From positions 1-58,968 of IMG/VR virus record IMGVR_UViG_3300025889_000133: a DNA stretch of 58,968 bases. One strand, written 5' to 3'. The position numbers and the translations under genes are program-made. The DNA comes from a virus. The notes beneath the pieces were generated by a model. The model saw only the letters and a program-made list of their open reading frames with translations, was not told the origin of the DNA and did not search any database. Numbering within the stretch: position 1 is the first letter of the stretch; each line of letters opens with the position of its first letter. Below, one piece after another: positions 1-58,968 of the stretch.

Positions 1-146
1 CAAGGCAGCCCGTCCGGGCCGAGGAGCCATCGGCAGCCAAGCTCACGCTCCGCCCAGATGTAGCCGCCCGCGTCGAGCTCGACACCGACGGCGTACGGCA
101 GCACTGGCAGCGGCGCTCGCCGGCGAAAGCAGGCAGCTCGGCTCAT
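1..146 (-). CDS. Hypothetical protein, C-terminus beyond the window edge
   Basis: The frame opens at ATG 146 and stays open to base 1, so only the first 48 codons are seen. The protein begins MSRAACFRRR and continues with hydrophobic and acidic residues. It is not recognised. Its start codon overlaps the stop of the upstream gene as ATGA (143-146), the coupling used throughout this leftward array. Confidence 0.7.
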   Translation of the reverse strand, partial: MSRAACFRRRAPLPVLPYAVGVELDAGGYIWAERELGCRWLLGPDGLP

Positions 147-370
147 GGCTCCTCCTTCGCTGCGACGGCAGCATCGAGAGCTGCTTCCGCTTCGGCCAGC
201 TCGCCCCACGTCAGCTCGTCGATCCCGCTGACTTCCACATCGCACCAGCCACCGGCGTAGCCGACGCGCGGGTCCGGCTCGTCCCACCAGCCGGAGACGT
301 TGCGCACCTCGCCGGCGACGAGGCCCCGTGTGACCATCGTGTTGCGGTAGCTGGCAGAAGGGAATGGCAT
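143..370 (-). CDS. Small hypothetical protein (75 aa)
   Basis: The frame could begin earlier at a TTG (415), but the ATG at 370 is preceded by a strong GAGGAGGTGACG Shine-Dalgarno and gives a product starting MPFPSASYRN. The C-terminal half is Ala/Glu-rich and probably helical. A promoter with an embedded palindrome lies directly upstream (386-416), so this is likely the first gene of a short leftward unit that continues past the left edge. Function unknown. Confidence 0.85.
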   Translation of the reverse strand: MPFPSASYRNTMVTRGLVAGEVRNVSGWWDEPDPRVGYAGGWCDVEVSGIDELTWGELAEAEAALDAAVAAKEEP

Positions 371-385
371 CGTCACCTCCTCGAC

Positions 386-415
386 GGTATAGCAGGGTTG
401 TTGCACCTCCTGCAA
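386..415 (-). promoter_or_regulatory. Sigma-70-like promoter for the 143-370 gene
   Basis: On the minus strand, TTGCAG (plus 410-415) and TATACC (plus 386-391) are separated by 18 bases. The -35 box lies inside the palindrome at 400-416. The -10 is preceded by GC, as in the two matching promoters near 29.2 and 32.9 kb. Confidence 0.6.
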
Positions 416-416
416 C
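400..416. promoter_or_regulatory. Operator candidate, GTTGC-N7-GCAAC palindrome (copy A)
   Basis: GTTGCA CCTCC TGCAAC is a perfect inverted repeat. It covers the -35 box of a leftward promoter and ends 8 bases before the -10. The same arm sequence and spacing occur at 29175-29191, 32924-32940 and 41496-41512. Confidence 0.6.
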
Positions 417-437
417 GGGTAACGCGCGCGCCGCCGA

Positions 438-1193
438 TCAGTGGCTGAAGAAGACGATGTGGGGGCCGTCGACCCCAGCGTCGCAGAGCCTGCAGGTGTT
501 GCAGGTCACCTTCGGCAGCCCCGCGTTGGCCCCACGGAGCTTCTGCACCTGCTCCGGGCAGCCGATGGCGGTCTTGCCCCCGATGCGGGTCGGGGCATCT
601 TCGAGCCGCTTCACCTCGAGCGCCACCTTCCATCCGCTGCGGGCCAGCTCATGAGCCTTTCCCACGTCGAAGGTGACGCTGGCGAGGCAGCTATCGCGCA
701 GCCACGGCGCAGCCTCGGCGTTGTGGGTGTAGCTCAGCAACGCCATCTGCCGAGGGCCTCGGCGAGTGACGACGCTCGTGCTCCGCACCTCGTGGGCCAG
801 GTCCCGCATCTGCTCCTGGGTCAGGGCGCTGGGGTCGCCGATCCAGCCGAAGCGCACGGCCGCCGCAGCGCGACTTGCTGCTTGTAGTGCTCGGCGCAGG
901 CCGCTGACGCCGTAGCCGCCGTCGTAGTTCTCGGCGCCGACGCGCCGCTCCTTCTTCACGGCCGCGGCGACGGCCATGCCACCGTGACCTCGGAAGGCGT
1001 AGCAGCCACCGACCTCCCCGCCGCGGGTCTTGGGCAGCCTGGGGCAAGCCGCCACCTTGCACGCCTCGGCAGCAGCGTCGATGGCCCGCAGCGCCGCGAA
1101 CTCGAGCGACGAGCCGAAGGCCACCTGGGGGATGTTGCTGGTCTTGCCGTTCTCGCTCTGCGCGACGGCGAAGCTCTCGAACCGGGCGCTCAT
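438..1193 (-). CDS. Hypothetical phage protein with a C-terminal Cys cluster (251 aa)
   Basis: The protein resembles in layout a widespread family of unknown phage proteins (the DUF7227 type, by my recollection): an N-terminal Cys pair region, a central GWIGDPSALT segment, and a C-terminus with GCPEQ then CNTCRLC (about residues 216-238) ending near IVFFSH. The Cys spacing suggests a zinc or metal site. Its start overlaps the stop of the upstream gene as ATGA (1190-1193). Function is unknown and the family assignment is from memory only. Confidence 0.85.
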   Translation of the reverse strand: MSARFESFAVAQSENGKTSNIPQVAFGSSLEFAALRAIDAAAEACKVAACPRLPKTRGGEVGGCYAFRGHGGMAVAAAVKKERRVGAENYDGGYGVSGLRRALQAASRAAAAVRFGWIGDPSALTQEQMRDLAHEVRSTSVVTRRGPRQMALLSYTHNAEAAPWLRDSCLASVTFDVGKAHELARSGWKVALEVKRLEDAPTRIGGKTAIGCPEQVQKLRGANAGLPKVTCNTCRLCDAGVDGPHIVFFSH

Positions 1194-1483
1194 GCGTCGG
1201 CCTCGAGGTAGGCCAGGGCCTTGTGCACGAGGAAGCTGACGCCCGCCCGGACCATGTAGCGGCCCTCGTACAGACGCACTGTGTAGACGATGGCGAGCCT
1301 CGGCTTGCGAGGGACACCCGCCAGCACGAGGTAGCTGTCGTCGCGCTCGACATGGCGCCAGCTACAGATCTGACCGATGTCAAAGCCCGTTGCGGGGTGG
1401 AACGCGGCGAGCAGCGGCTCAGGCAGCTGCGGCATGCGCGCTGCCAAGCTCTGCAGCGCGAGACTGATATCTGAGGTTGTCAT
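1190..1483 (-). CDS. Hypothetical protein (97 aa)
   Basis: The start at 1483 (MTTSDISLAL) is chosen because AGGAG lies 8-9 bases upstream. The longer frame to 1591 has no ribosome site and an Arg/Pro-rich, non-protein-like N-terminus. The product has alternating beta-type stretches (LAIVYTVRLYEGRYMVRAGV). It is not recognised. It is coupled to the following gene by ATGA. Confidence 0.85.
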   Translation of the reverse strand: MTTSDISLALQSLAARMPQLPEPLLAAFHPATGFDIGQICSWRHVERDDSYLVLAGVPRKPRLAIVYTVRLYEGRYMVRAGVSFLVHKALAYLEADA

Positions 1484-1706
1484 CGGGCAGTCTCCTGGTG
1501 GGGAAGATCGGAAGAGGTTCCGGCCTGGTGGTCCCCTTGCTCCGCGAGTGAGGGGACCTTGTCGACGAGGCCGGTCGCCGGCTTCATGCACTACTGTGGG
1601 TAAGGCCTGCTTGCCTTGACGATAGCAGCAGACAGCAGGCCCAGTCGCTTCGCGCGTTCGCGCCCGGCGGAGATGCTGCCGCCGGAAGGATGCCTGCTGC
1701 TATTCG
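1484..1706. other. Intergenic gap with inverted repeats
   Basis: This 223-base gap in the leftward array contains no convincing gene. On the minus strand the arms GGCCTGC and GCAGGCC (around 1603-1641) can pair, and TATCGT is a possible -10. It may hold a terminator or promoter, but neither is clear. Confidence 0.4.
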
Positions 1707-1856
1707 TCAATCTGTTCGCGCGCAGCCTCGACGAGCTCGACGCACTCCAGCGCCGTCGCAACCGTGACCGCCGCCCTGCTCGACGTGCAGGATCGCCTCG
1801 AGCCGCTCGATGCGGGCAAGCGCTTCGTCAGCGAACTCATCGTAGCCACACGCCAT
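1707..1856 (-). CDS. Small hypothetical protein (49 aa)
   Basis: The start at 1856 (MACGYDEFAD) follows AAGGAGAGCGAAG, a strong ribosome site. The N-terminal half is an acidic helix (ARIERLEAIL) and the C-terminal third is Arg/Gly-rich. It overlaps the upstream gene by 20 bases, more than the usual 4. Not recognised. Confidence 0.65.
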   Translation of the reverse strand: MACGYDEFADEALARIERLEAILHVEQGGGHGCDGAGVRRARRGCARTD

Positions 1857-2127
1857 CTTCGCTCTCCTTGGTACTCGGCACGGCCTCACCCCTCATGGTG
1901 TACCACAGCAGGCGACGGACCCGGGCCATCTCCCGCAGCCAGGTGAGATCACCAGCGCAGCCCTTGAACGTCGGGTCTGCATGAGAGCTCGCGGCGACGT
2001 CCGGGTAGCGCAGCGCGTGCCAGATCTCGGCTTCCTCCTCCGTCAGCCACGCGCTGACACGATGAAGCTCGAAGCCAGGGCGAGGCAGTCCCAGATCGGT
2101 CAAGGCCTGCTCACCGGTATAGCTCAT
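1837..2127 (-). CDS. Hypothetical protein (96 aa)
   Basis: The start at 2127 (MSYTGEQALT) overlaps the stop of the upstream gene as ATGA. The ribosome site (GGCGGGTG) is weak, so translation is probably coupled. The protein is charged and mostly helical, with WLTEEEAEIWHALRY near the middle. Not recognised. Confidence 0.8.
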   Translation of the reverse strand: MSYTGEQALTDLGLPRPGFELHRVSAWLTEEEAEIWHALRYPDVAASSHADPTFKGCAGDLTWLREMARVRRLLWYTMRGEAVPSTKESEDGVWLR

Positions 2128-2273
2128 GCCGCACCCGCCAGGATGCGGAACGTGCCGAGGAGCACCGCGCCGACGAAGGCGTAGCAGATGCCGAGGGCCA
2201 GCGACGCCAGGGTGATGCGCCAGATGATGGTCATCCACTCGGTGGTGGTGTAGTCGTAGAGGTTCTTGTCCAT
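2124..2273 (-). CDS. Single-pass membrane miniprotein (49 aa)
   Basis: The start at 2273 follows AAGGAGAGACCATC. The polar N-terminus (MDKNLYDYTTTEW) is followed by one hydrophobic segment of about 25 residues rich in Ile, Leu, Ala and Gly (residues 17-45). No signal-peptidase site is evident, so it probably stays in the inner membrane. Its role is unknown. A holin would be only a guess, since no lysis gene lies nearby. Confidence 0.8.
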   Translation of the reverse strand: MDKNLYDYTTTEWMTIIWRITLASLALGICYAFVGAVLLGTFRILAGAA

Positions 2274-2289
2274 GATGGTCTCTCCTTGT

Positions 2290-2547
2290 TCAGTCGTCGT
2301 TGGTGGTGTCGCCGCGCACCTCGTCGAGCTCATCGCGCAGCTCCACGAGCTCACTCTCCGTTTCTTCGCTCTCCTTCTCGCAGATGTCGCAGCGGTCACG
2401 GTGCATCCCGTAACTCACAGAGCAGAACTCCTGCTTCGTGGCGTCCTTCGGCCAGCTGCGAGCCATCGTCAGTCTTGCGGCGCAGACCGCGCAGACCCGA
2501 ATGGTCGCACCCGATGGCGACTGCCAAGTGACGACGTCAGGCTTCAT
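2290..2547 (-). CDS. Zinc-ribbon-like protein (85 aa)
   Basis: CAVC at about residues 19-22 and CDIC near residue 55, with a further Cys between them (EFCSVSYG), fit a zinc-binding fold. The C-terminal 30 residues are very acidic (EKESEETESELVELRDELDE). The start at 2547 has a good GGAGAG site. It overlaps the start of the endonuclease V gene region by 11 bases. Function unknown. Confidence 0.8.
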   Translation of the reverse strand: MKPDVVTWQSPSGATIRVCAVCAARLTMARSWPKDATKQEFCSVSYGMHRDRCDICEKESEETESELVELRDELDEVRGDTTNDD

Positions 2548-2965
2548 CTTCGCTCTCCGTGTAGTGGGTCATCTCAGCAGGCACCCCGCGCAGCCGGTAC
2601 CAGCCGGGCCGCTTCAGGAAGCGCTCTCGCAGCCGCGCACGGCTCAGGGCCACGTCGGCAGCGCTCGGCTCCCAGGCGATGTCGAACCCCTCGATCACCG
2701 GCAGGTCGCCGATGTGGCTCAGCGTGTAGCCCCGACTGAGCAGCTCGTCCCGGAGCTGCGCATGGCGGGCGCTAAGCCAGCTGGTGCGCCAGCCGAAGAA
2801 GGTCATGTGCCCGGAGCCGAGGCAGAATACTGGCGGTGGCAGCGGTGCAGCTTGGCGCTCGACCCAGGCATGCGCCATGGTGATGACGCGGGGCGCCTCG
2901 CGCCACTCGGCGAAGAGGTGCTGGTCGAGCAGCTCGGTCGGGTCGATGAGGTTGATGCGGGTCAT
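2537..2965 (-). CDS. denV: Pyrimidine-dimer DNA glycosylase / AP lyase (T4 endonuclease V family)
   Basis: The 142-residue protein matches T4 endonuclease V (138 aa) over its length. It begins MTRINL, followed by ELLDQHLFAEWREAPRV, GHMTFF, and ARLRERFLKRPGWYRLRG near the end. Known catalytic positions are kept: Thr2, whose N-terminal amine forms the Schiff base once Met is removed, Arg3, and Glu23 in AEWREAPR. T4 DenV excises UV-induced cyclobutane pyrimidine dimers by cutting the glycosyl bond and then nicking the abasic strand. Here it would repair phage DNA, probably early in infection. AAGGAG precedes the start. Family assignment is from sequence; in vivo role is inferred. Confidence 0.9.
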   Translation of the reverse strand: MTRINLIDPTELLDQHLFAEWREAPRVITMAHAWVERQAAPLPPPVFCLGSGHMTFFGWRTSWLSARHAQLRDELLSRGYTLSHIGDLPVIEGFDIAWEPSAADVALSRARLRERFLKRPGWYRLRGVPAEMTHYTESEDEA

Positions 2966-2967
2966 GG

Positions 2968-3333
2968 TCAGCCTTCTCCTTCGTCGAGTTCAATGCAACA
3001 GCGCACCGTGTCGGGTACGATGGGCCCCAGGGTCGTGGCCGCGTCGAAAGCGTCCAGCACAGACCCGATGGCACCGCTCATGTCAGCCTCGACGAGCACC
3101 GAGGCGATGATGGCCGAGACCATCTCGATGCTGGCCTGGCCGCGATGCGCCAGCAGGTAGTGCACGGCGTCCACCAGCGCGTCGCTGTCGGTGTAGCCAG
3201 CGCGGCTCCCGTTGGCGCACTCGTCACACCGCTGGATCTCGTCCCAGCCGGAGTGGCCGAGGGGCACGTGCCCCCCGTCGTAGCTTCCAACGAACCAGCC
3301 AGGGCAGTCTTCGCAGCAGGGCTCGTGGTTCAT
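2968..3333 (-). CDS. Hypothetical Cys-rich protein (121 aa)
   Basis: The start at 3333 follows AAGGAGAACGCC. The N-terminus has CCEDC and then RCDEC (about residues 5-40), which suggests a small zinc-binding fold. The rest is helical and hydrophobic/acidic (YLLAHRGQASIEMVSAIIAS). It lies 2 bases upstream of the endonuclease V gene in the same transcript. Not recognised. Confidence 0.8.
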   Translation of the reverse strand: MNHEPCCEDCPGWFVGSYDGGHVPLGHSGWDEIQRCDECANGSRAGYTDSDALVDAVHYLLAHRGQASIEMVSAIIASVLVEADMSGAIGSVLDAFDAATTLGPIVPDTVRCCIELDEGEG

Positions 3334-3953
3334 GGCGTTCTCCTTGTGCGGCGCGCCACCTCGACCAGCCACTCGGCGAAGTCCGGCGGGGTCAGATGGC
3401 GACGGGTCTTGCTCATCTCGGGCAGCCGGTCGGCACGGCCGCTGTAGGCATGCAGGCGGCTCTGTACGGTGCGCGTCGGCTCCCCTGGCGGCGGCACCGG
3501 CGGCAGCTGCGCTGGATCGGCGAGCCCGCACACGAGGAGCCACGTGCGCTTGCGCGCCTGGTGGCCCCAGTCGCACTGGTCCACCTCGACGGTGAAGACG
3601 AGGCGGCCTCCGAGCGGGCGCGGGGCCTCACCCGGCAGCGGCAGGTCGGGGAGATGCCCGTTGCGGCCAAGCACGAGGCCGCGACCTTCGCGCGTCCACA
3701 GCAGGGAGCCTGCCGGGTGCTCCAGCACGCCGCCGTGCTCCAGCACCTGCATCAGGCCGAGCCAGGCGTGCGTCGGGTCCTGCAGCCGGCACTGGCCCCG
3801 GAGCCTGCCCCAGGGACCGCAGAACGGGTGCGCGACGACGGGGTGAGGGCCGTCGTACCTCGTGGCGTCGCGGGCCTCGTCCCAGATCTCGACATCAGGG
3901 AGCGCCGCATAGGGGCCCCGGCGGGCGTCGACGTAGAGAGCAGCGACGATCAT
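3330..3953 (-). CDS. Phage protein with a degenerate C5-methyltransferase-like motif (207 aa)
   Basis: The protein starts MIVAALYVDARRGPY and has HPVVAHPFCGPWGRL near residues 38-52, GGVLEHPAGSLLW in the middle, and TPPDFAEWLVEVARR at the C-terminus. These match my memory of a common phage family of unknown role, usually with PPCGPW at the first motif. The Cys-Gly-Pro-Trp core recalls motif IV of DNA cytosine methyltransferases, but here Phe replaces the Pro before Cys and no SAM-binding motif is obvious. Methylation activity is therefore doubtful. The start at 3953 has a GGGAGAA site and an ATGA overlap. Confidence 0.75.
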   Translation of the reverse strand: MIVAALYVDARRGPYAALPDVEIWDEARDATRYDGPHPVVAHPFCGPWGRLRGQCRLQDPTHAWLGLMQVLEHGGVLEHPAGSLLWTREGRGLVLGRNGHLPDLPLPGEAPRPLGGRLVFTVEVDQCDWGHQARKRTWLLVCGLADPAQLPPVPPPGEPTRTVQSRLHAYSGRADRLPEMSKTRRHLTPPDFAEWLVEVARRTRRTP

Positions 3954-4159
3954 GGCTTCTCCCGCTTCGGCCGCGCCGTGCGCGTCGGGCGCTTCGCGAC
4001 GCACTCGGGGCAGTTCCACCCCGAGGCCTTGTAGTACCGCCAGCCTGCGCGCTCGACGAACTTGCCGATGTCGGTGCGGCTGCGCCCCTCCATCTCAGGC
4101 GCCTGCATCCAGTTGCCGCAGACGTCACAGTGGACCTCCGGCATGCTTCGGATCCCCAT
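3950..4159 (-). CDS. Zinc-ribbon protein (69 aa)
   Basis: Two CxxC pairs (CDVC near residue 11 and CPEC near residue 50) define a small zinc ribbon. The C-terminus is basic (Lys/Arg-rich), consistent with nucleic-acid contact. The ATG at 4159 is preferred over the adjoining GTG because AAGGAGGT sits 5 bases upstream. It is coupled to the following gene by ATGA. Substrate unknown. Confidence 0.8.
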   Translation of the reverse strand: MGIRSMPEVHCDVCGNWMQAPEMEGRSRTDIGKFVERAGWRYYKASGWNCPECVAKRPTRTARPKREKP

Positions 4160-4162
4160 CAC

Positions 4163-4549
4163 CTACCTCCTTCTGGTGTCGGGCAGCAGCCGCCACCACG
4201 AACACTGGTCGTCGCTCAGGTGCCGTCGGCGCAGCCCTCCCTGTGGCCACACCCAGACCTCGACGGGCGTGTCGGGGCCGTGCACCTCGGCGATGGCGTG
4301 GCAGCGCCCCCGGCCCTCGTGGCTCCGCACACGCCAGGCGCCGTCCTCCTCGCGAACTTCGAGGAATGGGCGGCCGAGGGCAGCGCCGTTGCGCAGCGGT
4401 TCGACGAGCCGCAACGTGTCGTGCTCGCGTTCAGGCACCAGGGCCAGGAACCCGGCCGCGGTCATGACGCGCAGGAAGCCGAAGTAGTCGCCGGTGACGG
4501 CGTTGGGGACGGCGCCGATGCCATCGCGATCATCCCAAGTGATGCTCAT
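4163..4549 (-). CDS. Hypothetical protein (128 aa)
   Basis: The start at 4549 follows CTGGAGGCCACAAC. Aromatic and acidic residues are spread evenly, with a Trp-rich C-terminus (VEVWVWPQGG, SWWRLLP). No domain is recognised. It lies 3 bases from the zinc-ribbon gene downstream and 18 bases from the next gene upstream. Confidence 0.8.
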   Translation of the reverse strand: MSITWDDRDGIGAVPNAVTGDYFGFLRVMTAAGFLALVPEREHDTLRLVEPLRNGAALGRPFLEVREEDGAWRVRSHEGRGRCHAIAEVHGPDTPVEVWVWPQGGLRRRHLSDDQCSWWRLLPDTRRR

Positions 4550-4567
4550 GTTGTGGCCTCCAGTGAT

Positions 4568-4744
4568 TCAGGTGATCATGCCGATGGCGTTGGCGAGCTC
4601 CGCCTCAGCGTCTTCGAGCGCCCGGACCTGCATCGGGTGCAGCCACGCGCGGTTGGCTTCTCCGGCAGCGTCGAGCAGGAGCTTGACCTGCGCCTTGGTC
4701 AGCTCGACCGTGACCCGGCGCGGCTTCCGCTTCTTCTGCATCAT
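4568..4744 (-). CDS. Small basic/helical protein (58 aa)
   Basis: Translated directly, the protein begins MMQKKRKPRRVTVELTKAQV and ends LANAIGMIT. The basic N-terminus followed by a helical segment could bind nucleic acid. The start at 4744 overlaps the RNase H stop as ATGA, and GAGGTAG precedes it. The second ATG (4741) is an alternative. Not recognised. Confidence 0.8.
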   Translation of the reverse strand: MMQKKRKPRRVTVELTKAQVKLLLDAAGEANRAWLHPMQVRALEDAEAELANAIGMIT

Positions 4745-5409
4745 CTACCTCGCATGGACGACAGGGCGTCCACCTTCCAGTTGACCCAGGCCGCAGTGCT
4801 GCGGCGGTTGTCGCCGTGCCCGCGGATGTGCTTCATGTCGAACACGATGCCGTGCGCCGCCGGCTGCTCTCGAATCCAAGCCACGGAGTCGAAGCGCCAG
4901 CCCCGGGGCACCTCGTCTCGCTGAAGGGCGTCGAGCAGCGCAGCGCAGTCGGTGCGCAGGAACACCGTCGGCTTGCCCGGCGCGAGGCCTCGCTCCGCGG
5001 CCGACGCAGCCACCTCGGCAATGCCGTAGGCCCAGGCATCGAGCGCCAGGCTGAGCCCCCTGGCCATGGCCTCGGCCTCGCAGAAGGCGGAGCCCGGAGC
5101 TTCACCCTCACCGTGGCCGATGATTGGCGCCGTGTTCGTCGTCTTGCAGTACCAGGCCCAGCGACCGATGCCGTTCTTCCACCCACCGTCGCTGTGCACG
5201 GTGACACTCCAGCGAGGCACGGCTTCGGCCACAAGCTCGGCAATGGCTCGATCACGCGCCTCCTCGCTCGGAGCGACCCACGCGCGGCCCTTGCCGTACC
5301 ACAGGAAGCCGCGCTTCTTGAGCTCCTCGCGGGCGGTGAAGGTCCACTCCCCGACAACCGCGAGGCCTGCGTCGAAGCGCTGCTTCGCCTCCTTCTCGTA
5401 GCGCGTCAT
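4741..5409 (-). CDS. RNase H-fold nuclease (222 aa)
   Basis: An N-terminal segment of about 65 residues (GFLWYGKGRAWVA) precedes an RNase HI-type domain. The expected carboxylates are present: Asp74 in HSDGG, Glu in CEAEAMA (111 or 113), Asp154 in LRTDC, and Asp214 in NWKVDAL. HIRGHGDN (about 194-201) fits the histidine loop. RNase H cuts RNA in RNA-DNA hybrids; in phages it can remove replication primers. The start at 5409 follows CTGGAGGAC. The role of the N-terminal extension is unknown. Confidence 0.85.
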   Translation of the reverse strand: MTRYEKEAKQRFDAGLAVVGEWTFTAREELKKRGFLWYGKGRAWVAPSEEARDRAIAELVAEAVPRWSVTVHSDGGWKNGIGRWAWYCKTTNTAPIIGHGEGEAPGSAFCEAEAMARGLSLALDAWAYGIAEVAASAAERGLAPGKPTVFLRTDCAALLDALQRDEVPRGWRFDSVAWIREQPAAHGIVFDMKHIRGHGDNRRSTAAWVNWKVDALSSMRGR

Positions 5410-5552
5410 CCGTCCTCCAGTCGGTTGAGCAGCGTGCGCAGCGCCTCGGCTGCGCTCCGCCCCAGCGCCTCCTCGTCTTCGTCTCGCTCCCAGTCCGTGC
5501 CGGTGAGGGCACGGAGCTGGGCGATGTCGTAGTCGGTCAGGACCGCAGGCAT
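5406..5552 (-). CDS. Small acidic protein (48 aa)
   Basis: Translation gives MPAVLTDYDI, an acidic middle (WERDEDEEAL) and a helical end. The stop overlaps the RNase H start as ATGA, and the start overlaps the upstream stop as TGATG. Both junctions support it despite a weak ribosome site. Function unknown. Confidence 0.75.
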   Translation of the reverse strand: MPAVLTDYDIAQLRALTGTDWERDEDEEALGRSAAEALRTLLNRLEDG

Positions 5553-6031
5553 CACCAGTCCCAGGTCTGGAAGGGTTCGAGCTCCTCAGCATCCATGTCG
5601 AAGACGAGGTAGCTACAGCCGCTCCACATGGCGTACTCGAGCAGCGGCAGCAGCCACTCCGGCGTGTCCGGGTAGGCATCGAGGGCGCTGTCATGCCCGC
5701 CGCCGAGCACGAGGACGAAGGTGTCGCCGTCGTGCAGCAGCCGCGGCTGCGTGTCACCGCTCCATGCCGGGCCGAACAGCGCAGAAGCTCGGGGCATGTG
5801 GGCGGTGCTGACGACGAGGGCACGCTCGGTGCGCGGCGTCAGGACCAGGTGCGCTTCTGCGATGGGGTGGCAGCCCGCCGCGCGGAGCCGCTCGTCGAAG
5901 TGAGCTTCCACGCAGGCGTCGGCGGCCAGGGCCTTGCTGCCTGCGACGATGAGGAAGGGCGAGCCCGGGTGCGGCTGCGCATGCGCCTCGCCCGGCGGCT
6001 GGTAGGTGAGGTAGACGTTGAAGACAGGCAT
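5552..6031 (-). CDS. Hypothetical protein (159 aa)
   Basis: The start at 6031 follows AAGGAGTAGCTACC. The protein is a mixed alpha/beta sequence (FLIVAGSKALAADACVEAHF, TFVLVLGGGHD) with no recognised motif. It lies 5 bases downstream of the ComM-type gene and may be translated with it. Confidence 0.85.
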   Translation of the reverse strand: MPVFNVYLTYQPPGEAHAQPHPGSPFLIVAGSKALAADACVEAHFDERLRAAGCHPIAEAHLVLTPRTERALVVSTAHMPRASALFGPAWSGDTQPRLLHDGDTFVLVLGGGHDSALDAYPDTPEWLLPLLEYAMWSGCSYLVFDMDAEELEPFQTWDW

Positions 6032-6036
6032 GGTAG

Positions 6037-7455
6037 CTACTCCTTGGTCACAGACAGGGTCAGCACTGCGGCCTCCAGCACGTGGCTGAGCCCGACAGCG
6101 CCAGCTCCTTCGAGTCGAGCGATGGTGAGCGCCACGGGCATGACCGCCGCGAGACCCGCCTTCAGCTTGAACGGATCTCTGGTCTCCATGTCGGAGACTG
6201 CCGGCTCCGGCATCTCCCGAGCGAGCTCGACCCGGCGCTGCACGTCAGCACTGCACTCGCCGGGCTCGCCCCACACGAGTCTCTCCAGCGAGATCGTGTC
6301 GAGGTGCACGACCATCTCGATGCCCAGCAGCCGGCGCACGTCGTCGAGGCGCCGGCGCCATCGCTCGAGCGTCTCGAAGCTGCAGGTGCATGCCCGCTTG
6401 GTACTACCTGCGAAGCCGCACGGACACGGCGCAGCGGCCGCCACCAGGTGGAACTTCGACGGCATCGTGACGGTGCCGGCAGCCCGAGTCTTCGTGATGC
6501 TGCCATCGGTCGCGGCTCTCGCAACGAGCTCGAGCACGTCTCGCCGGAACTCGGTGACCTCGTCGAGGAAGAGCACGCCGGTGTGGGCCAGCGAGACCTC
6601 GCCAGGGCGGAAGTTCGCAGCGCCGACCATACCTGCGGCGCTCACCGTGTGGTGCGGTGCGCGGAAGGGGCGCTGCGAAGTCAGCGGTGCGCCCGGGGCG
6701 CGCAAGCCGGCGGCGTCGTGGACCCGCGCCGTGTCGATCATCTCCTCGACGGTCAGGCGCGGGAGGATGCCGGGCAGGCGGGCGGCGAGCATCGTCTTCC
6801 CGCAGCCCGGCGGGCCGACGAGGAGCAGCCGGTGCCCCCCGGCAGCGGCGATCTCGAGGGCGCGGCGCGCCTGATGCAGCCCGCGGATGTCGGCCATGTC
6901 GAGCTGATGCTGCAGCTTCTCGTAGCGAACGCCCATCGAGGTCTCGCCCTTCCCGGTCAAGGCCAGGACGGAGTCGCTCAAGTTGCGGCAGGCGCGCGTG
7001 ATGCAGTTCGCTTGTGCAGCCACGCTGTCTGCGGCTTCGGCGGCCACGATGGCGCAGCCGGCCTCAGCTGCGGCCGCGGCCTCGCCTGCCTGCAAAGCGC
7101 CGCGGAAGCCACGGAGCTCGCCGTCCAGGCTGAGCTCTCCGGCTGCGAAGACCGGCGTGTCGGGGAGCTGCACCTGACCACTCGCCGCGAGCACCCCCAG
7201 AGCGATGGGCAGGTCGTAGTGGGTGCCGTCGTGACGCATGCCGGCGGGCGGCAGGTTGATGACGACGCGCTGTCGTGGCCACTCGAAGCCGGATGCCGTG
7301 ACAGCGGAGCGCACCCGCTCGGAGGTCTCCCGGACGGCGCTGGCCGGCAGGCCGACGATGACGGTGGCGGGCAGGCGGCGCAGCAGGTCGACCTCGACGG
7401 TGACCAGGTGGCTGTCGACGCCGATGAGGGTGAAGGTGTAGACGGTGGTGGTCAT
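6037..7455 (-). CDS. comM: ComM/YifB-family AAA+ ATPase (Mg-chelatase-like), probable branch-migration helicase
   Basis: The 472-residue protein has the full ComM layout. An N-terminal Lon/S5-like domain (residues 10-165) contains VIVGLPASAVRETSERVRSA and VINLPPAGMRHDGTHYDLPI. The AAA+ core has Walker A GPPGCGKT (214-221), the family signature RPFRAPHHT (262-270), Walker B VLFLDE (294-299) and a CPCG...CTC cysteine patch (344-358). The C-terminal lid ends VALTIARLEGAGAVGLSHVL. Bacterial ComM (about 500 aa) is a hexameric helicase that drives branch migration when incoming DNA is integrated during transformation. The protein is about 30 residues shorter, mainly in the C-terminal domain. GAGGA precedes the start. 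Phage carriage is unusual. A role in recombination-linked replication is inferred. Confidence 0.9.
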   Translation of the reverse strand: MTTTVYTFTLIGVDSHLVTVEVDLLRRLPATVIVGLPASAVRETSERVRSAVTASGFEWPRQRVVINLPPAGMRHDGTHYDLPIALGVLAASGQVQLPDTPVFAAGELSLDGELRGFRGALQAGEAAAAAEAGCAIVAAEAADSVAAQANCITRACRNLSDSVLALTGKGETSMGVRYEKLQHQLDMADIRGLHQARRALEIAAAGGHRLLLVGPPGCGKTMLAARLPGILPRLTVEEMIDTARVHDAAGLRAPGAPLTSQRPFRAPHHTVSAAGMVGAANFRPGEVSLAHTGVLFLDEVTEFRRDVLELVARAATDGSITKTRAAGTVTMPSKFHLVAAAAPCPCGFAGSTKRACTCSFETLERWRRRLDDVRRLLGIEMVVHLDTISLERLVWGEPGECSADVQRRVELAREMPEPAVSDMETRDPFKLKAGLAAVMPVALTIARLEGAGAVGLSHVLEAAVLTLSVTKE

Positions 7456-7460
7456 GGTAA

Positions 7461-7862
7461 TCAGTCCTCGTTGCTGCGGTAGTAGCCGGCGTGCTCGATG
7501 AGGTATGCCTCGGCCATCTCCCGAGTGTACGGATGTAGCGCCGGCTGCGTGTACATGGCAGGCCAGCGGAAGACACTGCGATCCGTGCTGTCATCTGTTG
7601 GTGAGGTGTAGTTGACGGTCACACCAACGCCGGTCTCGGCCTCGTAGGCCGCTTCGTAGACATTCTCCACGTCGAAGTCGCTGAGCAACGCCAGGTCGCG
7701 CGACTCCTCGTCTTCATCGGGCACCAGGCCCTCGTCGACGAGGTGCTCGGCGAAGCCCTCCAGGGTCGACACATCGAAGTAGTTGTAGAGCGCCAGCCGC
7801 AGCTTCTCGGCGGTGATCTCCTCGATGAGCTCGATGAAGTGGTCCTTGTCTCGCAGCTTCAT
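7461..7862 (-). CDS. Acidic hypothetical protein (133 aa)
   Basis: The start at 7862 (MKLRDKDHFI) follows GGGAAGGAGCGAGTC. The sequence is very acidic (EGLVPDEDEESRD) with a C-terminal helical segment (EMAEAYLIEHAGYYR). It lies 5 bases upstream of the ComM-type gene. Its relative at 9760-10029 ends similarly (EMAAEYLSNCEED). Not recognised. Confidence 0.85.
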   Translation of the reverse strand: MKLRDKDHFIELIEEITAEKLRLALYNYFDVSTLEGFAEHLVDEGLVPDEDEESRDLALLSDFDVENVYEAAYEAETGVGVTVNYTSPTDDSTDRSVFRWPAMYTQPALHPYTREMAEAYLIEHAGYYRSNED

Positions 7863-8149
7863 GACTCGCTCCTTCCCATGCGGGTGACCTTCACCTCGAC
7901 GGTGACCTCGACCTCGGCGCGGCTGCCGTCGTCGTCGAAGACGAACATGCCGCCGTTCTCGTCGACGAAGACGGTCTGACCGGCATCGGTAGTCGTGTCC
8001 CAGACACCGTCCCAGTCGACGTCGAAGCCGTTCGACAGCCCGTCGAGGTTGCCCTCCCGCTCGGCTTCGAGCACGGTGGCGTCGGCACCATCCGTGATGT
8101 CGACGAGGATGGGCGCGACTTGGTACATGCCCCGGATGCCTGGCTTCAT
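7859..8149 (-). CDS. Acidic beta-rich protein (96 aa)
   Basis: The start at 8149 has AAGGAGATGAGTC. Many Asp/Gly turns and Val strands (VDWDGVWDTTTDAGQTVFVD, EVEVTVEVKV) suggest a small beta sandwich. ATGA couples it to the next gene. Unknown function. Confidence 0.85.
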   Translation of the reverse strand: MKPGIRGMYQVAPILVDITDGADATVLEAEREGNLDGLSNGFDVDWDGVWDTTTDAGQTVFVDENGGMFVFDDDGSRAEVEVTVEVKVTRMGRSES

Positions 8150-8415
8150 GACTCATCTCCTTCGGATTCAAGTTCACACACAGTCTCGTGGACCTCATCG
8201 AGGCTCATCAGCGTCAGTTCACCCTCGCTGTCGTAGTAGGCCACGTCGACGTCGCCGCAGTCAGCGACTCGGATGGCTGCCAGCGCGTAGCGCAGCGCCA
8301 CCGACAGCTGCGGGGTGACCAGCCCGAGGTCATCCCCCCACTGCACACGGTAGCCCCCGTTGTGGGTGGCGGCGATGAGCACGCACTGCGTGCTGTCGCT
8401 CTCGTGGTAGCTCAT
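8146..8415 (-). CDS. Acidic hypothetical protein (89 aa)
   Basis: The start at 8415 follows AGAGGAGGCTTCGCC. It ends in a run of Glu/Ser/Asp (CELESEGDES). ATGA overlaps join it to both neighbours. Not recognised. Confidence 0.85.
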   Translation of the reverse strand: MSYHESDSTQCVLIAATHNGGYRVQWGDDLGLVTPQLSVALRYALAAIRVADCGDVDVAYYDSEGELTLMSLDEVHETVCELESEGDES

Positions 8416-9116
8416 GGCGAAGCCTCCTCTGAGTCGAGCACGGGCTCGACGGTGAAGCGCAGGCCGTCGCTCATCATCGACTCGACGAAGAACTGCACCT
8501 GCTTGGGGTCAGCGGTGATCTCGCACTCGACGCCGTTCGCGTCGAGCAGGCGCCACTGCGGGCACCTCGCGCCTGCGAGCACGGCGCGCACGCCGCCGAT
8601 GGCAGCCTCGGCCGCCTTCTCAGCGGCGCAGCGGGCCGGCATGAGCAGCTCGCTGATGTCGCCGAAGACGATGTCGGTGAGGCTGCCGCTGTCGCTGACG
8701 CGGGCCTGCACGTAGGTGATGTGGCCATCCCACCAGAGGTGGAGGCTCCACCACCCCGGAGCCGGCGCCAACGGACGCACGCCCATCGCGCGGAAGCTCG
8801 CTGTCGGGTCAGGGTCTGGCAGCGGGTCGGGCCAGGTCTCGCTGGCGTTCATGTACCATGCCTCGCGCGCGTCGGTGAACGCAGCGTGAGGAGACTCGCC
8901 GTAGCCGAGGCAGACGTCGCTGCCGTTGCGCAGTGCGCACATGACGGCGGGCATGAACTCGACGGCGCTCTCGTCGATGAAGCTGTCACGTGCGACGCCG
9001 ACGGCGTCTTCGAGGTCGGCGAGCGCGTCGGCTTCGGTCTCGCCCCAGCCGACCTCATCGGAGACCTCCGACGACATGGCGCGCCACGCCGGGTAGAAGG
9101 AACAGTCTCGGGTCAT
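8412..9116 (-). CDS. Hypothetical protein (234 aa)
   Basis: The start at 9116 follows GAGGTGACACC. The first 50 residues (GETEADALADLEDAVGVARD) resemble a HicB-like partial RNase H fold seen in antitoxins, but I see no partner toxin. The middle is Trp-rich (GWWSLHLWWDGHITYVQARV) and the C-terminus acidic. Only a structural hint, not an assignment. Confidence 0.8.
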   Translation of the reverse strand: MTRDCSFYPAWRAMSSEVSDEVGWGETEADALADLEDAVGVARDSFIDESAVEFMPAVMCALRNGSDVCLGYGESPHAAFTDAREAWYMNASETWPDPLPDPDPTASFRAMGVRPLAPAPGWWSLHLWWDGHITYVQARVSDSGSLTDIVFGDISELLMPARCAAEKAAEAAIGGVRAVLAGARCPQWRLLDANGVECEITADPKQVQFFVESMMSDGLRFTVEPVLDSEEASP

Positions 9117-9120
9117 GGTG

Positions 9121-9756
9121 TCACCTCACGATGGTCTTGACGGTGAAGTCCTCGTCGTTGTCGGCGCGTGCCTCGGCGAAGAGGCGCACCTCCTCCAGCG
9201 AGTCGACGGTGTCCCACAGGGAGCCGTCCCCGTTGAAGAGCTGCCACCGCCGATACGCCTTGGAGCAGGCGGCCACCCGGACCAGCTCCGGCACGAGGCC
9301 GAGCTCGGCGCAGATCTGCTGGAGCAGCCCCTCGTCACCACCGCGCAGCGCGTCGCCGATGGAGGCGAAGCCGGCGTCCGTCACGAGGTAGTACACCTTG
9401 ACGATGTTCACGGCCGGGACGTCGTCGGCGCACTCCGGCGCCAGCCAGTGCTGGTCCTGCGCCTCGGCCCACTCAAGGATCCGCCGCAGCTCGACGATCC
9501 CGTCGCCATCATCGCTGGTGTCGTCAGGCTGCGGCTCGCTCGGCACACCCGGCACCCATGTGCTCACATCGTTCCAGTCCGTCTCCTCGTCGGCGGCCTC
9601 GACGTTCAGGTACTCGAAGTCGATCATGCCGTTGGTGACGGCCTCGCTCATGTCGTTGATGAGCGCTGCTTTGGCCTCGTCCTCGAAGCCCACAGGCACG
9701 GTGACCTCCATGCGGAAGCGCACCACGCAGAAGTCAGTTGGATCTCCGTACTTCAT
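9121..9756 (-). CDS. Acidic hypothetical protein (211 aa)
   Basis: The start at 9756 follows GAGGAGGACTGAGTC. A beta-type N-terminus (CVVRFRMEVTVPVGFEDEAK) recalls small ligand-binding domains repeated in phage hypotheticals. A long acidic linker (residues 70-90) leads to a helical C-terminal half. Not recognised. Confidence 0.85.
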   Translation of the reverse strand: MKYGDPTDFCVVRFRMEVTVPVGFEDEAKAALINDMSEAVTNGMIDFEYLNVEAADEETDWNDVSTWVPGVPSEPQPDDTSDDGDGIVELRRILEWAEAQDQHWLAPECADDVPAVNIVKVYYLVTDAGFASIGDALRGGDEGLLQQICAELGLVPELVRVAACSKAYRRWQLFNGDGSLWDTVDSLEEVRLFAEARADNDEDFTVKTIVR

Positions 9757-9759
9757 GAC

Positions 9760-10029
9760 TCAGTCCTCCTCGCAGTTGCTCAGGTACTCGGCCGCCATCT
9801 CGTCGCTGTAGACGCCGACGAGTTCGTTGCTAACGTCGTCCCAGGTGTGGCCCTCAGCGTCGACGTAGTAGCCGCTGGCCGCCTCGTAGCGCTCGCACAG
9901 CGTCGGTTCCTCCGCACCAGCATCAGCGCCGTCGTAGTACTCCAGCAGGTCGTCGACCTCGCGCCAGATGCCGTCCTTGAGGTAGACGTGGTGTGAGGTG
10001 GGCACCAGCGAGTAGCGAGACTCAGTCAT
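9760..10029 (-). CDS. Acidic hypothetical protein (89 aa)
   Basis: Two adjacent ATG codons (10032, 10029) are possible. GGAG is better spaced from the second, giving MTESRYSLVP. The C-terminus (GVYSDEMAAEYLSNCEED) resembles that of the 7461-7862 product. It overlaps the upstream gene by 8 bases. Unknown function. Confidence 0.8.
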   Translation of the reverse strand: MTESRYSLVPTSHHVYLKDGIWREVDDLLEYYDGADAGAEEPTLCERYEAASGYYVDAEGHTWDDVSNELVGVYSDEMAAEYLSNCEED

Positions 10030-10426
10030 CATCGCTCCGCTGCCCGTCGGCGATAGCCGCTGCTGCGAGTACGGCCCCCACAACCAGCTCGGGGTTCTCA
10101 CCGACCTCTTCGCAAGTCCACATGACCTGCTCCTTCCCGCGAGCATCGTACACGTAGATGGCTGCACCAAACCTGTGAATGTTGCCGTCGGTGGCGATAA
10201 AGCCGCCGTTGGCGAGCTTGACCACCAGGTCGTGCCGGTAGACCTGGGCCAAGCCGGCGGACTTCGCATGTTCCAAGTCAGCGTTGAGCGATGACTCTTC
10301 CAACCAGGCGTCGCACGCCTCGCCGAGGTCGGCCGCTTCGTTGCCTTCGCCGTGCGCGTCGAACCATGCGGCGCACAGCGAGATGAGGCTTCGGGTTTCC
10401 TTTAGGGTAGTGCGATTTGCAGACAT
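10022..10426 (-). CDS. Hypothetical protein (134 aa)
   Basis: The start at 10426 (MSANRTTLKE) follows GAGGAGGAGGACTGACACC, a very strong site. It has a helical N-terminus and a beta-rich middle (GGFIATDGNIHRFGAAIYVY). Not recognised. Confidence 0.85.
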   Translation of the reverse strand: MSANRTTLKETRSLISLCAAWFDAHGEGNEAADLGEACDAWLEESSLNADLEHAKSAGLAQVYRHDLVVKLANGGFIATDGNIHRFGAAIYVYDARGKEQVMWTCEEVGENPELVVGAVLAAAAIADGQRSDDD

Positions 10427-10430
10427 GGTG

Positions 10431-10736
10431 TCAGTCCTCCTCCTCGTCGTCGTTGAGGAGCGCCTCGACGAAGCGCTCCATGGCGTCCAGGCCGAAGTGC
10501 TCCACGAGCTCATCGGAGAGGCCGCAGTTGTTGTTCACGAGCTTCTCCTTCACACGAGCGCAGCGCTCGTTGTCGTCGATCATCGGTTTGACGCCGAGCT
10601 CCTTGCACGCCTCCAGGTAGGCGTCGGCGAGGTCGGCCCACTCGGGGTCGCCCTTCGGCACCAGATGGCCCTCGTCGCTGATGAGGCCGCCCGTGGCCTC
10701 GATGGCGTCTCGCAGCATGTGCAGTGCTTCGCTCAT
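10431..10736 (-). CDS. Helical acidic protein (101 aa)
   Basis: The start at 10736 (MSEALHMLRD) is chosen over the GTG at 10745, because GAGGAGTG lies about 9 bases from the ATG. Helical segments dominate, ending in LLNDDEEED. Not recognised. Confidence 0.8.
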   Translation of the reverse strand: MSEALHMLRDAIEATGGLISDEGHLVPKGDPEWADLADAYLEACKELGVKPMIDDNERCARVKEKLVNNNCGLSDELVEHFGLDAMERFVEALLNDDEEED

Positions 10737-10741
10737 GGCAG

Positions 10742-11032
10742 TCACTCCTCGTTGTAGCAGAGCGCCGCTTCAGTGCAGCAGCGCTCGTAGTGGACGCCGG
10801 TCACCCGGTGCACGCTCAAGCCGCGGTCGTCACTCCACAGCTCGTCGATCCACTCGAGCGCGGAGCAGATGGCGTCATCGCAGCAGTCGTCGAAGACGTA
10901 GACGTCGACGCAGGTGCCGTCCTGCGTCATTCCGTAGACACGCCAGAGCGGGCGCTCGCCCGGGAACCAGCGGGTGTTGATGAGGCTGACGGTCACGCCG
11001 CCGAGGATGAGAGTGGTCTCTCCGTAGATCAT
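10742..11032 (-). CDS. Hypothetical protein (96 aa)
   Basis: The start at 11032 (MIYGETTLIL) follows GAGGAGGTTTCGCC. Strand-rich with several Cys (FDDCCDDAICSAL, ERCCTEAALC). ATGA joins it to the upstream gene. Unknown function. Confidence 0.85.
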   Translation of the reverse strand: MIYGETTLILGGVTVSLINTRWFPGERPLWRVYGMTQDGTCVDVYVFDDCCDDAICSALEWIDELWSDDRGLSVHRVTGVHYERCCTEAALCYNEE

Positions 11033-11334
11033 GGCGAAACCTCCTCGCTCAGGAAGATCTCTTCGTAGGCGGACCACACGAGGTAGTAGCAGCGGCGCCC
11101 CTTCCACTTCGAGCGGTAGTAGGCGACGTGCCAGTCGCTCTTGAGCCGGAGCCCGCCGCGCTGGTTGCCGATGTCGTAGCCGTGGTCGGCAGCCCAGGCG
11201 TCGAGCTCGTCTCCGCCCACAGCCTTGCGGAAGGTGGTGTAGGTCACGTCGACGGACTGCTCCGTCATGTCGTGCAGCGCTGGTACCTGGCTCTTCGTGA
11301 GCCCCGCGCAGTTGGTGTAGTACTGGTAGCCCAT
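11029..11334 (-). CDS. Hypothetical protein (101 aa)
   Basis: The start at 11334 (MGYQYYTNCA) follows GAGGAGGAGTGACCTC. It is basic in the middle, with an aromatic cluster KGRRCYYLVWSAYEEIF. Related YYLV clusters occur in the products at 12672-13172 and 9121-9756. Not recognised. Confidence 0.85.
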   Translation of the reverse strand: MGYQYYTNCAGLTKSQVPALHDMTEQSVDVTYTTFRKAVGGDELDAWAADHGYDIGNQRGGLRLKSDWHVAYYRSKWKGRRCYYLVWSAYEEIFLSEEVSP

Positions 11335-11338
11335 GAGG

Positions 11339-11713
11339 TCACTCCTCCTCGTTGGTGGCGCAGGTGTCGCAGAGGCCGGGCTCTTTGTAGGGGCGCACGG
11401 CGAAGCTCTCAGCGCCGCAGCCGGGGCAGTGCGCGCGATGCTCCACAATGCCGCACTCCGCCAGCAGGTCACGCAGCCGCGCCTCGGTGTCGCCCTCGAG
11501 CACGAAGGTGTCGGTCGCGAAGCCCGGCCCGCCTGCCCCCCCGGCGGCTCCGGGCCGCACAGCGCCGGCTTCCATCAGGTCGAGGACTCCACGCAAGTAG
11601 GAGTGGATGCGGCCTTCAGGGTCGGCGGGCAGCGTGCCCTCGCGAGGACTGCCGCTGATCCGCACAAGCAGTACTGGAGTGATGGTGAATCGCACGTCGT
11701 CGATGTTGCTCAT
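11339..11713 (-). CDS. Protein with C-terminal zinc ribbon (124 aa)
   Basis: The start at 11713 (MSNIDDVRFT) follows GGAAGG. The N-terminal 80 residues are mixed alpha/beta with an Ala/Gly-rich loop. Near the C-terminus, CPGC and CDTC (about residues 96-119) form a zinc ribbon. The start overlaps as ATGA the stop of the restored frame of the upstream gene (see 11763-12305). Unknown role. Confidence 0.85.
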   Translation of the reverse strand: MSNIDDVRFTITPVLLVRISGSPREGTLPADPEGRIHSYLRGVLDLMEAGAVRPGAAGGAGGPGFATDTFVLEGDTEARLRDLLAECGIVEHRAHCPGCGAESFAVRPYKEPGLCDTCATNEEE

Positions 11714-11762
11714 GGCGAAGCCTTCCTTCGGGGTGGGCGGCAGCCGGAGTAGTTGGCTGCCA

Positions 11763-12305
11763 TCAGGTGATCTTCGAAGCTCCAGCCGATGGCCGCAGCC
11801 AGGCAGGCCCGCTGTCTCGGTGGAACAGAGGGATGGTGAACGTGTCCTCCGCGTCACCGTGCAGGGGCCGCACGACGATCGCCACCGCATCGGGCTCGAC
11901 GCGGAGCACGACACGGTCGGTGCAGAACCCGTAGTCACCGCATGTCTCGAGCGCATCGAGATCCTCTCGCGTGGCCTCGATGGTGCGCCACTCGCCGTCC
12001 GGGATCTGGTCCGTGTCCTCCGCGTCACCGTGCAGTCGGATGGCCAAGCGGAGGAGGTCCATCCGGCCCACCGAGGAGGTGGGGATGTCACGCGCGAGGT
12101 ACTCGACCTCGTACATGTTGAGGCACCAGTAGTCGGCGGCGTCGGGCTTGATCTCCATGGCCGCGAGGGTCGGCATGGCCGTGGCCACCATCGAGTCGAA
12201 GTCGGACAGGAGGCCCGACGCGGGGAGATCATCGGCGACGACGAGAAGCAGGGTGTCCCCGTTCTCGTTGGTGTGGGCGATGAAGTGCATCTTGCCCTCA
12301 GGCAT
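11763..12305 (-). CDS. Hypothetical protein, apparent C-terminal frameshift (180 aa as read)
   Basis: The start at 12305 (MPEGKMHFIA) follows AGGAG. In the given frame it ends FHRDSGPAWLRPSAGASKIT at 11763. Shifting frame after about 11815 gives RQRACLAAAIGWSFEDHL and then NYSGCRPPRR, which matches the end of its neighbour at 12298-12675 (RQRADALAAAIGWPVRALFE, NYRPSRP). The shifted frame would stop at 11710, restoring the ATGA overlap with the next gene. A 1-base loss (or 2-base gain) near 11810-11820 would explain it. LHGDAEDT occurs twice, encoded by identical 24-base copies (11841-11864 and 12012-12035). Confidence 0.75.
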   Translation of the reverse strand: MPEGKMHFIAHTNENGDTLLLVVADDLPASGLLSDFDSMVATAMPTLAAMEIKPDAADYWCLNMYEVEYLARDIPTSSVGRMDLLRLAIRLHGDAEDTDQIPDGEWRTIEATREDLDALETCGDYGFCTDRVVLRVEPDAVAIVVRPLHGDAEDTFTIPLFHRDSGPAWLRPSAGASKIT

Positions 12306-12675
12306 GGCGTGACTCCTGTTGCATTGGCCTCGAGGGCCGGTAGTTCTCGAACGGCTCGAACAGTGCCCTGACTGGCCAGCCGATGGCGGCCGCCAGCGCG
12401 TCTGCACGCTGACGCAGCCAGGCCTCCTCGAAGCCGGCGTCGTTCTCGACGGCTTGGCTCAGGGGCCAGACGGCGCTGCCGGTGAGACGCAACGTGCCCT
12501 TCACCTCGGCGTCGTCCGGGTCGAGACCGACGACGGTGACGAAGGTCTCGGTGCCGTAGCCGCGCACCCGACGGCGGATGGTGCGCGCGGCGAGCAAGGT
12601 GCCTCGGGGGCAATAGCTGCCGGTGCCAAGGTAGCACCGACCGATGGTGACGTAGCCTCGGGCGAAGTCGGTCAT
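12298..12675 (-). CDS. Hypothetical protein with IGWP-type C-terminus (125 aa)
   Basis: The start at 12675 (MTDFARGYVT) follows GGGAG. The N-terminal half is beta-rich, with YGTETFVTVVGLDPDDAEVK. The C-terminus ADALAAAIGWPVRALFEPFE is shared with the 12672-13172 product and with the out-of-frame end of the 11763-12305 gene, so the three are probably tandem relatives. It overlaps its downstream neighbour by 8 bases. Confidence 0.85.
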   Translation of the reverse strand: MTDFARGYVTIGRCYLGTGSYCPRGTLLAARTIRRRVRGYGTETFVTVVGLDPDDAEVKGTLRLTGSAVWPLSQAVENDAGFEEAWLRQRADALAAAIGWPVRALFEPFENYRPSRPMQQESRHA

Positions 12676-13172
12676 CGCATGCTCCCGTGTGGGTAGGTGA
12701 CGGTCACGTCGCAGAAGCGACGCACGAGCAGCGCCTCGAACGGCCAGCCCATGATCTCGGCGACTCGCTTCGCGCGCTCCTCGACGCCGCCAGCTCCTGC
12801 CCACCAGAGGCCGCCGACGCCGTCCTCGGCGCGGTCACGCACCGATGTCAGCGGCACGCCGGCGAGGTCTTCCCCGCGCACCCAGCCCTCCGCCGTCGTG
12901 CCGTCCGGTCCCTTGCCGTAGATCTTGAGTCGCGTCTTCGGCCCCACGAAGCGCTCGTGCTGGCGGCTGATGCTCTCAACCACGATGATGGACCCGGCCG
13001 GCGCCCAGTGGCCGTAGTGCCTGTCGTGCACCCACGCGGCCTCGACGAGGTAGTAGCAGCGGGCGTACTCCTTCTCGGGGTCCGGGTAGGTCGGGGTCGC
13101 GAAGGCCGCCTCGATGGCCGCCTTGGCCTTCGCTTCGGCGCGCTCCTCTGCACGGCGTTGACGCGGCGTCAT
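12672..13172 (-). CDS. Hypothetical protein, related to its neighbour (166 aa)
   Basis: The start at 13172 follows GGCGGAGGCATC. A charged helical N-terminus (residues 1-25, Ala/Arg/Glu) leads to YARCYYLVEAAWVHDRHYGH and a C-terminal ERAKRVAEIMGWPFEALL like that of 12298-12675. ATGA overlaps join it to both sides. Not recognised. Confidence 0.85.
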   Translation of the reverse strand: MTPRQRRAEERAEAKAKAAIEAAFATPTYPDPEKEYARCYYLVEAAWVHDRHYGHWAPAGSIIVVESISRQHERFVGPKTRLKIYGKGPDGTTAEGWVRGEDLAGVPLTSVRDRAEDGVGGLWWAGAGGVEERAKRVAEIMGWPFEALLVRRFCDVTVTYPHGSMR

Positions 13173-13564
13173 GATGCCTCCGCCTGCATCATCTCGATGC
13201 CTCGCTGCTGGGTCGCCCGCGTCGACTCGACGAGGGCCTCGAAGGTCGCGCGCCGGGTGATCCCGCGGTTCTGCCCCATGAAGCGGGAGCGGCGGGGGCC
13301 GCGCTCGTACTCCTCCCGGTAGACGCCGTACTCGGAGCCGATGCCGGCCTCGAACCAGAGCTTGAGCCCAGGCGCGTCGAGGTAGACCTCACCTGACACT
13401 GCGACGCCACCGGCGTTGAAGCGCACCTTGACCGGGCCCTGCAGCTCCTTGCCGAGAGCACGGGCGACGCGCAGCCCCTCCTTCTTCCACGCCTCCTTGG
13501 CGTGCGCGTCGTAGCCAGAGCGCGCCTTGTCCATCAGGTCGAAGAGCTTGTCAAGATCGTACAT
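13169..13564 (-). CDS. Hypothetical protein (131 aa)
   Basis: The start at 13564 (MYDLDKLFDL) is preceded by AAGGACTGACACC. Helical N-terminal third, beta middle (VKVRFNAGGVAVSGEVYLDA), basic C-terminal third. Not recognised. Confidence 0.85.
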   Translation of the reverse strand: MYDLDKLFDLMDKARSGYDAHAKEAWKKEGLRVARALGKELQGPVKVRFNAGGVAVSGEVYLDAPGLKLWFEAGIGSEYGVYREEYERGPRRSRFMGQNRGITRRATFEALVESTRATQQRGIEMMQAEAS

Positions 13565-13568
13565 GGTG

Positions 13569-13925
13569 TCAGTCCTTCAGGTTGGGGTGGCGGTAGTACA
13601 CGTCGCGGCCGCCGTGGCGGTTCTTTCGCGCCTCGTCGACAAGCAGGATGCAGTCGTCGAGCAGGCCCTGCCCGCCGTAGCTGCGGCTGTTGTGGACCAC
13701 GAGCGGGATCTTCACCCGCCCTGTGCTCCGACCGACGTAGCCGACTACGACGTCGCCCCAGAGCTGGCCCGTCTTCGGATCGCCGTAGTGGAAGCGCATG
13801 CGCTCCCCGACGCATCCCACGCTCTTGCGGTGACGCTGCCAGAGGCGCAGCAGCAGTGCCCGCAGACGCGGCGGCGTGTCCTTGCAGAACCACATCTCGT
13901 TCTCGTAGGCTTCGCGCTCGATCAT
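13569..13925 (-). CDS. Basic hypothetical protein (118 aa)
   Basis: The start at 13925 (MIEREAYENE) follows GGAGGACTGAC. Arg/Leu-rich helix (RLRALLLRLWQRHRKS), then beta segments (VVVGYVGRSTGRVKIPLVVH). It could bind nucleic acid, judged only from charge. Not recognised. Confidence 0.85.
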   Translation of the reverse strand: MIEREAYENEMWFCKDTPPRLRALLLRLWQRHRKSVGCVGERMRFHYGDPKTGQLWGDVVVGYVGRSTGRVKIPLVVHNSRSYGGQGLLDDCILLVDEARKNRHGGRDVYYRHPNLKD

Positions 13926-13926
13926 G

Positions 13927-14601
13927 TCAGTCCTCCAGGCCGAGCAGGAAGCGCGCCTGCGCCTCCATCCCGGCGTTGTTGATGTCGGCAGCCTCGGCCG
14001 CCTTGGCGTCGTGGACGCGCTCGTCGAGGATCTCCTGCATCTCCTCGTCGTTGCTGTAGTCGTCGAGCGAGCCGCGCAGGTCGGCGAGGTAGGTGCCGAT
14101 GCGCTCCTCATCGGAGGGCTCCGACGGCGGCTGCCGAAGCGAGGCGCGGCGCTCCATCAACCACGAGCTGGTCGAACACCACTCGATGTCGTCCTTGGTG
14201 ATGAAGCAGGCGCAGCCACCGAACTCGCCCTGTCGCATCTTCGAGCAGGTGACCGCCGCTTCGACCTCGATGAAGGTTGTCTCCAGGAAAGGCAGCCACT
14301 GCCGGAGCACCTCGGCATGCTCGCAGCCGAAGCCGTTCTCGAAGTAGGCGTAGTCCTCGCCGTCGCCTTCGAGGCAGTAGGTGATGTCGGAGAATGCCTG
14401 CTCGTAGTCGTCGTACAGGCAGGCGTCGCCGTCGTTGTAGTCGACCCAGTCGGCGAGGATGAGCCCGAGATCCTGCGCCTCGCGCAGCACCTCGATGTCG
14501 TGGTACGCTCCTCGACAGAGCTTGGCAGCCACCTGGCGGTGCGCCTCGCTGGTCCACTTCAGGTACGGGCTCACGGTTGCTTGCGAATAGTTGTCGGCCA
14601 T
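13927..14601 (-). CDS. Acidic hypothetical protein (224 aa)
   Basis: It begins MADNYSQATV and is strongly acidic throughout, with aromatic clusters (WVDYNDGDACLYDDYEQAFS) and several Cys in the middle. Such acidic phage proteins sometimes mimic DNA, but nothing here proves that. The start has GAGGAGTAGACG upstream. Confidence 0.85.
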   Translation of the reverse strand: MADNYSQATVSPYLKWTSEAHRQVAAKLCRGAYHDIEVLREAQDLGLILADWVDYNDGDACLYDDYEQAFSDITYCLEGDGEDYAYFENGFGCEHAEVLRQWLPFLETTFIEVEAAVTCSKMRQGEFGGCACFITKDDIEWCSTSSWLMERRASLRQPPSEPSDEERIGTYLADLRGSLDDYSNDEEMQEILDERVHDAKAAEAADINNAGMEAQARFLLGLED

Positions 14602-14604
14602 CGT

Positions 14605-14922
14605 CTACTCCTCAGTTGGGTTGGTGGTTGGTGCATCAGGCGCAGCGCTCGGCCAGCGAAGCGCCCGGAGCTGCATGTTGCAGCCAGTCGCGATGCGCAG
14701 CGGCACCTTGGCGACGAAGTAGCCAGGCGCCATCGACGGCATCGCCACGCTGCCGATGCTGCCGTCGTAGATCGTGTTCACGCCGTCCTCGCTGACGTGC
14801 TCGAGGTAGTCGTCGAAGTTCGTCGTGAGGTAGACTCGACAGTCGACGTGCAGCGTCGCAGGCTTCGCGCCGGCTGACGGCCCGTAGACGTCGAGGGTTG
14901 CGGTCATGCTGTGCCAGGGCAT
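14605..14922 (-). CDS. Hypothetical protein (105 aa)
   Basis: The start at 14922 overlaps the upstream stop as TGATG, with GGGAGG 9 bases before it. An ATG at 14907 is possible but poorly placed. Beta-rich N-terminal 80 residues and a Pro/Thr-rich tail. Not recognised. Confidence 0.8.
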   Translation of the reverse strand: MPWHSMTATLDVYGPSAGAKPATLHVDCRVYLTTNFDDYLEHVSEDGVNTIYDGSIGSVAMPSMAPGYFVAKVPLRIATGCNMQLRALRWPSAAPDAPTTNPTEE

Positions 14923-15398
14923 CAGTGCCAGCCTCCCGTTGCTTCGATCTCGGCCGTCTCGTCCCAGAAGCGCAGCGACTCATCGTCTGGCTCGTCGACC
15001 GAGGCCTTGCCGGTGACCCGACCGATGATCGGCACCAGCGGCTCACCAAGGCCAGCCTGGCGCTCACGCACCAGCCAGCTCCCGAAGACCTCGCCGTAGT
15101 CGACGCCATCCGCGTCACCAGCATCGAACTTGCAGATGTCCTCGCGCAGACGTTCGAGCCACTCGGGCTCCTCGTCGGGCGCGCAGCCGTCGAGCCAGAG
15201 CTCGTAGAAGGCGAGGCTCGTCAGGCGCTGGGCGCTGCACCAGGTGAAGGCGCGATCCGGCGAGCAGGCGAAGGCGGCACGCAGCTGCGGCCAGAGCTCG
15301 GGGGGCACCGCGTGCTGTCGGAGCCAGCTCTCATTGTCCTTGCGCTGCCCCCAGTAGGGGAAGTCGAGCAGGTCGAACTCGATGCGGTAGAAGATCAT
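14922..15398 (-). CDS. Hypothetical protein (158 aa)
   Basis: The start at 15398 (MIFYRIEFDL) follows CCGAGGTGAGTC. Aromatic N-terminus and an acidic, Trp-containing helical body (PEWLERLREDICKFDAGDAD). ATGA overlap with the upstream gene. Not recognised. Confidence 0.85.
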   Translation of the reverse strand: MIFYRIEFDLLDFPYWGQRKDNESWLRQHAVPPELWPQLRAAFACSPDRAFTWCSAQRLTSLAFYELWLDGCAPDEEPEWLERLREDICKFDAGDADGVDYGEVFGSWLVRERQAGLGEPLVPIIGRVTGKASVDEPDDESLRFWDETAEIEATGGWH

Positions 15399-15709
15399 GA
15401 CTCACCTCGGATGCGGCGCGCGGCCGCCTTGAGCACACAGACTCGCTCAGCCAGGGTCGTGCCGTTCCAGCCCGTGGCTTGACAGACCAAGCGGGCGGCG
15501 TTGCTGTTGATCAGCGTGTCGGCCAGACGATCCCACTCGCGCAGCGGGATGTCGTTGAAGTGCGGGTCGGCACTGGCCTTGACGCGCTCGGCGCCGATGC
15601 GACGTGACACCATATCAACCACGACAGCGTTCACGAACTGGTCGTAGTAGTCGTCGTGCGAGACGAGGCGGTTCATGTAGTCGGCGCGGGTGAAGCGAAG
15701 CTCAGACAT
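15395..15709 (-). CDS. Hypothetical protein (104 aa)
   Basis: It begins MSELRFTRADYMNRLVSHDD and looks fully helical. The ribosome site is weak (GGGGTACTGAC). It is common in size and style for phage early proteins. Not recognised. Confidence 0.8.
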   Translation of the reverse strand: MSELRFTRADYMNRLVSHDDYYDQFVNAVVVDMVSRRIGAERVKASADPHFNDIPLREWDRLADTLINSNAARLVCQATGWNGTTLAERVCVLKAAARRIRGES

Positions 15710-15710
15710 G

Positions 15711-16064
15711 TCAGTACCCCATCGCTTCGGCGGAGTAGTCGCGCTGCCCGCTGCTCTGCTTCACCCAGCGGGGCACGAGGAAGGGCAGCAGCTCGCCGCC
15801 GAAGCCCAGTGCCTCCACTGAGGCGAGCTGCTCGACAGCGCAGACGTCGACATGGTGCGTCTGCATGCGGCCGTCGCAGTCGCGGCCGTCGGTGTGGGTC
15901 TCCCGCACCACGGTGCCTTCGTCGGCGTCCCAGGTGTAGGTGCAGTCGTAGCTCGACCAGCCCTCGTCGGTGTCCTCGGAGTGGCTGAAGCTCGCGACCG
16001 GCTCGTCGGGGGTGAGCTGGATGAAGATCCAGAATCCACTCTCGTGGGCGTAGAAGTTGGGCAT
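15711..16064 (-). CDS. Hypothetical protein (117 aa)
   Basis: The start at 16064 (MPNFYAHESG) follows CACGGGGAACTGACC. Beta-rich and acidic (YDCTYTWDADEGTVVRETHT), ending in a basic segment. Not recognised. Confidence 0.85.
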   Translation of the reverse strand: MPNFYAHESGFWIFIQLTPDEPVASFSHSEDTDEGWSSYDCTYTWDADEGTVVRETHTDGRDCDGRMQTHHVDVCAVEQLASVEALGFGGELLPFLVPRWVKQSSGQRDYSAEAMGY

Positions 16065-16066
16065 GG

Positions 16067-16579
16067 TCAGTTCCCCGTGAAAGATGGGTGGCGGGCAGTC
16101 GTCGGGATGTGGCCCAGCGCAGCCAAGCTCTGGAACCCGCCGCCATCGACGACGACCAGGTGGTCGAGCAGCGTGATGCCGATGACCTCGGCAGCCCTGC
16201 ACAAACGGCGGGTCACCTCGATGTCCTCAGCCGAGGGCTTCGTGTCCCTGGATGGGTGGTTGTGCGCGATGATGAAGCACACCGCACGGTCGTAGGCCAT
16301 GACTCGCCGGAGCACGACAGCCGGGTCAACGATGGTGCACTTCCCGTTGCCGACGCTGACCACCTCGACACCGAGCGGGCGGTTGTTTCGCAGCATCGGC
16401 ACGACAACGAGCCGCTCCTCGCCGCTGCCGTCGAAGTAGGGCAGCACCAGCGCAGCAGCATCAGCAGGCGACAGCAGCGGCGCCTTCGGCACAGCCGGTG
16501 GAGCCAGCACAGCCACCGCCCGGCGCTGCTGGTCAGGCGTCGCCGCTTGCCAGAGATCCCAAAGCTCGCGCATCTTCAT
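16067..16579 (-). CDS. RadC-like JAMM/MPN-domain protein (170 aa)
   Basis: The C-terminal 90 residues match the RadC family MPN domain. The metal-binding motif HxHx7SxxD is intact as AHNHPSRDTKPSAED (His106, His108, Ser116, Asp119), followed by EVIGITLLDHLVVVDGGGF. The N-terminal helix-hairpin-helix region of full RadC (about 220 aa) is missing and replaced by about 50 Ala/Pro-rich residues. RadC proteins are common on phages and mobile elements, but their biochemical role is unsettled. The start at 16579 follows GAGGAGG. A repair or peptidase-like role is inference. Confidence 0.85.
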   Translation of the reverse strand: MKMRELWDLWQAATPDQQRRAVAVLAPPAVPKAPLLSPADAAALVLPYFDGSGEERLVVVPMLRNNRPLGVEVVSVGNGKCTIVDPAVVLRRVMAYDRAVCFIIAHNHPSRDTKPSAEDIEVTRRLCRAAEVIGITLLDHLVVVDGGGFQSLAALGHIPTTARHPSFTGN

Positions 16580-16923
16580 GTTTCAGCCTCCTCGCCGACC
16601 AAGTCGGCAAGCTCTGGTGCGACGAACTCGAAGCTCGTCCAGGGCCACGCCGCCGTGGTCCCATCAGCACCTATGACCATGGCGTAGACGACGCCGTCAA
16701 CCTTGGCGAAGTCGACACAGCGGCCTCGCATCTGCACCGGCTGCGACGGCGCTGGCGCAGCCACGCCCGAGTTGCTCAGCCACATGCCAGCGACGTCTTG
16801 GCGCCAGTGGGCGAGTCGTCGCTCGTAGAAATCATCTGCTTCGACGACGCGCAGGCCGACCAGATCGGACAGCTCAGTGACGGCCTCGCCAAAGAAGATG
16901 GCGCTCCACTCGGTCTCGGTCAC
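16576..16923 (-). CDS. Hypothetical protein, GTG start (115 aa)
   Basis: The GTG at 16923 (product MTETEWSAIF) overlaps the upstream stop as GTGA and follows TGGAGGCATC. Acidic helical N-terminus and a C-terminal beta part (CVDFAKVDGVVYAMVIGADG). ATGA joins it to the RadC-like gene. Not recognised. Confidence 0.8.
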   Translation of the reverse strand: MTETEWSAIFFGEAVTELSDLVGLRVVEADDFYERRLAHWRQDVAGMWLSNSGVAAPAPSQPVQMRGRCVDFAKVDGVVYAMVIGADGTTAAWPWTSFEFVAPELADLVGEEAET

Positions 16924-17213
16924 GATGCCTCCAGGTCTGCGAGCTGGTCTCGCACCTCGCGCGCCAGGTCGAGGCTGTTGCTGCGGCGGTCCAGGGTCAC
17001 GACGGCCCAGTGCCGGTAGCCGTAGGCGCCACCGGTGAAGGAGTTGTCGCCGGTCTGCCAGCCGAAGCATGGGCTGCCGGGATCCCAGCCGACGGTCACG
17101 GTCATGGACGGGAAGGAATCGTCCTCGCAGCCTTCGGCGCGGTACTCGTCACCGATGTGGGCCTTGAGGTCGATGAAGAGCTGGCGCAGGGCGCGCAGCG
17201 ACGGGAGCTTCAT
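16920..17213 (-). CDS. Hypothetical protein (97 aa)
   Basis: It begins MKLPSLRALRQLFIDLKAHI with a helix, then a Gly/Asp-rich beta middle, then helix (LDLAREVRDQLADLEAS). The ribosome site GGAGACTGAC is good. Not recognised. Confidence 0.85.
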   Translation of the reverse strand: MKLPSLRALRQLFIDLKAHIGDEYRAEGCEDDSFPSMTVTVGWDPGSPCFGWQTGDNSFTGGAYGYRHWAVVTLDRRSNSLDLAREVRDQLADLEAS

Positions 17214-17214
17214 G

Positions 17215-17523
17215 TCAGTCTCCTGCGATGGTGATGTTGGACCAGTCCTCGGGCGTCATCTCAGCGCCGTCGTGGCGGAAGACGGCCCGCGCCCGGTGTC
17301 TCGCCGGGTCCGCCCCGTAGAGCACGGCTTCCCAGTAGGTGTCGCCGAGCGACCGCAGGTCGATCTGCAGGAACCCGGCGCGCTTCACGTGCGGGCCGAG
17401 GTCGGCGAGCCGCGGGAACAGCGGGGGCTGCAGGGCTTCGACACCGCAGCCGGGGCACGGCAGGGTGCTGCCGTCGGACTGTTGACGATGGGCCACACGG
17501 CCGCAAGCGATACAGACGATCAT
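17215..17523 (-). CDS. Zinc-ribbon protein (102 aa)
   Basis: An N-terminal zinc ribbon CIAC (residues 4-7) and CPGC (23-26) is followed by a C-terminal alpha/beta region ending EDWSNITIAGD. Ribosome site weak. Not recognised beyond the ribbon. Confidence 0.8.
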   Translation of the reverse strand: MIVCIACGRVAHRQQSDGSTLPCPGCGVEALQPPLFPRLADLGPHVKRAGFLQIDLRSLGDTYWEAVLYGADPARHRARAVFRHDGAEMTPEDWSNITIAGD

Positions 17524-17526
17524 TCG

Positions 17527-17655
17527 CTACTCCAAGTCAGTCATGCGGGTGGCGTACACTGCGCCGGGGTAGGCGCTGTTGGTGTCGCCCTCCCACACCA
17601 GGCCGGCGGCCTCGGGGGCGACACCGGCCGCGATGTCGTCGATGGTGAGCATCAT
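17527..17655 (-). CDS. Small hypothetical protein (42 aa)
   Basis: The translation is MMLTIDDIAA, then GVAPEAAGLVWEGDTN, ending RMTDLE and TAG. AGGAG lies 8 bases before the first ATG at 17655. It fits the 3-base spacing to the next gene. Unknown function. Confidence 0.65.
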   Translation of the reverse strand: MMLTIDDIAAGVAPEAAGLVWEGDTNSAYPGAVYATRMTDLE

Positions 17656-17666
17656 GAGGGGTGCTC

Positions 17667-17729
17667 CTACCAGTCGTGGACGACAGAGCCGTCCTCGTTG
17701 CGCTCGGCGTCGAAGTCAGCCTCGGCCAT
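17667..17729 (-). CDS. Possible 20-residue miniprotein
   Basis: MAEADFDAER followed by NEDGSVVHDW is encoded after a strong GAGGGAGACGACG site. It overlaps the end of the upstream gene by 14 bases. The ribosome site supports translation. It could instead be a leader that affects its neighbours. Confidence 0.45.
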   Translation of the reverse strand: MAEADFDAERNEDGSVVHDW

Positions 17730-18666
17730 CGTCGTCTCCCTCGATTTCGAGCTCCCGCGCCAGCCGCTCAAGCTCCGCCAGCCGGAACTCGTGGCAGCCG
17801 ACGATGAGGGTACCGTCAGCCCGCGCCGTGTTCACAGAGAAGCCATCAAGGCTGACGCCTGTGATGTCCCGCGCTTGACCCTGACGCTGCGCGCGTCTCA
17901 CCAGGCCGAGCAGGAGCGACCCCCGTGACTTCACCTCGGAGGCGGACACCCGCAGGTTCTGGCTGGTGTGCACGTAGCCCGCCTCGAGACGCAAGAGGTC
18001 GCCGTGCTGCTCCCGGCACTGGACCATGAGCCGGTAGCCCAAGGTCTTGCCCGTCGTACGCCACTCGGCGATGGCAGTAGGCAGATCTCGGCGGCTATCG
18101 GCCATGGCCTGCTCTTGCCGGGCCCACCTCGCAGCGCCCCGCGCACGGCGCTGGGCGTCGAGCTCCGCCTCGTAGCCCCGGTGCTCCGCATAGAGCTCCT
18201 CCGAGACGCCGCCCGACTCGTCGCCCGACTCGTCGATACCGGCGAGCTCAGCTGCTGAGGCAGCATCATCGACAGCACCCATCAGCTCACGCAGGAGCTT
18301 CCGCCTGGAGGGCTTGCGGGTCACGGTCGCCAGCTCGGCGAGCTTCGCGTCGCGGATCGTGAGCCATGCCTGCATCACCTCGGCGGCGGTCGTGCTGCGC
18401 GTCAGGCGCATCGACGGCGGCAGACTCACGACGCGTCGGCCGCGCACCGCACCCATTGCCAGCCCGATGTGGGTCGAGGTGGTCACGCCGTGGTAGTCGC
18501 GGCTCTCCAGCAGCACACCGCCGTCGACGTGCATGCCGATCAGCGTCGAGTAGCTGAAGAGATACGGACCGTCGAAGCGGATGTTTCCGCTGTAGCCGGA
18601 CTCCTGGGTCTTACCCGCCCAGTAGTGGGCGACCTCGTCGTTGTTTCGCAGAGACTGTCGTGTCAT
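17716..18666 (-). CDS. Phage protein with NNDEVAHYWA N-terminal domain (316 aa)
   Basis: The first 90 residues (NNDEVAHYWAGKTQ, GNIRFDGPYLFSYSTLIG) match a phage-restricted domain I associate with DUF8033. The same fold is recognisable in the plus-strand protein at 32503-32904 (VADYWSGRTR, DDTYTLYGSCLLIA), so the genome carries two divergent copies. The remaining 220 residues are helical, Arg/Glu-rich and probably coiled-coil, ending acidic. The start at 18666 follows GAGGTGACCCC. Function unknown. Confidence 0.85.
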   Translation of the reverse strand: MTRQSLRNNDEVAHYWAGKTQESGYSGNIRFDGPYLFSYSTLIGMHVDGGVLLESRDYHGVTTSTHIGLAMGAVRGRRVVSLPPSMRLTRSTTAAEVMQAWLTIRDAKLAELATVTRKPSRRKLLRELMGAVDDAASAAELAGIDESGDESGGVSEELYAEHRGYEAELDAQRRARGAARWARQEQAMADSRRDLPTAIAEWRTTGKTLGYRLMVQCREQHGDLLRLEAGYVHTSQNLRVSASEVKSRGSLLLGLVRRAQRQGQARDITGVSLDGFSVNTARADGTLIVGCHEFRLAELERLARELEIEGDDDGRG

Positions 18667-18670
18667 GGGG

Positions 18671-19105
18671 TCACCTCGTGTAGCAGAGATCGAACGAGTG
18701 ATATGGCTCGGTGTACCAGCCGTGCTCGGTGCTCCAGCAGTAGCGCTTCGGCACCACCGCGCCGCCGCCGAAGCTGTCGGTGATGCCCCACTGGTAGGGG
18801 CCAGACTCCCAGCACAGGCGCCAGCAGCCCGAGGGCTCCCCCTCGGTCTGCTCGGGCGGGGAGACGAGCACCTCACCGGCCCAGTGCTCGCCGTGCTCGC
18901 GCGCCGCACGCTTGAAGAGGCAGGCTGCGCCCCGCACGATGGCGTCCTCCATCGAGACAGGGGCGCCGTCGGTGTCGACGGTCTTCGCCCAAGCCAGGGC
19001 AGTAGCTCCACGACGAACGGCAGCATCGCGCTTGGCCTCATTGCTGAGGGAGCGGCAGCGCAGGGAGTCGTCGAAGTAGCCCCGCAGAAAGTCAAGATCG
19101 GCCAT
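18671..19105 (-). CDS. Hypothetical protein (144 aa)
   Basis: The start at 19105 (MADLDFLRGY) lacks a strong ribosome site but lies 2 bases after the upstream stop. N-terminal helices, then a Cys/Trp-rich C-terminal half (GCWRLCWESGPYQWGITDSF). Not recognised. Confidence 0.8.
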   Translation of the reverse strand: MADLDFLRGYFDDSLRCRSLSNEAKRDAAVRRGATALAWAKTVDTDGAPVSMEDAIVRGAACLFKRAAREHGEHWAGEVLVSPPEQTEGEPSGCWRLCWESGPYQWGITDSFGGGAVVPKRYCWSTEHGWYTEPYHSFDLCYTR

Positions 19106-19107
19106 GG

Positions 19108-19818
19108 TCAACACCCCATGCGGCGCTCGGCCGCAACCTCGGCGGCGTAGGCCGCACTGTCGTTGTCGTAGTTTCTGACCCACTTCAGCAGCACGCGCTG
19201 CTTGGCGTCGAGGTAGCGTTCGGCCACGCCGGGCACGACCCGGTCGCCCCTGCAGGTAGGGCAGGTGACGTCGTAGTCGCCTCGACGGTAGCGCGACTCG
19301 CCCGTCTCCTCGTCGATGTCGTCGCGCCAGAACTCGTCGTCGCCCCAGATGCCGCCGGCGTCGATGCTCGGGTTCGTCACCTTGCCCCCGCCGCCGCACA
19401 TGTGGCAGACCTCGTAGGCTGCGGGCAGCTCGACGATGAAGCTGGTGCCCTCGGCAGCATGCCACTCCTGGTAGGTCACGTCGTGGGCAGGGACGGTGAC
19501 GTAGCCGTGGCGGTGGTATCGCTCCTTGTCGAGGATGGCCTGCAGCTCCTCCTCGGCCACACCCTGCTTACGTAGTCGCTCGACCTGGTAGTCATAGGCG
19601 AAGACCTGCTTCGCTTCGACGTGGTGCACGTGCTCGGTCCAGGTGCCCTCGAACAGCTCGGAGAGCAGGTCTTCGTCCTCGACCTCGCTCAAGTCGCAGA
19701 CGAGGGTGCGCCGCTGCGCATCGAACCTGGCGTGCCGCGCCAGCCAGCCGGGGCCGGCGAGGGCGGCGAGCACACGGCGGTCCCCCCAGTAGTTGTACTC
19801 TTCCATGCTACGAGGCAT
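19108..19818 (-). CDS. Protein with DnaJ-type zinc-binding repeats (236 aa)
   Basis: CHMCGGGGKV and CPTCRGDRVV (about residues 140-200) are the CxxCxGxG-type modules of the DnaJ cysteine-rich domain, two copies instead of four. The N-terminal 130 residues are charged and helical. No J-domain (HPD) is present, so this is not a DnaJ. Two adjacent ATGs exist (19821, 19818); GGAGG is better spaced from the second. Could bind RNA or protein; unknown. Confidence 0.8.
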   Translation of the reverse strand: MPRSMEEYNYWGDRRVLAALAGPGWLARHARFDAQRRTLVCDLSEVEDEDLLSELFEGTWTEHVHHVEAKQVFAYDYQVERLRKQGVAEEELQAILDKERYHRHGYVTVPAHDVTYQEWHAAEGTSFIVELPAAYEVCHMCGGGGKVTNPSIDAGGIWGDDEFWRDDIDEETGESRYRRGDYDVTCPTCRGDRVVPGVAERYLDAKQRVLLKWVRNYDNDSAAYAAEVAAERRMGC

Positions 19819-20147
19819 CATCCACCTCCGAGGAGGCGCCGGGCCTCCTGCTCGTTGAGCATGCTGCGCACGACGCGTCGTCGGTTCTGGTACTTCTCGC
19901 CGGTGTGCTCGTAGCACACGCCGAGACCGTTCATGTGGGGCTTGCCGAGCTGGTGCCCCGTGATCTCCCACTCGACCCAGCGGGTGCCGGGCGCAGGCGG
20001 AGTCAGCCGCTTGCCCGAGAGGCTGTCCTCGATCCAGCAGAGCAGCCGACCCTGGTACTCGGGCACATTCTCGTGCTCGTGCTGCCACGTGCGGTGCACG
20101 GTGCCTCCGGGGAACATCACCGTGGTCTGAACACACCAGTCGCTCAT
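19818..20147 (-). CDS. Hypothetical protein (109 aa)
   Basis: The start at 20147 (MSDWCVQTTV) follows GCAGGAGGTACGCG, a near-perfect site. Beta-rich N-terminus, basic helical C-terminus (KYQNRRRVVRSMLNEQEARR). Not recognised. Confidence 0.85.
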   Translation of the reverse strand: MSDWCVQTTVMFPGGTVHRTWQHEHENVPEYQGRLLCWIEDSLSGKRLTPPAPGTRWVEWEITGHQLGKPHMNGLGVCYEHTGEKYQNRRRVVRSMLNEQEARRLLGGG

Positions 20148-20245
20148 CGCGTACCTCCTGCACAGATGTGGGGCCAGCGCACGGCGGAAGCGTCGCCGCC
20201 GAGCCACTCGGACTGGGGATGGAACATGTGTCGAGTGTCAGACAT
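20144..20245 (-). CDS. Miniprotein (33 aa)
   Basis: MSDTRHMFHP, QSEWLGGDAS, then AVRWPHICAGGTR. AAGGAGAGCGCCG precedes the ATG at 20245 and the stop overlaps the next start as ATGA, both typical of this array. Function unknown. Confidence 0.7.
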   Translation of the reverse strand: MSDTRHMFHPQSEWLGGDASAVRWPHICAGGTR

Positions 20246-20257
20246 CGGCGCTCTCCT

Positions 20258-20728
20258 TCAGTTGCGAACCACGATCCAGGGCCGCTTGCCCGTGACATCG
20301 CGCGGCCCGTCGATGTAGGCAGTGCCACTGTTGCTGTAGATGCAGACGTAGACCCGCCTCCAGCGATTGCTCCACAGCACCTTGCTGCCATGCGTGAGCC
20401 GACTGCCGTAGCCGCTGGCCGTCTGCTGCAGGCCCTTCTCCTGCCAGGGCAAGAGCTCGACACGCGCCGGCACGTAGCCAGCCTTGCCGACGTCGAGCAT
20501 GTAGGGGGCGCCCTCTCCGCTGAAGCGCAGGGCCCAGCAGGCCTCGGCTCGGGTGGGCCACTCGCCGACGAGCAGGTGGGTCGGGGCCTCGACCCACTCA
20601 CGATCCTGCATGAGCCAGACACACGGGCCATCCTCGCCGCGACCCTTCCAGACACGCCAGACATCATCGACATGCTCGACGTGGTAGTGCCACTTCTCGC
20701 CGTCCTGCCAGTGAAGCTCCTCAGTCAT
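20258..20728 (-). CDS. Hypothetical protein (156 aa)
   Basis: The start at 20728 follows GCGAGGTGACCC. Trp-rich, beta-type sequence (EKWHYHVEHVDDVWRVWKGR) with a C-terminal strand set ending RPWIVVRN. It overlaps the upstream gene by 8 bases. Not recognised. Confidence 0.85.
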   Translation of the reverse strand: MTEELHWQDGEKWHYHVEHVDDVWRVWKGRGEDGPCVWLMQDREWVEAPTHLLVGEWPTRAEACWALRFSGEGAPYMLDVGKAGYVPARVELLPWQEKGLQQTASGYGSRLTHGSKVLWSNRWRRVYVCIYSNSGTAYIDGPRDVTGKRPWIVVRN

Positions 20729-21179
20729 GGGTCACCTCGCGCATGTGGAGGATGCAGGCCACGAGGGCCTCGGTGGGATCGGTGACGTTGGCGAGGGCGG
20801 GGACGTGTCGAATCCCCAGGTGGCCCTCGAAGGCGTAGAAGTAGGAGACGCCGCTCGCATGCCGGAGCGCCCACACTCCCGGCGCCACGCTGGACCACAG
20901 CGCCGTCCACGAGTCCTCCTCCGAGGCCCCGCAGAGCCGGGCGAGGTGGGCGCGGGCGTGGAAGACCCCAGTGGGGTCGGAGAGGTCGACGTCGGGCCAA
21001 CGCCCATCGAGGTACGGGTGCGAGATGATGCCGTTCTTTACGCCGATGAAGGCAAGCCGGAGGCCGGCAGAGCTCAGCGGGTAGCTGCCCCCGAGGATGA
21101 CGTCGCGGCCATCCGGGAGGGTGGAGGGACACCCGCGCCGGGCGAGGTCCGGCACCATGGGCAGGCGAAGATCAGACAT
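20721..21179 (-). CDS. Hypothetical protein (152 aa)
   Basis: It begins MSDLRLPMVP after AAGGAGAGCAATA. Gly/Ser-rich beta N-terminal half and a helical C-terminal part (FHARAHLARLCGASEEDSWT). It overlaps the upstream gene by 8 bases. Not recognised. Confidence 0.85.
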   Translation of the reverse strand: MSDLRLPMVPDLARRGCPSTLPDGRDVILGGSYPLSSAGLRLAFIGVKNGIISHPYLDGRWPDVDLSDPTGVFHARAHLARLCGASEEDSWTALWSSVAPGVWALRHASGVSYFYAFEGHLGIRHVPALANVTDPTEALVACILHMREVTHD

Positions 21180-21675
21180 TATTGCTCTCCTTCGGGTAGG
21201 GCATCTCGACGAGGCCGAGCTCGTCGCAGATGTCGGCCGCCACTTCGGCGAGGTGGCCGCCGCCGGTGCCGTCGACCCACATCGACAGCTCGATGCGGAG
21301 GCGCAGTGCGAAGGCGTCGGGGGCGAGCCCCGTCACGGGCCAGCCATTGGCGGCGCGAAGGGCGCCGGCGTCGTGCCAGCGACCATCCCAGATGCCGACG
21401 CCGCAGCCGGCGAGGGTAGCGACGACGTCGGAGATCCATGCCGGGCCGACGGTGTCGCGCAGGTGCCAGACGTCGATGCCGCTCGACGCCAGGACGAAGC
21501 GGACGCGCATGGCGAACAGGTCGAGCGCACCGCTGAAGCGGAGCAGCTCGTCTCGGCAGCCGCTCAGGTCATGCTCGGCAGCATCAGAGCAGAGCAGGCC
21601 GAGGCACCACTCGGCGAGATCGAGAGGATCGTCGGGGTCGAAGACGCGCCCGGAGCGCTGGCATGGTGGGGTCAT
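21172..21675 (-). CDS. Hypothetical protein (167 aa)
   Basis: The start at 21675 follows GAGGAGGCTTCGCC. A helical protein with LRAANGWPVTGLAPDAFALR, which loosely recalls the IGWP motif of the 12.3-13.2 kb genes. Several Cys in the N-terminal third. Not recognised. Confidence 0.85.
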   Translation of the reverse strand: MTPPCQRSGRVFDPDDPLDLAEWCLGLLCSDAAEHDLSGCRDELLRFSGALDLFAMRVRFVLASSGIDVWHLRDTVGPAWISDVVATLAGCGVGIWDGRWHDAGALRAANGWPVTGLAPDAFALRLRIELSMWVDGTGGGHLAEVAADICDELGLVEMPYPKESNNV

Positions 21676-21923
21676 GGCGAAGCCTCCTCACGAAGTCGGC
21701 CCAAGTAGCGAGCCTGGGTCTGGTGCATCGCGACAGCCTCTGCTTTCGCCTGCTCCAGCGGCAGCGCCCGCTCGCCTCGGATGATCTGCCCGCGGACCTT
21801 GACCCAGGGCAGCCACAGGCCGGTGCCCTTGATGAGAAGCACCTCGACGGAATCCTCGGGCGGGAATCCGTAGGCACGAAGCGCGACGCCACCAGCATCG
21901 CTGCACTGTTCCCATTCTCGCAT
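21672..21923 (-). CDS. Hypothetical protein (83 aa)
   Basis: The start at 21923 (MREWEQCSDA) follows GAGGTGACATC. Strand-rich first half (VEVLLIKGTGLWLPWVKVRG) and a helical second half. ATGA joins it to the next gene. Not recognised. Confidence 0.85.
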   Translation of the reverse strand: MREWEQCSDAGGVALRAYGFPPEDSVEVLLIKGTGLWLPWVKVRGQIIRGERALPLEQAKAEAVAMHQTQARYLGRLREEASP

Positions 21924-21927
21924 GATG

Positions 21928-22455
21928 TCACCTCATCGAATGAAGTCGGCCCAGCAGGCCACGTAGAAGCGCCCGGTGTGCTCGGAGTAGCACAGCGTCG
22001 GCGTAGCTGTCGCCGGTGTTGCAGTAGAGGATGCCCCCGTCCTGACCCGAGCTGCCGCCCCAGCATGCCTCCTCCGGCATGTAGGTGCGGCGGAGCTGCG
22101 GGCCGGAACCGTCCGAAGCGAAGGGCTGGAGGTACTCGACCCCGTGCGTGTCGAGGATGGCGTCAGCCACGGCCATGAGCGCGGTGATGTAGCTCGGGAA
22201 GCCGTGGCTGCGGCGGATGTGGTGCGCGCCAGCGGGGAACACGGCGGGGTTGAGCTCGTACTTGATCAGGCCGCGCACGACCCTGGCGTCGGCGTCGCTG
22301 AGCCAGGGCAGACCTCGCCGCAGGGTGCGCAGGCTCGGAGCTTGGTCTGGGTAGCTCGCCAGACGCTTGCGTCGCGACTCGTAGCGAGACCAGTAGGGGG
22401 ACTCGTAGTCCGGGTGGTCCAGCGGGGTAGCCGCAGGCGAAGTCTCAACAGGCAA
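21928..22455 (-). CDS. Phage hypothetical protein, TTG start, apparent C-terminal frameshift
   Basis: No in-frame ATG exists for 90 codons. The TTG at 22455 follows GAGAGGTGACCC, so it is taken as the start (MPVETSPAAT). The body contains LRTLRRGLPWLSDADARVVR and ends near GILYCNTGDSYA. After that, the given frame reads Leu/Arg-rich text to 21928. The frame shifted at about 21996-22002 reads TLCYSEHTGRFYVACWADFIR split as TLCYSEHTGR and FYVACWADFIR, stopping at 21933. That version has G or C at 19 of 21 third positions, against 14 of 24 in the given frame, and fits the expected family ending. A single extra G is the simplest cause. Confidence 0.75.
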   Translation of the reverse strand: MPVETSPAATPLDHPDYESPYWSRYESRRKRLASYPDQAPSLRTLRRGLPWLSDADARVVRGLIKYELNPAVFPAGAHHIRRSHGFPSYITALMAVADAILDTHGVEYLQPFASDGSGPQLRRTYMPEEACWGGSSGQDGGILYCNTGDSYADAVLLRAHRALLRGLLGRLHSMR

Positions 22456-22458
22456 GGG

Positions 22459-22869
22459 TCACCTCTCCCAGCGAGCGCGCATGGCCGCGATCTTCTCGAC
22501 GGGCACACCGTGCACGCAGCGCGCGGCCAGCTCCTCGTCGGACAGGCCGGCATCGAACAGGTCGATGGTCCGCACATTCGCGCCGAAGCAACGGGCCATC
22601 TCCCGGTAGAGGAGCATCTCCCACTGCTGGCTGAAGGTGTTGGCCACGGCCACGTTGAAGCCGAGAGCCAGCGCGTGCAGACATGCAGCTTGGCAGCGGG
22701 CGTGCGCCTCACCAAGCCGGGCGGGATCGAACGCGTAGTTGCCGCGCTCGTCGACCATGTAGTCGTCGGCCGACAGCGCGACACTCACGGCGCCGGTGGC
22801 CTCGAGCTCGTCCGCGAAGGTGGACTTGCCCGCACCGGGCAGGCCTCGGATCTCGAACAGGGTAGGCAT
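22459..22869 (-). CDS. P-loop kinase (AAA_33 / polynucleotide-kinase-like, 136 aa)
   Basis: Walker A RGLPGAGKST (residues 8-17) is followed by SADDYM (about 33-38) and AFDPARLGEAHARCQAACLH, the layout of small phage 5'-kinases related to T4 polynucleotide kinase. VAVANTF near residue 75 matches the conserved V(D/A)NTF element. There is no phosphatase domain. The substrate may be a nucleic-acid end or a nucleotide; not determinable here. AAAGGAGTGAACG precedes the start. Confidence 0.85.
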   Translation of the reverse strand: MPTLFEIRGLPGAGKSTFADELEATGAVSVALSADDYMVDERGNYAFDPARLGEAHARCQAACLHALALGFNVAVANTFSQQWEMLLYREMARCFGANVRTIDLFDAGLSDEELAARCVHGVPVEKIAAMRARWER

Positions 22870-22872
22870 CGT

Positions 22873-23118
22873 TCACTCCTTTAGTTCTGTCGTTACGTAC
22901 TCGTCCCATCCGCCGCCGGGGTATCCCCGTGGGCGAACGTTCACGTTGAACCCGTGACGAGCAGCCAGCCGCCGTACGGTGCGGCAGGCCGAGTGCCCGT
23001 CCTGGTAGCCGCAGACGCGAGCGACCACGAGCCAGCTCCACCCTGCGTTGTAGAGGGCAGCTCCGTCTCGTGCGTCCTCGATGGCCTCCGCTGTCGTTAC
23101 GCCTGGACGGCGGCCCAT
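22873..23118 (-). CDS. Possible helix-turn-helix protein (81 aa)
   Basis: Residues 10-52 (TAEAIEDARDGAALYNAGWS, then VVARVCGYQDGHSACRTVRR) have the spacing of a helix-turn-helix of the resolvase/transposase type. A Gly/Pro-rich tail follows. It could be a small DNA-binding regulator. The start at 23118 directly follows the upstream stop (TGA-ATG). Confidence 0.7.
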   Translation of the reverse strand: MGRRPGVTTAEAIEDARDGAALYNAGWSWLVVARVCGYQDGHSACRTVRRLAARHGFNVNVRPRGYPGGGWDEYVTTELKE

Positions 23119-23310
23119 TCAGCACACGTCCTCGAACAGACGGCACATGCCCCAGCTCCCCCCGGAGCGGAGGCCGACCTCGTAGCCGCTGCGGGTTCGC
23201 AGGGGGCCAAGCAGCCACGAGGCCGGAGCCGTGCGCTGCTCGCAGGTGACGGGTGCCCGCGTCAGGTCATCGACGAGAGCGAGAGCGAGGAGAGCGACGA
23301 GCACGGGCAT
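23119..23310 (-). CDS. Small membrane or exported protein (63 aa)
   Basis: MPVLVALLALALVDDLTRAP is a short hydrophobic N-terminus that could be a signal anchor. The rest is polar with two Cys (PVTCEQ, GMCRLFEDVC) that could form a disulfide outside the cytoplasm. CAGGAGGTACCTCGCC precedes the start. First of three consecutive small membrane-type genes. Confidence 0.7.
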   Translation of the reverse strand: MPVLVALLALALVDDLTRAPVTCEQRTAPASWLLGPLRTRSGYEVGLRSGGSWGMCRLFEDVC

Positions 23311-23335
23311 GGCGAGGTACCTCCTGACTTCCAGG

Positions 23336-23530
23336 CTACCATCGCGCGGGCCACACGGTGGCGGTGACGACGGTGAGGGTGAATACCACCATCGCGCCGA
23401 TGGCCCAGGCGGTGGGGCCGTAGCCCCACAGCATGAGCAGGGCAGCGTCAATCCCGCGGGCGATGCGCATGGGCATCACCACGTATGCTGCGGCGGCGGC
23501 ACCGAGGAGGGCGAAGAGGATGAGGCGCAT
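23336..23530 (-). CDS. Two-pass membrane protein (64 aa)
   Basis: Hydrophobic segments at residues 2-20 (LILFALLGAAAAAYVVMPM) and 38-60 (GPTAWAIGAMVVFTLTVVTA) are separated by a short basic loop (RIARG). Size and topology fit a holin-like protein, but no endolysin is seen in the window. The ribosome site is weak. Confidence 0.7.
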   Translation of the reverse strand: MRLILFALLGAAAAAYVVMPMRIARGIDAALLMLWGYGPTAWAIGAMVVFTLTVVTATVWPARW

Positions 23531-23538
23531 GGGAAAAC

Positions 23539-23646
23539 CTACGGGAAGGTGGTGGTGACGAAGAAGAGGAGGCCGCCGAGTGCGGTTCCGATGGGCAGGG
23601 CCAGCCCCAGGCTGAGCGCCGCCTCGATGAGGATGAGGCGCAGCAT
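23539..23646 (-). CDS. Single-pass membrane miniprotein (35 aa)
   Basis: MLRLILIEAALSLGLALPIG is followed by TALGGLLFFVTTTFP, almost wholly hydrophobic. The start overlaps the upstream stop as TGATG, which implies coupled translation. Function unknown; perhaps a partner of the two neighbouring membrane proteins. Confidence 0.65.
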   Translation of the reverse strand: MLRLILIEAALSLGLALPIGTALGGLLFFVTTTFP

Positions 23647-23891
23647 CACCGCATCTCGGCGGCGTCGCGCAGCAGGTCGAGGCGCAGGGCCTCGGCCTCG
23701 TGGGCGCTGCGACGGAAGCCATCCGCCCGCTCGGGACAGCGCTCGGCGGCCTGGCGCAGCCCGGCGGCGAGCTTCTGCTGCTCGAAGGCCCGCTGCTGCA
23801 GGCGCTTCCGGCGCTGGGTACGCGCGCGGGCGGCCGCGCCGTCGGTGGCGAGGAACCCTGCGCTCTTCAGCGCGTCGTACATCTGGTTCAT
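23646..23891 (-). CDS. Basic helical protein (81 aa)
   Basis: Of three nearby ATGs, the one at 23891 (MNQMYDALKS) has GGGAG at 6 bases. Arg/Gln/Ala-rich helices (RARTQRRKRLQQRAFEQQKL) suggest nucleic-acid or coiled-coil interaction. It is the first gene after the structured gap to the right. Confidence 0.75.
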   Translation of the reverse strand: MNQMYDALKSAGFLATDGAAARARTQRRKRLQQRAFEQQKLAAGLRQAAERCPERADGFRRSAHEAEALRLDLLRDAAEMR

Positions 23892-24296
23892 TTGCATCTC
23901 CCGCATCTCTCGTGGTCAGTCGGCAGTCCACTTGGACCAACGTGTGTTGGTTGCAGGCCCACGCCATTGCCCCACGCGCGGCGTCATTGCCGCACGCTCG
24001 GCTTCGCACCTGCATTACCCGTGGCTTTAGCCTCAGTTGCCTGCGGTCGAGTTATGGCATCAAGTGGTGGAGGCGAGCGGCTTCGAACCGCCCGTCGAGT
24101 ATCGCAACCTCGGATCTGGGGGGCCACGGCTGGGCTCAGGCGCTGGCGCGCTCAGCTCACGGTGTGCATGTGCACCTGCACACCGGCCAGACGCGCCGTG
24201 CCCCGCCCCGGGGCGTATGGGGTAGCCGCAGCAGGCGACCCCCAACAACGAGGATGCACTCGGCGCCGGCGCCACCTGCCGGCCGCCCCCGTATGG
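23892..24296. other. Structured gene-free gap (405 bases)
   Basis: No gene is supported. The gap contains perfect inverted repeats: ACCAAC-GTGT-GTTGGT (23936-23951), GGTGTGCA-N8-TGCACACC (24161-24184), CGCCCCGGGGCG (24204-24215) and GGCGCCGGCGCC (24262-24273). It also holds a tRNA-like 3' end (24065-24113, minus strand). It may be transcribed as a structured RNA, carry an attachment site, or both. Confidence 0.6.
24065..24113 (-). other. tRNA/tmRNA-like 3' end (T-arm, acceptor 3' strand, CCA); possible attP core
   Basis: Read on the minus strand, GGCGG-TTCGAAG-CCGCT is a canonical T-arm (bases 24092-24076). It is followed by exactly 7 bases CGCCTCC and then ACCA, as in a tRNA. U at position 70 and A73 are alanine-identity features, as in tmRNA. 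A short CGAG...CTCG hairpin precedes the T-arm, as in tmRNA 3' ends. No matching 5' half lies within normal tRNA distance. Such 3' fragments are typical of phage attachment sites in tRNA or ssrA genes. Confidence 0.5.
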
Positions 24297-24536
24297 TCAC
24301 TCGTCGTGGAAGGTCTTCGCCTCGGCGACTGCTGCTTCGAGGCTGTCGAAGATCATGACCTCCCCCGCGTCGCCCACGATGGGGCGCCACGAGGTGAAGC
24401 CGCTCATGGCGATGAGCCGCCACTGCCCATGGGCGATGCGCTCGGCGCGCAGCTCCCCGAGCCCGGGGTAGACGTAGCCGGTGGGCTCACCGGGAACTTG
24501 GCCGCAGGGGCGACCGGGGACACGACGTGTGGTCAT
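24297..24536 (-). CDS. Hypothetical protein (79 aa)
   Basis: The start at 24536 (MTTRRVPGRP) follows CTGGAGAAGCC. Pro/Gly-rich N-terminus, then a small alpha/beta unit (WRLIAMSGFTSWRPIVGDAG). ATGA joins it to the upstream gene. It is the last gene before the structured gap. Not recognised. Confidence 0.8.
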   Translation of the reverse strand: MTTRRVPGRPCGQVPGEPTGYVYPGLGELRAERIAHGQWRLIAMSGFTSWRPIVGDAGEVMIFDSLEAAVAEAKTFHDE

Positions 24537-24823
24537 GGCTTCTCCAGGAGGTGGATGAGGGTCAGGTCGCCGAGCATCTCGGCGAGGATGTGGGCTTCGA
24601 ACACGGCCAGGGTCTGGCCTTCGCCGAGCAGGCACGGGTCTTCGATGTTGCCGTGCGCCCCCGCGTAGAGATGCGTGCAGCCGTCGTCGTCGACCTCCCA
24701 CCAGGAGGAGGCCTCGTCGATGCCGTCGGGGTCAGGCCGAGCCAGCCGCGCGAAAGCGGCTTCGGCGATGGCGAGGTACCCCTCGGGCCCCTCTGCGAAT
24801 GGGATCATGCCAGGATACCACAT
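24533..24823 (-). CDS. Acidic hypothetical protein (96 aa)
   Basis: It begins MWYPGMIPFA; an ATG at 24808 is a possible alternative. Acidic with a Trp/Asp/Gly beta middle (ASSWWEVDDDGCTHLYAGAH). The ribosome site is weak, and translation is probably coupled to the upstream stop. Not recognised. Confidence 0.8.
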   Translation of the reverse strand: MWYPGMIPFAEGPEGYLAIAEAAFARLARPDPDGIDEASSWWEVDDDGCTHLYAGAHGNIEDPCLLGEGQTLAVFEAHILAEMLGDLTLIHLLEKP

Positions 24824-24826
24824 GGC

Positions 24827-25639
24827 TCAGCCCTCGTTGTCCCACGCCACGCACTGGCTGTGCCAGCGCAGCTCCCGCTCGGAGAAGCGCCGAGGGCCAG
24901 ACAGCGGGTCGCCGCTGCGCCCGTCGCTGATGTAGGCGGCGAGGTCGCCGGGGTCACGCCAGCTGACCGGGCCCTCGGCCTCGCGCCGAAGCTGCCGGGC
25001 CTCACGCCGGCGCGCCCCGCGCATCGTCTCGGCGTCGTCAGCAGCCTGCTCCCGCACCAGGCGGGCCAGCTCGTGTTCCCCCCGCGAGGCGCACGCGGCC
25101 TCGATGCGGGGCACGGCGGCCCGGAGCTGGACGAGCGCGGGCTCGACTCGCAGCTCGGAGCGGTCCCGGTTCATGCCGACAGCGACGCACGCCACCGGCT
25201 CGACAGCGCGTGGCCCCGCGGGCACCGTCACCGGGCCGTAGCCCAGGCGCACGCGCTCCTCCGCACGGGCGCGGACAGCTGCGGCACCGAGGGCCAGGCT
25301 CAGGGAGCCGAAGCCGGGGGCGGCGCCGATCACATCGAAAGGCCGCGTCGGGTACTGCGCGTCCTCCCATTCATCCCAGCGGCACTCCTCACGCAGCTCG
25401 GCCCACGTCAGGTTGACCTCGTCGAGCTGCGCCGGCGGGACCTCCCGGGGCCAGCGCGAGCGGCGCTTGCTGCGCCGGCCAGTGCCGGGCACAGGAGCAC
25501 CGCGGGTAGGCTCGCAGTAGCTGGGCTCCGGCGCGGGCTCCGGGGTGGGCTCGGGGGCGGGCTCCTCGGCGCAGCGCCGCAGGAAGATGAAGCGGAGCGC
25601 AACGCGTGCGCGCAGAGACAGACCGGGCTCGAAGTACAT
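24827..25639 (-). CDS. Hypothetical Arg/Pro-rich protein (270 aa)
   Basis: Two adjacent ATGs occur; AGGAG is better spaced from the second (25639, MYFEPGLSLR). A Pro/Glu repeat (EEPAPEPTPEPAPEP, about residues 25-40) and a basic stretch precede a helical, Arg/Glu-rich body. It is the first gene of the long leftward array as seen here. No domain recognised. Confidence 0.75.
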   Translation of the reverse strand: MYFEPGLSLRARVALRFIFLRRCAEEPAPEPTPEPAPEPSYCEPTRGAPVPGTGRRSKRRSRWPREVPPAQLDEVNLTWAELREECRWDEWEDAQYPTRPFDVIGAAPGFGSLSLALGAAAVRARAEERVRLGYGPVTVPAGPRAVEPVACVAVGMNRDRSELRVEPALVQLRAAVPRIEAACASRGEHELARLVREQAADDAETMRGARRREARQLRREAEGPVSWRDPGDLAAYISDGRSGDPLSGPRRFSERELRWHSQCVAWDNEG

Positions 25640-25730
25640 CATCGGCTCCTGTTGTCGGCTCGCTGGGGCCGACGTGTGACCATCGCGCAGGGGCAGCGGA
25701 CCATCCCGCTTCCCGCGCTCCCAGGCCACC

Positions 25731-25754
25731 CACCTGCGTTGCCAGTCGCAGGTG
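25731..25754. repeat. Inverted repeat, 8-bp arms
   Basis: CACCTGCG-TTGCCAGT-CGCAGGTG is perfect. It lies 92 bases upstream of the 25639 start codon and could be an operator or an RNA hairpin in the leader. Confidence 0.6.
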
Positions 25755-25806
25755 AGCGCTTCGGCACACGAGACATGCTGGCTGGCCTCGTGCTGCGCTC
25801 GTGCCT

Positions 25807-25824
25807 TGCAGTCACATGACTGCA
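25807..25824. repeat. 18-bp near-perfect palindrome
   Basis: TGCAGTCA-CA-TGACTGCA has fully complementary arms around a 2-base centre, the form of a dimeric regulator site. It lies upstream of the leftward array. Confidence 0.6.
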
Positions 25825-26040
25825 CCTCTCGGGGGAGGGGAAGCATTCTCGGAGACCTTGGCACCCCTGCGACAGCAGGCAGGCGGCAGCGCGTCCGCTC
25901 CCCCGATGGGCGGGCGGGCCCCCAAAGCCGGGTGTTCTTGGCGCGTGGCCGGCGTCACGCGGGAAGGTCAATCACACATGGCGCACCTCTTGGTGGTGGG
26001 GGTGTTCGCGTACGGTCGTGCACTGCTGCGGGCACCTGGT

Positions 26041-26079
26041 ACAGTGTTTCACGTGTTTCATTTTCGCGTGAGACACTGT
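26041..26079. repeat. Long inverted repeat, 13-bp arms
   Basis: ACAGTGTTTCACG (26041-26053) and CGTGAGACACTGT (26067-26079) are complementary except for one position, around a 13-base centre. Size and place suit an operator, origin element or hairpin. Confidence 0.65.
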
Positions 26080-26145
26080 AAGTGCTTGGAATCCTGTTCG
26101 CGGATCCGTTGTTTTATACCGAGTGCACACCAATGGAGGATTTTT

Positions 26146-26241
26146 GTGGCGAGCGGAAAAAAGAGGGGACCTCCTCGGGGGGTTTGTTCGCTTACGGCTC
26201 GCCGGATGGCTCCGAAGTGCAACCAGTATTTAGAAGTATAA
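26146..26241 (+). CDS. Possible 31-residue peptide, GTG start
   Basis: GTG 26146 follows ATGGAGGATTTTT, an excellent ribosome site. The product MASGKKRGPPRGVCSLTARR-MAPKCNQYLEV is basic and stops inside an AT-rich palindrome. It faces opposite to the flanking genes. It could be a true small peptide, a leader, or the remnant of a longer gene. Confidence 0.4.
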   Translation: MASGKKRGPPRGVCSLTARRMAPKCNQYLEV

Positions 26242-26256
26242 CTAAGTATAGTTATA
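26237..26256. repeat. AT-rich palindrome
   Basis: TATAACT-AAGTAT-AGTTATA is a perfect inverted repeat with 7-base arms, the most AT-rich spot of the window. It could be a strand-opening element or a promoter cluster. Confidence 0.5.
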
Positions 26257-26287
26257 AGATTACTGATTGCTGCTGCTGCGGCGGTTG

Positions 26288-26310
26288 GCGCGGCCCTTCG
26301 TGGGCCGCGC
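26288..26310. terminator. GC hairpin, terminator-like without T-tract
   Basis: GCGCGGCCC-TTCGT-GGGCCGCGC forms a 9-bp stem. No run of T follows on either strand, so termination would be inefficient or factor-dependent. Confidence 0.4.
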
Positions 26311-26419
26311 TGCCGTGGTTGTAGCCCCCGGCGGGGTAAGCCGAAGCCGAGAGGGGGAGGTGGCGCAACACTGGGGCAGGGCTGCGCCGTAAGTAGCTGA
26401 ATATGCGGGGGGTAAGGCA

Positions 26420-26439
26420 ATATGCAATATAGTGCATAT
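26420..26439. repeat. Palindrome nested in a larger stem
   Basis: ATATGCA-ATATAG-TGCATAT is perfect and lies inside GGTAAG (26411-26416) and CTTACC (26443-26448). CGCTTAC (26441-26447) also pairs with GTAAGCG (26473-26479). These give alternative folds. Confidence 0.5.
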
Positions 26440-26479
26440 ACGCTTACCGTGATGCACATTGTATGCGCGGGAGTAAGCG

Positions 26480-27034
26480 TTACCGGGACAGCTTGTGGCG
26501 GATCTCGCTGTAGTCCTGCCACGCGGCCTCACTACGGCCCGCCGCCAGAGCAGACCCCCAAGGTGACACACGCATGCGGACCTGGGGATCGACAGTCGCC
26601 CCCTCCCACGAAGACACGCGCGCTGGCGTCGTCGTAGAGGTTGCGCCGCTGCGGACTACGATGCGCTTCCGCTCGCACATGGTACGCAGAGCCGCATCCA
26701 TGAGCGTACCGACGTGCCCCTGCGGTAGCGCGATAGTCAGGGTCACTACGTCATCCCCCTTCGGCATGGCGCGGGCAACCCCCGCCCACGAGCGAAGCTC
26801 GCCCGCCGCCTCCCCTGCCAGGCGCGCGCGCTCCGCCCATGCCTCGTTGTCCTGCACGTCCTGCGCCGCCCGCGCCAAGTGCGGCGCGCGGTCCTTCCTC
26901 GCATGCGCCAAGCGCAGAGCGGCCCCTTCGGGATCCCTGACTTGGGCCCTACACTCCGCCGCCCCCTGCGCGAGCAGGTCACACGCAGAGAGCAGCACGG
27001 CGCGAAGCTGCGCCGGCGTCGCTTCGATTACCAT
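26480..27034 (-). CDS. Hypothetical Ala/Arg-rich protein (184 aa)
   Basis: The start at 27034 (MVIEATPAQL) follows CCAGGAGGGGTGCGTA. Helical N-terminal two-thirds with Ala/Arg/Glu, then a strand-rich portion (DVVTLTIALPQGHVGTLMDA) and a polar tail. It stands alone between two gene-poor stretches, which suggests its own promoter. No domain recognised. Confidence 0.75.
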   Translation of the reverse strand: MVIEATPAQLRAVLLSACDLLAQGAAECRAQVRDPEGAALRLAHARKDRAPHLARAAQDVQDNEAWAERARLAGEAAGELRSWAGVARAMPKGDDVVTLTIALPQGHVGTLMDAALRTMCERKRIVVRSGATSTTTPARVSSWEGATVDPQVRMRVSPWGSALAAGRSEAAWQDYSEIRHKLSR

Positions 27035-27144
27035 TACGCACCCCTCCTGGTTGCACTTTCGCTCTATCTGTTGACCCTACGCGCGGGCACACCCCTTCGA
27101 TGGGCTGGCGCGTAGTCGGAGCCGAAAGCAAAGACATAAGCATA

Positions 27145-27173
27145 GGGCCAGGGCAGCTTAGCTGCCCTGGCCC
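27145..27173. terminator. Perfect 13-bp hairpin, possible terminator
   Basis: GGGCCAGGGCAGC-TTA-GCTGCCCTGGCCC folds into an uninterrupted stem. On the minus strand it is followed by TATGCTTATGTCTTTG, moderately T-rich, so it could end leftward transcripts entering from the island before the 27034 gene. Confidence 0.6.
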
Positions 27174-28148
27174 ATTCGGGTTTGGCGAGCCCAGCAACGG
27201 CGCGAGGGCGCCGATACCAGCTTGACCGTGGGTTATCCCCGCGGCCCCTGTCATCGCCCGCTAGGGCTCTGGTTCGAAGCTGCAATATCGACCAATGGGC
27301 TCCCCGTATCGTTTCCGGATCATGGCCCATTGTTCCCTCGTGGGTGCGCCGTTGCGGGGCCCACCTACACTGTCGGCTTCGGGATAGCCGACGATAGCGA
27401 CCGATCGCCGTTGTCAATGGCGACGCGCTATCTGTTTATGTGTGTGAATACCGTTCAAACGACCGCCGCCGGTATCCTACCCGGTACGCTACGCCGTTTC
27501 GTCGCTTCACCCTACTGTATGTGAGGCGGTATTGGCGTCTATCCGTCGAGACGCGCTACCCACCGCCGATCCTTTGCTACCCGCGCCACGATCCCGCTTC
27601 CTGCCCTCTGGTTCCTTTCACCGGGAGCGCCGGGGCCGCGGGCTACTGCCACCATGGGGGCCGCCTACGCTTGTGAAGGGGGCGCCCATGGCGCGGGGTA
27701 GCTGCTACCGCCGTCGCTGAGGGAGGGGGGGTCGTGGGGGGTGTCAAAGGGCGCAAGCCGACTACCTGTCGCCGACCCTCGGGGGCTACCTCCGGGGCGA
27801 CGGATCCCGCTATCGAGCGGCCGAGTGGACCCTTGGGTGATGCCATAGGGCGCGCACGTCGAGACCCGGATCCCCACTGGTGTCCCGGGCGACAGCTACA
27901 GAGGACGGAGGGAGGGCTTACCGGGTAGTCGCGCACGGGGCGGAAAGTGACGCGTCGTCGCTTGCCGTGGCGTTACTGCCTTCCTCCTCCCGTGCGCCGA
28001 CATAGGGGCCGAAGCCCTTGCTGCGGGTGGGGGGCGGATCAGATCACCAGACAGGGGACACCGTCCGCTATGCCGCGGAGGAGGCGCCTGTCTGTACGGG
28101 TAGGGGCTGAAAAAGACCGAAGGGGGCCGAGCGGGGGTTAGCCGTCCG

Positions 28149-28192
28149 CCCTCTGAGGAGGACCAGGGAGTCCCCTGGTCCTGCACAGAGGG
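28149..28192 (-). terminator. Nested hairpin downstream of the coiled-coil gene
   Basis: An outer stem CCCTCTG/CAGAGGG encloses AGGACCAGGG-AGTC-CCCTGGTCCT with a perfect 10-bp inner stem. It starts 8 bases beyond the stop of the 28200-28835 gene, the right place for its terminator. A T-tract is absent. Confidence 0.55.
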
Positions 28193-28199
28193 CAGCGGG

Positions 28200-28835
28200 C
28201 TACCAACCGCCGACCTTGCGGGAGGCCGCCTTGCGCCGCGCGCCCGGGACAGGGATCGAAGCGTTCCGACCGCGGAGGTGACTGTCCATCGCGGACAGCG
28301 CCTCCCCGTGGGAGCGGTTGCTGCCGTTGACGGCGACGGCGGCCGCGATCGCGTGGGTGATCGCCTCCTGAGCTTCCTGGTAGCTGGGCGCCGCGGTGAT
28401 CAGGCGGAGGATTGCGGCCTTGACGGCGGTACGCTCCGCGCCGACCGTGGAACCATCGAAGTAGGCGATCGCGCTCTTGCCTTCATCGGGGAGGTAGACC
28501 AGGAACGCAGGATCGGCGGGGAGCGCGGAGCGGGCCTCGTCCTTCCCCAGCTTGGCGCCGACGCGGTAGCGGCCGATCATGCTGGCGACGGCGGGATCGG
28601 CGGGATCGGCGGAGGGGGCCACGGTGTCCAGGGTGGCCCGGAGGTTGGCGATCGTGTCGTCACGATCGGCGATCGTCGCCAGGAGGGCGGCGATCGTGGC
28701 GTCGCGGTCGGCGATCGTCGCCAGGAGGGAGACGGCGTCGGTGTTGGTGTCGGTGTCGGCAGGGGCCGGCGCCACGTCGACGACGACGGGGGCGGAGGGG
28801 GCGGAAGCGGCGGTGGTGCTGGTCTTGCGGGACAT
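28200..28835 (-). CDS. Coiled-coil protein (211 aa)
   Basis: After a Thr/Ala/Pro-rich N-terminus, residues 36-70 repeat a 14-residue unit (LLATIADRDATIAA, LLATIADRDDTIAN), typical of a parallel coiled coil. The DNA repeats as well (21 identical bases at 28667-28687 and 28709-28729). A globular alpha/beta part follows (FLVYLPDEGKSAIAYFDGST) and the C-terminus is basic. AGGATGACCCG precedes the start. Function unknown; an oligomeric DNA-associated protein is a guess. Confidence 0.75.
   Translation of the reverse strand: MSRKTSTTAASAPSAPVVVDVAPAPADTDTNTDAVSLLATIADRDATIAALLATIADRDDTIANLRATLDTVAPSADPADPAVASMIGRYRVGAKLGKDEARSALPADPAFLVYLPDEGKSAIAYFDGSTVGAERTAVKAAILRLITAAPSYQEAQEAITHAIAAAVAVNGSNRSHGEALSAMDSHLRGRNASIPVPGARRKAASRKVGGW
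28667..28729. repeat. Direct repeats encoding the coiled-coil unit
   Basis: Two identical 21-base copies, 42 bases apart (start to start), encode the LLATIADRD heptads. Unequal exchange between them could change the coiled-coil length by 14 residues. Confidence 0.7.
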
Positions 28836-29174
28836 CGGGTCATCCTACGGGGTGCGGGGCCAGGGGAGATCCGTGGCCACGGCAGGAATGTACTACCGCG
28901 CTATGGCGCTGGCAAGGCGGTACGCGCAACCCTACCCCGAAAGGAGAAGGAACGCGCGCGAGGCAGCCTGGCAGCCCGGCAGGGGGGCAGCTCGGCAGCT
29001 CGATCGCGGCGGGGGGTTCCGCCAGGCGGCCGACGGAGGGGGGGTCGGCCAGGATGCCGGTGCCGCCGTGGTCGTAGCTGAGGGGGAGGGGGCATTCCGC
29101 CCGCGCGGGACGTGACCGCTACGCGTGGTGCCCCAAAAATCCGCAGCACCTCCCGCCCCTCCCACCATTTATTC

Positions 29175-29191
29175 GTTGCGCGCCACGCAAC
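29175..29191. promoter_or_regulatory. Operator candidate, GTTGC-N7-GCAAC palindrome (copy B)
   Basis: GTTGCG-CGCCA-CGCAAC is a perfect inverted repeat. It covers the -35 of the rightward promoter and ends 8 bases before its -10, the same register as copy A. Confidence 0.6.
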
Positions 29192-29205
29192 CAGCATGCT
29201 ACTCC
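29176..29205 (+). promoter_or_regulatory. Promoter for the 29.2 kb rightward unit
   Basis: TTGCGC (29176-29181), an 18-base spacer and TACTCC (29200-29205) preceded by GC. The -10 is weak, but the arrangement equals that of copies A and C. Confidence 0.5.
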
Positions 29206-29229
29206 TCACCCACACTCCAGGTGCCAGCC

Positions 29230-29823
29230 ATGGACCGCTACACTCTCCGCTCCCTCCGCCGCCTTCGGGGCCCCCTCGTGCGGGACCCTATCCTCTGTAT
29301 GATCGTCCCGGCGCACTACACCCAGCAGCGCCTGGCCGAGGGGGGCGTGGTCGTTCGCCGCTTCCCCCTGCCACCGCCGCAGCGCATCGTCGAGATGGAC
29401 ATCGCGCAGGCGGCGCCGGCTCACGCTCCGGAGAACCCGCTCGAGTTCCGCGAGTTCGTGATCCGCCGCTGGCGCTACGCCGAGACCTTCCTCGTGCCGA
29501 CCACGGATGTGCCGCGCATCACGGCCGGCGCCATGGAGCGCAAGATGGACTGCACCGTCGCCGACCAGAGGTTGCCCGGCGCCTCCCTTGGGGAGATGTC
29601 GCGGTTCCTCCGTCGTCTGGGCTACGCCCCCAAGCGGATGCGCGTCTCGGAGATCCACCGGCTGTACCGGCGCAGGGCGGCGAAGTCGCGCATCACGCTG
29701 GCGATGTGGTGCATCGGTGACTACGACCACGGCAACAAGCTCGTCATGACCTGCGGCGACGACACCTGGTGGCACCTGTGCTGCCCGCTCGCTCTGCCCA
29801 GCAACGCGGCGGAGTCCCCGTGA
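29230..29823 (+). CDS. Hypothetical basic protein (197 aa)
   Basis: The ATG at 29230 (MDRYTLRSLR) follows CCAGGTGCCAGCC. Basic and Pro/Arg-rich in the first 60 residues, then alpha/beta with RYAETFLVPTTDVPRITAGA. Near the end, TLAMWCIGDYDHGNKLVMTC has paired Cys. First gene of the rightward middle unit. Not recognised. Confidence 0.75.
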   Translation: MDRYTLRSLRRLRGPLVRDPILCMIVPAHYTQQRLAEGGVVVRRFPLPPPQRIVEMDIAQAAPAHAPENPLEFREFVIRRWRYAETFLVPTTDVPRITAGAMERKMDCTVADQRLPGASLGEMSRFLRRLGYAPKRMRVSEIHRLYRRRAAKSRITLAMWCIGDYDHGNKLVMTCGDDTWWHLCCPLALPSNAAESP

Positions 29824-30077
29824 ACCGGCGCGACTTCCTGCACAACCTCGCGCTCGGAACCGCGGCTGCGTGCGCTGCTCGGCTGGTCGGCCCGCGACAG
29901 CTACCGGGCGGTGCACGCGATGGCGATGACGCTGCTGCGAACAAGACCTGCGCATTCACGCCGCTCCCCGTGTCGTTGCAGAGCCTCATGGACCTCGTCG
30001 AGGAGTACCAGCGGCGTGTGATCGCCGACTTCAACAACAGCATGCACGAGCTCTGGCTCACCGGGAGGCTGCCATGA
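29820..30077 (+). CDS. Twin-arginine (Tat) signal protein (85 aa)
   Basis: The GTG at 29820 overlaps the upstream stop as GTGA, with GGCGGAG before it. The N-terminus NRRDFLHNLALGTAAACAAR is a classic Tat signal: twin Arg, Phe at +2 and Leu at +3, then a weakly hydrophobic Ala/Leu core. A helical domain follows (SLMDLVEEYQRRVIADFNNS). Tat exports folded, often cofactor-bearing proteins to the periplasm. Export of a phage protein by Tat is uncommon. Cleavage site is not obvious. The function is unknown; superinfection exclusion or envelope modification would be guesses. Confidence 0.75.
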   Translation: MNRRDFLHNLALGTAAACAARLVGPRQLPGGARDGDDAAANKTCAFTPLPVSLQSLMDLVEEYQRRVIADFNNSMHELWLTGRLP

Positions 30078-30751
30078 AGACCGATGAAGCGGCGCTGCAA
30101 CCGTCGCTGCGCCCTGGGCCGCAGCTCCCGATGGTGCTGCCACACGCTGTCGTCTTCGCCAACGGCGACCACGCCTACATCGTTCGTCACCGCGACGCGA
30201 TCGGCGACTTCTTCTGCCTGCGCACCCTGGCCGAGCTCGAGCAGTTCTACTCCGAGCTCGAGGGGCAGCCGCATCGTGCCGAGCTCGCCGCCGGAGGCTC
30301 TCGCTGGGCAGCTGCCGACGAAGCTGTCGCTGATGGCATCGTCGCGCAGCGGAGCGACTCGCACCCGCGGCTGGTGTGGGCGCAGAGCGTCGGCATCGAG
30401 CGGCCGTTGCCGGGTTGGCGCGATGGTCGTGGCTTCGCAGGCTGCAGCTCCTGCGAGAAGCACCAGCGCTACCGCGGCTACGAGCCGACCGCCATCACGG
30501 GCGACTGGCAGACCGACCCGCCGCTCGCAACCGCTCGCCGGCTGCTGACCGACCCGGCACACGCGCCGATCGCGCTCGATGACGCCAACACCTCCACGCA
30601 GGCCGTGTTCATGCTTGCCCGAGGCCCGCGGCAGCACGCCCACGGGATCACCATCTCGTGCCCGGTCCGGCGGCTGGCCTCCGGGCGCATCGCCCTCGAG
30701 GCCATGGCCCGTGAGCTGGCGAAGCAGATCCACGAGGCGCGCCTGGCTTGA
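30074..30751 (+). CDS. Hypothetical protein (225 aa)
   Basis: ATG 30074 overlaps the Tat-protein stop as ATGA and follows GGGAGGCTGCC. Alpha/beta with FAGCSSCEKHQRYRGYEPTA in the middle and a helical Arg/Ala-rich C-terminus. Not recognised. Its last codons overlap the -35 of the next promoter. Confidence 0.85.
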   Translation: MKTDEAALQPSLRPGPQLPMVLPHAVVFANGDHAYIVRHRDAIGDFFCLRTLAELEQFYSELEGQPHRAELAAGGSRWAAADEAVADGIVAQRSDSHPRLVWAQSVGIERPLPGWRDGRGFAGCSSCEKHQRYRGYEPTAITGDWQTDPPLATARRLLTDPAHAPIALDDANTSTQAVFMLARGPRQHAHGITISCPVRRLASGRIALEAMARELAKQIHEARLA

Positions 30752-30777
30752 CTGCCTATGATGGCTCTCGCTATCAT
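30748..30777 (+). promoter_or_regulatory. Promoter with palindrome, upstream of the ribbon-helix-helix-like gene
   Basis: TTGACT (30748-30753), an 18-base spacer and TATCAT (30772-30777) make the best sigma-70 match of the window. ATGATGG-N6-CTATCAT (30758-30777) is an inverted repeat with one mismatch that covers the spacer and -10, a likely operator. Confidence 0.65.
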
Positions 30778-30804
30778 GAGCTGGCACATGGAGGCAGCAC
30801 AGCA

Positions 30805-31224
30805 ATGGCCGCTGAAGTCCTGGAAATGATGTCGCTGCGTCTGACCGAGGAGTCGGACGTGGCTGCACTCGACGCGCTCGTCGGGCGCTTCGGCTCACCG
30901 TCTCGGGTCGAGGCCGTCCGTGAGGCCATCCGTCGGGTGGCTGCCGAGGCGCCGATGCCGGCCGACGTGATGCTCTGGTACAAGGGCAAGGATGGCGTCG
31001 CAGCGCGGCTGTTCGCCACCGAGATGCACCAGGGCCCGATGACGGCGCTGGCCGCGCTCGAGCGCGCGGTGGCCTTGGAGAAGCGCGGCTTCGCCGTGCG
31101 CGCAGAGCAGATGCCCGAGCTGCCGGCGAGGCTGCGGCCGCATGCTGATGCCGAGGAGCTCTGCCAGGCCTGTGGCTGCGCTGCCGATGACCACGACGAG
31201 AGCTGCAAGCGCGGTGCACGATGA
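30805..31224 (+). CDS. Ribbon-helix-helix-like protein with Cys tail (139 aa)
   Basis: The ATG at 30805 has GGAGG 10 bases upstream. An earlier TTG (30748) lies in the promoter and is rejected. MMSLRLTEESDVAALDALVG, then SPSRVEAVREAIRRVAAEA has the strand-helix-helix pattern of CopG/Arc-type regulators. The rest is helical, and the C-terminus CQACGCAADDHDESC may bind zinc. A palindromic promoter lies directly upstream, so autoregulation is plausible. Confidence 0.7.
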   Translation: MAAEVLEMMSLRLTEESDVAALDALVGRFGSPSRVEAVREAIRRVAAEAPMPADVMLWYKGKDGVAARLFATEMHQGPMTALAALERAVALEKRGFAVRAEQMPELPARLRPHADAEELCQACGCAADDHDESCKRGAR

Positions 31225-31793
31225 GCTTCAAGTACGCGACCCCAGACCCCAAGAGCCTCGCGCGTATGGGCATGCTGATCATCAACCCGCCCAGGGGCGA
31301 AGACGGCGCTATCGAGGTCTGCTGCGAGTGCGGCAACCGGATCCCCGCGCAGTGCATCCGCCGCTACGGCGAGCTCCGCTCCTTACAGCACCCCGAGGTG
31401 GCTGGCGTCGACTGCTTCATCCTCGCGTCGGCCTCGTCGGTGGTGTCCGTGTCGACCTGCCAGCGGGGCTGCGGCCTGCCGATCGACAAGTTCACTGTGC
31501 TCGACCTTGGCGGCTACGCGCCGGTGCTCGGTCATGGCCTCACTGCGGATGGCACCGCCTGGAACTTCCACGCTCCTGACGGTGTCTGGTCGGTGCACGT
31601 CGGCTGCATCGACGGCGCCGTCGGCTGCGTCAGCGACCGCAGCGCCGAGCTCATCGTCGAGGGCGACGACTGGCACATGTGGATGGGCTTGTATCGGCTG
31701 CGTGCGGACGTGCTGGCGCGGATCCGCTTCGCGCTGACCCCGTGGGGCAACGTCGTGTGCGGCCGCGTGACTGCTGAAGGAGGTGAGGCATGA
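31221..31793 (+). CDS. Hypothetical Cys-containing protein (190 aa)
   Basis: ATG 31221 overlaps the upstream stop as ATGA; no clear ribosome site. EVCCECGNRIPAQC and STCQRGCG suggest a metal-binding N-terminal half. Beta-rich C-terminal half (WSVHVGCIDGAVGCVSDRSA). Not recognised. Confidence 0.8.
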   Translation: MSFKYATPDPKSLARMGMLIINPPRGEDGAIEVCCECGNRIPAQCIRRYGELRSLQHPEVAGVDCFILASASSVVSVSTCQRGCGLPIDKFTVLDLGGYAPVLGHGLTADGTAWNFHAPDGVWSVHVGCIDGAVGCVSDRSAELIVEGDDWHMWMGLYRLRADVLARIRFALTPWGNVVCGRVTAEGGEA

Positions 31794-32119
31794 GCGATCC
31801 TACCGGGTTCGACGCAGCTCCGGCTCACTACGCCGGCGGCCGCGAGGTGATCGACATCATCCGGGACCGTCTCGGTGATGCCGGCTTCATCGCCTTCTGC
31901 GAGGGCAACGAGATCAAGTACCGCATGCGCGCTGGTCTCAAAGGTGACGCGTTCGAAGACCTGCGGAAGGCCCGTTGGTACCGAGAGATGGCGGATTGTA
32001 CTCTTGGGCTTGGTCCTGACCCGCGGTCTGGCCGCCCAGGCTTCACCAGCTACCGTCGCGGCGAGCTTGGCGACAGCGACAAGGCCCAGCTCGAGAAGCT
32101 CGGCAAGGTGAAGCCATGA
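31790..32119 (+). CDS. DUF3310-family protein (109 aa)
   Basis: HYAGGREVIDIIRDRLGDAG, FIAFCEGNEIKYRMRAGLKG and EDLRKARWYREM match the DUF3310 signature (HYxGG, CxGNxxKYxxRxGxK, DLxKAxWY). T7 gp1.7, a member, has nucleotide kinase activity, but the wider family is poorly characterised. GGAGGTGAGGC precedes the start. Likely linked to nucleotide metabolism. Confidence 0.85.
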   Translation: MSDPTGFDAAPAHYAGGREVIDIIRDRLGDAGFIAFCEGNEIKYRMRAGLKGDAFEDLRKARWYREMADCTLGLGPDPRSGRPGFTSYRRGELGDSDKAQLEKLGKVKP

Positions 32120-32238
32120 GGTTCATCATCGACAGCTGGCGCCTCATGTCGCAGCGGGACCAGCGCCTGCGCTTCTTCATCTGCTTCCCTGGCGCCCTGG
32201 TGCGCTACTACTACGCGCGGGTATGCCATGAGCCATGA
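32116..32238 (+). CDS. Small basic hydrophobic protein (40 aa)
   Basis: MRFIIDSWRLMSQRDQRLRF, then FICFPGALVRYYYARVCHEP. Overlaps the upstream stop as ATGA and the downstream gene by 11 bases. Amphipathic and aromatic; may associate with membrane. Not recognised. Confidence 0.65.
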   Translation: MRFIIDSWRLMSQRDQRLRFFICFPGALVRYYYARVCHEP

Positions 32239-32506
32239 GGCGCTGCTGGAGGAGCTGGCTGCGCTGGAGCACCGGCAGTGGGCCCACTGGACGAACTACA
32301 TGCTGTGCGTCCTGGCACCGCTGCTGTGCTTGGCCGATGACGCTGATGTCCCGGAACCGGGTACGCCGGAGGCGAACGCGCTCGACGCCCTGGTTCGCTG
32401 GCGCCGGCAGATCGCTACGCCGTACGCGGAGCTCAGCGAGTCCGAGCGCGAAAGCGACCGCGAGTGGGCTCGTGAAGTGCTCGCCATCGTGGGGGACGCG
32501 TCATGA
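32228..32506 (+). CDS. RyR-domain-like phage protein (92 aa)
   Basis: ELAALEHRQWAHWTNYML and RWRRQIATPYAELSESERES-DREWAREVL resemble the small RyR-like domain found alone in many phage proteins (PYxxLSExE..DR motif). Known examples lack a clear role. An insertion with acidic residues separates the two parts. Family resemblance is from memory. Confidence 0.7.
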   Translation: MSHEALLEELAALEHRQWAHWTNYMLCVLAPLLCLADDADVPEPGTPEANALDALVRWRRQIATPYAELSESERESDREWAREVLAIVGDAS

Positions 32507-32904
32507 ACAGCGATGAGAAGGTCGCCACCCTGCAGCAGGTCGCCGACTACTGGTCTGGTCGGACCCGCCCGCCGCGGGACACCGACTCCGGCGAGTACAG
32601 CATCACGCACTGCTACGGCGACGACACCTACACGCTCTACGGCAGCTGCCTGCTCATCGCCAAGGACGCGAAGCGGCTGGCTGAGCGCCCAGACATCGTG
32701 GTCGAAGCCCGCCACGACCCGAACAGCGGGGCCTGGATCAAGGTGAAGGCCTCCGATGTCGGCTCGCTTGGCTTCAGCCGCCAGATGTCGGACGAGGCGC
32801 GCGAAGCGGCTGGCCGCCGGCTGCGCAAGGTGCGCGCTGCTGCGGCTGCGCCCGAGCCCCTGCCCGAGAGGGCGACCGAGTTCGCCTTCGACATCGACTT
32901 CTGA
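32503..32904 (+). CDS. Short paralogue of the 17716-18666 N-terminal domain (133 aa)
   Basis: QQVADYWSGRTR, EYSITHCYGDDTYTLYG and SCLLIAKDAKRLAERPDIVV align by eye with NNDEVAHYWAGKTQ, FDGPYLFSYSTLIG of the minus-strand protein. Its long helical C-terminus is absent. ATGA overlap with the upstream gene. Function unknown. Confidence 0.8.
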   Translation: MNSDEKVATLQQVADYWSGRTRPPRDTDSGEYSITHCYGDDTYTLYGSCLLIAKDAKRLAERPDIVVEARHDPNSGAWIKVKASDVGSLGFSRQMSDEAREAAGRRLRKVRAAAAAPEPLPERATEFAFDIDF

Positions 32905-32908
32905 CCCT

Positions 32909-32924
32909 CGGCGGCCCCCCGCCG
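32909..32924 (+). terminator. Possible terminator ending the 29.2-32.9 kb unit
   Basis: CGGCGG-CCCC-CCGCCG forms a 6-bp GC stem followed by TTGCGTCTT. The short, interrupted T-tract makes it moderate at best. It abuts the next promoter. Confidence 0.45.
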
Positions 32925-32940
32925 TTGCGTCTTGAGCAAC
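32924..32940. promoter_or_regulatory. Operator candidate, GTTGC-N7-GCAAC palindrome (copy C)
   Basis: GTTGC-GTCTTGA-GCAAC overlaps the -35 box and ends 7 bases before the -10. Same arms as copies A, B and D. Confidence 0.6.
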
Positions 32941-32953
32941 ACTGCGCTACCCT
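32925..32953 (+). promoter_or_regulatory. Promoter for the morphogenesis unit at 32.98 kb
   Basis: TTGCGT (32925-32930), 17-base spacer and TACCCT (32948-32953) preceded by GC. A strong ribosome site and GTG start follow 24 bases downstream. Confidence 0.55.
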
Positions 32954-32977
32954 CTCCACGCAAGAAGGAGCTGCTCC

Positions 32978-33751
32978 GTGCCCACTCCGATCGTGACCAA
33001 CCCCTCTGCCCCCGCGCCGCGCGGTGGGCCTCCCCCCCAGGCCGCCGCCTTTCTGATGGACCACCAGCAGGTCTACGCGGACCTTCTCACGAGCAGCCTG
33101 CCCCACCCGCTGCTCACCGTGGCGATCTACAGTCTGCTCGTCTCCAACAACGACATCGCGGCGGCGGGTCACGCCGCCGGCGACACCAACGTCGTCTCGA
33201 GCGCGCTGCAGGTGATGGAGGCCATTCTCACCAACGAGCCGTCGCTGGCCGACATCGCCAGCGACAGCCCCGAGATGTACATCGGCAGGGTGTGGCTCCT
33301 CATCGACCTCGAGGTCATGACGTCGCTGCTCCCCGCTTCGATGCTGACCCCCGAGCTGGTCACCACGATCATCGAGGTGGGGGAAGTGCTGCGCCAGCGC
33401 GATGCTCTGGAGAGCCGCATCGGAGCCGGCCAGGCGCCGACCGTGGTGCAGGCAGCCCCGAGCCACCCCAACCTCTCCCCTGCTGCAGCAGCGCTTCGCG
33501 CGAAGGCGCTGGGGGGAGCCGCTCCCCGCCAGGAGAGCGTGGGGGCGCCTCGCGGAGCTCCGCTGCAGGGCTTCGCCCGTCTGGCTGAGCCCGCGCCCGC
33601 AGACTCCTCCGAGCACGTGGATCTCGATGGCTCGGACCGCGTGAAGCGCGTCCTCGCCGCACTCGGCGAGGAGTTCGACGAAGCCGACCCCAATGCGCTG
33701 AGCGCTGCCCTGCGGAGGCGGATCCAGCACACCCACCCCCAGCAGCAGTAG
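32978..33751 (+). CDS. Hypothetical protein, GTG start (257 aa)
   Basis: The GTG at 32978 follows AAGAAGGAGCTGCTCC. A Pro-rich N-terminus precedes a helical hydrophobic domain (YADLLTSSLPHPLLTVAIYS, WLLIDLEVMTSLLPASML). The C-terminal part is acidic and Ala/Pro-rich. It starts the rightward unit leading to the convergent portal gene. Not recognised; a virion assembly factor is possible. Confidence 0.8.
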   Translation: MPTPIVTNPSAPAPRGGPPPQAAAFLMDHQQVYADLLTSSLPHPLLTVAIYSLLVSNNDIAAAGHAAGDTNVVSSALQVMEAILTNEPSLADIASDSPEMYIGRVWLLIDLEVMTSLLPASMLTPELVTTIIEVGEVLRQRDALESRIGAGQAPTVVQAAPSHPNLSPAAAALRAKALGGAAPRQESVGAPRGAPLQGFARLAEPAPADSSEHVDLDGSDRVKRVLAALGEEFDEADPNALSAALRRRIQHTHPQQQ

Positions 33752-33758
33752 CCAGCCC

Positions 33759-34550
33759 ATGGGCCTGTTCCGCCGCTCTACAGCTTCGCAGGTAGCTCCG
33801 GCTGCGCCGGCTCCCGCAGCCGCAGCCGCAGCCGCAGCCGCAGTCGCAGTCGCAGTCGCAGCCGCAGCGCCCCCGCCTGCGCCTACAGAGCGCCGGGTCT
33901 CGCTGGTCCTGCCGGGTGATCTGGCGGACCGGGTGGAAGAGCTGCGACAGCGGCTCAACTCCAGTGCCTTCGCCCAGCGCACTCGCCGGGAGGTCACCTT
34001 CGAGGAGGCCGTCCTGTGGGCGCTGTACGATGGGGTCTCGCCGGCGGAGGCTGTCGCGGCGCCGCCGCCTGCCACTCCGGTGGGGTTCGAGCCAAGGCCT
34101 GCAGCTGCGCCTGCGGCTGCGCCTGCAGCTGCGCCTGCAGCTGCGCCTGCGGCGGCGTCGGCTGCGGGCTTGGTGATCTCCGAGCCCTCGGCGGCTGCTC
34201 CCACTCCCACGACACCCCGGGCTCCGACTCGGATGTTCCTCCCCGACGGTGACCGCTGCATCGAGGCGGATGCGGCCGCGGTGGCCTCCTACGTCTACCG
34301 GGGCTGGCGTCGCTTCCTGCGAACGGACAAGAGCACTGGGATGGCCTTCCAGTGCTTCTGGTGGCCCCACGCCGACCGGGACCCTGGCCAGCTGGAGCCC
34401 AGGGCGGTGCGCCTGCCCTCCGACCATCGGTTCGACGGAGTGGTCGACGTGCTGCCCGCCTTCCCCCACGATGCTGCCAGCGTCAAGCCAGGCTTCGGCG
34501 CAGGAGGTGCGGGAGCGGCCCCGCAGCTGGTGCTTCATGTCCCGAACTGA
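33759..34550 (+). CDS. Protein with Ala/Pro low-complexity linkers (263 aa)
   Basis: Two disordered linkers, Ala/Val-rich at residues 14-42 and Pro-Ala-Ala repeats at about 105-140, separate folded parts. One contains RRVSLVLPGDLADRVEELRQ, which looks like a ribbon-helix-helix or small helical domain. The other is YVYRGWRRFLRTDKSTGMAF near the C-terminus. The linkers are encoded by simple 6- and 12-base repeats. Ribosome site weak. Unknown function. Confidence 0.75.
   Translation: MGLFRRSTASQVAPAAPAPAAAAAAAAAVAVAVAAAAPPPAPTERRVSLVLPGDLADRVEELRQRLNSSAFAQRTRREVTFEEAVLWALYDGVSPAEAVAAPPPATPVGFEPRPAAAPAAAPAAAPAAAPAAASAAGLVISEPSAAAPTPTTPRAPTRMFLPDGDRCIEADAAAVASYVYRGWRRFLRTDKSTGMAFQCFWWPHADRDPGQLEPRAVRLPSDHRFDGVVDVLPAFPHDAASVKPGFGAGGAGAAPQLVLHVPN
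33816..33868. repeat. Hexanucleotide tandem repeat
   Basis: About nine copies of GCAGCC, three of them as GCAGTC, encode the Ala/Val linker of the 33759-34550 protein. Likely prone to slippage. Confidence 0.75.
34099..34151. repeat. 12-base tandem repeat
   Basis: Units of CTGCAGCTGCGC (some CTGCGGCTGCGC) encode repeated Pro-Ala-Ala-Ala in the second linker of the same protein. Confidence 0.7.
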
Positions 34551-35274
34551 CGATCTGTCGGAGTGGGGGGAGGACGCGTGGGGCGACGCTGCTGACGCAG
34601 CCAGCGCAGCCGGCGCAGCCAGCGCAGCCGAGGCGAAGCCGCGCCCCGTCAACGGCCCGCTGCGGGCGGAAGCGCTCGTGGTAGCCAGGGACAGCGAAGA
34701 CGCCGACCCGAGAGTGGTCGCTCTCCAGCGCCGCAGCGAGCTGAGCGAGGCGCTCTATGACGTCATGCTGGCGCGGAGCTTCGCCATCTCGGTGGCCGAC
34801 GCCGCTGCGATCATGGGTATCGACGAGGAGCTCGCCTGGCAGCTCTACACCGAACACCCCCAGTGGCTGCAGATCGAGCGGAAGCTGGAGATGGTGTCTC
34901 GGGCGAAGACCCGGGCCAGGGCGGTTGCGGCCACGGAGAAGGTCGTGCCGATGCTCACGCGCATCATCGACATCGACCTGGACGAGTCCACTCGACTGGC
35001 GGCGGAGCTCGCCGCTGACGGCGACGACGACGGGAAGCGCCGACGTGGCAGGCCAGTCGTGGCACGGCCCCCGGTATCCGCCACCGAGCAGATCGCCGCG
35101 GCGGAGATGCTGCTGAAGCTCGGAACCCACGCGGAGTTCAACGAGGCGGCGATGGCTGCCGCTGCGGAAGCTGCGGGGGGCAGTGAGATCGAAGTCGCAG
35201 TCGGAGCGAAGGACGGGGAGATCCGCGCCGCGCTCCGCGCACGCATGCGCCGGCCGAGCGGCGAAGGGGGGTAG
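34537..35274 (+). CDS. Helical protein, candidate small terminase or DNA-binding factor (245 aa)
   Basis: The ATG at 34537 (MSRTDDLSEW) overlaps the upstream gene by 14 bases. After an acidic Ala-rich N-terminus, LYDVMLARSFAISVADAAAI-MGIDEELAWQLYTEHP has helix-turn-helix spacing, followed by a long helical, Arg/Ala-rich region. Position in the packaging/assembly block and the HTH would suit a small terminase subunit, but no family match is seen and the gene is not next to the large subunit. Confidence 0.7.
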   Translation: MSRTDDLSEWGEDAWGDAADAASAAGAASAAEAKPRPVNGPLRAEALVVARDSEDADPRVVALQRRSELSEALYDVMLARSFAISVADAAAIMGIDEELAWQLYTEHPQWLQIERKLEMVSRAKTRARAVAATEKVVPMLTRIIDIDLDESTRLAAELAADGDDDGKRRRGRPVVARPPVSATEQIAAAEMLLKLGTHAEFNEAAMAAAAEAAGGSEIEVAVGAKDGEIRAALRARMRRPSGEGG

Positions 35275-35276
35275 TG

Positions 35277-35942
35277 ATGGCGACGCTATGGGACGTCGGC
35301 TGCGGCAACGCCGCGTGCCCGACCAAGTTCGAGGTGGCGATCCCGGACGTGTGGAGCGACGAGATGGAGCAGACGTTGGAGAACTACGTCTGCGCGAACT
35401 GCGGGGGGGAGCTGCAGCAGCTCAGCGCGGATGGGCACTTCTCCATCTTCCGCCCCCTGGAGCTACCGGACGGCACGGTCGCGCACTCTCGCCGCGAGCT
35501 CGACTACGCGACGAAGCTCCACGAGGAGGAGACCGGAGGCAAGAAGACCCTGGCCATCACGGAGATGTCGCGGGCAGAGTGGAACCAGCGGGGGGAGGAG
35601 GCAGAGCATCGGGGCTGGCTCCATCGCCAGAAGGCGGGGGTGACCCCCCGAGACATGGCGGAGCGCGACAGGCAGACGAAGCTGCAGGAGGCGCAGGCTC
35701 GGCAGGAAGCCGAGCGACGCAACGAAGACCCGGACTTGGCAGCGGAGGCGGCGAGAGCGGCTGTGCCTGCCTTCCGCGCCGCGCCTGATCCGAACACCCC
35801 AGGGCGTGCAGTGCGGGAGGGGAGGGCGCTGACGTCCACCCCAGGGATCGGAGTCGCCGCCGGCGCCGCGTCGGACCGCAGTGCGCTGCTCAAGCAGGCG
35901 GCGGCGTCTGCGAAGGCTGCGCCGTCGGAGAGGGCGGGGTAG
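35277..35942 (+). CDS. Protein with N-terminal zinc ribbon and charged helical tail (221 aa)
   Basis: The ATG at 35277 follows GAAGGGGGGTAGTG. Cys pairs at CGNAAC (about residues 9-14) and CANC (43-46) suggest a zinc ribbon. The remainder is a long charged helix with Arg/Glu/Gln/Ala. Could be a scaffold or assembly factor. Not recognised. Confidence 0.75.
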   Translation: MATLWDVGCGNAACPTKFEVAIPDVWSDEMEQTLENYVCANCGGELQQLSADGHFSIFRPLELPDGTVAHSRRELDYATKLHEEETGGKKTLAITEMSRAEWNQRGEEAEHRGWLHRQKAGVTPRDMAERDRQTKLQEAQARQEAERRNEDPDLAAEAARAAVPAFRAAPDPNTPGRAVREGRALTSTPGIGVAAGAASDRSALLKQAAASAKAAPSERAG

Positions 35943-35996
35943 TCTGAACGAGAAGACGCGCCGCGCTGCGCGTGAACCAGCAACACGAGGTGAGCG

Positions 35997-36524
35997 ATGG
36001 ACATGAAGAAGGAGCTCGAGGACACCGAGGGCACCCCCTGGGAGAAGACCACCAAGAACGCGGCCAAGATCATGGACATGGCCTCGAGTCTCGACGCGGC
36101 GCTGGACAAGGCGGAGGAGGGGGGCGCCGAGGCGGAGGGCGAGCCCTCCGAGGAAGGTGGCGCTCCCGCTGGCAGCGACGACGACACGGCGAATCGCTTG
36201 GCGACCGACCTGGGCATGGACATCGAGGAGGCGAAGAAGCTCGTCGCCGCCGCCAAGGACTTCCCCGGCACGAAGGGGATGGAGGGGACCGCGCTGGTCT
36301 CCGCGCTCATGGACGACCCGGTTCTGCTGGCGGATCTCCGCGATGCCGCCAAGGGTGGGGGCAAGCCCGCGGGTGACTCCGAGGGGGAGGAGCCACCGCC
36401 TGCCGAGGAGCCACCTGCCGAGGAGCCGCCGATGGACGCCTTCGCCGCAGGTCCCCCGGGGATGGGGGCAGGGCCCGCTCGCACCGGCGCGGCCTTCGGT
36501 CCGGATGAGTGGGAGAAGGCATGA
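35997..36524 (+). CDS. Acidic helical protein, scaffold-like (175 aa)
   Basis: ATG 35997 follows GAGGTGAGCG. The protein is acidic, helical and Gly/Pro/Glu-rich, with EEPPPAEEPPAEEPP repeats late. Highly charged, low-complexity helical proteins near capsid genes are often scaffolds, which is the only basis for the suggestion. Confidence 0.75.
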   Translation: MDMKKELEDTEGTPWEKTTKNAAKIMDMASSLDAALDKAEEGGAEAEGEPSEEGGAPAGSDDDTANRLATDLGMDIEEAKKLVAAAKDFPGTKGMEGTALVSALMDDPVLLADLRDAAKGGGKPAGDSEGEEPPPAEEPPAEEPPMDAFAAGPPGMGAGPARTGAAFGPDEWEKA

Positions 36525-37459
36525 GCGACCGCGTCGGCATGCCGCTGGAGGGCTTCGCGCCCTCCGGCATCACTCCGGCCGCGCCGGCTGCGCCGGCCGC
36601 GCCGGCTGCGCCGGCTGCGCCGGTCGAGCCGGCCGAGCCCGTGGTCGAGCCGGCTGCGCCCGTGGTCGAGCCGGCTGCGCCGGTCGAGCCGGCCGAGCCC
36701 GAGCCTGTGGCCGAGCCCACGCCCGAGCCGGAGCCGCCGCCCGAGCCGTACCGCATCGCTGACGACGAGCGGGGCAGCTACGGGGAGCTGGGTGCCGCCG
36801 TGTGGTTCGACTCCGCGGTGGCCGCCGTGCCGGAGGAGCATCGAGAGGCGATGCTCGCGACGATGCGGGAGTGGGGCGACATTGCCACGGCGCGGCAGGG
36901 GTTGGAGGAGCTCGGGGCCTCCATCGACGGCAGGATTGAGCGACTGGACGCCTTGCTGAACGCCGACGGCCATGAGACGAAGAAGGCGCTCATGGCCGAG
37001 GTCCGCGGCGTCATCGACACCGAGGTGGCGGCTCCTCTGCGAGAGGCCATCGAGTCGTTCGAGGCCCGCGCGGCGGCGGAGCTGCGTGAGTGGGTGGAGG
37101 AGGCGTCGCCCCAGGTGGTGAACGATCCGGAGCTTCGCGAGCTCTACGGCGACCTCTACGACACCATGAGGCAGCGCCACCCGGAGATGAAGGAGTACGC
37201 ACTCCGCCGCCGGGTGCTGAACGCGGTGCTGCGAGGGGTCGAGCCGGCGGAGCCTGCGCCCGCAGCTGCTCCTGCTCCCGCCCCCGCAGCTGCGCCTGCG
37301 CCTGCGCCCGCCTCTGCTCCGAGGGCGAAGCCGAAGGGCCCTGGGGTGCTCGGGGACGTCACCCCTGCGAAGGTGGAGGGGGCGAGGCCCGGCTGGCGGG
37401 AGCGGGGGAGCGCCCTGGCGGGGCAGGTCGCTCCCAAGGAGTGGTTCTCCCGCGAGTAG
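36521..37459 (+). CDS. Pro/Ala/Glu-repeat helical protein, scaffold-like (312 aa)
   Basis: The ATG at 36521 (MSDRVGMPLE) overlaps the upstream stop as ATGA. Residues 20-75 are (Ala-Pro-Ala) and (Val-Glu-Pro-Ala) repeats. A helical central domain of about 150 residues follows (WGDIATARQGLEELGASIDG), then a second Ala/Pro linker and a basic end. Size and helical content fit a scaffold or core protein. It converges on the portal gene. Confidence 0.75.
   Translation: MSDRVGMPLEGFAPSGITPAAPAAPAAPAAPAAPVEPAEPVVEPAAPVVEPAAPVEPAEPEPVAEPTPEPEPPPEPYRIADDERGSYGELGAAVWFDSAVAAVPEEHREAMLATMREWGDIATARQGLEELGASIDGRIERLDALLNADGHETKKALMAEVRGVIDTEVAAPLREAIESFEARAAAELREWVEEASPQVVNDPELRELYGDLYDTMRQRHPEMKEYALRRRVLNAVLRGVEPAEPAPAAAPAPAPAAAPAPAPASAPRAKPKGPGVLGDVTPAKVEGARPGWRERGSALAGQVAPKEWFSRE
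36575..36715. repeat. Pro/Ala/Glu-coding imperfect tandem repeats
   Basis: Repeated GCCGGCTGCGCC, GTCGAGCCGGC and GCCGAGCC units encode the N-terminal linker of the 36521-37459 protein. Confidence 0.7.
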
Positions 37460-37476
37460 CCGCGCTGGTGCGGCTA
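37457..37476. terminator. Convergent hairpin containing both stop codons
   Basis: TAGCCGC-GCTGGT-GCGGCTA is a perfect inverted repeat. The first TAG is the stop of the rightward gene and the final CTA is the stop (TAG) of the leftward portal gene, so only 14 bases separate the two coding ends. It could act as a bidirectional terminator, without T-tracts. Confidence 0.55.
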
Positions 37477-39288
37477 CTGCGTGACCGGGACCTTGGGCTC
37501 TCCGATGGGCCCAGGCCCCGGGGGCACCGCGCCGACGCTGGGGGGCGCACCCGCTGCGACGTTGCCAGGCGCCGCGGCGGCGCCCAGGTCGAGCCCAGGG
37601 GGAGGGGCGGCTTCGCCCTGCGCTCCGGCTTCCAGTCCTGCGGCCATGCCCGCTCCGGCCGCCCCACCTTGGGCTGCGGCCATGGCGTCGGCCTGGGCCT
37701 TCAGCTTCTCCTCGAACTCCTTCTTCGTGAGCAGGACGTTCGCGGGGGCGCCCATCATCCGCAGGATCCAGTCGACCATGCTATCCGCGTCGAACCGCGG
37801 GGTACCCTGCAGCAGGGGGGTCAGGGCGATCATGCGCTCCATCACCACCTGGGGATTGACCTGCTGCCGGGGGTAGACGTCGATCTTGTACCGCGCTGGT
37901 GCCTTGGCGAAGAGCGCCTTCGACGCGTAGCCCAGGCGCATGTCCTGGAGGAACGCGTCCCGTGGGAGCCGAGGGCGGGGTGAGCTGCGGATCATCCGAT
38001 GGTGCTTCGCGGCCAGCTCGGCCACGGCGTTGTCGATGGGGCGACGCCGAGAGCTGATCCGGTCTCGGGCGTCGGCCTGCATGACCGCCAGCTCGGTCGC
38101 GGTGCGCGCCCCCGTGGACTGCCCCCGCTTGCTGTCCATGAGCGACGTCTCGAAGGAGCAGCTCTCCCGCATGAAGTTGATGAAGCCGGTGATGGCGGGG
38201 GCTTCGTCTGGCAGGGGCAAGGGCATGAAGGCGTTGGCCAGGTTCCAGTCCTTCGCCGCCCCCACCTGACCTCCCTCGACGTTGGCTGGGACGAACGCTC
38301 CTACCGGAGCGCGCGCTGCCTTCAGCAGGGTCTCGAGCTTCACTCGCGAGGAGTCGTAGAGCATCTTCGGAACCAGGCGGTAGGCGATCTCCTGCTGCAG
38401 GGTGGTCAGGTCGTTGATGCTGTCCTGCTTGTCGAGCAGCAGGTGCACGTCGCTGTGCCCGAACATGTCGCGCCCGGTCTCGTCGAACGCCAGCCTCGTG
38501 AGGGGCAGCTCATCGAACCCACCGCTGCGGAGCACCACGCCGCCTCCCAGCCCGCGCTGGTGGTAGTGGACCACGTCGCCCGTGTGGCAGTCCCAGAACT
38601 GCCAGATCCACACCCACCGGCGCGAGTTGAACAGGTCGCGGTTCTGGGACCAGGTGGTGGCATCGGTCAGCCAGTCGGGCCAGTAGATGTCCGAGCTGAA
38701 CGCCCGCATCTGGTCTTCGGTCATGCGGTAGTAGCCGCTGCGGACGCGCTCCCAGAACAGCCCCTCCGGGATCGGGGTGAGGTAGAGGAAGTAGGCGCTC
38801 TCGTCGAAGTAGGTCGCAGTGGGGTCGAAGTGGACCGACCCTGGGCGCGCCGTGGTCGTCACCGGCAGCCCAAGCTCCATGTCCAGCTCGGTGACGAACC
38901 ACGCCTGCTTGCAGATCTGCGAGTGTAGGATTGCGGTGTTGATGCGCTCGTCGAGGCGGCTGATGTCGAACGTCCAGTTGATCAGCGCGTCGAGCCCCGC
39001 CTGCTCGTCGCCATCGAGCGGGGAGAAGCGGCCGTTGAACGTGGCCGACACGGGGCCGGACAGGTTGGAGCGCGCGGAGTCGATGACGGCGTAGATCACG
39101 TTGACCGTGGTCAGCAGCCGCGCCCTACGCCTGCCCGCCTCCCCCGGGTTCCGCCGGAGGTAGTCCGCGCCGAAGTCGCCCATCCACGCAGCCTGCGCCC
39201 GGTTGATGTTGGGCAGGTCGACGTTGCGGTACCGCGCGACGTGGGCGTCGATGAGCCGGCTCAGGGCGGCCTTGCTGCTGCTGTTCAT
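37474..39288 (-). CDS. Portal protein (604 aa)
   Basis: The length, position next to the terminase and sequence style fit a phage portal. Features include VIYAVIDSARSNLSGPVSA near the N-terminus, DKQDSINDLTTLQQEIAYRL in the helical stem region (about residues 295-315), and a central SKRGQSTGARTATELAVMQA typical of portal crown helices. The C-terminal 90 residues are Ala/Pro/Gly-rich and disordered. It would form the dodecameric DNA gate at the capsid vertex. AGGAGCCACGGAC precedes the start. Family assigned from context plus pattern. Confidence 0.8.
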   Translation of the reverse strand: MNSSSKAALSRLIDAHVARYRNVDLPNINRAQAAWMGDFGADYLRRNPGEAGRRRARLLTTVNVIYAVIDSARSNLSGPVSATFNGRFSPLDGDEQAGLDALINWTFDISRLDERINTAILHSQICKQAWFVTELDMELGLPVTTTARPGSVHFDPTATYFDESAYFLYLTPIPEGLFWERVRSGYYRMTEDQMRAFSSDIYWPDWLTDATTWSQNRDLFNSRRWVWIWQFWDCHTGDVVHYHQRGLGGGVVLRSGGFDELPLTRLAFDETGRDMFGHSDVHLLLDKQDSINDLTTLQQEIAYRLVPKMLYDSSRVKLETLLKAARAPVGAFVPANVEGGQVGAAKDWNLANAFMPLPLPDEAPAITGFINFMRESCSFETSLMDSKRGQSTGARTATELAVMQADARDRISSRRRPIDNAVAELAAKHHRMIRSSPRPRLPRDAFLQDMRLGYASKALFAKAPARYKIDVYPRQQVNPQVVMERMIALTPLLQGTPRFDADSMVDWILRMMGAPANVLLTKKEFEEKLKAQADAMAAAQGGAAGAGMAAGLEAGAQGEAAPPPGLDLGAAAAPGNVAAGAPPSVGAVPPGPGPIGEPKVPVTQ

Positions 39289-39299
39289 GTCCGTGGCTC

Positions 39300-41474
39300 C
39301 TATGCGTCGCCAGTGATGCCCCAGGCTATCGCGTCAGGATCGTACAAGCTGCGCACGCCTTCCGGCGTGGCTCCTACACGATTCGCTTCCTGCTGGGCGA
39401 GGGCCTCCAGCATCTTCGCCGCAGTGATGCCTTGCGCCCCGCCGGCGAAGAGGGGGGCGAGCTCCTGGTCCATCTCAGCCGCAGCGCGACTGCGCAGGGC
39501 GCTGATGATGGCGGAGGCGCTGACGAGCTCCTGTCGCAGCGCCGCCTCCTCCTCCGTGTCCTTGCGGGGCAGGCGGAACACGGTGGTGACGAAGATGTCG
39601 GCGGCGATGACGTAGCATCTCGCTTGGTCGAAGTGGTGGCGCGCGCCGGTGTTGTCCGCGCGCTTCTGTCGCGGCTTCCAGTCGCCGTTGTACTGCGCCA
39701 GCTCGAGCAAGCCGCTGCGGCTCCGCAGCTTGTGCCTCCGGCTGCGGAGGCCTTCCGCGAGTCGGGCGGTGCCCTGTTCGATGCTCGACTGCGTCGCCTT
39801 CCACCCCGGCAGCCCGTCGGTGTCGTACCAGATCGGGTGTACGTTGCGGTCGCGCAGGACGGAGATGGTGCCGCCGGCCCGCTCCAAGGCGATGGCGCAG
39901 GGGAACTCTGCGGAGGGGGAGTAGAGCTTCTGCACCGCGACGATGATGTCCGCCATCTGCTCCGGCAGCACCTGGCCGCGCCACGCTGCCACCTCGTGAC
40001 CGTCCCGAGCGCGGAGCACCACCAGGGCGGAAGGGTCGCCGCTGCCCCGCTTTGAATAGCCGGCGGTGTCGGCGATGAGGACGTACATCTCGTCGACCGA
40101 CGGCTCGTCGAAGATCTCCGCTCCGTAAGGGCCCTCCCGAAGCGCTGGGCGCTGGTCGGCCTCGGCGAGCATGTCGGCGATAGCGTCGGCCGGCATGAGG
40201 GTGTTCCCCCCACCGAGCCACCCGTGGTAGGGGCTGGGGGGGTACTTGCTGTCGAACTTCGGGTAGCTGCCGCGGAAGGTCGACACCGTCTCCAGCCGGC
40301 GGAACATCAGGTGCCCGTCGCTGATCCTGCTGGCTTCCTCACTGAGTCCCGCGGACTGGGAGTAGCGGTAGATGATCTCTGCAAGCCGCTCCTCCTCCTC
40401 CGTCCGCTTGAAGTCGGGGGGGACGTCCGCCTGAAGAGGCTCCAGCCGCCACCAGGGGACGAAGATGGGGTGGAACCGCCCCTGGTTGTCGAGGGCAGCG
40501 AACCACTTCTGCTGGTGGTCGCTGCCGAAGGCCCCCCACGTGGACTCCAGGAATACCTGGGCGTTGCCACGCTGGTTGAATGCGGGGAAGACGTTGCCGG
40601 CCGCCCGGGTCTGATCGAGGATCTCCCCCCACTCACTCAGGATGATGCGGTCCACGGCGTGGCCGATACCTGCCGTCGGGCCCCCCAAGCTGATGACCTT
40701 GATGAAGCCCCCGTGGAGAAAGGTCATGCGGCGCTCGCTCCCCGACTTCTGCGACTGGTCGAGGGGCACGCGGAGGCACTTCGGCAGGTGGCGGTAGGCG
40801 AGGCGGATCCGTCGGAACAGCTCGGTGGCGACTGCGTCGCTGTTGGCGGCGATGACGCACTGCAGCCCGCGGAAGTACATCGCGTCGCGCAGGATGATGG
40901 CGAGCGACAGCACAGTCGACATCATCGCTTGGCGGCACTTGCCCACGATGTGCCACTGGTCCAGCCGGGAGGGCTCGAGCCCGAGCTCCTCCACCGCAGC
41001 GAGGCGCTCTTCCGCGGGCAGCGCGCGGATGGCGTTGAGCGCGTGGGTGCGCATCACCACCGCTTCCTGCCAGGGCGTGGGGTCGGCCAGCCCGAGGTTC
41101 TCCGGGGCTTGGTCCCCCAGCGGGTCGCGCTTCTGCAGCTTGTTGATGGTGCTCAGGCGGAAGAAGGCGGTGGGGTGGTTGAGCGCGTCCAGGATCAGGG
41201 TGTAGTCGAGGTGGGCCGTCTGCTCTTCGTGGTCCGGGTCGTCTCTGTCCGGATCGAAGATGTAGACTTCAGCGTCCGGAGCGTACAGGCACGACAGGGG
41301 GTGGCGGGGCGGCATCTCAGGGCTGTCGAGGCCTACCACCAGGGGGCGAGAGTGCAGTTTGCCGAAGATCGGGTCCGCGGGATCCAGCGCGCGCCGGACC
41401 AGGACGTCGAGTGGGTGGATGTGACTACGATCGGCGACGACGCCTTCCGCGGAGATGCCGAGCTCGGCTTCCAT
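39300..41474 (-). CDS. terL: Terminase large subunit (724 aa)
   Basis: The ATPase has a variant Walker A GKCRQAMMST (residues 179-188; other phage terminases have KxRQxGxST), Walker B DRIILSEWGE (275-284) and the coupling motif ESTWG (310-314). The RNase H-like nuclease follows with Asp469 in IADTAGYS, Glu531 in ALERAGG and Asp616 in HHFDQA as the likely metal ligands. It packages DNA through the portal encoded 11 bases downstream. At 724 residues it is longer than most TerL proteins, with an unusual N-terminal extension of about 130 residues. GGGAGACTCG precedes the start. Confidence 0.9.
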   Translation of the reverse strand: MEAELGISAEGVVADRSHIHPLDVLVRRALDPADPIFGKLHSRPLVVGLDSPEMPPRHPLSCLYAPDAEVYIFDPDRDDPDHEEQTAHLDYTLILDALNHPTAFFRLSTINKLQKRDPLGDQAPENLGLADPTPWQEAVVMRTHALNAIRALPAEERLAAVEELGLEPSRLDQWHIVGKCRQAMMSTVLSLAIILRDAMYFRGLQCVIAANSDAVATELFRRIRLAYRHLPKCLRVPLDQSQKSGSERRMTFLHGGFIKVISLGGPTAGIGHAVDRIILSEWGEILDQTRAAGNVFPAFNQRGNAQVFLESTWGAFGSDHQQKWFAALDNQGRFHPIFVPWWRLEPLQADVPPDFKRTEEEERLAEIIYRYSQSAGLSEEASRISDGHLMFRRLETVSTFRGSYPKFDSKYPPSPYHGWLGGGNTLMPADAIADMLAEADQRPALREGPYGAEIFDEPSVDEMYVLIADTAGYSKRGSGDPSALVVLRARDGHEVAAWRGQVLPEQMADIIVAVQKLYSPSAEFPCAIALERAGGTISVLRDRNVHPIWYDTDGLPGWKATQSSIEQGTARLAEGLRSRRHKLRSRSGLLELAQYNGDWKPRQKRADNTGARHHFDQARCYVIAADIFVTTVFRLPRKDTEEEAALRQELVSASAIISALRSRAAAEMDQELAPLFAGGAQGITAAKMLEALAQQEANRVGATPEGVRSLYDPDAIAWGITGDA

Positions 41475-41495
41475 CGAGTCTCCCGTGGGGTGGTC

Positions 41496-41512
41496 GTTGC
41501 GGGGTGAGCAAC
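41496..41512. promoter_or_regulatory. Operator candidate, GTTGC-N7-GCAAC palindrome (copy D)
   Basis: GTTGC-GGGGTGA-GCAAC has the same arms and spacing as copies A-C, but no -10 follows in the same register. It lies 22 bases before the terminase start codon, so it could block leftward initiation or the transcript start. Confidence 0.55.
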
Positions 41513-41549
41513 AGTGTAACCGAGATGTGATCTATTGCGAGCGCAACTC

Positions 41550-41578
41550 TTGCACCGGAAATCTACTCGGAGTAGCAT
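41550..41578 (+). promoter_or_regulatory. Promoter of the capsid gene
   Basis: TTGCAC (41550-41555), a 17-base spacer and TAGCAT (41573-41578) give a good sigma-70-like promoter 46 bases before the capsid start codon. Confidence 0.65.
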
Positions 41579-41624
41579 CTCTGTGTGAACAGCCATGCCG
41601 CACGCTGCGGCCAGGAGCCCTGAG

Positions 41625-42692
41625 ATGCCCGAGCTCGCAACCGCAGACGCCCTGAACCTGGTCCAGGCCGACCGTCGCAAGGGTGTGGTCAGCACCATGG
41701 TCAACGACCTGGTGTTCTTCCAGCACGTCTTCGAGAAGGGCGGCATCACCACCAAGTACGGAGGTGGCAGCTCGATCGAGTTCATCCAGCACGGCCAGGC
41801 TCCCGCCACCGGTATCGGCCTCTACGCCGGCACCGAGGCCGCGCCGATCGGTCGCACCCAGATCCTGCGGAAGGGGCAGACCGAGCTGCACCACATGATG
41901 GTCGTGATCGCCATCCCCAACCAGGACCTGATCACGAACAGCGGCCCCTCCCGCGTCGAGGAGATGTGGAAGGTCTACACCGAGGCGACGGTCACCGGTA
42001 CGCACCGGGACATCGAGACCTTCTGGCACACCGGCGTGTCCGAGGGCAACGTCTTCTCGACCGCGGCCCTGTCCGGACTGCTCAGCGGGAACGGGCAGTT
42101 CACCGGCGGCCTCCGCATCGGCGTCGAGAACGGGATGCTTGAGTACCGCACCCCGGCGCTCCAGTCCGCCGGCGCCGCCTCCTTCATGGGGATCACCCGG
42201 AGCACCACCTACAACTGGTACAACAACTTCGGCTTGGTCACCACGATCGACACCGACTTCCACGAGGTCTTCGGCAAGACCATCCGCGAGGCCTCCCGCT
42301 TCGCTGGCAAGGCCAACGCGCCGTACATCGCCTTCGCGGACCCCACCAGCTTCGGCAAGCTCCACGCGTGGCGCTACCAGCCGGTGCGGGTGACCAGCAT
42401 CGACCAGGCCACCGAGCGGGACAACTTCCACTCGGTGAAGATCGGCAGCTGCACCTTCTACGAGGCCCGCGACATCGACATCACCCTGTTCTCCGGGGAT
42501 GCGGCCAACGGGGTGGTCAACGGCTACAACCTGAGCGACATCGAGATCACCTTCGCGGAGATGCCCAAGCTCAGCAACTACGAGAAGGTGGTCATCAACC
42601 AGGACGTCCTGGCCTGCAGCTACATGATGCGGCTCCAGTTCCTGGTCAAGAACCTGCCGTCCCACTGGGCGCTGGCCGGCACCGCCCGCTGA
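41625..42692 (+). CDS. Major capsid protein (355 aa)
   Basis: The ATG at 41625 (MPELATADAL) follows CCAGGAGCCCTGAG; an in-frame ATG at 41595 has no ribosome site. The sequence is soluble and mixed alpha/beta, with HHMMVVIAIPNQDLITNSGP, SSIEFIQHGQAPATGIGLYA and a C-terminal NQDVLACSYMMRLQFLVKNL. Length, single-gene position with its own promoter and terminator, and place beside terminase/portal fit the HK97-fold capsid subunit. The fold is inferred, not seen directly. Confidence 0.75.
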   Translation: MPELATADALNLVQADRRKGVVSTMVNDLVFFQHVFEKGGITTKYGGGSSIEFIQHGQAPATGIGLYAGTEAAPIGRTQILRKGQTELHHMMVVIAIPNQDLITNSGPSRVEEMWKVYTEATVTGTHRDIETFWHTGVSEGNVFSTAALSGLLSGNGQFTGGLRIGVENGMLEYRTPALQSAGAASFMGITRSTTYNWYNNFGLVTTIDTDFHEVFGKTIREASRFAGKANAPYIAFADPTSFGKLHAWRYQPVRVTSIDQATERDNFHSVKIGSCTFYEARDIDITLFSGDAANGVVNGYNLSDIEITFAEMPKLSNYEKVVINQDVLACSYMMRLQFLVKNLPSHWALAGTAR

Positions 42693-42696
42693 TGAA

Positions 42697-42713
42697 GGGG
42701 GCCTTCGGCCCCC
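42697..42713 (+). terminator. Hairpin after the capsid gene, possible attenuator
   Basis: GGGGGCC-TTC-GGCCCCC forms a 7-bp GC stem just after the stop. No T-tract follows, so it may stabilise the capsid message or end only some transcripts. Confidence 0.5.
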
Positions 42714-42771
42714 CATCCCCCCGGACTCCGTTCACCCCCTTCTGGTCCTTCTCCCTCGCGGAGCTACTCCG

Positions 42772-43305
42772 ATGCCCTTCAACGCCATCCCCGTCCTCGA
42801 CGGCGCCATCACCGACACCTTCTCCCAGGCGGGGCAGGCCGCTCGCCTCGGCGAGCTCCGCTGGGTCCCGAAGGAGAAGCTCACCAAGGAGCTGTCCTCC
42901 TACGCATCTGGCTTCGAGGGGACCGGTGTCATTGTCCGCTTCGTCAAGGCCACCGCGGCCGCTGGCCTCACCATCGGCCAGCTGGCGCGGAGCACCATGT
43001 CGAGCGGCGCCGGCCTCTACAACGTCAAGTCCTGCGACGCCGCCGGTGTCGCCAGCCCCCGGGAGATCCAGGGGGTCGCCGTCGGCACCGTCGCCCAGAA
43101 CTACTACGGCTGGGTCATCTGCTGGGGTCCCTGTCGGCCGCTCAGCGCCGACGGTGGCATCGTCGCTCTGGAAGCGCTGTCGAGCCACACCAGCGGGCAG
43201 GTCGACACCAACCCGGCCGACGGGACCGAGGGGCGGATCGGCATGGCGCTCGAGGATGACGGTGCCACCGGCGAGGCCTTCTGGGCGTTCCTCGACGTCC
43301 TGTAG
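42772..43305 (+). CDS. Capsid decoration or head-stabilising protein candidate (177 aa)
   Basis: ATG 42772 follows GCGGAGCTACTCCG. Beta-rich, Gly/Ala-rich small protein (GLTIGQLARSTMSSGAGLYN, GVAVGTVAQNYYGWVICWGP) directly after the capsid gene and followed by a terminator, the usual place for an abundant accessory capsid protein. No family recognised. Confidence 0.75.
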   Translation: MPFNAIPVLDGAITDTFSQAGQAARLGELRWVPKEKLTKELSSYASGFEGTGVIVRFVKATAAAGLTIGQLARSTMSSGAGLYNVKSCDAAGVASPREIQGVAVGTVAQNYYGWVICWGPCRPLSADGGIVALEALSSHTSGQVDTNPADGTEGRIGMALEDDGATGEAFWAFLDVL

Positions 43306-43329
43306 TCCGCCTTCGGTGAGAGGGCAGGG

Positions 43330-43369
43330 AGCCTCCCGGTGTAGCAGCCGGGGGGCTTCTTCTATTTCT
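43330..43369 (+). terminator. Rho-independent terminator
   Basis: AGCCTCCCGG-N8-CCGGGGGGCT forms a 10-bp stem (one G-U), followed by TCTTCTATTTCT. It closes the capsid/decoration transcript and is the best terminator in the window. Confidence 0.8.
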
Positions 43370-43416
43370 GGTAGACCCGCTGCGCGCGGTGATAGGCTGG
43401 GCCATCGGAGGCAGAG

Positions 43417-44937
43417 ATGCTCATCAGCCCCTCGCTCGGATCCCTGCGGGAAACCGCGAACACGCTGAGGGCGCGGCGCTCTACCGGACCCGTGTCCAAT
43501 GAGAAGTTCCGCACCGCGGCCATGGCCGCGCTGGCGGAGATGATCACGGATCTGCCGCAGCACTTCATCTCGTCCGTCGTCCACCTCAACACCATCCCGG
43601 ACGTCAGCAGCAGCGCCAGCGACGTTGGCGCCCTGATCGAGCCGACGGACGACCTGTGGGTGATGCGGCTGACCACCTCGGCGGGGGCTGCACTGAGCAC
43701 GTCGACGCTGTCGTGGCGCCCGACCACGGACGGCACCTGGGAAGGGGTCATGTGGATCGAGGTCAAGCGCGCGAACGGCGCGTGGGCCCGGGTCCAGACG
43801 CGAGAGTGGTGGTTCGACGACGGCGAGTACTACGTGAGCCTATGGTCCCCCTGGCCCTGGCCGGGCGACGCGGGGGCGGGGTTCACCATCTACCAGGATC
43901 GCCTCTGGCTGCCCGGCCGTCTGGTCGAGGCCAGGGCCCCGCTGCGGCTCTACCGCCCTGGAGCCGCCTTCGAGGTGGTGCACCGCGCGAACGAGGAGGC
44001 GGCTCGGCGGAGCGGCGCAGGCGATCTGCACCAGGGCAGCGGTCTGCCCTCTGCGTTCTGGAAGAGCGGGAGCTTCGCGCTGGACCCGCCCACGCGGGCG
44101 CCTGTCATCACGCAGCTCAGCGCTGGCGGGGGCTACACCTGGCCGGGCCCGGTGCAGGAAGGGAAGTGGAAGTTCTACTTCACCTACGCCATGGGCTACA
44201 GGGACGTCTACTGGAACAACAGCGTCCGCGGCGTGCGGGATCCAGTGTGGGAGTCGCTGCCGTCCCCGGCCAGTGCCGTGTTCGACCAAGCGTCGTCCCA
44301 CGGGAGCATCGCCATCCGCTGCGTCAACATCGACTACGAGGTCAACTTCGACTTACCCGCCGCGAAGCGGTACGGGCACAGCGGCTTTCGGATCCGGGTC
44401 TACGCCCAGCGCGTCGCCATCAGTGAGGGGGCCACCCCGGCTGCGGTCGATGAGGCGTCGCAGACCCACCGCCCTCTGCTGCTGGCGGAGATCCAGCCGT
44501 ATCTGGCCAACGTCCGCGGGGTCGACGCGGAGTACATCTGGAACGGCAGCGTCATCCCGGACCCGTCCCGCCCCATGCCGCGCATCGCACAGTACGACGG
44601 GATCCAGCTCAACCTGCGCCCGGACCAGCGGTACGAGTTCGACATGGAGGCGGCGCTGCTGGCGCACGAGCTGGTGGATGACGCCGACGCCGTTCCGCTC
44701 CACGCTGACGCCATGCCGGCGCTGTTCCACCTCACGATGGCTTGGTACGCGCTGGCGGACGGCCTCGACTGGGACACGGAGCGGCTGCACCGGCTCCGCT
44801 ACGAGGAGCAGAAGCGCAAGTTCCGGGCGTTGCGAGAGGGTGACGTCGACTACATCGACTTGATGCGGTATGATGCACAGGGTGCAACCCTGGGAGCGAT
44901 GTCCCACGGGGTCATCGCACCGTTCACCGAGCAATGA
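43417..44937 (+). CDS. Virion protein (506 aa)
   Basis: ATG 43417 follows CGGAGGCAGAG; TAGGCT at 43393-43398 is a candidate -10. Trp/Tyr-rich beta domains (GTWEGVMWIEVKRANGAWAR, EWWFDDGEYYVSLWSPWPWP) are flanked by helical ends (HRLRYEEQKRKFRALREGDV). Size and place after the capsid genes suggest a head-to-tail connector or tail structural protein. Not recognised. Confidence 0.8.
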   Translation: MLISPSLGSLRETANTLRARRSTGPVSNEKFRTAAMAALAEMITDLPQHFISSVVHLNTIPDVSSSASDVGALIEPTDDLWVMRLTTSAGAALSTSTLSWRPTTDGTWEGVMWIEVKRANGAWARVQTREWWFDDGEYYVSLWSPWPWPGDAGAGFTIYQDRLWLPGRLVEARAPLRLYRPGAAFEVVHRANEEAARRSGAGDLHQGSGLPSAFWKSGSFALDPPTRAPVITQLSAGGGYTWPGPVQEGKWKFYFTYAMGYRDVYWNNSVRGVRDPVWESLPSPASAVFDQASSHGSIAIRCVNIDYEVNFDLPAAKRYGHSGFRIRVYAQRVAISEGATPAAVDEASQTHRPLLLAEIQPYLANVRGVDAEYIWNGSVIPDPSRPMPRIAQYDGIQLNLRPDQRYEFDMEAALLAHELVDDADAVPLHADAMPALFHLTMAWYALADGLDWDTERLHRLRYEEQKRKFRALREGDVDYIDLMRYDAQGATLGAMSHGVIAPFTEQ

Positions 44938-44948
44938 GGAAGCATCCG

Positions 44949-45446
44949 ATGCCCATCCACATCCCCCGTCCCAACCTGGGCGACGTCCTGGTCCGCGAGC
45001 GCGAGCTCACCCGCATGCCCAAGGCGCAGCCGCAGATCGAGGAGGCCACGGTCATCTCCCGCGTCTACCCCAAGGGGTCCGACCCCGACGGCTACATGTG
45101 GCAGGTGTCGCTCCACTCCTTGCTGGAGGGGGGCATCGTCCCGTTCGATGGGGGGTCGGTCAAGTCGCAGCCCCGCACGGCCGGTGACTGGCGCCCCGCC
45201 GACTGGATCTTCTACGACAACGGCCTCCCTGTGTTCGACACCAAGGGCAAGCTGATGAAGAAGAGCGGCAACATCCAGTTCGATGGCGTGCCGTGCTGGG
45301 GTCCCCCCTACTGGTGCGACGGCAAGCCCTACCGCGGCCCCGTGGACGACGAGACCGTGAAGGAGAAGCAGATCATCGTCGCGCGCTTCACCGAGCCGCC
45401 CCCGACGCCGGCGCCGTCGCGCACCCAGCTCTCCGTCGGGGCCTGA
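44949..45446 (+). CDS. Small virion-type protein (165 aa)
   Basis: The ATG at 44949 (MPIHIPRPNL) follows GAGGAAGCATCCG; an ATG at 44934 overlaps the upstream stop but lacks a site. Aromatic/Gly-rich beta segment (GVPCWGPPYWCDGKPYRGPV). It sits between two structural genes, suggesting a connector component. Not recognised. Confidence 0.8.
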   Translation: MPIHIPRPNLGDVLVRERELTRMPKAQPQIEEATVISRVYPKGSDPDGYMWQVSLHSLLEGGIVPFDGGSVKSQPRTAGDWRPADWIFYDNGLPVFDTKGKLMKKSGNIQFDGVPCWGPPYWCDGKPYRGPVDDETVKEKQIIVARFTEPPPTPAPSRTQLSVGA

Positions 45447-45449
45447 CGG

Positions 45450-47597
45450 ATGGCGCGACGTGGCATCGCTGGCGACCTGGTCGTCGGAGCCAATGCCTTC
45501 GGGCAGGGGTTCGTCCGCGTCGACGTCAACGAGCTCTCGCAGGACGGGGGGGCCCGTGCCCGCAGGATCCGCAACCTCACCCCCACGACCGAGGGGGACC
45601 TGCGCAGCGCGCGCGGCCCCACGCCGCTCGAGATGGATCGGGGCGAGGGCTACTTCTCCTTCGGCAGGATCCATGGCATCTTCCACTGCAACCACCTGGG
45701 TGGCAAGGTGGGCCACACCTACGTGCGAGCCGGCACGAAGCTGTACCGGCACGCGGGCTGGGCGCGGAGTTGGGAGGAGATCTACTCGGGGCTGAGCGAC
45801 GATCACACCCCTCGGGCGCCGGACCAGTGGGCCATCATCAACGACATGGTCATCTGGTCCAACGGCATCGACCAGCCGCTGCGGATCCACCGGAACGGTA
45901 AGGTGCAGCCCCTGGGCTTCGGCACGGTGCCTTCTGCCCCCCGCGCAGAGGGGCCGCGGTCGCCGTCGACGGGCAACACCGCGCAGATCTACACCGGCGG
46001 GCGCGGCAGCTACCACGAGAACAGCCTGGCCTACTCCTGGCGCGGGGTGGTGGGCACCATCGGGGAGTACCTGGACGCCCGTGACGCCGTGCTGCGGGAG
46101 GGCCTGTGGGTGTGGGCGGCGCAGTTCGAGGACGACTACGGTGACTTGAGCGCGATGAGCCTGCTGTCCAACCCGGTCACGTTGACGACGCAAGCGACGA
46201 AGCTGGCGGTGTGGACCGGCGGGAAGACGGAGTACTGCGAGGCGGATCAGATCGAGGATCTGACTCGGCAGTTCGCCGTCTTCGCCACGGGCAGGCCTCC
46301 GAGCCACGGCAGGTACGTCAGGCTCTACCGCAGCGTGGATCGGAAGAACAACGGTGACCTGCAGCTTCGCCTCGTGGCGCGGATCCCGGGGCGGCGCTTC
46401 TTCGTCTACCCGGACAACGTCCCGGACGCGGAGCTGGGGGGCGCCGCTACCTCCGTCATCCCTGTCCCCACCTTCCACGCCATGTGCACCTACGGGGGGC
46501 GGCTGGTCGTGGCCGATGGCCCTCGGGTGCTCATCTCCCAGCCCGGCTTCCCCGGCACCTTCGTGGTCCAGGTCTACCCGGATGCGGGGGGTGCTGCCAT
46601 CACCGCGGTGGCCGACCACGCGGGGCGGTTGCTGGCCTTCACCGAGTTCGCCGTCTACGACATCACCCAGCTCGACCAGCCCCCCGTTCCTCTGGCGCAG
46701 GGCATCGGCTGCGTGGCGATGGACTCGCTGCGGGCGCTGCCGAGTGGCAACCTCGTCTGGCTCAGCTACAGCGGCTTCTACGCGCTCGGCGTCGAGGGGC
46801 CTCCCCGCCCCATCTCGAACGAGATCTCGGGGCTCATTGAGACCCGGCTGCCGAAGAGCGCGCTGTGCCAAGCGTCCGCGACCGTCGCGCCGGAGGTGGG
46901 GGAGTACCGCTGCGCTGTGACCCCAGCGGGCAGCCACGACAACGCCATGATCCTGGCGTTGAACGACAAGGGGTGGCGCGAGTACGTCTTCGGGGTCTCC
47001 TTCATCGCGCTCACGACCACGAAGGACCCGAGGCTGTACTGCGTGGCTGGGGTCTACGAGCCGAGTGAGGCCCGCTACAACGTCATGGTGATGGACCGGG
47101 AGGACACCAGCTACGACCCGCCGCTGCGGGACTCGGTCTACGCCGGCCCCCGCATCCGCTTCGACGAGATAGGCGTCCGTGAGGCGACGGTCGAGCAGGT
47201 GGTCTTCATCTTCGTCGACGAGCGCAGTGGGCCGGGCACTGCGGCGGATCTCGACGATGACGCGGGCATCGTCGCGCGGTTCTACATCAACGGTGACTAC
47301 GACAACGCCATCGGCGACGCTGTGACTCTGCGCGGTGTCGGCAGGGACGACGGCAGCGGGGTCGGAGACGACTTGCTCGGCAAGCTCACCGTGGGGGAGG
47401 GCAAGGTCCACGCGGCCCGCACCTACGCGCGCGCCGTGTTCACCTCGCTGTTCCTGCAGAACGTCCGGGACTGGAGCTTCACCCTCACCTGCACCGAGCC
47501 ATCCCGCATGCGGCTGGTCGCTTTCGCCTTCCTCCCAACCACGCCGGCGGGGGATCGGGCAGCGCTCACCCACGTGGCGGGGCCGACGGACTTCTGA
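45450..47597 (+). CDS. Large beta-rich tail protein, propeller-like (715 aa)
   Basis: Repeated blade-like segments with Gly-rich turns and hydrophobic strands occur every 40-60 residues (WAIINDMVIWSNGIDQPLRI, GRLVVADGPRVLISQ, LPSGNLVWLSYSGFYALGVE). This is the pattern of beta-propeller tail nozzle or stopper proteins of podoviruses such as T7 gp12. The function is inferred from fold pattern and position. It starts 4 bases after the upstream gene and overlaps the next by 1 base. Confidence 0.75.
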   Translation: MARRGIAGDLVVGANAFGQGFVRVDVNELSQDGGARARRIRNLTPTTEGDLRSARGPTPLEMDRGEGYFSFGRIHGIFHCNHLGGKVGHTYVRAGTKLYRHAGWARSWEEIYSGLSDDHTPRAPDQWAIINDMVIWSNGIDQPLRIHRNGKVQPLGFGTVPSAPRAEGPRSPSTGNTAQIYTGGRGSYHENSLAYSWRGVVGTIGEYLDARDAVLREGLWVWAAQFEDDYGDLSAMSLLSNPVTLTTQATKLAVWTGGKTEYCEADQIEDLTRQFAVFATGRPPSHGRYVRLYRSVDRKNNGDLQLRLVARIPGRRFFVYPDNVPDAELGGAATSVIPVPTFHAMCTYGGRLVVADGPRVLISQPGFPGTFVVQVYPDAGGAAITAVADHAGRLLAFTEFAVYDITQLDQPPVPLAQGIGCVAMDSLRALPSGNLVWLSYSGFYALGVEGPPRPISNEISGLIETRLPKSALCQASATVAPEVGEYRCAVTPAGSHDNAMILALNDKGWREYVFGVSFIALTTTKDPRLYCVAGVYEPSEARYNVMVMDREDTSYDPPLRDSVYAGPRIRFDEIGVREATVEQVVFIFVDERSGPGTAADLDDDAGIVARFYINGDYDNAIGDAVTLRGVGRDDGSGVGDDLLGKLTVGEGKVHAARTYARAVFTSLFLQNVRDWSFTLTCTEPSRMRLVAFAFLPTTPAGDRAALTHVAGPTDF

Positions 47598-49123
47598 TGC
47601 CCTCTGGCTACCTCAAGCAGCGCCGTCGCTACGACAACGGAGACACCTCCGACGTCGACAGCCTCAACCTGGATCTGCAGGATGTGGCTGCGCGCCTCGG
47701 TGGCAGGCTCGACCAGCACAACTTCATGCAGAATGACCTCGGTGAGAGCGACATCGAGAACAGCGCGTACCAGGAGTGGTACCTGGTCTCTGTCCCGGTG
47801 GACCACGCGGCCGCCCACAACACCCAGGGGCCGCAGTCGGCTGCGACCGACGCGATGGACGTGCCCCTGGATGGGGACTGGCACGTGGTCAGCTCCTGTC
47901 AGCTCGAGCTCGTGACGGGGGAGTGCGTCGTAGTGGTCCGCGCTTCTGCGGTGTGGGCCTCCTTCCCCCACGAGATCAGCTGGAACCCAACGACGGGGGA
48001 GGACGAGTACGACCGCCCCCGCCCGGTGTTCGGGCTGCGCATCGGGGGGGCGGTGCACATGCCTGCGATCACGGGGCTGATGCACACCTCGGACGTGCCA
48101 CCTGTGCCGGTCCGGCTGAGCAACCCGAAGGCGTTGACTACGCTGCTGGGCACGGGGCACCTGAAGGCGATCCAGGCGTACTCGGAGGGCAGCCCCTTCT
48201 GCCACGTGCGGCTCAAGTGGAGCATCCCGCTGCCGGCGGGGGTTCACGGAGCCGAGTTCGTCGTGCGCGCAGCGCAGAACATGGCGCCACTGCGGGAGGC
48301 GCTGGCGATCGACGCCGCGCTGAAGGTCTACACCCGGAAGATGCTCACGCGGGTCATCCCCCGCCAGGCTCCTTCGGGGGGCAGTAGCGCGAACGTGGCC
48401 GTACCTGCGTGGGAGAGCGGTGACACCTTCAGTCGGAGTAGCTACCGCGACGACCGGCTGCAGCCTCTGGTCGGCGCCAGCAACGCCATCACCAGCGGGA
48501 TGGTTGCGCGGGCTGCGTTCAACCACGCACATCTTCCGTCATCGCTGAAGCGGGTCGACGTGGTGCCGTTCGTCATGGCGGCGGCGGAGTACTGCGAGGC
48601 GCAGTACCCCGGCTGGGGCAGCTCGACTCCCGCTGGCGCTCGGACAGGCGCCACCGGGTGGTGGCAGATCGACGACGCAGGTGTCAAGCTCGAAACGAGC
48701 GGCGCTGCTTGGGCCACGACCAGCGACGGCAGTGGGCTCATCCACGTGCTGGCCGATGTCGGGCTGACCGACATCCGCCGGGGCACGGGGGTGGGCCTCG
48801 GCATCGACGAGAACGAGTCCGCGCTGTTCGCGCTCGGCTACCACGATGGCACCAACTGGGTGATACTGGAGGGCACCATCTCACCAGTGGCAGCCGGCCC
48901 GAAGATCGTCGGTGCCGGCCCGGCTCTCCTCGAGCAGCTCGTGGTCGAGCGCAATGTGGCGCTGGAGGGGTGGATCGACATGCGGGGGGTGGGCGAGGGC
49001 CTTGGCCTCGACATCACCAAGTTCGGCGTATTCGTCAGCTCGATGTGCTACACGTCGGCGACGGTGCCCCGGGTGAAGTGGCGGAACGCCACGCTCACCG
49101 TGATGCACTTCGGCATGTACTGA
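47597..49123 (+). CDS. Tail/head virion protein (508 aa)
   Basis: ATG 47597 overlaps the upstream stop as TGATG. Beta-rich throughout (DWHVVSSCQLELVTGECVVV, WVILEGTISPVAAGPKIVGA), with Gly/Thr-rich C-terminal strands. It could be a tail fibre, spike or adaptor; no catalytic residues or trimerisation motif are seen. Confidence 0.75.
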   Translation: MPSGYLKQRRRYDNGDTSDVDSLNLDLQDVAARLGGRLDQHNFMQNDLGESDIENSAYQEWYLVSVPVDHAAAHNTQGPQSAATDAMDVPLDGDWHVVSSCQLELVTGECVVVVRASAVWASFPHEISWNPTTGEDEYDRPRPVFGLRIGGAVHMPAITGLMHTSDVPPVPVRLSNPKALTTLLGTGHLKAIQAYSEGSPFCHVRLKWSIPLPAGVHGAEFVVRAAQNMAPLREALAIDAALKVYTRKMLTRVIPRQAPSGGSSANVAVPAWESGDTFSRSSYRDDRLQPLVGASNAITSGMVARAAFNHAHLPSSLKRVDVVPFVMAAAEYCEAQYPGWGSSTPAGARTGATGWWQIDDAGVKLETSGAAWATTSDGSGLIHVLADVGLTDIRRGTGVGLGIDENESALFALGYHDGTNWVILEGTISPVAAGPKIVGAGPALLEQLVVERNVALEGWIDMRGVGEGLGLDITKFGVFVSSMCYTSATVPRVKWRNATLTVMHFGMY

Positions 49124-49138
49124 GGGAGGTGCTGCGCG

Positions 49139-49936
49139 ATGGCCACGATCTCCACCCCCTACGGGAGCGGCATTACGGACGGGCCCACGCTGGACGTGGC
49201 AGGGCTGAACGCGGACTTGACGGCGGACGCCCTGCTGCCGACCCGCCGCGGCGTGCTGAGCGAGCCCAACGGTGGCATCGAGGCGGCCAACCTGGACGCT
49301 TCCTTCCTGGTGACTCAGGAGATGATCCAGCCTGGAGAGGTCGCGGACAGCTACTCCTACGGGTACCACCGCCGCCTCGACTACTTCTCCGATCTGGCCC
49401 CCGACCTGAGCGTGGAGCGGTACATCCCGCTGGCGTTTGGGGCTGCCACCGTCGAGCTGCCGTACGACTGCAGCCTGCTCCTGTTCGATCTGCACGTCTT
49501 CCACTCTCAGTGGCGGCTGTGGCGGCGGTACGACCAGGAGCAGGGGGGCAGCTTCATGTCGGCGGAGATCATCACGCGGATCCGCGTGAACGGCATGGTC
49601 AAGCAGGAGACCCGGCGGCCGCACGCGCCGACGGTCTACATCAGCGCCGCTCAGAGCTTGGCGGGCGCGGGGCACTACGACCGCTTCGAGCACTACGCTG
49701 CCGGCACCCTGTCGCAGCACTACGCGATGAAGAGCCCAAGCGCTGGGGTCTACGACATCAGCATCGAGGTCTTCCTCGGGATCCCCACTGCATCGGCCGG
49801 CGACCAGCTCAAGTGGCCGTTCGCCTACAGCACCACGCACAAGGGGGACACGACGAGCACAACCAGCGGCGACTGCTATGTCTTCTCCCGCTTCTCGACG
49901 GGAGCAGTGGGCATCAGCTACGACTACTGGAAGTAG
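49139..49936 (+). CDS. Beta-rich virion protein (265 aa)
   Basis: ATG 49139 follows GAGGGAGGTGCTGCGCG. Strands such as LLLFDLHVFHSQWRLWRRYD and VYDISIEVFLGIPTASAGDQ, Tyr/Ser-rich. Adjacent to the other tail genes and probably part of the same structure. Not recognised. Confidence 0.75.
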   Translation: MATISTPYGSGITDGPTLDVAGLNADLTADALLPTRRGVLSEPNGGIEAANLDASFLVTQEMIQPGEVADSYSYGYHRRLDYFSDLAPDLSVERYIPLAFGAATVELPYDCSLLLFDLHVFHSQWRLWRRYDQEQGGSFMSAEIITRIRVNGMVKQETRRPHAPTVYISAAQSLAGAGHYDRFEHYAAGTLSQHYAMKSPSAGVYDISIEVFLGIPTASAGDQLKWPFAYSTTHKGDTTSTTSGDCYVFSRFSTGAVGISYDYWK

Positions 49937-49977
49937 GCACGCGCGTGCGAGCGCAAGCCGCTGCACCTCCTGCGTGG

Positions 49978-49983
49978 TAGCTT
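49978..49983 (+). promoter_or_regulatory. -10 box of a possible leaderless transcript
   Basis: TAGCTT lies 6 bases before the ATG at 49990, and no ribosome site precedes that ATG. Transcription from this -10 would begin at or next to the A of the start codon. A -35 is not clear. Confidence 0.45.
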
Positions 49984-49989
49984 TTCCCC

Positions 49990-50601
49990 ATGCCTAACAA
50001 CCTCGACACCAAGCTCGTCTCGGGCATGCAGAACGCCGGCCAGGCCATGGGGGACAACCCCGACCTGACGGGGCAGATCACCGGGCTCACCACCAAGGCG
50101 ATCTACTCGGCGCTCGACCCGAACGCGAGGTCTGCCCGCGCCGCCCGGCGCAGCATGCGCCTGCGGCTCGACCGCGGTGCGGGCGCGCTTGGGCTCGATC
50201 GGGGACAGCGCATGGCCATGAGCGAGGACGCCATCCGCGCGGCCCAAGCGGCCCAGGCGCCGACCGTGGACGAGATCCAGCGGGCGGGGGCGGCCAAGGG
50301 GGGCGGGCTCGGTTCGGGGGCGGCGCAGCAGGCGGTGAACACTGCGACGCTTCAGGCGGCGGCTCAGGGCGGGGAAGCCGCGAGCCAAGCCAACGTCGAG
50401 AGCCAACGGCTCGCCGAGGCGAACTACAACCGCTACTACGACATCATCAACAACCAGGCCATCCGCGGCGCCGACCAGGCGCAGGAGGCGGGCTACGTGA
50501 CAGGCAAGGCCGTGAGCACCGTCATCCGCAGCTACGCTGGGGGTGGCCTCGATCCTGCCAGCGCCCAGCAGCTGATGGGCGTCGCCGGCGGCGTAGCCTG
50601 A
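49990..50601 (+). CDS. Internal or tail-associated protein (203 aa)
   Basis: Helical and Ala/Gly/Gln-rich (QAVNTATLQAAAQGGEAASQ), with an N-terminal MPNNLDTKLVSGMQNAGQAM. It precedes the giant coiled-coil protein, so it may be a small ejection protein as in T7-like phages (gp14 position). Probably read from a leaderless message (see 49978-49983). Not recognised. Confidence 0.75.
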   Translation: MPNNLDTKLVSGMQNAGQAMGDNPDLTGQITGLTTKAIYSALDPNARSARAARRSMRLRLDRGAGALGLDRGQRMAMSEDAIRAAQAAQAPTVDEIQRAGAAKGGGLGSGAAQQAVNTATLQAAAQGGEAASQANVESQRLAEANYNRYYDIINNQAIRGADQAQEAGYVTGKAVSTVIRSYAGGGLDPASAQQLMGVAGGVA

Positions 50602-50624
50602 GCCTGAGCGAAGGGGGAGCGACG

Positions 50625-53600
50625 ATGGCAACCGGAAGCGGAAGCAGCAGCAGCCGAGGGTCTCGGGCAATGACGGCGTACGACAAGCGGGAGGCGGCGT
50701 ACTCGCCCTCCTACCTGCCTGGGTACGACCAGCTCATGACCCCGCTGGACCCAGCCAAGCCGTACGGCACCTACGCCCAGCGCATGCTCGGGCTGGGCAC
50801 GATGGTGCGCGCGTCGGCCCCCCCGGGGCAGGAGGACGAGGCCGCCAAGATCGAGGCCGCGCTGCTCCGTACCTACCGCGAGCTCTACCACGAGCAGCGG
50901 GTGTGGGACACGGAGATGGCGAAGCGCTTCAGCGCCGAGCGCATCAACATCCTGAGCTCGCAGACCCAGATGCTGGGGAACTACCTGCAGCTCGAGAGCA
51001 CCATCATCAGCGAGGGGGCGCAGAACAGCCGGAACGCGCTTCAGGTCTACGGCAGCCTGCAGGAGAACCTCGCGAACAACATGCGCGAGCTGGCGCAGAT
51101 GTCGACCATGTACGCGTCCGACATCGTCGCGCAGGTGGCAGAGGCCGCGCGCCAGGCCAGCGACGACGGGGGCATGAGGCGCCTCGCCGCCTTCAACGAG
51201 TTCACCCGGCTCATGACCGAGACGCGGGAGGGCAACGTCCGAGGCCTGCCGCTGTGGAACACCTGGAACCAGCTCAACGACGAGTACCGCTTCGATGAGA
51301 TCATCGACGGTACCGACGCGTCGGTGCAGCTGGAGCCGTCCCAGCGTGATGCCATGCGGAACATCCGCACCATGGCGAAGTCGGCGAAGTCCTCGGTGGA
51401 CGCTGCCACGGTCGATGTCGACGAGCAGATGTCCCGGCTGAAGCTGATCGCGCAGCAGATGGCGGGCGGCGCCGTGTCCCCCGAATACGAGCAGGCGGTC
51501 CACGACACCATCAAGCAGATCCAGGATCTCGCCGTCGCCACGACCGGGGTGGAGCCCTCGGTCGCTTCGATGGAGGTCGGGGAGTACCTGCGCCAGAACG
51601 CGGGTTGGCGCCGCACCGAGGACATGCTGGGCTACCTGGCCGACCGGGTCAAGGGGGGCGGGAGCGGCGCGGCCGGGGTCGGCAAGGCGGACAAGGTGCA
51701 GCCGGAGCTGCAGCTCATGGCCGCGGCGATGGCGTCCCCCCAGTTCCAGGAGTGGGCCGCCGACCAGGGCTACAAGCGGCTGGGACGCGCGTGGCGGGAC
51801 GAGGAGGGCCAGCTCCACTACATCCCGGCCAAGCAGGACCGCATCGCCGTGCTCGACTTCGTGCGCGAGCAGTGGCGGCATGGAGCCGACGGCTACCGCG
51901 TGGTCCCGCGTGGGACCGGCGAGATCATCACCCTGACGGTGAACGAGCCCCCGACCCCCGAGGCGGTCGAGGCGGTGCGCCAGCTCGATGGGCGCTTCGC
52001 GATGGTGAACGGGTCCTACATGACCCCGGACGCGGTGAAGGAGGCCCGAGAGGGACTGCGGCGCGAGGCCATGCGGCAGCTCGACACGATGGAGAGCAAG
52101 ACCGGTGGTACGCGGCTGTTCTTCGCCAGCTCCGCGGGGCAGCAGCTCGCGTGGTACGACGGCAAGATCTACCGCATGGATCAGATCGAGGGGGGGTTCC
52201 ACCTGGTGCCGCTGGCGGACGGCAAGGGGGAGGCAGCTCCGATGCCCCAAGGGCTCCGGTGGGTCCCCATCAAGCAGAAGAACGGCCGTCCGGTGGCCAG
52301 CGGAGATCTGCCCACGCTCGAGATCGGCTACGGCACTGTGGCGCCCGGCACCGAGGCGGTGTCTCTCGACGACATCCGCGCCATCGACGCGGCCAAGCTC
52401 AAGCTGAGCCGCGGGGTGGGCGACGAAGACCTGGCCGCGCTGGGGATCAGCTTCACCGACCGGCCGCCGAAGGGGCGGAGCTACCAGGTCACGGGGGAGC
52501 GCCTGATGAAGGAGGCGTCCGACCCCGCCGGCTCCGTTCGGATCCGGGGTGAGGGCGCGAGCGGTGTCATGATCGACGAGAACGGCGTCGAGCACAACTA
52601 CGGCCCGGGGGTGATGCGCTTCGAGGCGGGTCGCTACGAGGTGTCCGACGTGCACCGGGCGCGGGCCGATCGGGGCTTCGCCTCGGCGTACTACCAGCGG
52701 GCGAGTGCCCGCGCGACCCAGACCGGGCGCGACATCGTCAACCGCGACGCGCGGGACTCGGCGGAGTACGCCGCGCAGATGTCGGCGGAGGCCGCTGCGG
52801 TCGAGCCCGGTGAGACCCTGGAGGAGGCAGCCGACCGCGAGCTGGCGATCCAGTCGGCGAAGTTCAAGCGGGGCCAGCTCCAGGCCGACATCGAGCGGCT
52901 GACGCAGGAGGAGGAGCGGCTGGCGAGCATGGAGGGGGTCGAGTCGCAGGAACAGGCGGACGCCAACGCGGTGGCGGCGCAGCGTGCGCGAGATCGACGC
53001 ACGGCGCTGGAGCAGGAGCTCATCGACACTGGCGCCTTGGTGGCGAAGGCCGAGGTGCAGCAGGACCCCAACGTCGTTCGGGTCAACGCGGAAGCGCGCG
53101 ACATCAAGAAGCGAGCGATGGACGCCGAGATCCTGGCTCAGGATGCGGAGTCCGCTGCGAGCGAGGCGGAGGCTCGTGCAGCGCAGCTGCGGGAGGGCCT
53201 CACACAGCCGGAGGCGGGGGCTGCGCCGGGCCGAGGGGGGCGAGAGGGGAGTGACCCCGCGTCCCGCGCTGCGGGCGAGGCGTCTGCCAGGGCGGCCGCG
53301 CTGCGCGAGGCGGCGACGGCGGCGCGGGCGACGGCGGACCGCACGAAGCGGGAGTACGTCGCCAAGCGCGATGCCGCCGCCGCCTTCGAGCGGGTGAAGC
53401 TCAGCCAGAAGGGCTACGGCGCGCTCCGCGAGGAGGACATCCAGTTCGCCCAGCAGGAGGCCCAGATCGCCAAGGAGGGGGAGGGTGCGCCCCCGGAGCC
53501 CGAGCGCGGTCCGGCCGCGGCGGCGGGGTACGCCGCTGGTCGCGCGGCCGCTGGGCGGGAGGGGCGTGGCCCCGAGGGAGCGAAGGAGGACGTCGTTGGC

Positions 53601-54044
53601 CGCACCGGCCCGGAGGACAAGCGGGAGCCCGGCAAGGCCGCGGCGGCCGCTTCGAGCGAGGCCGCCGACTACGAAGCCGACATGAAGCGGCAGGAGAAGC
53701 AGAAGGAGGAGACCCGCGGGGATGTGAAGCCGCGGCAGTACGCTCACCCTGGCGAGGTGATGGCACCGGCGGTTGCGGCTGCGCCGGCGGCTGCGGCTGC
53801 GCCAGCAGCACCGAGGGCAGCGATCGGTCCGAAGAACCGCCGGGCCATCCTCGATGAGCGCCAGCGGGTCGTCACCGAGCAGGCGATGCGCAGCGGGCGG
53901 GGTGCGGCGGCGATGCGCGGCGCCGGAGGCAGGGCCGACCGGGGCAGCCTGCTCCGGGGCGAGCCTGAGCTGGCCCCCTCCGTCCCCAAGATCCCCGTAC
54001 TGGCGGAGCTCGACGACAACAAGTTGGTCGATCTACCCGACTGA
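50625..54044 (+). CDS. Large coiled-coil internal virion protein (1139 aa)
   Basis: ATG 50625 follows GGGGGAGCGACG. The N-terminal 330 residues are helical (LLRTYRELYHEQRVWDTEMA). A mixed region follows (ARTLFFASS-like strands at about 495-560). The last 350 residues are long charged coiled coil rich in Ala/Glu/Arg (AEARAAQLREGLTQPEAGAA) and end in Ala/Pro linker and basic patches. Large helical proteins at the end of the tail cluster are typically ejected with DNA (T7 gp15/16, P22 gp16/20 analogues). No lytic transglycosylase motif is evident. Confidence 0.8.
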   Translation: MATGSGSSSSRGSRAMTAYDKREAAYSPSYLPGYDQLMTPLDPAKPYGTYAQRMLGLGTMVRASAPPGQEDEAAKIEAALLRTYRELYHEQRVWDTEMAKRFSAERINILSSQTQMLGNYLQLESTIISEGAQNSRNALQVYGSLQENLANNMRELAQMSTMYASDIVAQVAEAARQASDDGGMRRLAAFNEFTRLMTETREGNVRGLPLWNTWNQLNDEYRFDEIIDGTDASVQLEPSQRDAMRNIRTMAKSAKSSVDAATVDVDEQMSRLKLIAQQMAGGAVSPEYEQAVHDTIKQIQDLAVATTGVEPSVASMEVGEYLRQNAGWRRTEDMLGYLADRVKGGGSGAAGVGKADKVQPELQLMAAAMASPQFQEWAADQGYKRLGRAWRDEEGQLHYIPAKQDRIAVLDFVREQWRHGADGYRVVPRGTGEIITLTVNEPPTPEAVEAVRQLDGRFAMVNGSYMTPDAVKEAREGLRREAMRQLDTMESKTGGTRLFFASSAGQQLAWYDGKIYRMDQIEGGFHLVPLADGKGEAAPMPQGLRWVPIKQKNGRPVASGDLPTLEIGYGTVAPGTEAVSLDDIRAIDAAKLKLSRGVGDEDLAALGISFTDRPPKGRSYQVTGERLMKEASDPAGSVRIRGEGASGVMIDENGVEHNYGPGVMRFEAGRYEVSDVHRARADRGFASAYYQRASARATQTGRDIVNRDARDSAEYAAQMSAEAAAVEPGETLEEAADRELAIQSAKFKRGQLQADIERLTQEEERLASMEGVESQEQADANAVAAQRARDRRTALEQELIDTGALVAKAEVQQDPNVVRVNAEARDIKKRAMDAEILAQDAESAASEAEARAAQLREGLTQPEAGAAPGRGGREGSDPASRAAGEASARAAALREAATAARATADRTKREYVAKRDAAAAFERVKLSQKGYGALREEDIQFAQQEAQIAKEGEGAPPEPERGPAAAAGYAAGRAAAGREGRGPEGAKEDVVGRTGPEDKREPGKAAAAASSEAADYEADMKRQEKQKEETRGDVKPRQYAHPGEVMAPAVAAAPAAAAAPAAPRAAIGPKNRRAILDERQRVVTEQAMRSGRGAAAMRGAGGRADRGSLLRGEPELAPSVPKIPVLAELDDNKLVDLPD

Positions 54045-54063
54045 TGCCGTGAAGGAGGAAGCG

Positions 54064-54528
54064 ATGGCAATCATCCGAGAAGACGGCAGCCAAGGCCGCT
54101 ATGTGCAGCGTGCGGTTCCCCGTACTGCGGCGGAGGCGCCTACGCCCGTCGAGGAAGGCGAAGCCGGAGGGGGATCGGGCAGCGAGCCCGCTGTGAAGTC
54201 GGCCAGCGAGGCGGCCCAGACTACCTCCGAAGCTGCACAGGCGAAGGCGGCCGCGGCCGCGGCGGCTGCGAAGAAGAAGCAGACGACGGGGGGGCGCGCC
54301 GCGGCGCCGTGGGACGACGAGGCCATCGCGGCCGCGCGGCGGCGGATCGCCTACGAGAACTCCATGACGGGGAACCGCCGAGGGGGCACGATTCATGTTC
54401 GCAGGGGGTGGCGCGCTGCGAGGAAGGGGCTGTCCGCGGACCACACCTACAACACCCTGGGCCCCAAGGGCAACGTGATGCCAGAGCTGGGCCCTACTGA
54501 GAAGAGGAAAGAGGAGCGCGAGGAGTAG
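54064..54528 (+). CDS. Basic Ala/Lys/Glu-rich protein (154 aa)
   Basis: ATG 54064 follows GAAGGAGGAAGCG. Low-complexity Ala/Ser/Lys helix (QAKAAAAAAAAKKKQ, about residues 58-75), then a basic, Gly-containing C-terminal half (NRRGGTIHVRRGWRAARKGL). It could condense or bind DNA inside the head. Not recognised. Confidence 0.75.
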   Translation: MAIIREDGSQGRYVQRAVPRTAAEAPTPVEEGEAGGGSGSEPAVKSASEAAQTTSEAAQAKAAAAAAAAKKKQTTGGRAAAPWDDEAIAAARRRIAYENSMTGNRRGGTIHVRRGWRAARKGLSADHTYNTLGPKGNVMPELGPTEKRKEEREE

Positions 54529-54552
54529 GTCGTTGCGCGGGCAGCCTCGTGC

Positions 54553-54558
54553 TACGCT
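54553..54558 (+). promoter_or_regulatory. -10 box of a possible leaderless transcript
   Basis: TACGCT lies 6 bases before the ATG at 54565, which has no ribosome site. The geometry equals that of 49978-49983. TTGCG upstream (54533) resembles the -35 side of the palindromic promoters but is only 14-15 bases away. Confidence 0.45.
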
Positions 54559-54564
54559 TGAGCG

Positions 54565-57500
54565 ATGCCGACCCCCACTCCCACGCCCGACAAGCTGACC
54601 GAAGAAGACCTGGCTCCGTTCGGGGATCTCTTCGGTCCACCCCCCGCTGCCCCTCCGGGCACGAAGAAGCTGCCGGCCACGAGCGCCGGCGGGCCAGTGA
54701 TGGTGGACGACGCCCACCTCAAGGACGTCAACCCGAAGGTACCGGAGCCGAAGGCGAAGGAGCCGAAGGCGAAGGCCGCGGAGCCGGCGCCGAAGGCGAA
54801 GGCCGCGGAGCCGGCGCCGAAGGCGAAGGCCGCGGAGCCGGCGCCGAAGGCCCCGGAGCCGAAGCCCGCGGAGCCCGCGCCGAAGCCCGCGGAGCCCCCG
54901 AAGGCGAAGGCCGCGGAGCAGCTGGAGTCGGCCGAGGAGACGCTGCCCCCCACCTCCCGCCCGCTGCCCCCCACCGACGAGGTGGCGGCTGCGCGCGCCG
55001 CGCTGGAGCCGCTGAAGCAGAAGGCCACCGAGGAGCGCGTCGCCGCCACTGCTGCGGACCAGCGCAGCCAGGCCGACGCGTTGGAGCTGCGCCGCTTGCT
55101 GGACGGTGCGGTCATGCTCTACGCCCCGTACAGGAGCGCGGTGGAGCGGGAGCAGGCGGCCGCCACTCCAGAGATGGGGATGCCTATGCCCTCCCTGCTG
55201 TCCGGCGGGGCGGCGCTCCGGTCGGCAATGGCGCTGGGCTTCGCCGCCGCCGCGCGCACGGGAGACCCGAAGGTCTACAAGGGCTTCGAGGCCGCCGCCG
55301 TGCTGAAGCACATCGGTCGGATGAAGCGCGAGGCCGAGGCGGGCGGTGGCAGCGCGCCCTACATGAGCCCGAGCGAGTACTGGGCAGCGGCCCGCGCGTC
55401 CGGTGTTCCGCTGGAGCAGATGCTCCGCGAGATCGTGATCGACAACAAGCGCGTCGACGACGTCATCGACGACGCTGTCTCTCGCAGCCAGGACCCTCGC
55501 GTCAAGGCGATCCTGCTGCGGGCGAAGGCGCAAGGCGCCGGGCAGCAGCAGCAGCGCAGCGCGATCGACAAGGTCGTCGACGTCGCCAAGGCCCCGCTGG
55601 GCGTGCTCGCTCCAGGACCGTCTGAGGCGAGCAAGGCGGAGGCCGCAGCGAAGAGCCAGGCAGTGCGGGCCGAGGCTGCGGCGAAGGCAGGGCAGCTGGA
55701 GCGGGCCGCTGCCATCGAGGCGACGGGGAGCGTGCGCCAGCGGGCCAAGATCGCCGACGCTGGGATCCGCGAGATGTACGCCGCGATGAGCGGGGACGCC
55801 GATGAGCTCGCCGACGCCAGCCGGGAACGCGAGGAGGCGGAAGCCAAGTACCGGCGGCTCCACGGGGGCCGCATGGCGGCGTCCCTGCGCGAGACGACGC
55901 TGCGGGATTGGACCGGCACCCAGGCCACCTCTGGCGTCATGGGCGTCTCGGAGCGGGATCCGGACGTCGACTTCGACAGCGCCCAGGCTCAGGCGACGGC
56001 CATCACGCTGCTGCGGGAGATGATGCCTCCCGAGGCGCGAGACCTGAGCGACGACGAGCTGGTGATGGCTGCGCCTCAGAAGTCCCCGCTGGTGCAGAGC
56101 TTCGTCCAGGCCACGCGCTTCGCCGGGGGTCACCGTGGGTGGATCGAGCAGCGCGCCGACGCGATCCAGCGCGCCAAGTCTCAGGCGCTGACGCGAGAGG
56201 GGAAGAACCCCGCCGAGGCATACGGGCCCGGGATGCGGGCGGATGCCGTCGCAGAGGCTGTGAGGGAGGCGACGGTCTTCCGCGTCGTGGGGCTGTGGGG
56301 GGGCCCGCTGATCATCAACCTGGCCCAGCTCACCGGAGAGCAGGCGCAGCGTGGAGAGGAGATCTCCCTGGCTGACGCCATGAAGGCGCAGGTCGAAATC
56401 GTCGGGCTCGACCGCAACGGCGTGGTCATCTACCGCCAGGAGTCGGTGCCGTCCTGGCTGTTCGGGCTGGCCGACATGCCGATCCAGGCGGCCATGGCCT
56501 ACTACGAGGTGGCGAAGGAGAACGTCACGGGCGAGCGAGACAACGCCGACGCGGAGCGGAACTGGTACGACATCGGCCAGAAGTTCCGCAGCAACGTCGC
56601 TCGCCGGCACGGCTTGCTCGATCTCGCCATCGAGACGGGGGTGTTCACCGACGAGAACACGGCAGTGATCCCGGTCGACCAGGACAGCCCGTGGCATCCG
56701 TACGCCAAGGCCACGGAGCAGCTCGCCCTGGGCGGGGCTGCGGTCGTCGCGACGATGCTGGCTCCCGACATGTTCATGGTCGCGGGGGGCGTCGGGGGGT
56801 CTGTGCGCGGGGCGATGGCGACCCGCCGCGCGGCCAAGGTCGCGGAGGGGCTGAAGTCCGCGTCGACGCTGCTGCGCGAGGCCCACGCTCTGGGCGAGGC
56901 GGGCAAGATCGACGAGGCGGTGGCTGCGCTGCGCAAGGCCGAGGCCATCGAAGTGGCGCTGCGGAAGTCCAACCCGGAGATCATGCGTGCGGTCGACCGC
57001 GCTGACGTGGCGGCCTACGAGAAGGCCACCGCCGACGGCGGCGCGGTGGCGGATCTCCGCACCCGGAAGGAAGCGGGCGGTGTCCTGCCTGGTGCGCTGG
57101 GCAAGGAGGCCCAGACCCTGCACCCCGGCATGCGGGTCGACGCGCTGAAGCAGGGGGAGGCGGTGGATGACGCCGCCGACTTCCCTCACCTGTTCAACTA
57201 CGCCAACCCCCTGCAGGACGCGGCCAAGCTCAGCCCCGAAGACCTCGCCCAGGCAGGGCGTCGCCACGCGGCGGCGAAGGTGGTGGGCGAGGAGGGCAAC
57301 AAGCTCCGAGCCAGCGCTGCCAAGATCAAGGACCCTGCGGGCCGGGAGGAAGTGCGGCTCTTCATCGAGGAGCAGCTCGCCATCATCCAGGACAAGGCGG
57401 CGCACGGGATCGACAAGACGACGATGCAGAAGGAGCTGCGTGACGCCGTCGCGGCCCGGTTCGTCGGCGACGACAACAAGCCGCTGCGGGAGGGGCTCTA

Positions 57501-58968
57501 CAAGAAGCTCACCGGCTTGGGGGGGCGCGCGGTCGAGGCGGCTGAGAAGGCCGACCCGCTGGACCCTGTGCGGGCCATCCTGGGCAACATCGCGTCGCGC
57601 GCCGAGGGGCACGAGGTCATGGCGAACGCCTCGAAGAAGGCGCTGGGCATGACCACGAACCTGCTGAAGGAGGGCAAGTACGCGTCGGAGGCCAGCATCC
57701 TGCGTGCCATCGCCCAGGACGCCGCCGACGCAGCAGGCATCGAGGATGCCACCGCGCGTGCAGTCTTCATCGAGAAGCGGATCAAGCAGTGGCAGAAGGC
57801 GCTGTCGACGGGCAAGCCGATCGATGTTGTCGGGCGGCGGATCACCATCGACGACGTGGTGCGGGAAGACACCCTGGTGCGCCAGCGGGTGCGCGACGGG
57901 CTCACCCCACAGCAGGCCATGGACGAGTGGCGCGCGAAGGTGCCCGGCAAGGTCGAGGCCGCGGCTGCGCCGAAGGGGCCGGAAGGGTCGAAGGGGCCGG
58001 AAGGGTCGAAGGAAAGCGGAGAGGACTACGCCGAGCGCCCGACCGTGGTGGAGAAGAAGCCCGCTGCCGCTCCCGACCCCGATGTGGAACGCCCGACCGA
58101 AGTGGACCGGGACACCGTGGTGGTGCCTGCGGCGGACTCAACCCAGGGCCGCGCCCGCGCTGCTGCCACGCCGGAGTGGACTCCGGAGCGGACCCAAGCG
58201 GTCGCTCCCGACGACGACAGCACCGCGGCTCGCATCGCCGGGCTGAAGCCGAAGGAGCCGACGGACGCCGCCTTGCCTCGGTGGCAGCGGGTCTCGCCTG
58301 CTCGAGGGCGGGGCGAAGCTGCGATGAAGGGGGATGGCCCCCAGGCGTGGGCTCCGGGCAAGGAGCCGGCGGAGCCGGCGCCTGCTGCGCCAGCGGCTGC
58401 GGCTGCGCCAGCAGCGCCGAAGGCGGCGCCGAAGGCGGCACCCCCCGCCGAGCCCCCGCCCGCGGCAGCGGCAGCGGCGGCAGCTGCGCCTGCCTCCACT
58501 CCGGCGCCGAAGGCCGCGCCCGCGGCAGTGGCGCCCGCGCCGAAGCGCGAGCGACCCCCCACGCGGAAGGAGAAGATCCAGGCATCGGCGAAGAAGCTGA
58601 TGGACGCTTCGGTGGCGTCGCCCACGAACGAGGGCATCGCGTCCGCGGACGACTTCAACGAGGCCATGGCCATGGTCCTCAAGGATCTGGGCTACGACGA
58701 CGACGTCATCCAGGCGGTCGCCCACGGCAAGACCGATGTCGTCGTCTCCGGTAAGATCAAGAGCCCCCGCGCGCTGCGGAACCAGGTGCGGGACCTGCTG
58801 GATGAGGCATACGCTGCCGCTGGCATCGAGCGGCCCCCCCGGCTGGTGCAGACCGCGCAGGGCGACTGGCTGGAGTACGCCGACGGCACCCGCCTGAACT
58901 GGCTGCCGAAGGAGGAGCGAGCTGCCGCTCTGGCGGGGCTGAGCGAGGATGCCGAGGAAGTCGCCCTG
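54565..58968 (+). CDS. Giant internal virion protein, at least 1468 aa, cut by the window edge
   Basis: The frame opens at ATG 54565 (MPTPTPTPDK) and stays open to the last base. Residues 55-110 are Pro/Lys/Ala/Glu linker repeats. The body is long charged helices (AKAGQLERAAAIEATGSVRQ) with hydrophobic segments that might cross membrane (VVGLWGGPLIINLAQL, LALGGAAVVATMLAP). Further Ala/Pro linkers lie near residues 1270-1330. Size, helicity and terminal position fit an ejection protein that spans the host envelope. No catalytic motif is recognised in the visible part. Confidence 0.8.
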   Translation, partial: MPTPTPTPDKLTEEDLAPFGDLFGPPPAAPPGTKKLPATSAGGPVMVDDAHLKDVNPKVPEPKAKEPKAKAAEPAPKAKAAEPAPKAKAAEPAPKAPEPKPAEPAPKPAEPPKAKAAEQLESAEETLPPTSRPLPPTDEVAAARAALEPLKQKATEERVAATAADQRSQADALELRRLLDGAVMLYAPYRSAVEREQAAATPEMGMPMPSLLSGGAALRSAMALGFAAAARTGDPKVYKGFEAAAVLKHIGRMKREAEAGGGSAPYMSPSEYWAAARASGVPLEQMLREIVIDNKRVDDVIDDAVSRSQDPRVKAILLRAKAQGAGQQQQRSAIDKVVDVAKAPLGVLAPGPSEASKAEAAAKSQAVRAEAAAKAGQLERAAAIEATGSVRQRAKIADAGIREMYAAMSGDADELADASREREEAEAKYRRLHGGRMAASLRETTLRDWTGTQATSGVMGVSERDPDVDFDSAQAQATAITLLREMMPPEARDLSDDELVMAAPQKSPLVQSFVQATRFAGGHRGWIEQRADAIQRAKSQALTREGKNPAEAYGPGMRADAVAEAVREATVFRVVGLWGGPLIINLAQLTGEQAQRGEEISLADAMKAQVEIVGLDRNGVVIYRQESVPSWLFGLADMPIQAAMAYYEVAKENVTGERDNADAERNWYDIGQKFRSNVARRHGLLDLAIETGVFTDENTAVIPVDQDSPWHPYAKATEQLALGGAAVVATMLAPDMFMVAGGVGGSVRGAMATRRAAKVAEGLKSASTLLREAHALGEAGKIDEAVAALRKAEAIEVALRKSNPEIMRAVDRADVAAYEKATADGGAVADLRTRKEAGGVLPGALGKEAQTLHPGMRVDALKQGEAVDDAADFPHLFNYANPLQDAAKLSPEDLAQAGRRHAAAKVVGEEGNKLRASAAKIKDPAGREEVRLFIEEQLAIIQDKAAHGIDKTTMQKELRDAVAARFVGDDNKPLREGLYKKLTGLGGRAVEAAEKADPLDPVRAILGNIASRAEGHEVMANASKKALGMTTNLLKEGKYASEASILRAIAQDAADAAGIEDATARAVFIEKRIKQWQKALSTGKPIDVVGRRITIDDVVREDTLVRQRVRDGLTPQQAMDEWRAKVPGKVEAAAAPKGPEGSKGPEGSKESGEDYAERPTVVEKKPAAAPDPDVERPTEVDRDTVVVPAADSTQGRARAAATPEWTPERTQAVAPDDDSTAARIAGLKPKEPTDAALPRWQRVSPARGRGEAAMKGDGPQAWAPGKEPAEPAPAAPAAAAAPAAPKAAPKAAPPAEPPPAAAAAAAAAPASTPAPKAAPAAVAPAPKRERPPTRKEKIQASAKKLMDASVASPTNEGIASADDFNEAMAMVLKDLGYDDDVIQAVAHGKTDVVVSGKIKSPRALRNQVRDLLDEAYAAAGIERPPRLVQTAQGDWLEYADGTRLNWLPKEERAAALAGLSEDAEEVAL
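54775..54849. repeat. 27-base tandem repeat in the giant gene
   Basis: Two full copies and one partial copy of a 27-base unit encode Ala-Glu-Pro-Ala-Pro-Lys-Ala-Lys-Ala in tandem. Copies are identical, suggesting recent expansion or slippage. Confidence 0.8.

Follow-up and report, generated by a model that had tools for sequence, protein, structure and literature searches.

A recurrent 17-bp palindrome as the probable operator of an autoregulated XRE-type repressor in a phage genome of 91 kb or more

What does a single palindrome do at four widely separated points of one phage genome, and which protein reads it? The question was raised by a 58,968-nucleotide stretch of viral DNA (IMG/VR record IMGVR_UViG_3300025889_000133, positions 1 to 58,968; the window), for which a sequence-only reading had reported GTTGC-N7-GCAAC outside genes and had proposed a regulator-controlled set of early, middle and late promoters. 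Exact copies were indeed found at 400-416, 29175-29191, 32924-32940 and 41496-41512, all noncoding when the shorter gene starts are used, and the expectation that chance would produce well below one copy was confirmed by 100 dinucleotide shuffles of the window, in which the exact palindrome had a mean of 0.06 copies and a largest count of 1. Scanning the window with one mismatch allowed, a check suggested by the same reading, added only three copies (6509, 31321 and 44872), which is near chance, with 1.72 matches of up to one mismatch expected in all from the shuffles. The sites and neighboring genes of the window are listed here in window coordinates.

143-370, minus strand: 75-aa open reading frame downstream of proposed operator C (own gene call; no PHROG match)
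386-415, minus strand: promoter-like TTGCAG-N18-TATACC over operator C (pattern scan), its edge 16 bases from the ATG at 370
400-416, minus strand: palindrome, proposed operator C (exact match; minus-strand reading GTTGCAGGAGGTGCAAC)
28887-28915, minus strand: promoter-like TTGCCA-N17-TACATT without the palindrome, before the open reading frame 28200-28835 (pattern scans)
29175-29191, plus strand: palindrome, proposed operator D (exact match)
29176-29205, plus strand: promoter-like TTGCGC-N18-TACTCC over operator D (pattern scan), with an ATG at 29230
29230-29823, plus strand: 197-aa gene, first of the plus-strand unit behind operator D (no Pfam match)
30748-30777, plus strand: promoter-like TTGACT-N18-TATCAT without the palindrome, before the open reading frame 30805-31224 (pattern scans)
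32924-32940, plus strand: palindrome, proposed operator E (exact match)
32925-32953, plus strand: promoter-like TTGCGT-N17-TACCCT over operator E (pattern scan)
32978-33751, plus strand: 257-aa gene behind operator E (own gene call; no Pfam match)
39300-41474, minus strand: terminase large subunit, its start 22 bases from operator F (PHROG phrog_2, E 1.2e-14)
41496-41512, no strand assigned: palindrome, proposed operator F, between the divergent terminase and putative head genes (exact match)
41550-41578, plus strand: promoter-like TTGCAC-N17-TAGCAT without the palindrome, 47 bases before the head gene (pattern scan)
41625-42692, plus strand: putative major head protein gene (weak phrog_9953 match, E 8.6e-05, with the reading frame read from 41595)

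The fourth copy therefore does lie between divergent units, as had been described, with the head assignment on the plus-strand side resting on a weak match.

The window is contained in a longer IMG/VR record, IMGVR_UViG_3300006802_000078 (91,625 bp), which holds six copies of the palindrome, the two extra ones at 12709 and 14362 of that record and outside the window. The two are essentially the same virus, and the window is not usable as a second, independent genome: 655 of the 664 ungapped mismatches between the two sequences fall within a single 1-kb bin. When the two halves were scanned over spacers 0-25 in the longer record, spacer 7 occurred six times, spacer 18 once and all others not at all. 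By our own gene calls on this record, of which about 9% (8.8-9.0%) is noncoding, all six copies are noncoding. For three of them (14362, and 400 and 29175 of the window), a start codon further upstream in the same frame would make the reading frame include the palindrome, so their position outside genes depends on the shorter starts: a TTG start at 415 would lengthen the reading frame 143-370 across operator C, and the start of the gene at 29230-29823 was picked after the promoter, in a frame open from 29125 to 29823 where the automatic gene call began at 29299. Among 5+5 inverted repeats with spacers 0-20, this palindrome is the commonest in the noncoding DNA, with six copies against three for the next, and when this DNA was modelled as a first-order Markov chain, 2000 trials gave a mean of 0.007 copies and a largest count of 1. 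With coding DNA included, other GC-rich 5+5 inverted repeats in the record number 6-9 copies, so that the signal lies in the restriction to noncoding DNA and in the promoter context. RNA readings of the palindrome were also considered and set aside, as searches of the window for Rfam and tRNA matches returned none.

This promoter context is nearly uniform. In five of the six copies, the TTGC of the palindrome forms the -35 box of a predicted promoter with a -10-like box 17-18 bp away, that is, 7-8 bases beyond the palindrome and on the same strand as the gene that follows, which places the palindrome at about -37 to -21 and at a near-fixed distance from the -10. The arrangement and strands described for the first three window copies were thus recovered, and the same geometry is repeated at both copies outside the window (GCAAC-N8-TATAAC and GCAAC-N7-TACGCT). 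With a probability of 0.0495 per noncoding strand position for a TA at offset 7 or 8, its presence in five of six copies has a probability of 1.7e-6 (4.6e-5 when a match on either strand counts); for two of two held-out copies the value is 0.0024 (0.0093 on either strand). The copy at 41496 is a misfit, as neither strand has a -10 at a distance of 7-8 bp; TACACT adjoins it on the minus strand. The proposal of regulator-controlled promoters is therefore strengthened by the two copies that had not been seen and weakened at 41496, while the division into early, middle and late classes is not supported by any evidence on timing. The pattern TTGC-N17/18-TANNN[TC] matched the 91,625-bp record 12 times, eight of them in noncoding DNA, and five of these eight carry the palindrome while three lack an exact one, indicating that the TTGC seems to be the promoter's own and that the dyad was added to a subset. 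Of these three, the site at 68484 starts with GTTGC and has a two-mismatch partner at spacer 8.

The copy at 14362 points to a regulator. It lies directly upstream of the reading frame 14016-14342, which is on the minus strand of the longer record, outside the window and about 6.4 kb upstream of window base 1. The palindrome is at the predicted promoter of this gene, which encodes a 108-residue XRE-type helix-turn-helix protein. The protein scores 28.0 bits with HTH_31, above the cut-off of 27 (E 2.8e-6; 28.4 bits in a whole-record search), and at E 0.05 no other protein of the record matches this family; its HTH_3 score of 14.4 bits is below the cut-off of 23, and in PHROG it matches a transcriptional regulator (2.1e-05) and a repressor (4.2e-05). 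An AlphaFold2 model from the single sequence had a mean pLDDT of 63.3 and strands in the helix-turn-helix region, too poor for a structure search. This gene is a better candidate than the three DNA-binding proteins put forward by the sequence-only reading, of which 30805-31224 has a sub-threshold RHH_1 match (E 0.003), 22873-23118 has no Pfam match and phrog_645 (E 1.9e-4) as its sole PHROG match, and 33759-34550 has no Pfam and no PHROG match. Since phrog_645 also weakly matches another helix-turn-helix-like protein of this phage, a DNA-binding role for 22873-23118 is still conceivable. Other possible regulators are 17129-17719 of the record, with HTH_23 below cut-off, and 28200-28835 of the window, with a weak PHROG transcriptional regulator match (E 0.0023) and no Pfam match.

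Taken together, the palindrome is probably the operator of an autoregulated, phage-encoded XRE (Cro/CI-type) repressor whose operators are dispersed over -35 boxes, and this repressor is likely the 108-residue protein; our best reading, fairly well supported, is that a new phage here carries a phage switch of a kind already known. Binding and repression at the palindrome copies are what we infer: a repressor dimer would bind the 17 bp and cover the -35 box, the host's RNA polymerase carrying the main sigma factor would be kept off these promoters, and the protein would damp its own synthesis through the copy at its own promoter, with an mRNA starting at or next to the AUG, leaderless like that of lambda cI. 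The copy at 12709 would control a minus-strand unit that includes replication genes farther downstream, that at 400 a small-gene unit, those at 29175 and 32924 two plus-strand units, and that at 41496 possibly the terminase gene. Such a protein could serve as a lysogeny repressor or, like Cro, as a shut-off during the lytic cycle.

Close relatives were scarce. Scans of IMG/VR viral contigs with five proteins (45450-47597, terminase, head, DNA polymerase and XRE), by a method limited to close relatives, returned only the same 91.6-kb record, and none was found among genome contigs scanned with the head protein. The phage collection yielded nothing for the 26000-50000 stretch, the head protein or the head-tail-adaptor-like protein, and distant matches only for the terminase and DNA polymerase (21-33% identity among the matches listed). 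Rctr197k, the best polymerase relative, has no exact palindrome, and its matches with up to one mismatch number 9, against 17 for a reversed control.

The same palindrome does occur in other, temperate-like phages beside genes of an XRE repressor family (loci L282-L288), members of which are 41-42% identical to the first. In five of these seven loci, the first base of an exact palindrome is 71-103 bp upstream of the start of the tblastn match to the repressor gene. Among the four loci not selected via the palindrome, two have the exact form, where 0.0005-0.00145 copies per 400 bp are expected by chance, one has three upstream one-mismatch copies and one has none upstream. In phage G059 the palindrome sits between two divergent HTH_3 genes, and at 3854 of G059 and 39291 of G078 it was placed by eye about 17 bases after TTGACA, over the -10/start region; in G039 the longest repressor reading frame would cross it, and a shorter start is assumed. 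Whole phages G044, G039 and G078 contain two or three exact copies, against six here. The repressors of these loci have a long C-terminal part and a length of about 200 aa, compared with 108 aa for our candidate; BLASTP of the candidate against two of them found no significant similarity and hhalign gave a weak profile match in the helix-turn-helix (probability 3.7%, P 0.011), so any shared operator recognition would be by analogy. Across 92 records, the palindrome lies within 150 bp of an HTH_3 gene in 4 cases against 1.26 expected, a weak excess (P 0.039), within 100 bp in 3 (P 0.079) and within 300 bp in 4 (P 0.14). A collection scan for the palindrome plus GCTA returned, among the matches listed, 80 loci of which 45 were searched whole, and 35 of these 45 are single-copy, as expected for chance matches; in a second scan, with a longer palindrome, 48 of 80 loci among the matches listed were searched whole. 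A literature search on the operator letters listed no report of this operator.

The near-fixed distance between palindrome and -10 in five copies could also arise if the palindrome were an activator site replacing the -35 contact, MotA-like or MerR-like, with the promoters switched on together; in T4 MotA-type middle promoters, an activator box takes the place of the -35 element. We consider this unlikely, since TTGC stands at the same spacing in the three noncoding promoter-like sites without an exact palindrome and may serve as a -35 alone, so that the fixed spacing would be accounted for. One copy, moreover, has behind it a gene of the XRE type, whose members are mostly repressors, the palindrome precedes XRE repressor genes in other phages, and in G059 and G078 it follows TTGACA and covers the -10/start region. 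Quite unlikely is a host regulator or a resident prophage's repressor that uses the sites, with the phage XRE gene as one more target. In its favor, the same palindrome stands before XRE repressor genes in other phages, one of which has a GcrA gene (PF07750), typical of Alphaproteobacteria; however, autoregulation is the simpler explanation for a phage that has six copies, including one at the promoter of its only HTH_31 gene. That the palindrome acts as RNA, or as a single-stranded hairpin promoter of the N4 virion RNA polymerase type, is highly improbable even with a possible 5-bp stem, N4-like roseophages among the DNA polymerase matches and a 4447-residue reading frame present: N4 promoters have a 3-base loop near -12, whereas this loop has 7 bases and its centre is at about -29, five copies precede the expected transcript start and so would be absent from the RNA, and the only Pfam match of the 4447-residue frame above cut-off is LPD23. 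A GC-rich palindrome landing in gaps by chance, as the abundance of similar repeats across coding DNA might suggest, is scarcely credible given the noncoding counts, the Markov expectation and the geometry repeated at held-out copies.

With the autoregulated XRE repressor as the preferred reading, these results give a genome-wide control map and a candidate regulator for a phage without a close relative found in the IMG/VR protein scans beyond its own second record, and they connect a single 17-bp palindrome with the XRE repressor genes that other phages carry, making cross-immunity via shared operators testable. It is a long shot, suggested by the same palindrome accompanying different XRE repressors in other phages, that the replication genes, the small genes and perhaps the packaging genes of this phage (at least 91 kb, no integrase detected) are all held by one small XRE repressor through a single operator and that a resident prophage with the same operator could silence all six sites at once; if true, cross-immunity would come from a shared operator and not from shared ancestry.

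Known phages offer a comparison. Scanned by the same inverted-repeat method, phiC31 (NC_001978) likewise has one palindrome repeated in intergenic DNA, 14 of 15 copies noncoding, which we take to be its repressor site. It differs in its operator sequence, in its annotated repressor CDS (19274-21325, versus 108 aa here) and in having an annotated integrase, whereas no tyrosine or serine recombinase was found in the 91.6-kb record, which may be a fragment. PMC4557955 gives 18-30 dispersed repressor sites for the phiC31 and L5 genomes, and describes the repressor gp33 of mycobacteriophage BPs as binding five regulatory regions across the genome, with OR between the -10 and -35 of PR. The BPs operators comprise two half sites, one of them a 12-bp palindrome, as against one 17-bp dyad per promoter here. 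Near-identical sites that are intergenic with the shorter gene starts, overlap of five of the six with predicted promoters and a copy at the inferred repressor's own promoter are three traits of the phiC31/L5/BPs kind seen in this phage. A clpC1 promoter oligonucleotide used in gel shifts with ClgR, an XRE-type protein of Actinobacteria, contains GTTCGC-N5-GCGAAC (PMC2905415), likewise a 17-bp dyad with GTT/AAC ends. ClgR differs as a cellular regulator of protease genes, and the inner bases of that dyad are not the same.

The palindrome GTTGC-N7-GCAAC is a real feature of this genome. Four exact matches to this 17-bp dyad were found in the window against 0.06 expected, at the same places and with the same rarity (well below one by chance) as in the sequence-only reading, and the one-mismatch scan proposed there, run on the window, added three copies, which is near chance. 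A window protein matching IMG/VR led to the record IMGVR_UViG_3300006802_000078 (91,625 bp, hereafter the record), in which the window corresponds to bases 20715-79682 with 664 ungapped mismatches. A single 1-kb bin (window 22000-23000) holds 655 of these, which suggests small compensating indels. Judged by their sequences, the window and the record are essentially the same virus, and their comparison therefore gives no conservation test. The record adds 32.7 kb of new sequence with two further exact copies, A and B. By our gene calls all six copies are noncoding, a status that for B, C and D depends on start choice, as a longer in-frame start would carry the ORF across the site. The copies, the sequence toward the next gene and the genes behind them are as follows.

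Copy A, 12709 of the record, outside the window: GTTGCACGCTGCGCAAC-N8-TATAAC; a 364-aa protein matched by neither Pfam nor PHROG and, farther away in the same orientation, genes for a family A DNA polymerase, a Dda-like helicase and a DUF927 primase/helicase
Copy B, 14362 of the record, outside the window: GTTGCACTTGACGCAAC-N7-TACGCT; an XRE gene, and a 421-aa ORF that matches PD-(D/E)XK below threshold
Copy C, record 21114 (window 400): GTTGCAGGAGGTGCAAC-N8-TATACC; a small gene without assigned function, then others
Copy D, record 49889 (window 29175): GTTGCGCGCCACGCAAC-N8-TACTCC; a plus-strand unit without clear function
Copy E, record 53638 (window 32924): GTTGCGTCTTGAGCAAC-N7-TACCCT; a plus-strand unit without clear function
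Copy F, record 62210 (window 41496): terminase and putative head gene

The genes of the copy A unit are separated by gaps of 110-155 bp, which could leave room for other promoters. No support was found for the early, middle and late promoter classes that had been proposed.

The flanking sequence upheld the earlier description of -35 and -10 boxes at the first three window copies. With TTGC taken as the -35 box, the spacer is 17 in B and E and 18 in A, C and D. The chance of TA at an offset of 7-8 is p = 0.0495 in noncoding DNA, giving P = 1.7e-6 for five of six copies with strands given and 4.6e-5 for either strand; since the offsets were derived from window copies, the clean test is A and B only, for which P is 0.0024 given strands and 0.0093 for either. 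Copy F departs from this pattern, with TAACCG 4 bases on in the plus strand and, in the inspected flanks, no TA at the usual place on the minus strand, where TACACT immediately precedes the dyad. If TACACT is the terminase -10, for which no good -35 was seen, the dyad would cover the terminase transcript start.

The pattern TTGC-N17/18-TANNN[TC] has 12 matches in the record, 8 of them noncoding, noncoding DNA making up 8.8%. Noncoding over total matches for other spacers were 2/5 (14), 1/4 (15), 0/1 (16), 0/2 (19) and 3/4 (20). The dyad is present at five of the 8 noncoding sites (A-E) and absent from the other three:

41550 (window): before the head gene
28887 (window): before ORF 28200-28835
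68484 (outside the window): without an exact dyad, starting GTTGC with a two-mismatch partner at spacer 8

From these matches TTGC looks like an ordinary -35 box, with the dyad overlying a subset of promoters, so that an operator fits better than an activator box.

The candidate regulators are listed below.

14016-14342 of the record, minus strand: XRE-type ORF of 108 residues, behind copy B
17129-17719 of the record: weaker candidate, HTH_23 below cut-off
30805-31224 of the window: weaker candidate, RHH_1 below cut-off
28200-28835 of the window: weaker candidate, PHROG transcriptional regulator, E 0.0023
22873-23118 of the window: weaker candidate, phrog_645, E 1.9e-4

The DNA-binding candidates named previously found little support, 30805-31224 and 22873-23118 having only the matches listed. 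The XRE ORF, which our gene caller had shortened, gives the record's sole HTH_31 match (slightly over the curated cut-off), and its PHROG matches are transcriptional regulator and repressor. Its single-sequence fold was poor, and no homologues were found in 'phages', nor in IMG/VR beyond its own record. The -10 TACGCT of copy B ends six bases 5′ of the XRE ATG, so the normal start point would be the A of the ATG and the mRNA would be leaderless, as is the message of lambda cI. The most likely role of the dyad is that of operator for a phage XRE repressor that regulates its own gene and has sites scattered across the genome; the dyad's operator nature is well supported, the XRE ORF is a moderately supported candidate for the binding protein, and repression as the sign of regulation is what we infer. 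No integrase was found in the 91,625-bp record, which may be incomplete, so that its absence decides neither for a temperate nor for a lytic phage. The start of a giant ORF (window 54565 to end; L017:279-13622; 4447 residues in the record, with LPD23 its only Pfam match above cut-off) resembles that of the XRE gene: at window 54532-54567 a half site GTTGC is followed by GCTACGCT six bases before the ATG, which may be another leaderless start.

Two IMG/VR scans located the dyad in other phages. In the first (dyad plus GCTA; whole-record counts for 45 of 80 listed loci), the record had six dyads among the matches listed, G044 (22 kb) and G004 (195 kb) three, and the remaining counted loci one or two; in the second, with a longer dyad form, 48 of 80 listed loci were counted whole. 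In G044, which has a GcrA gene, pointing to Alphaproteobacteria, a dyad separates an XRE repressor gene from a weaker XRE-like gene that diverges from it; G039 shows the same arrangement provided that its repressor begins at the shorter start. From the second scan, two divergent HTH_3 genes flank the dyad in G059, and in G078 it precedes an HTH_3 gene. Compared with the G044 repressor, those of G039 and G078 show 42% and 41% identity, and a scan with their alignment returned seven loci, three originally found via the dyad and four not. In five of the seven an exact dyad starts 71-103 bp before the matched stretch. Among the four independent of the dyad, L283 and L287 have an exact copy, against 0.0005-0.00145 expected per 400 bp, L286 has three one-mismatch copies upstream and L288 has no dyad upstream of the match. 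Counting against this support, the bulk distance test (92 records, our own excluded; 120 dyads, 64 HTH_3 matches) was weak, with 4 within 150 bp against 1.26 expected (P 0.039; 0.079 at 100 bp, 0.14 at 300 bp). Pairwise comparison of the candidate XRE protein with two of these repressors showed no significant similarity, and its HTH profile match was weak. Another record, G093, has six dyad copies in 152 bp (G093:7133-7284; L280:1134-1285), an iteron-array-like cluster 6.6 kb away from its HTH_3 match.

As a positive control, the same inverted-repeat scan on phiC31 (NC_001978) returned one palindrome with 14 noncoding copies, 15 in all, presumably the repressor site. In the 42.7-kb part of Rctr197k, the phage of the best polymerase match, it found no noncoding inverted repeat above one copy. 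Dispersed repressor operators are themselves already known: PMC4557955 gives 18-30 such sites for the genomes of phiC31 and L5, and describes five regions bound by the BPs repressor, with OR lying between the -10 and -35. A clpC1 oligonucleotide described for ClgR gel shifts in PMC2905415 carries GTTCGC-N5-GCGAAC, of the same length and with the same ends as the phage dyad.

Elsewhere in the window, 6037-7455 (minus strand) encodes a YifB/ComM-type Mg-chelatase-like AAA ATPase (TIGR00368 NCBIfam, E 4.6e-111, over cut-off), and 25643-28199 is a stretch of 2557 bp in which our gene caller made no call, the genome being densely coding elsewhere. Among 71 small proteins of the window that were scanned (alignment A2), RadC, pyrimidine dimer glycosylase and DUF3310 were each matched once.
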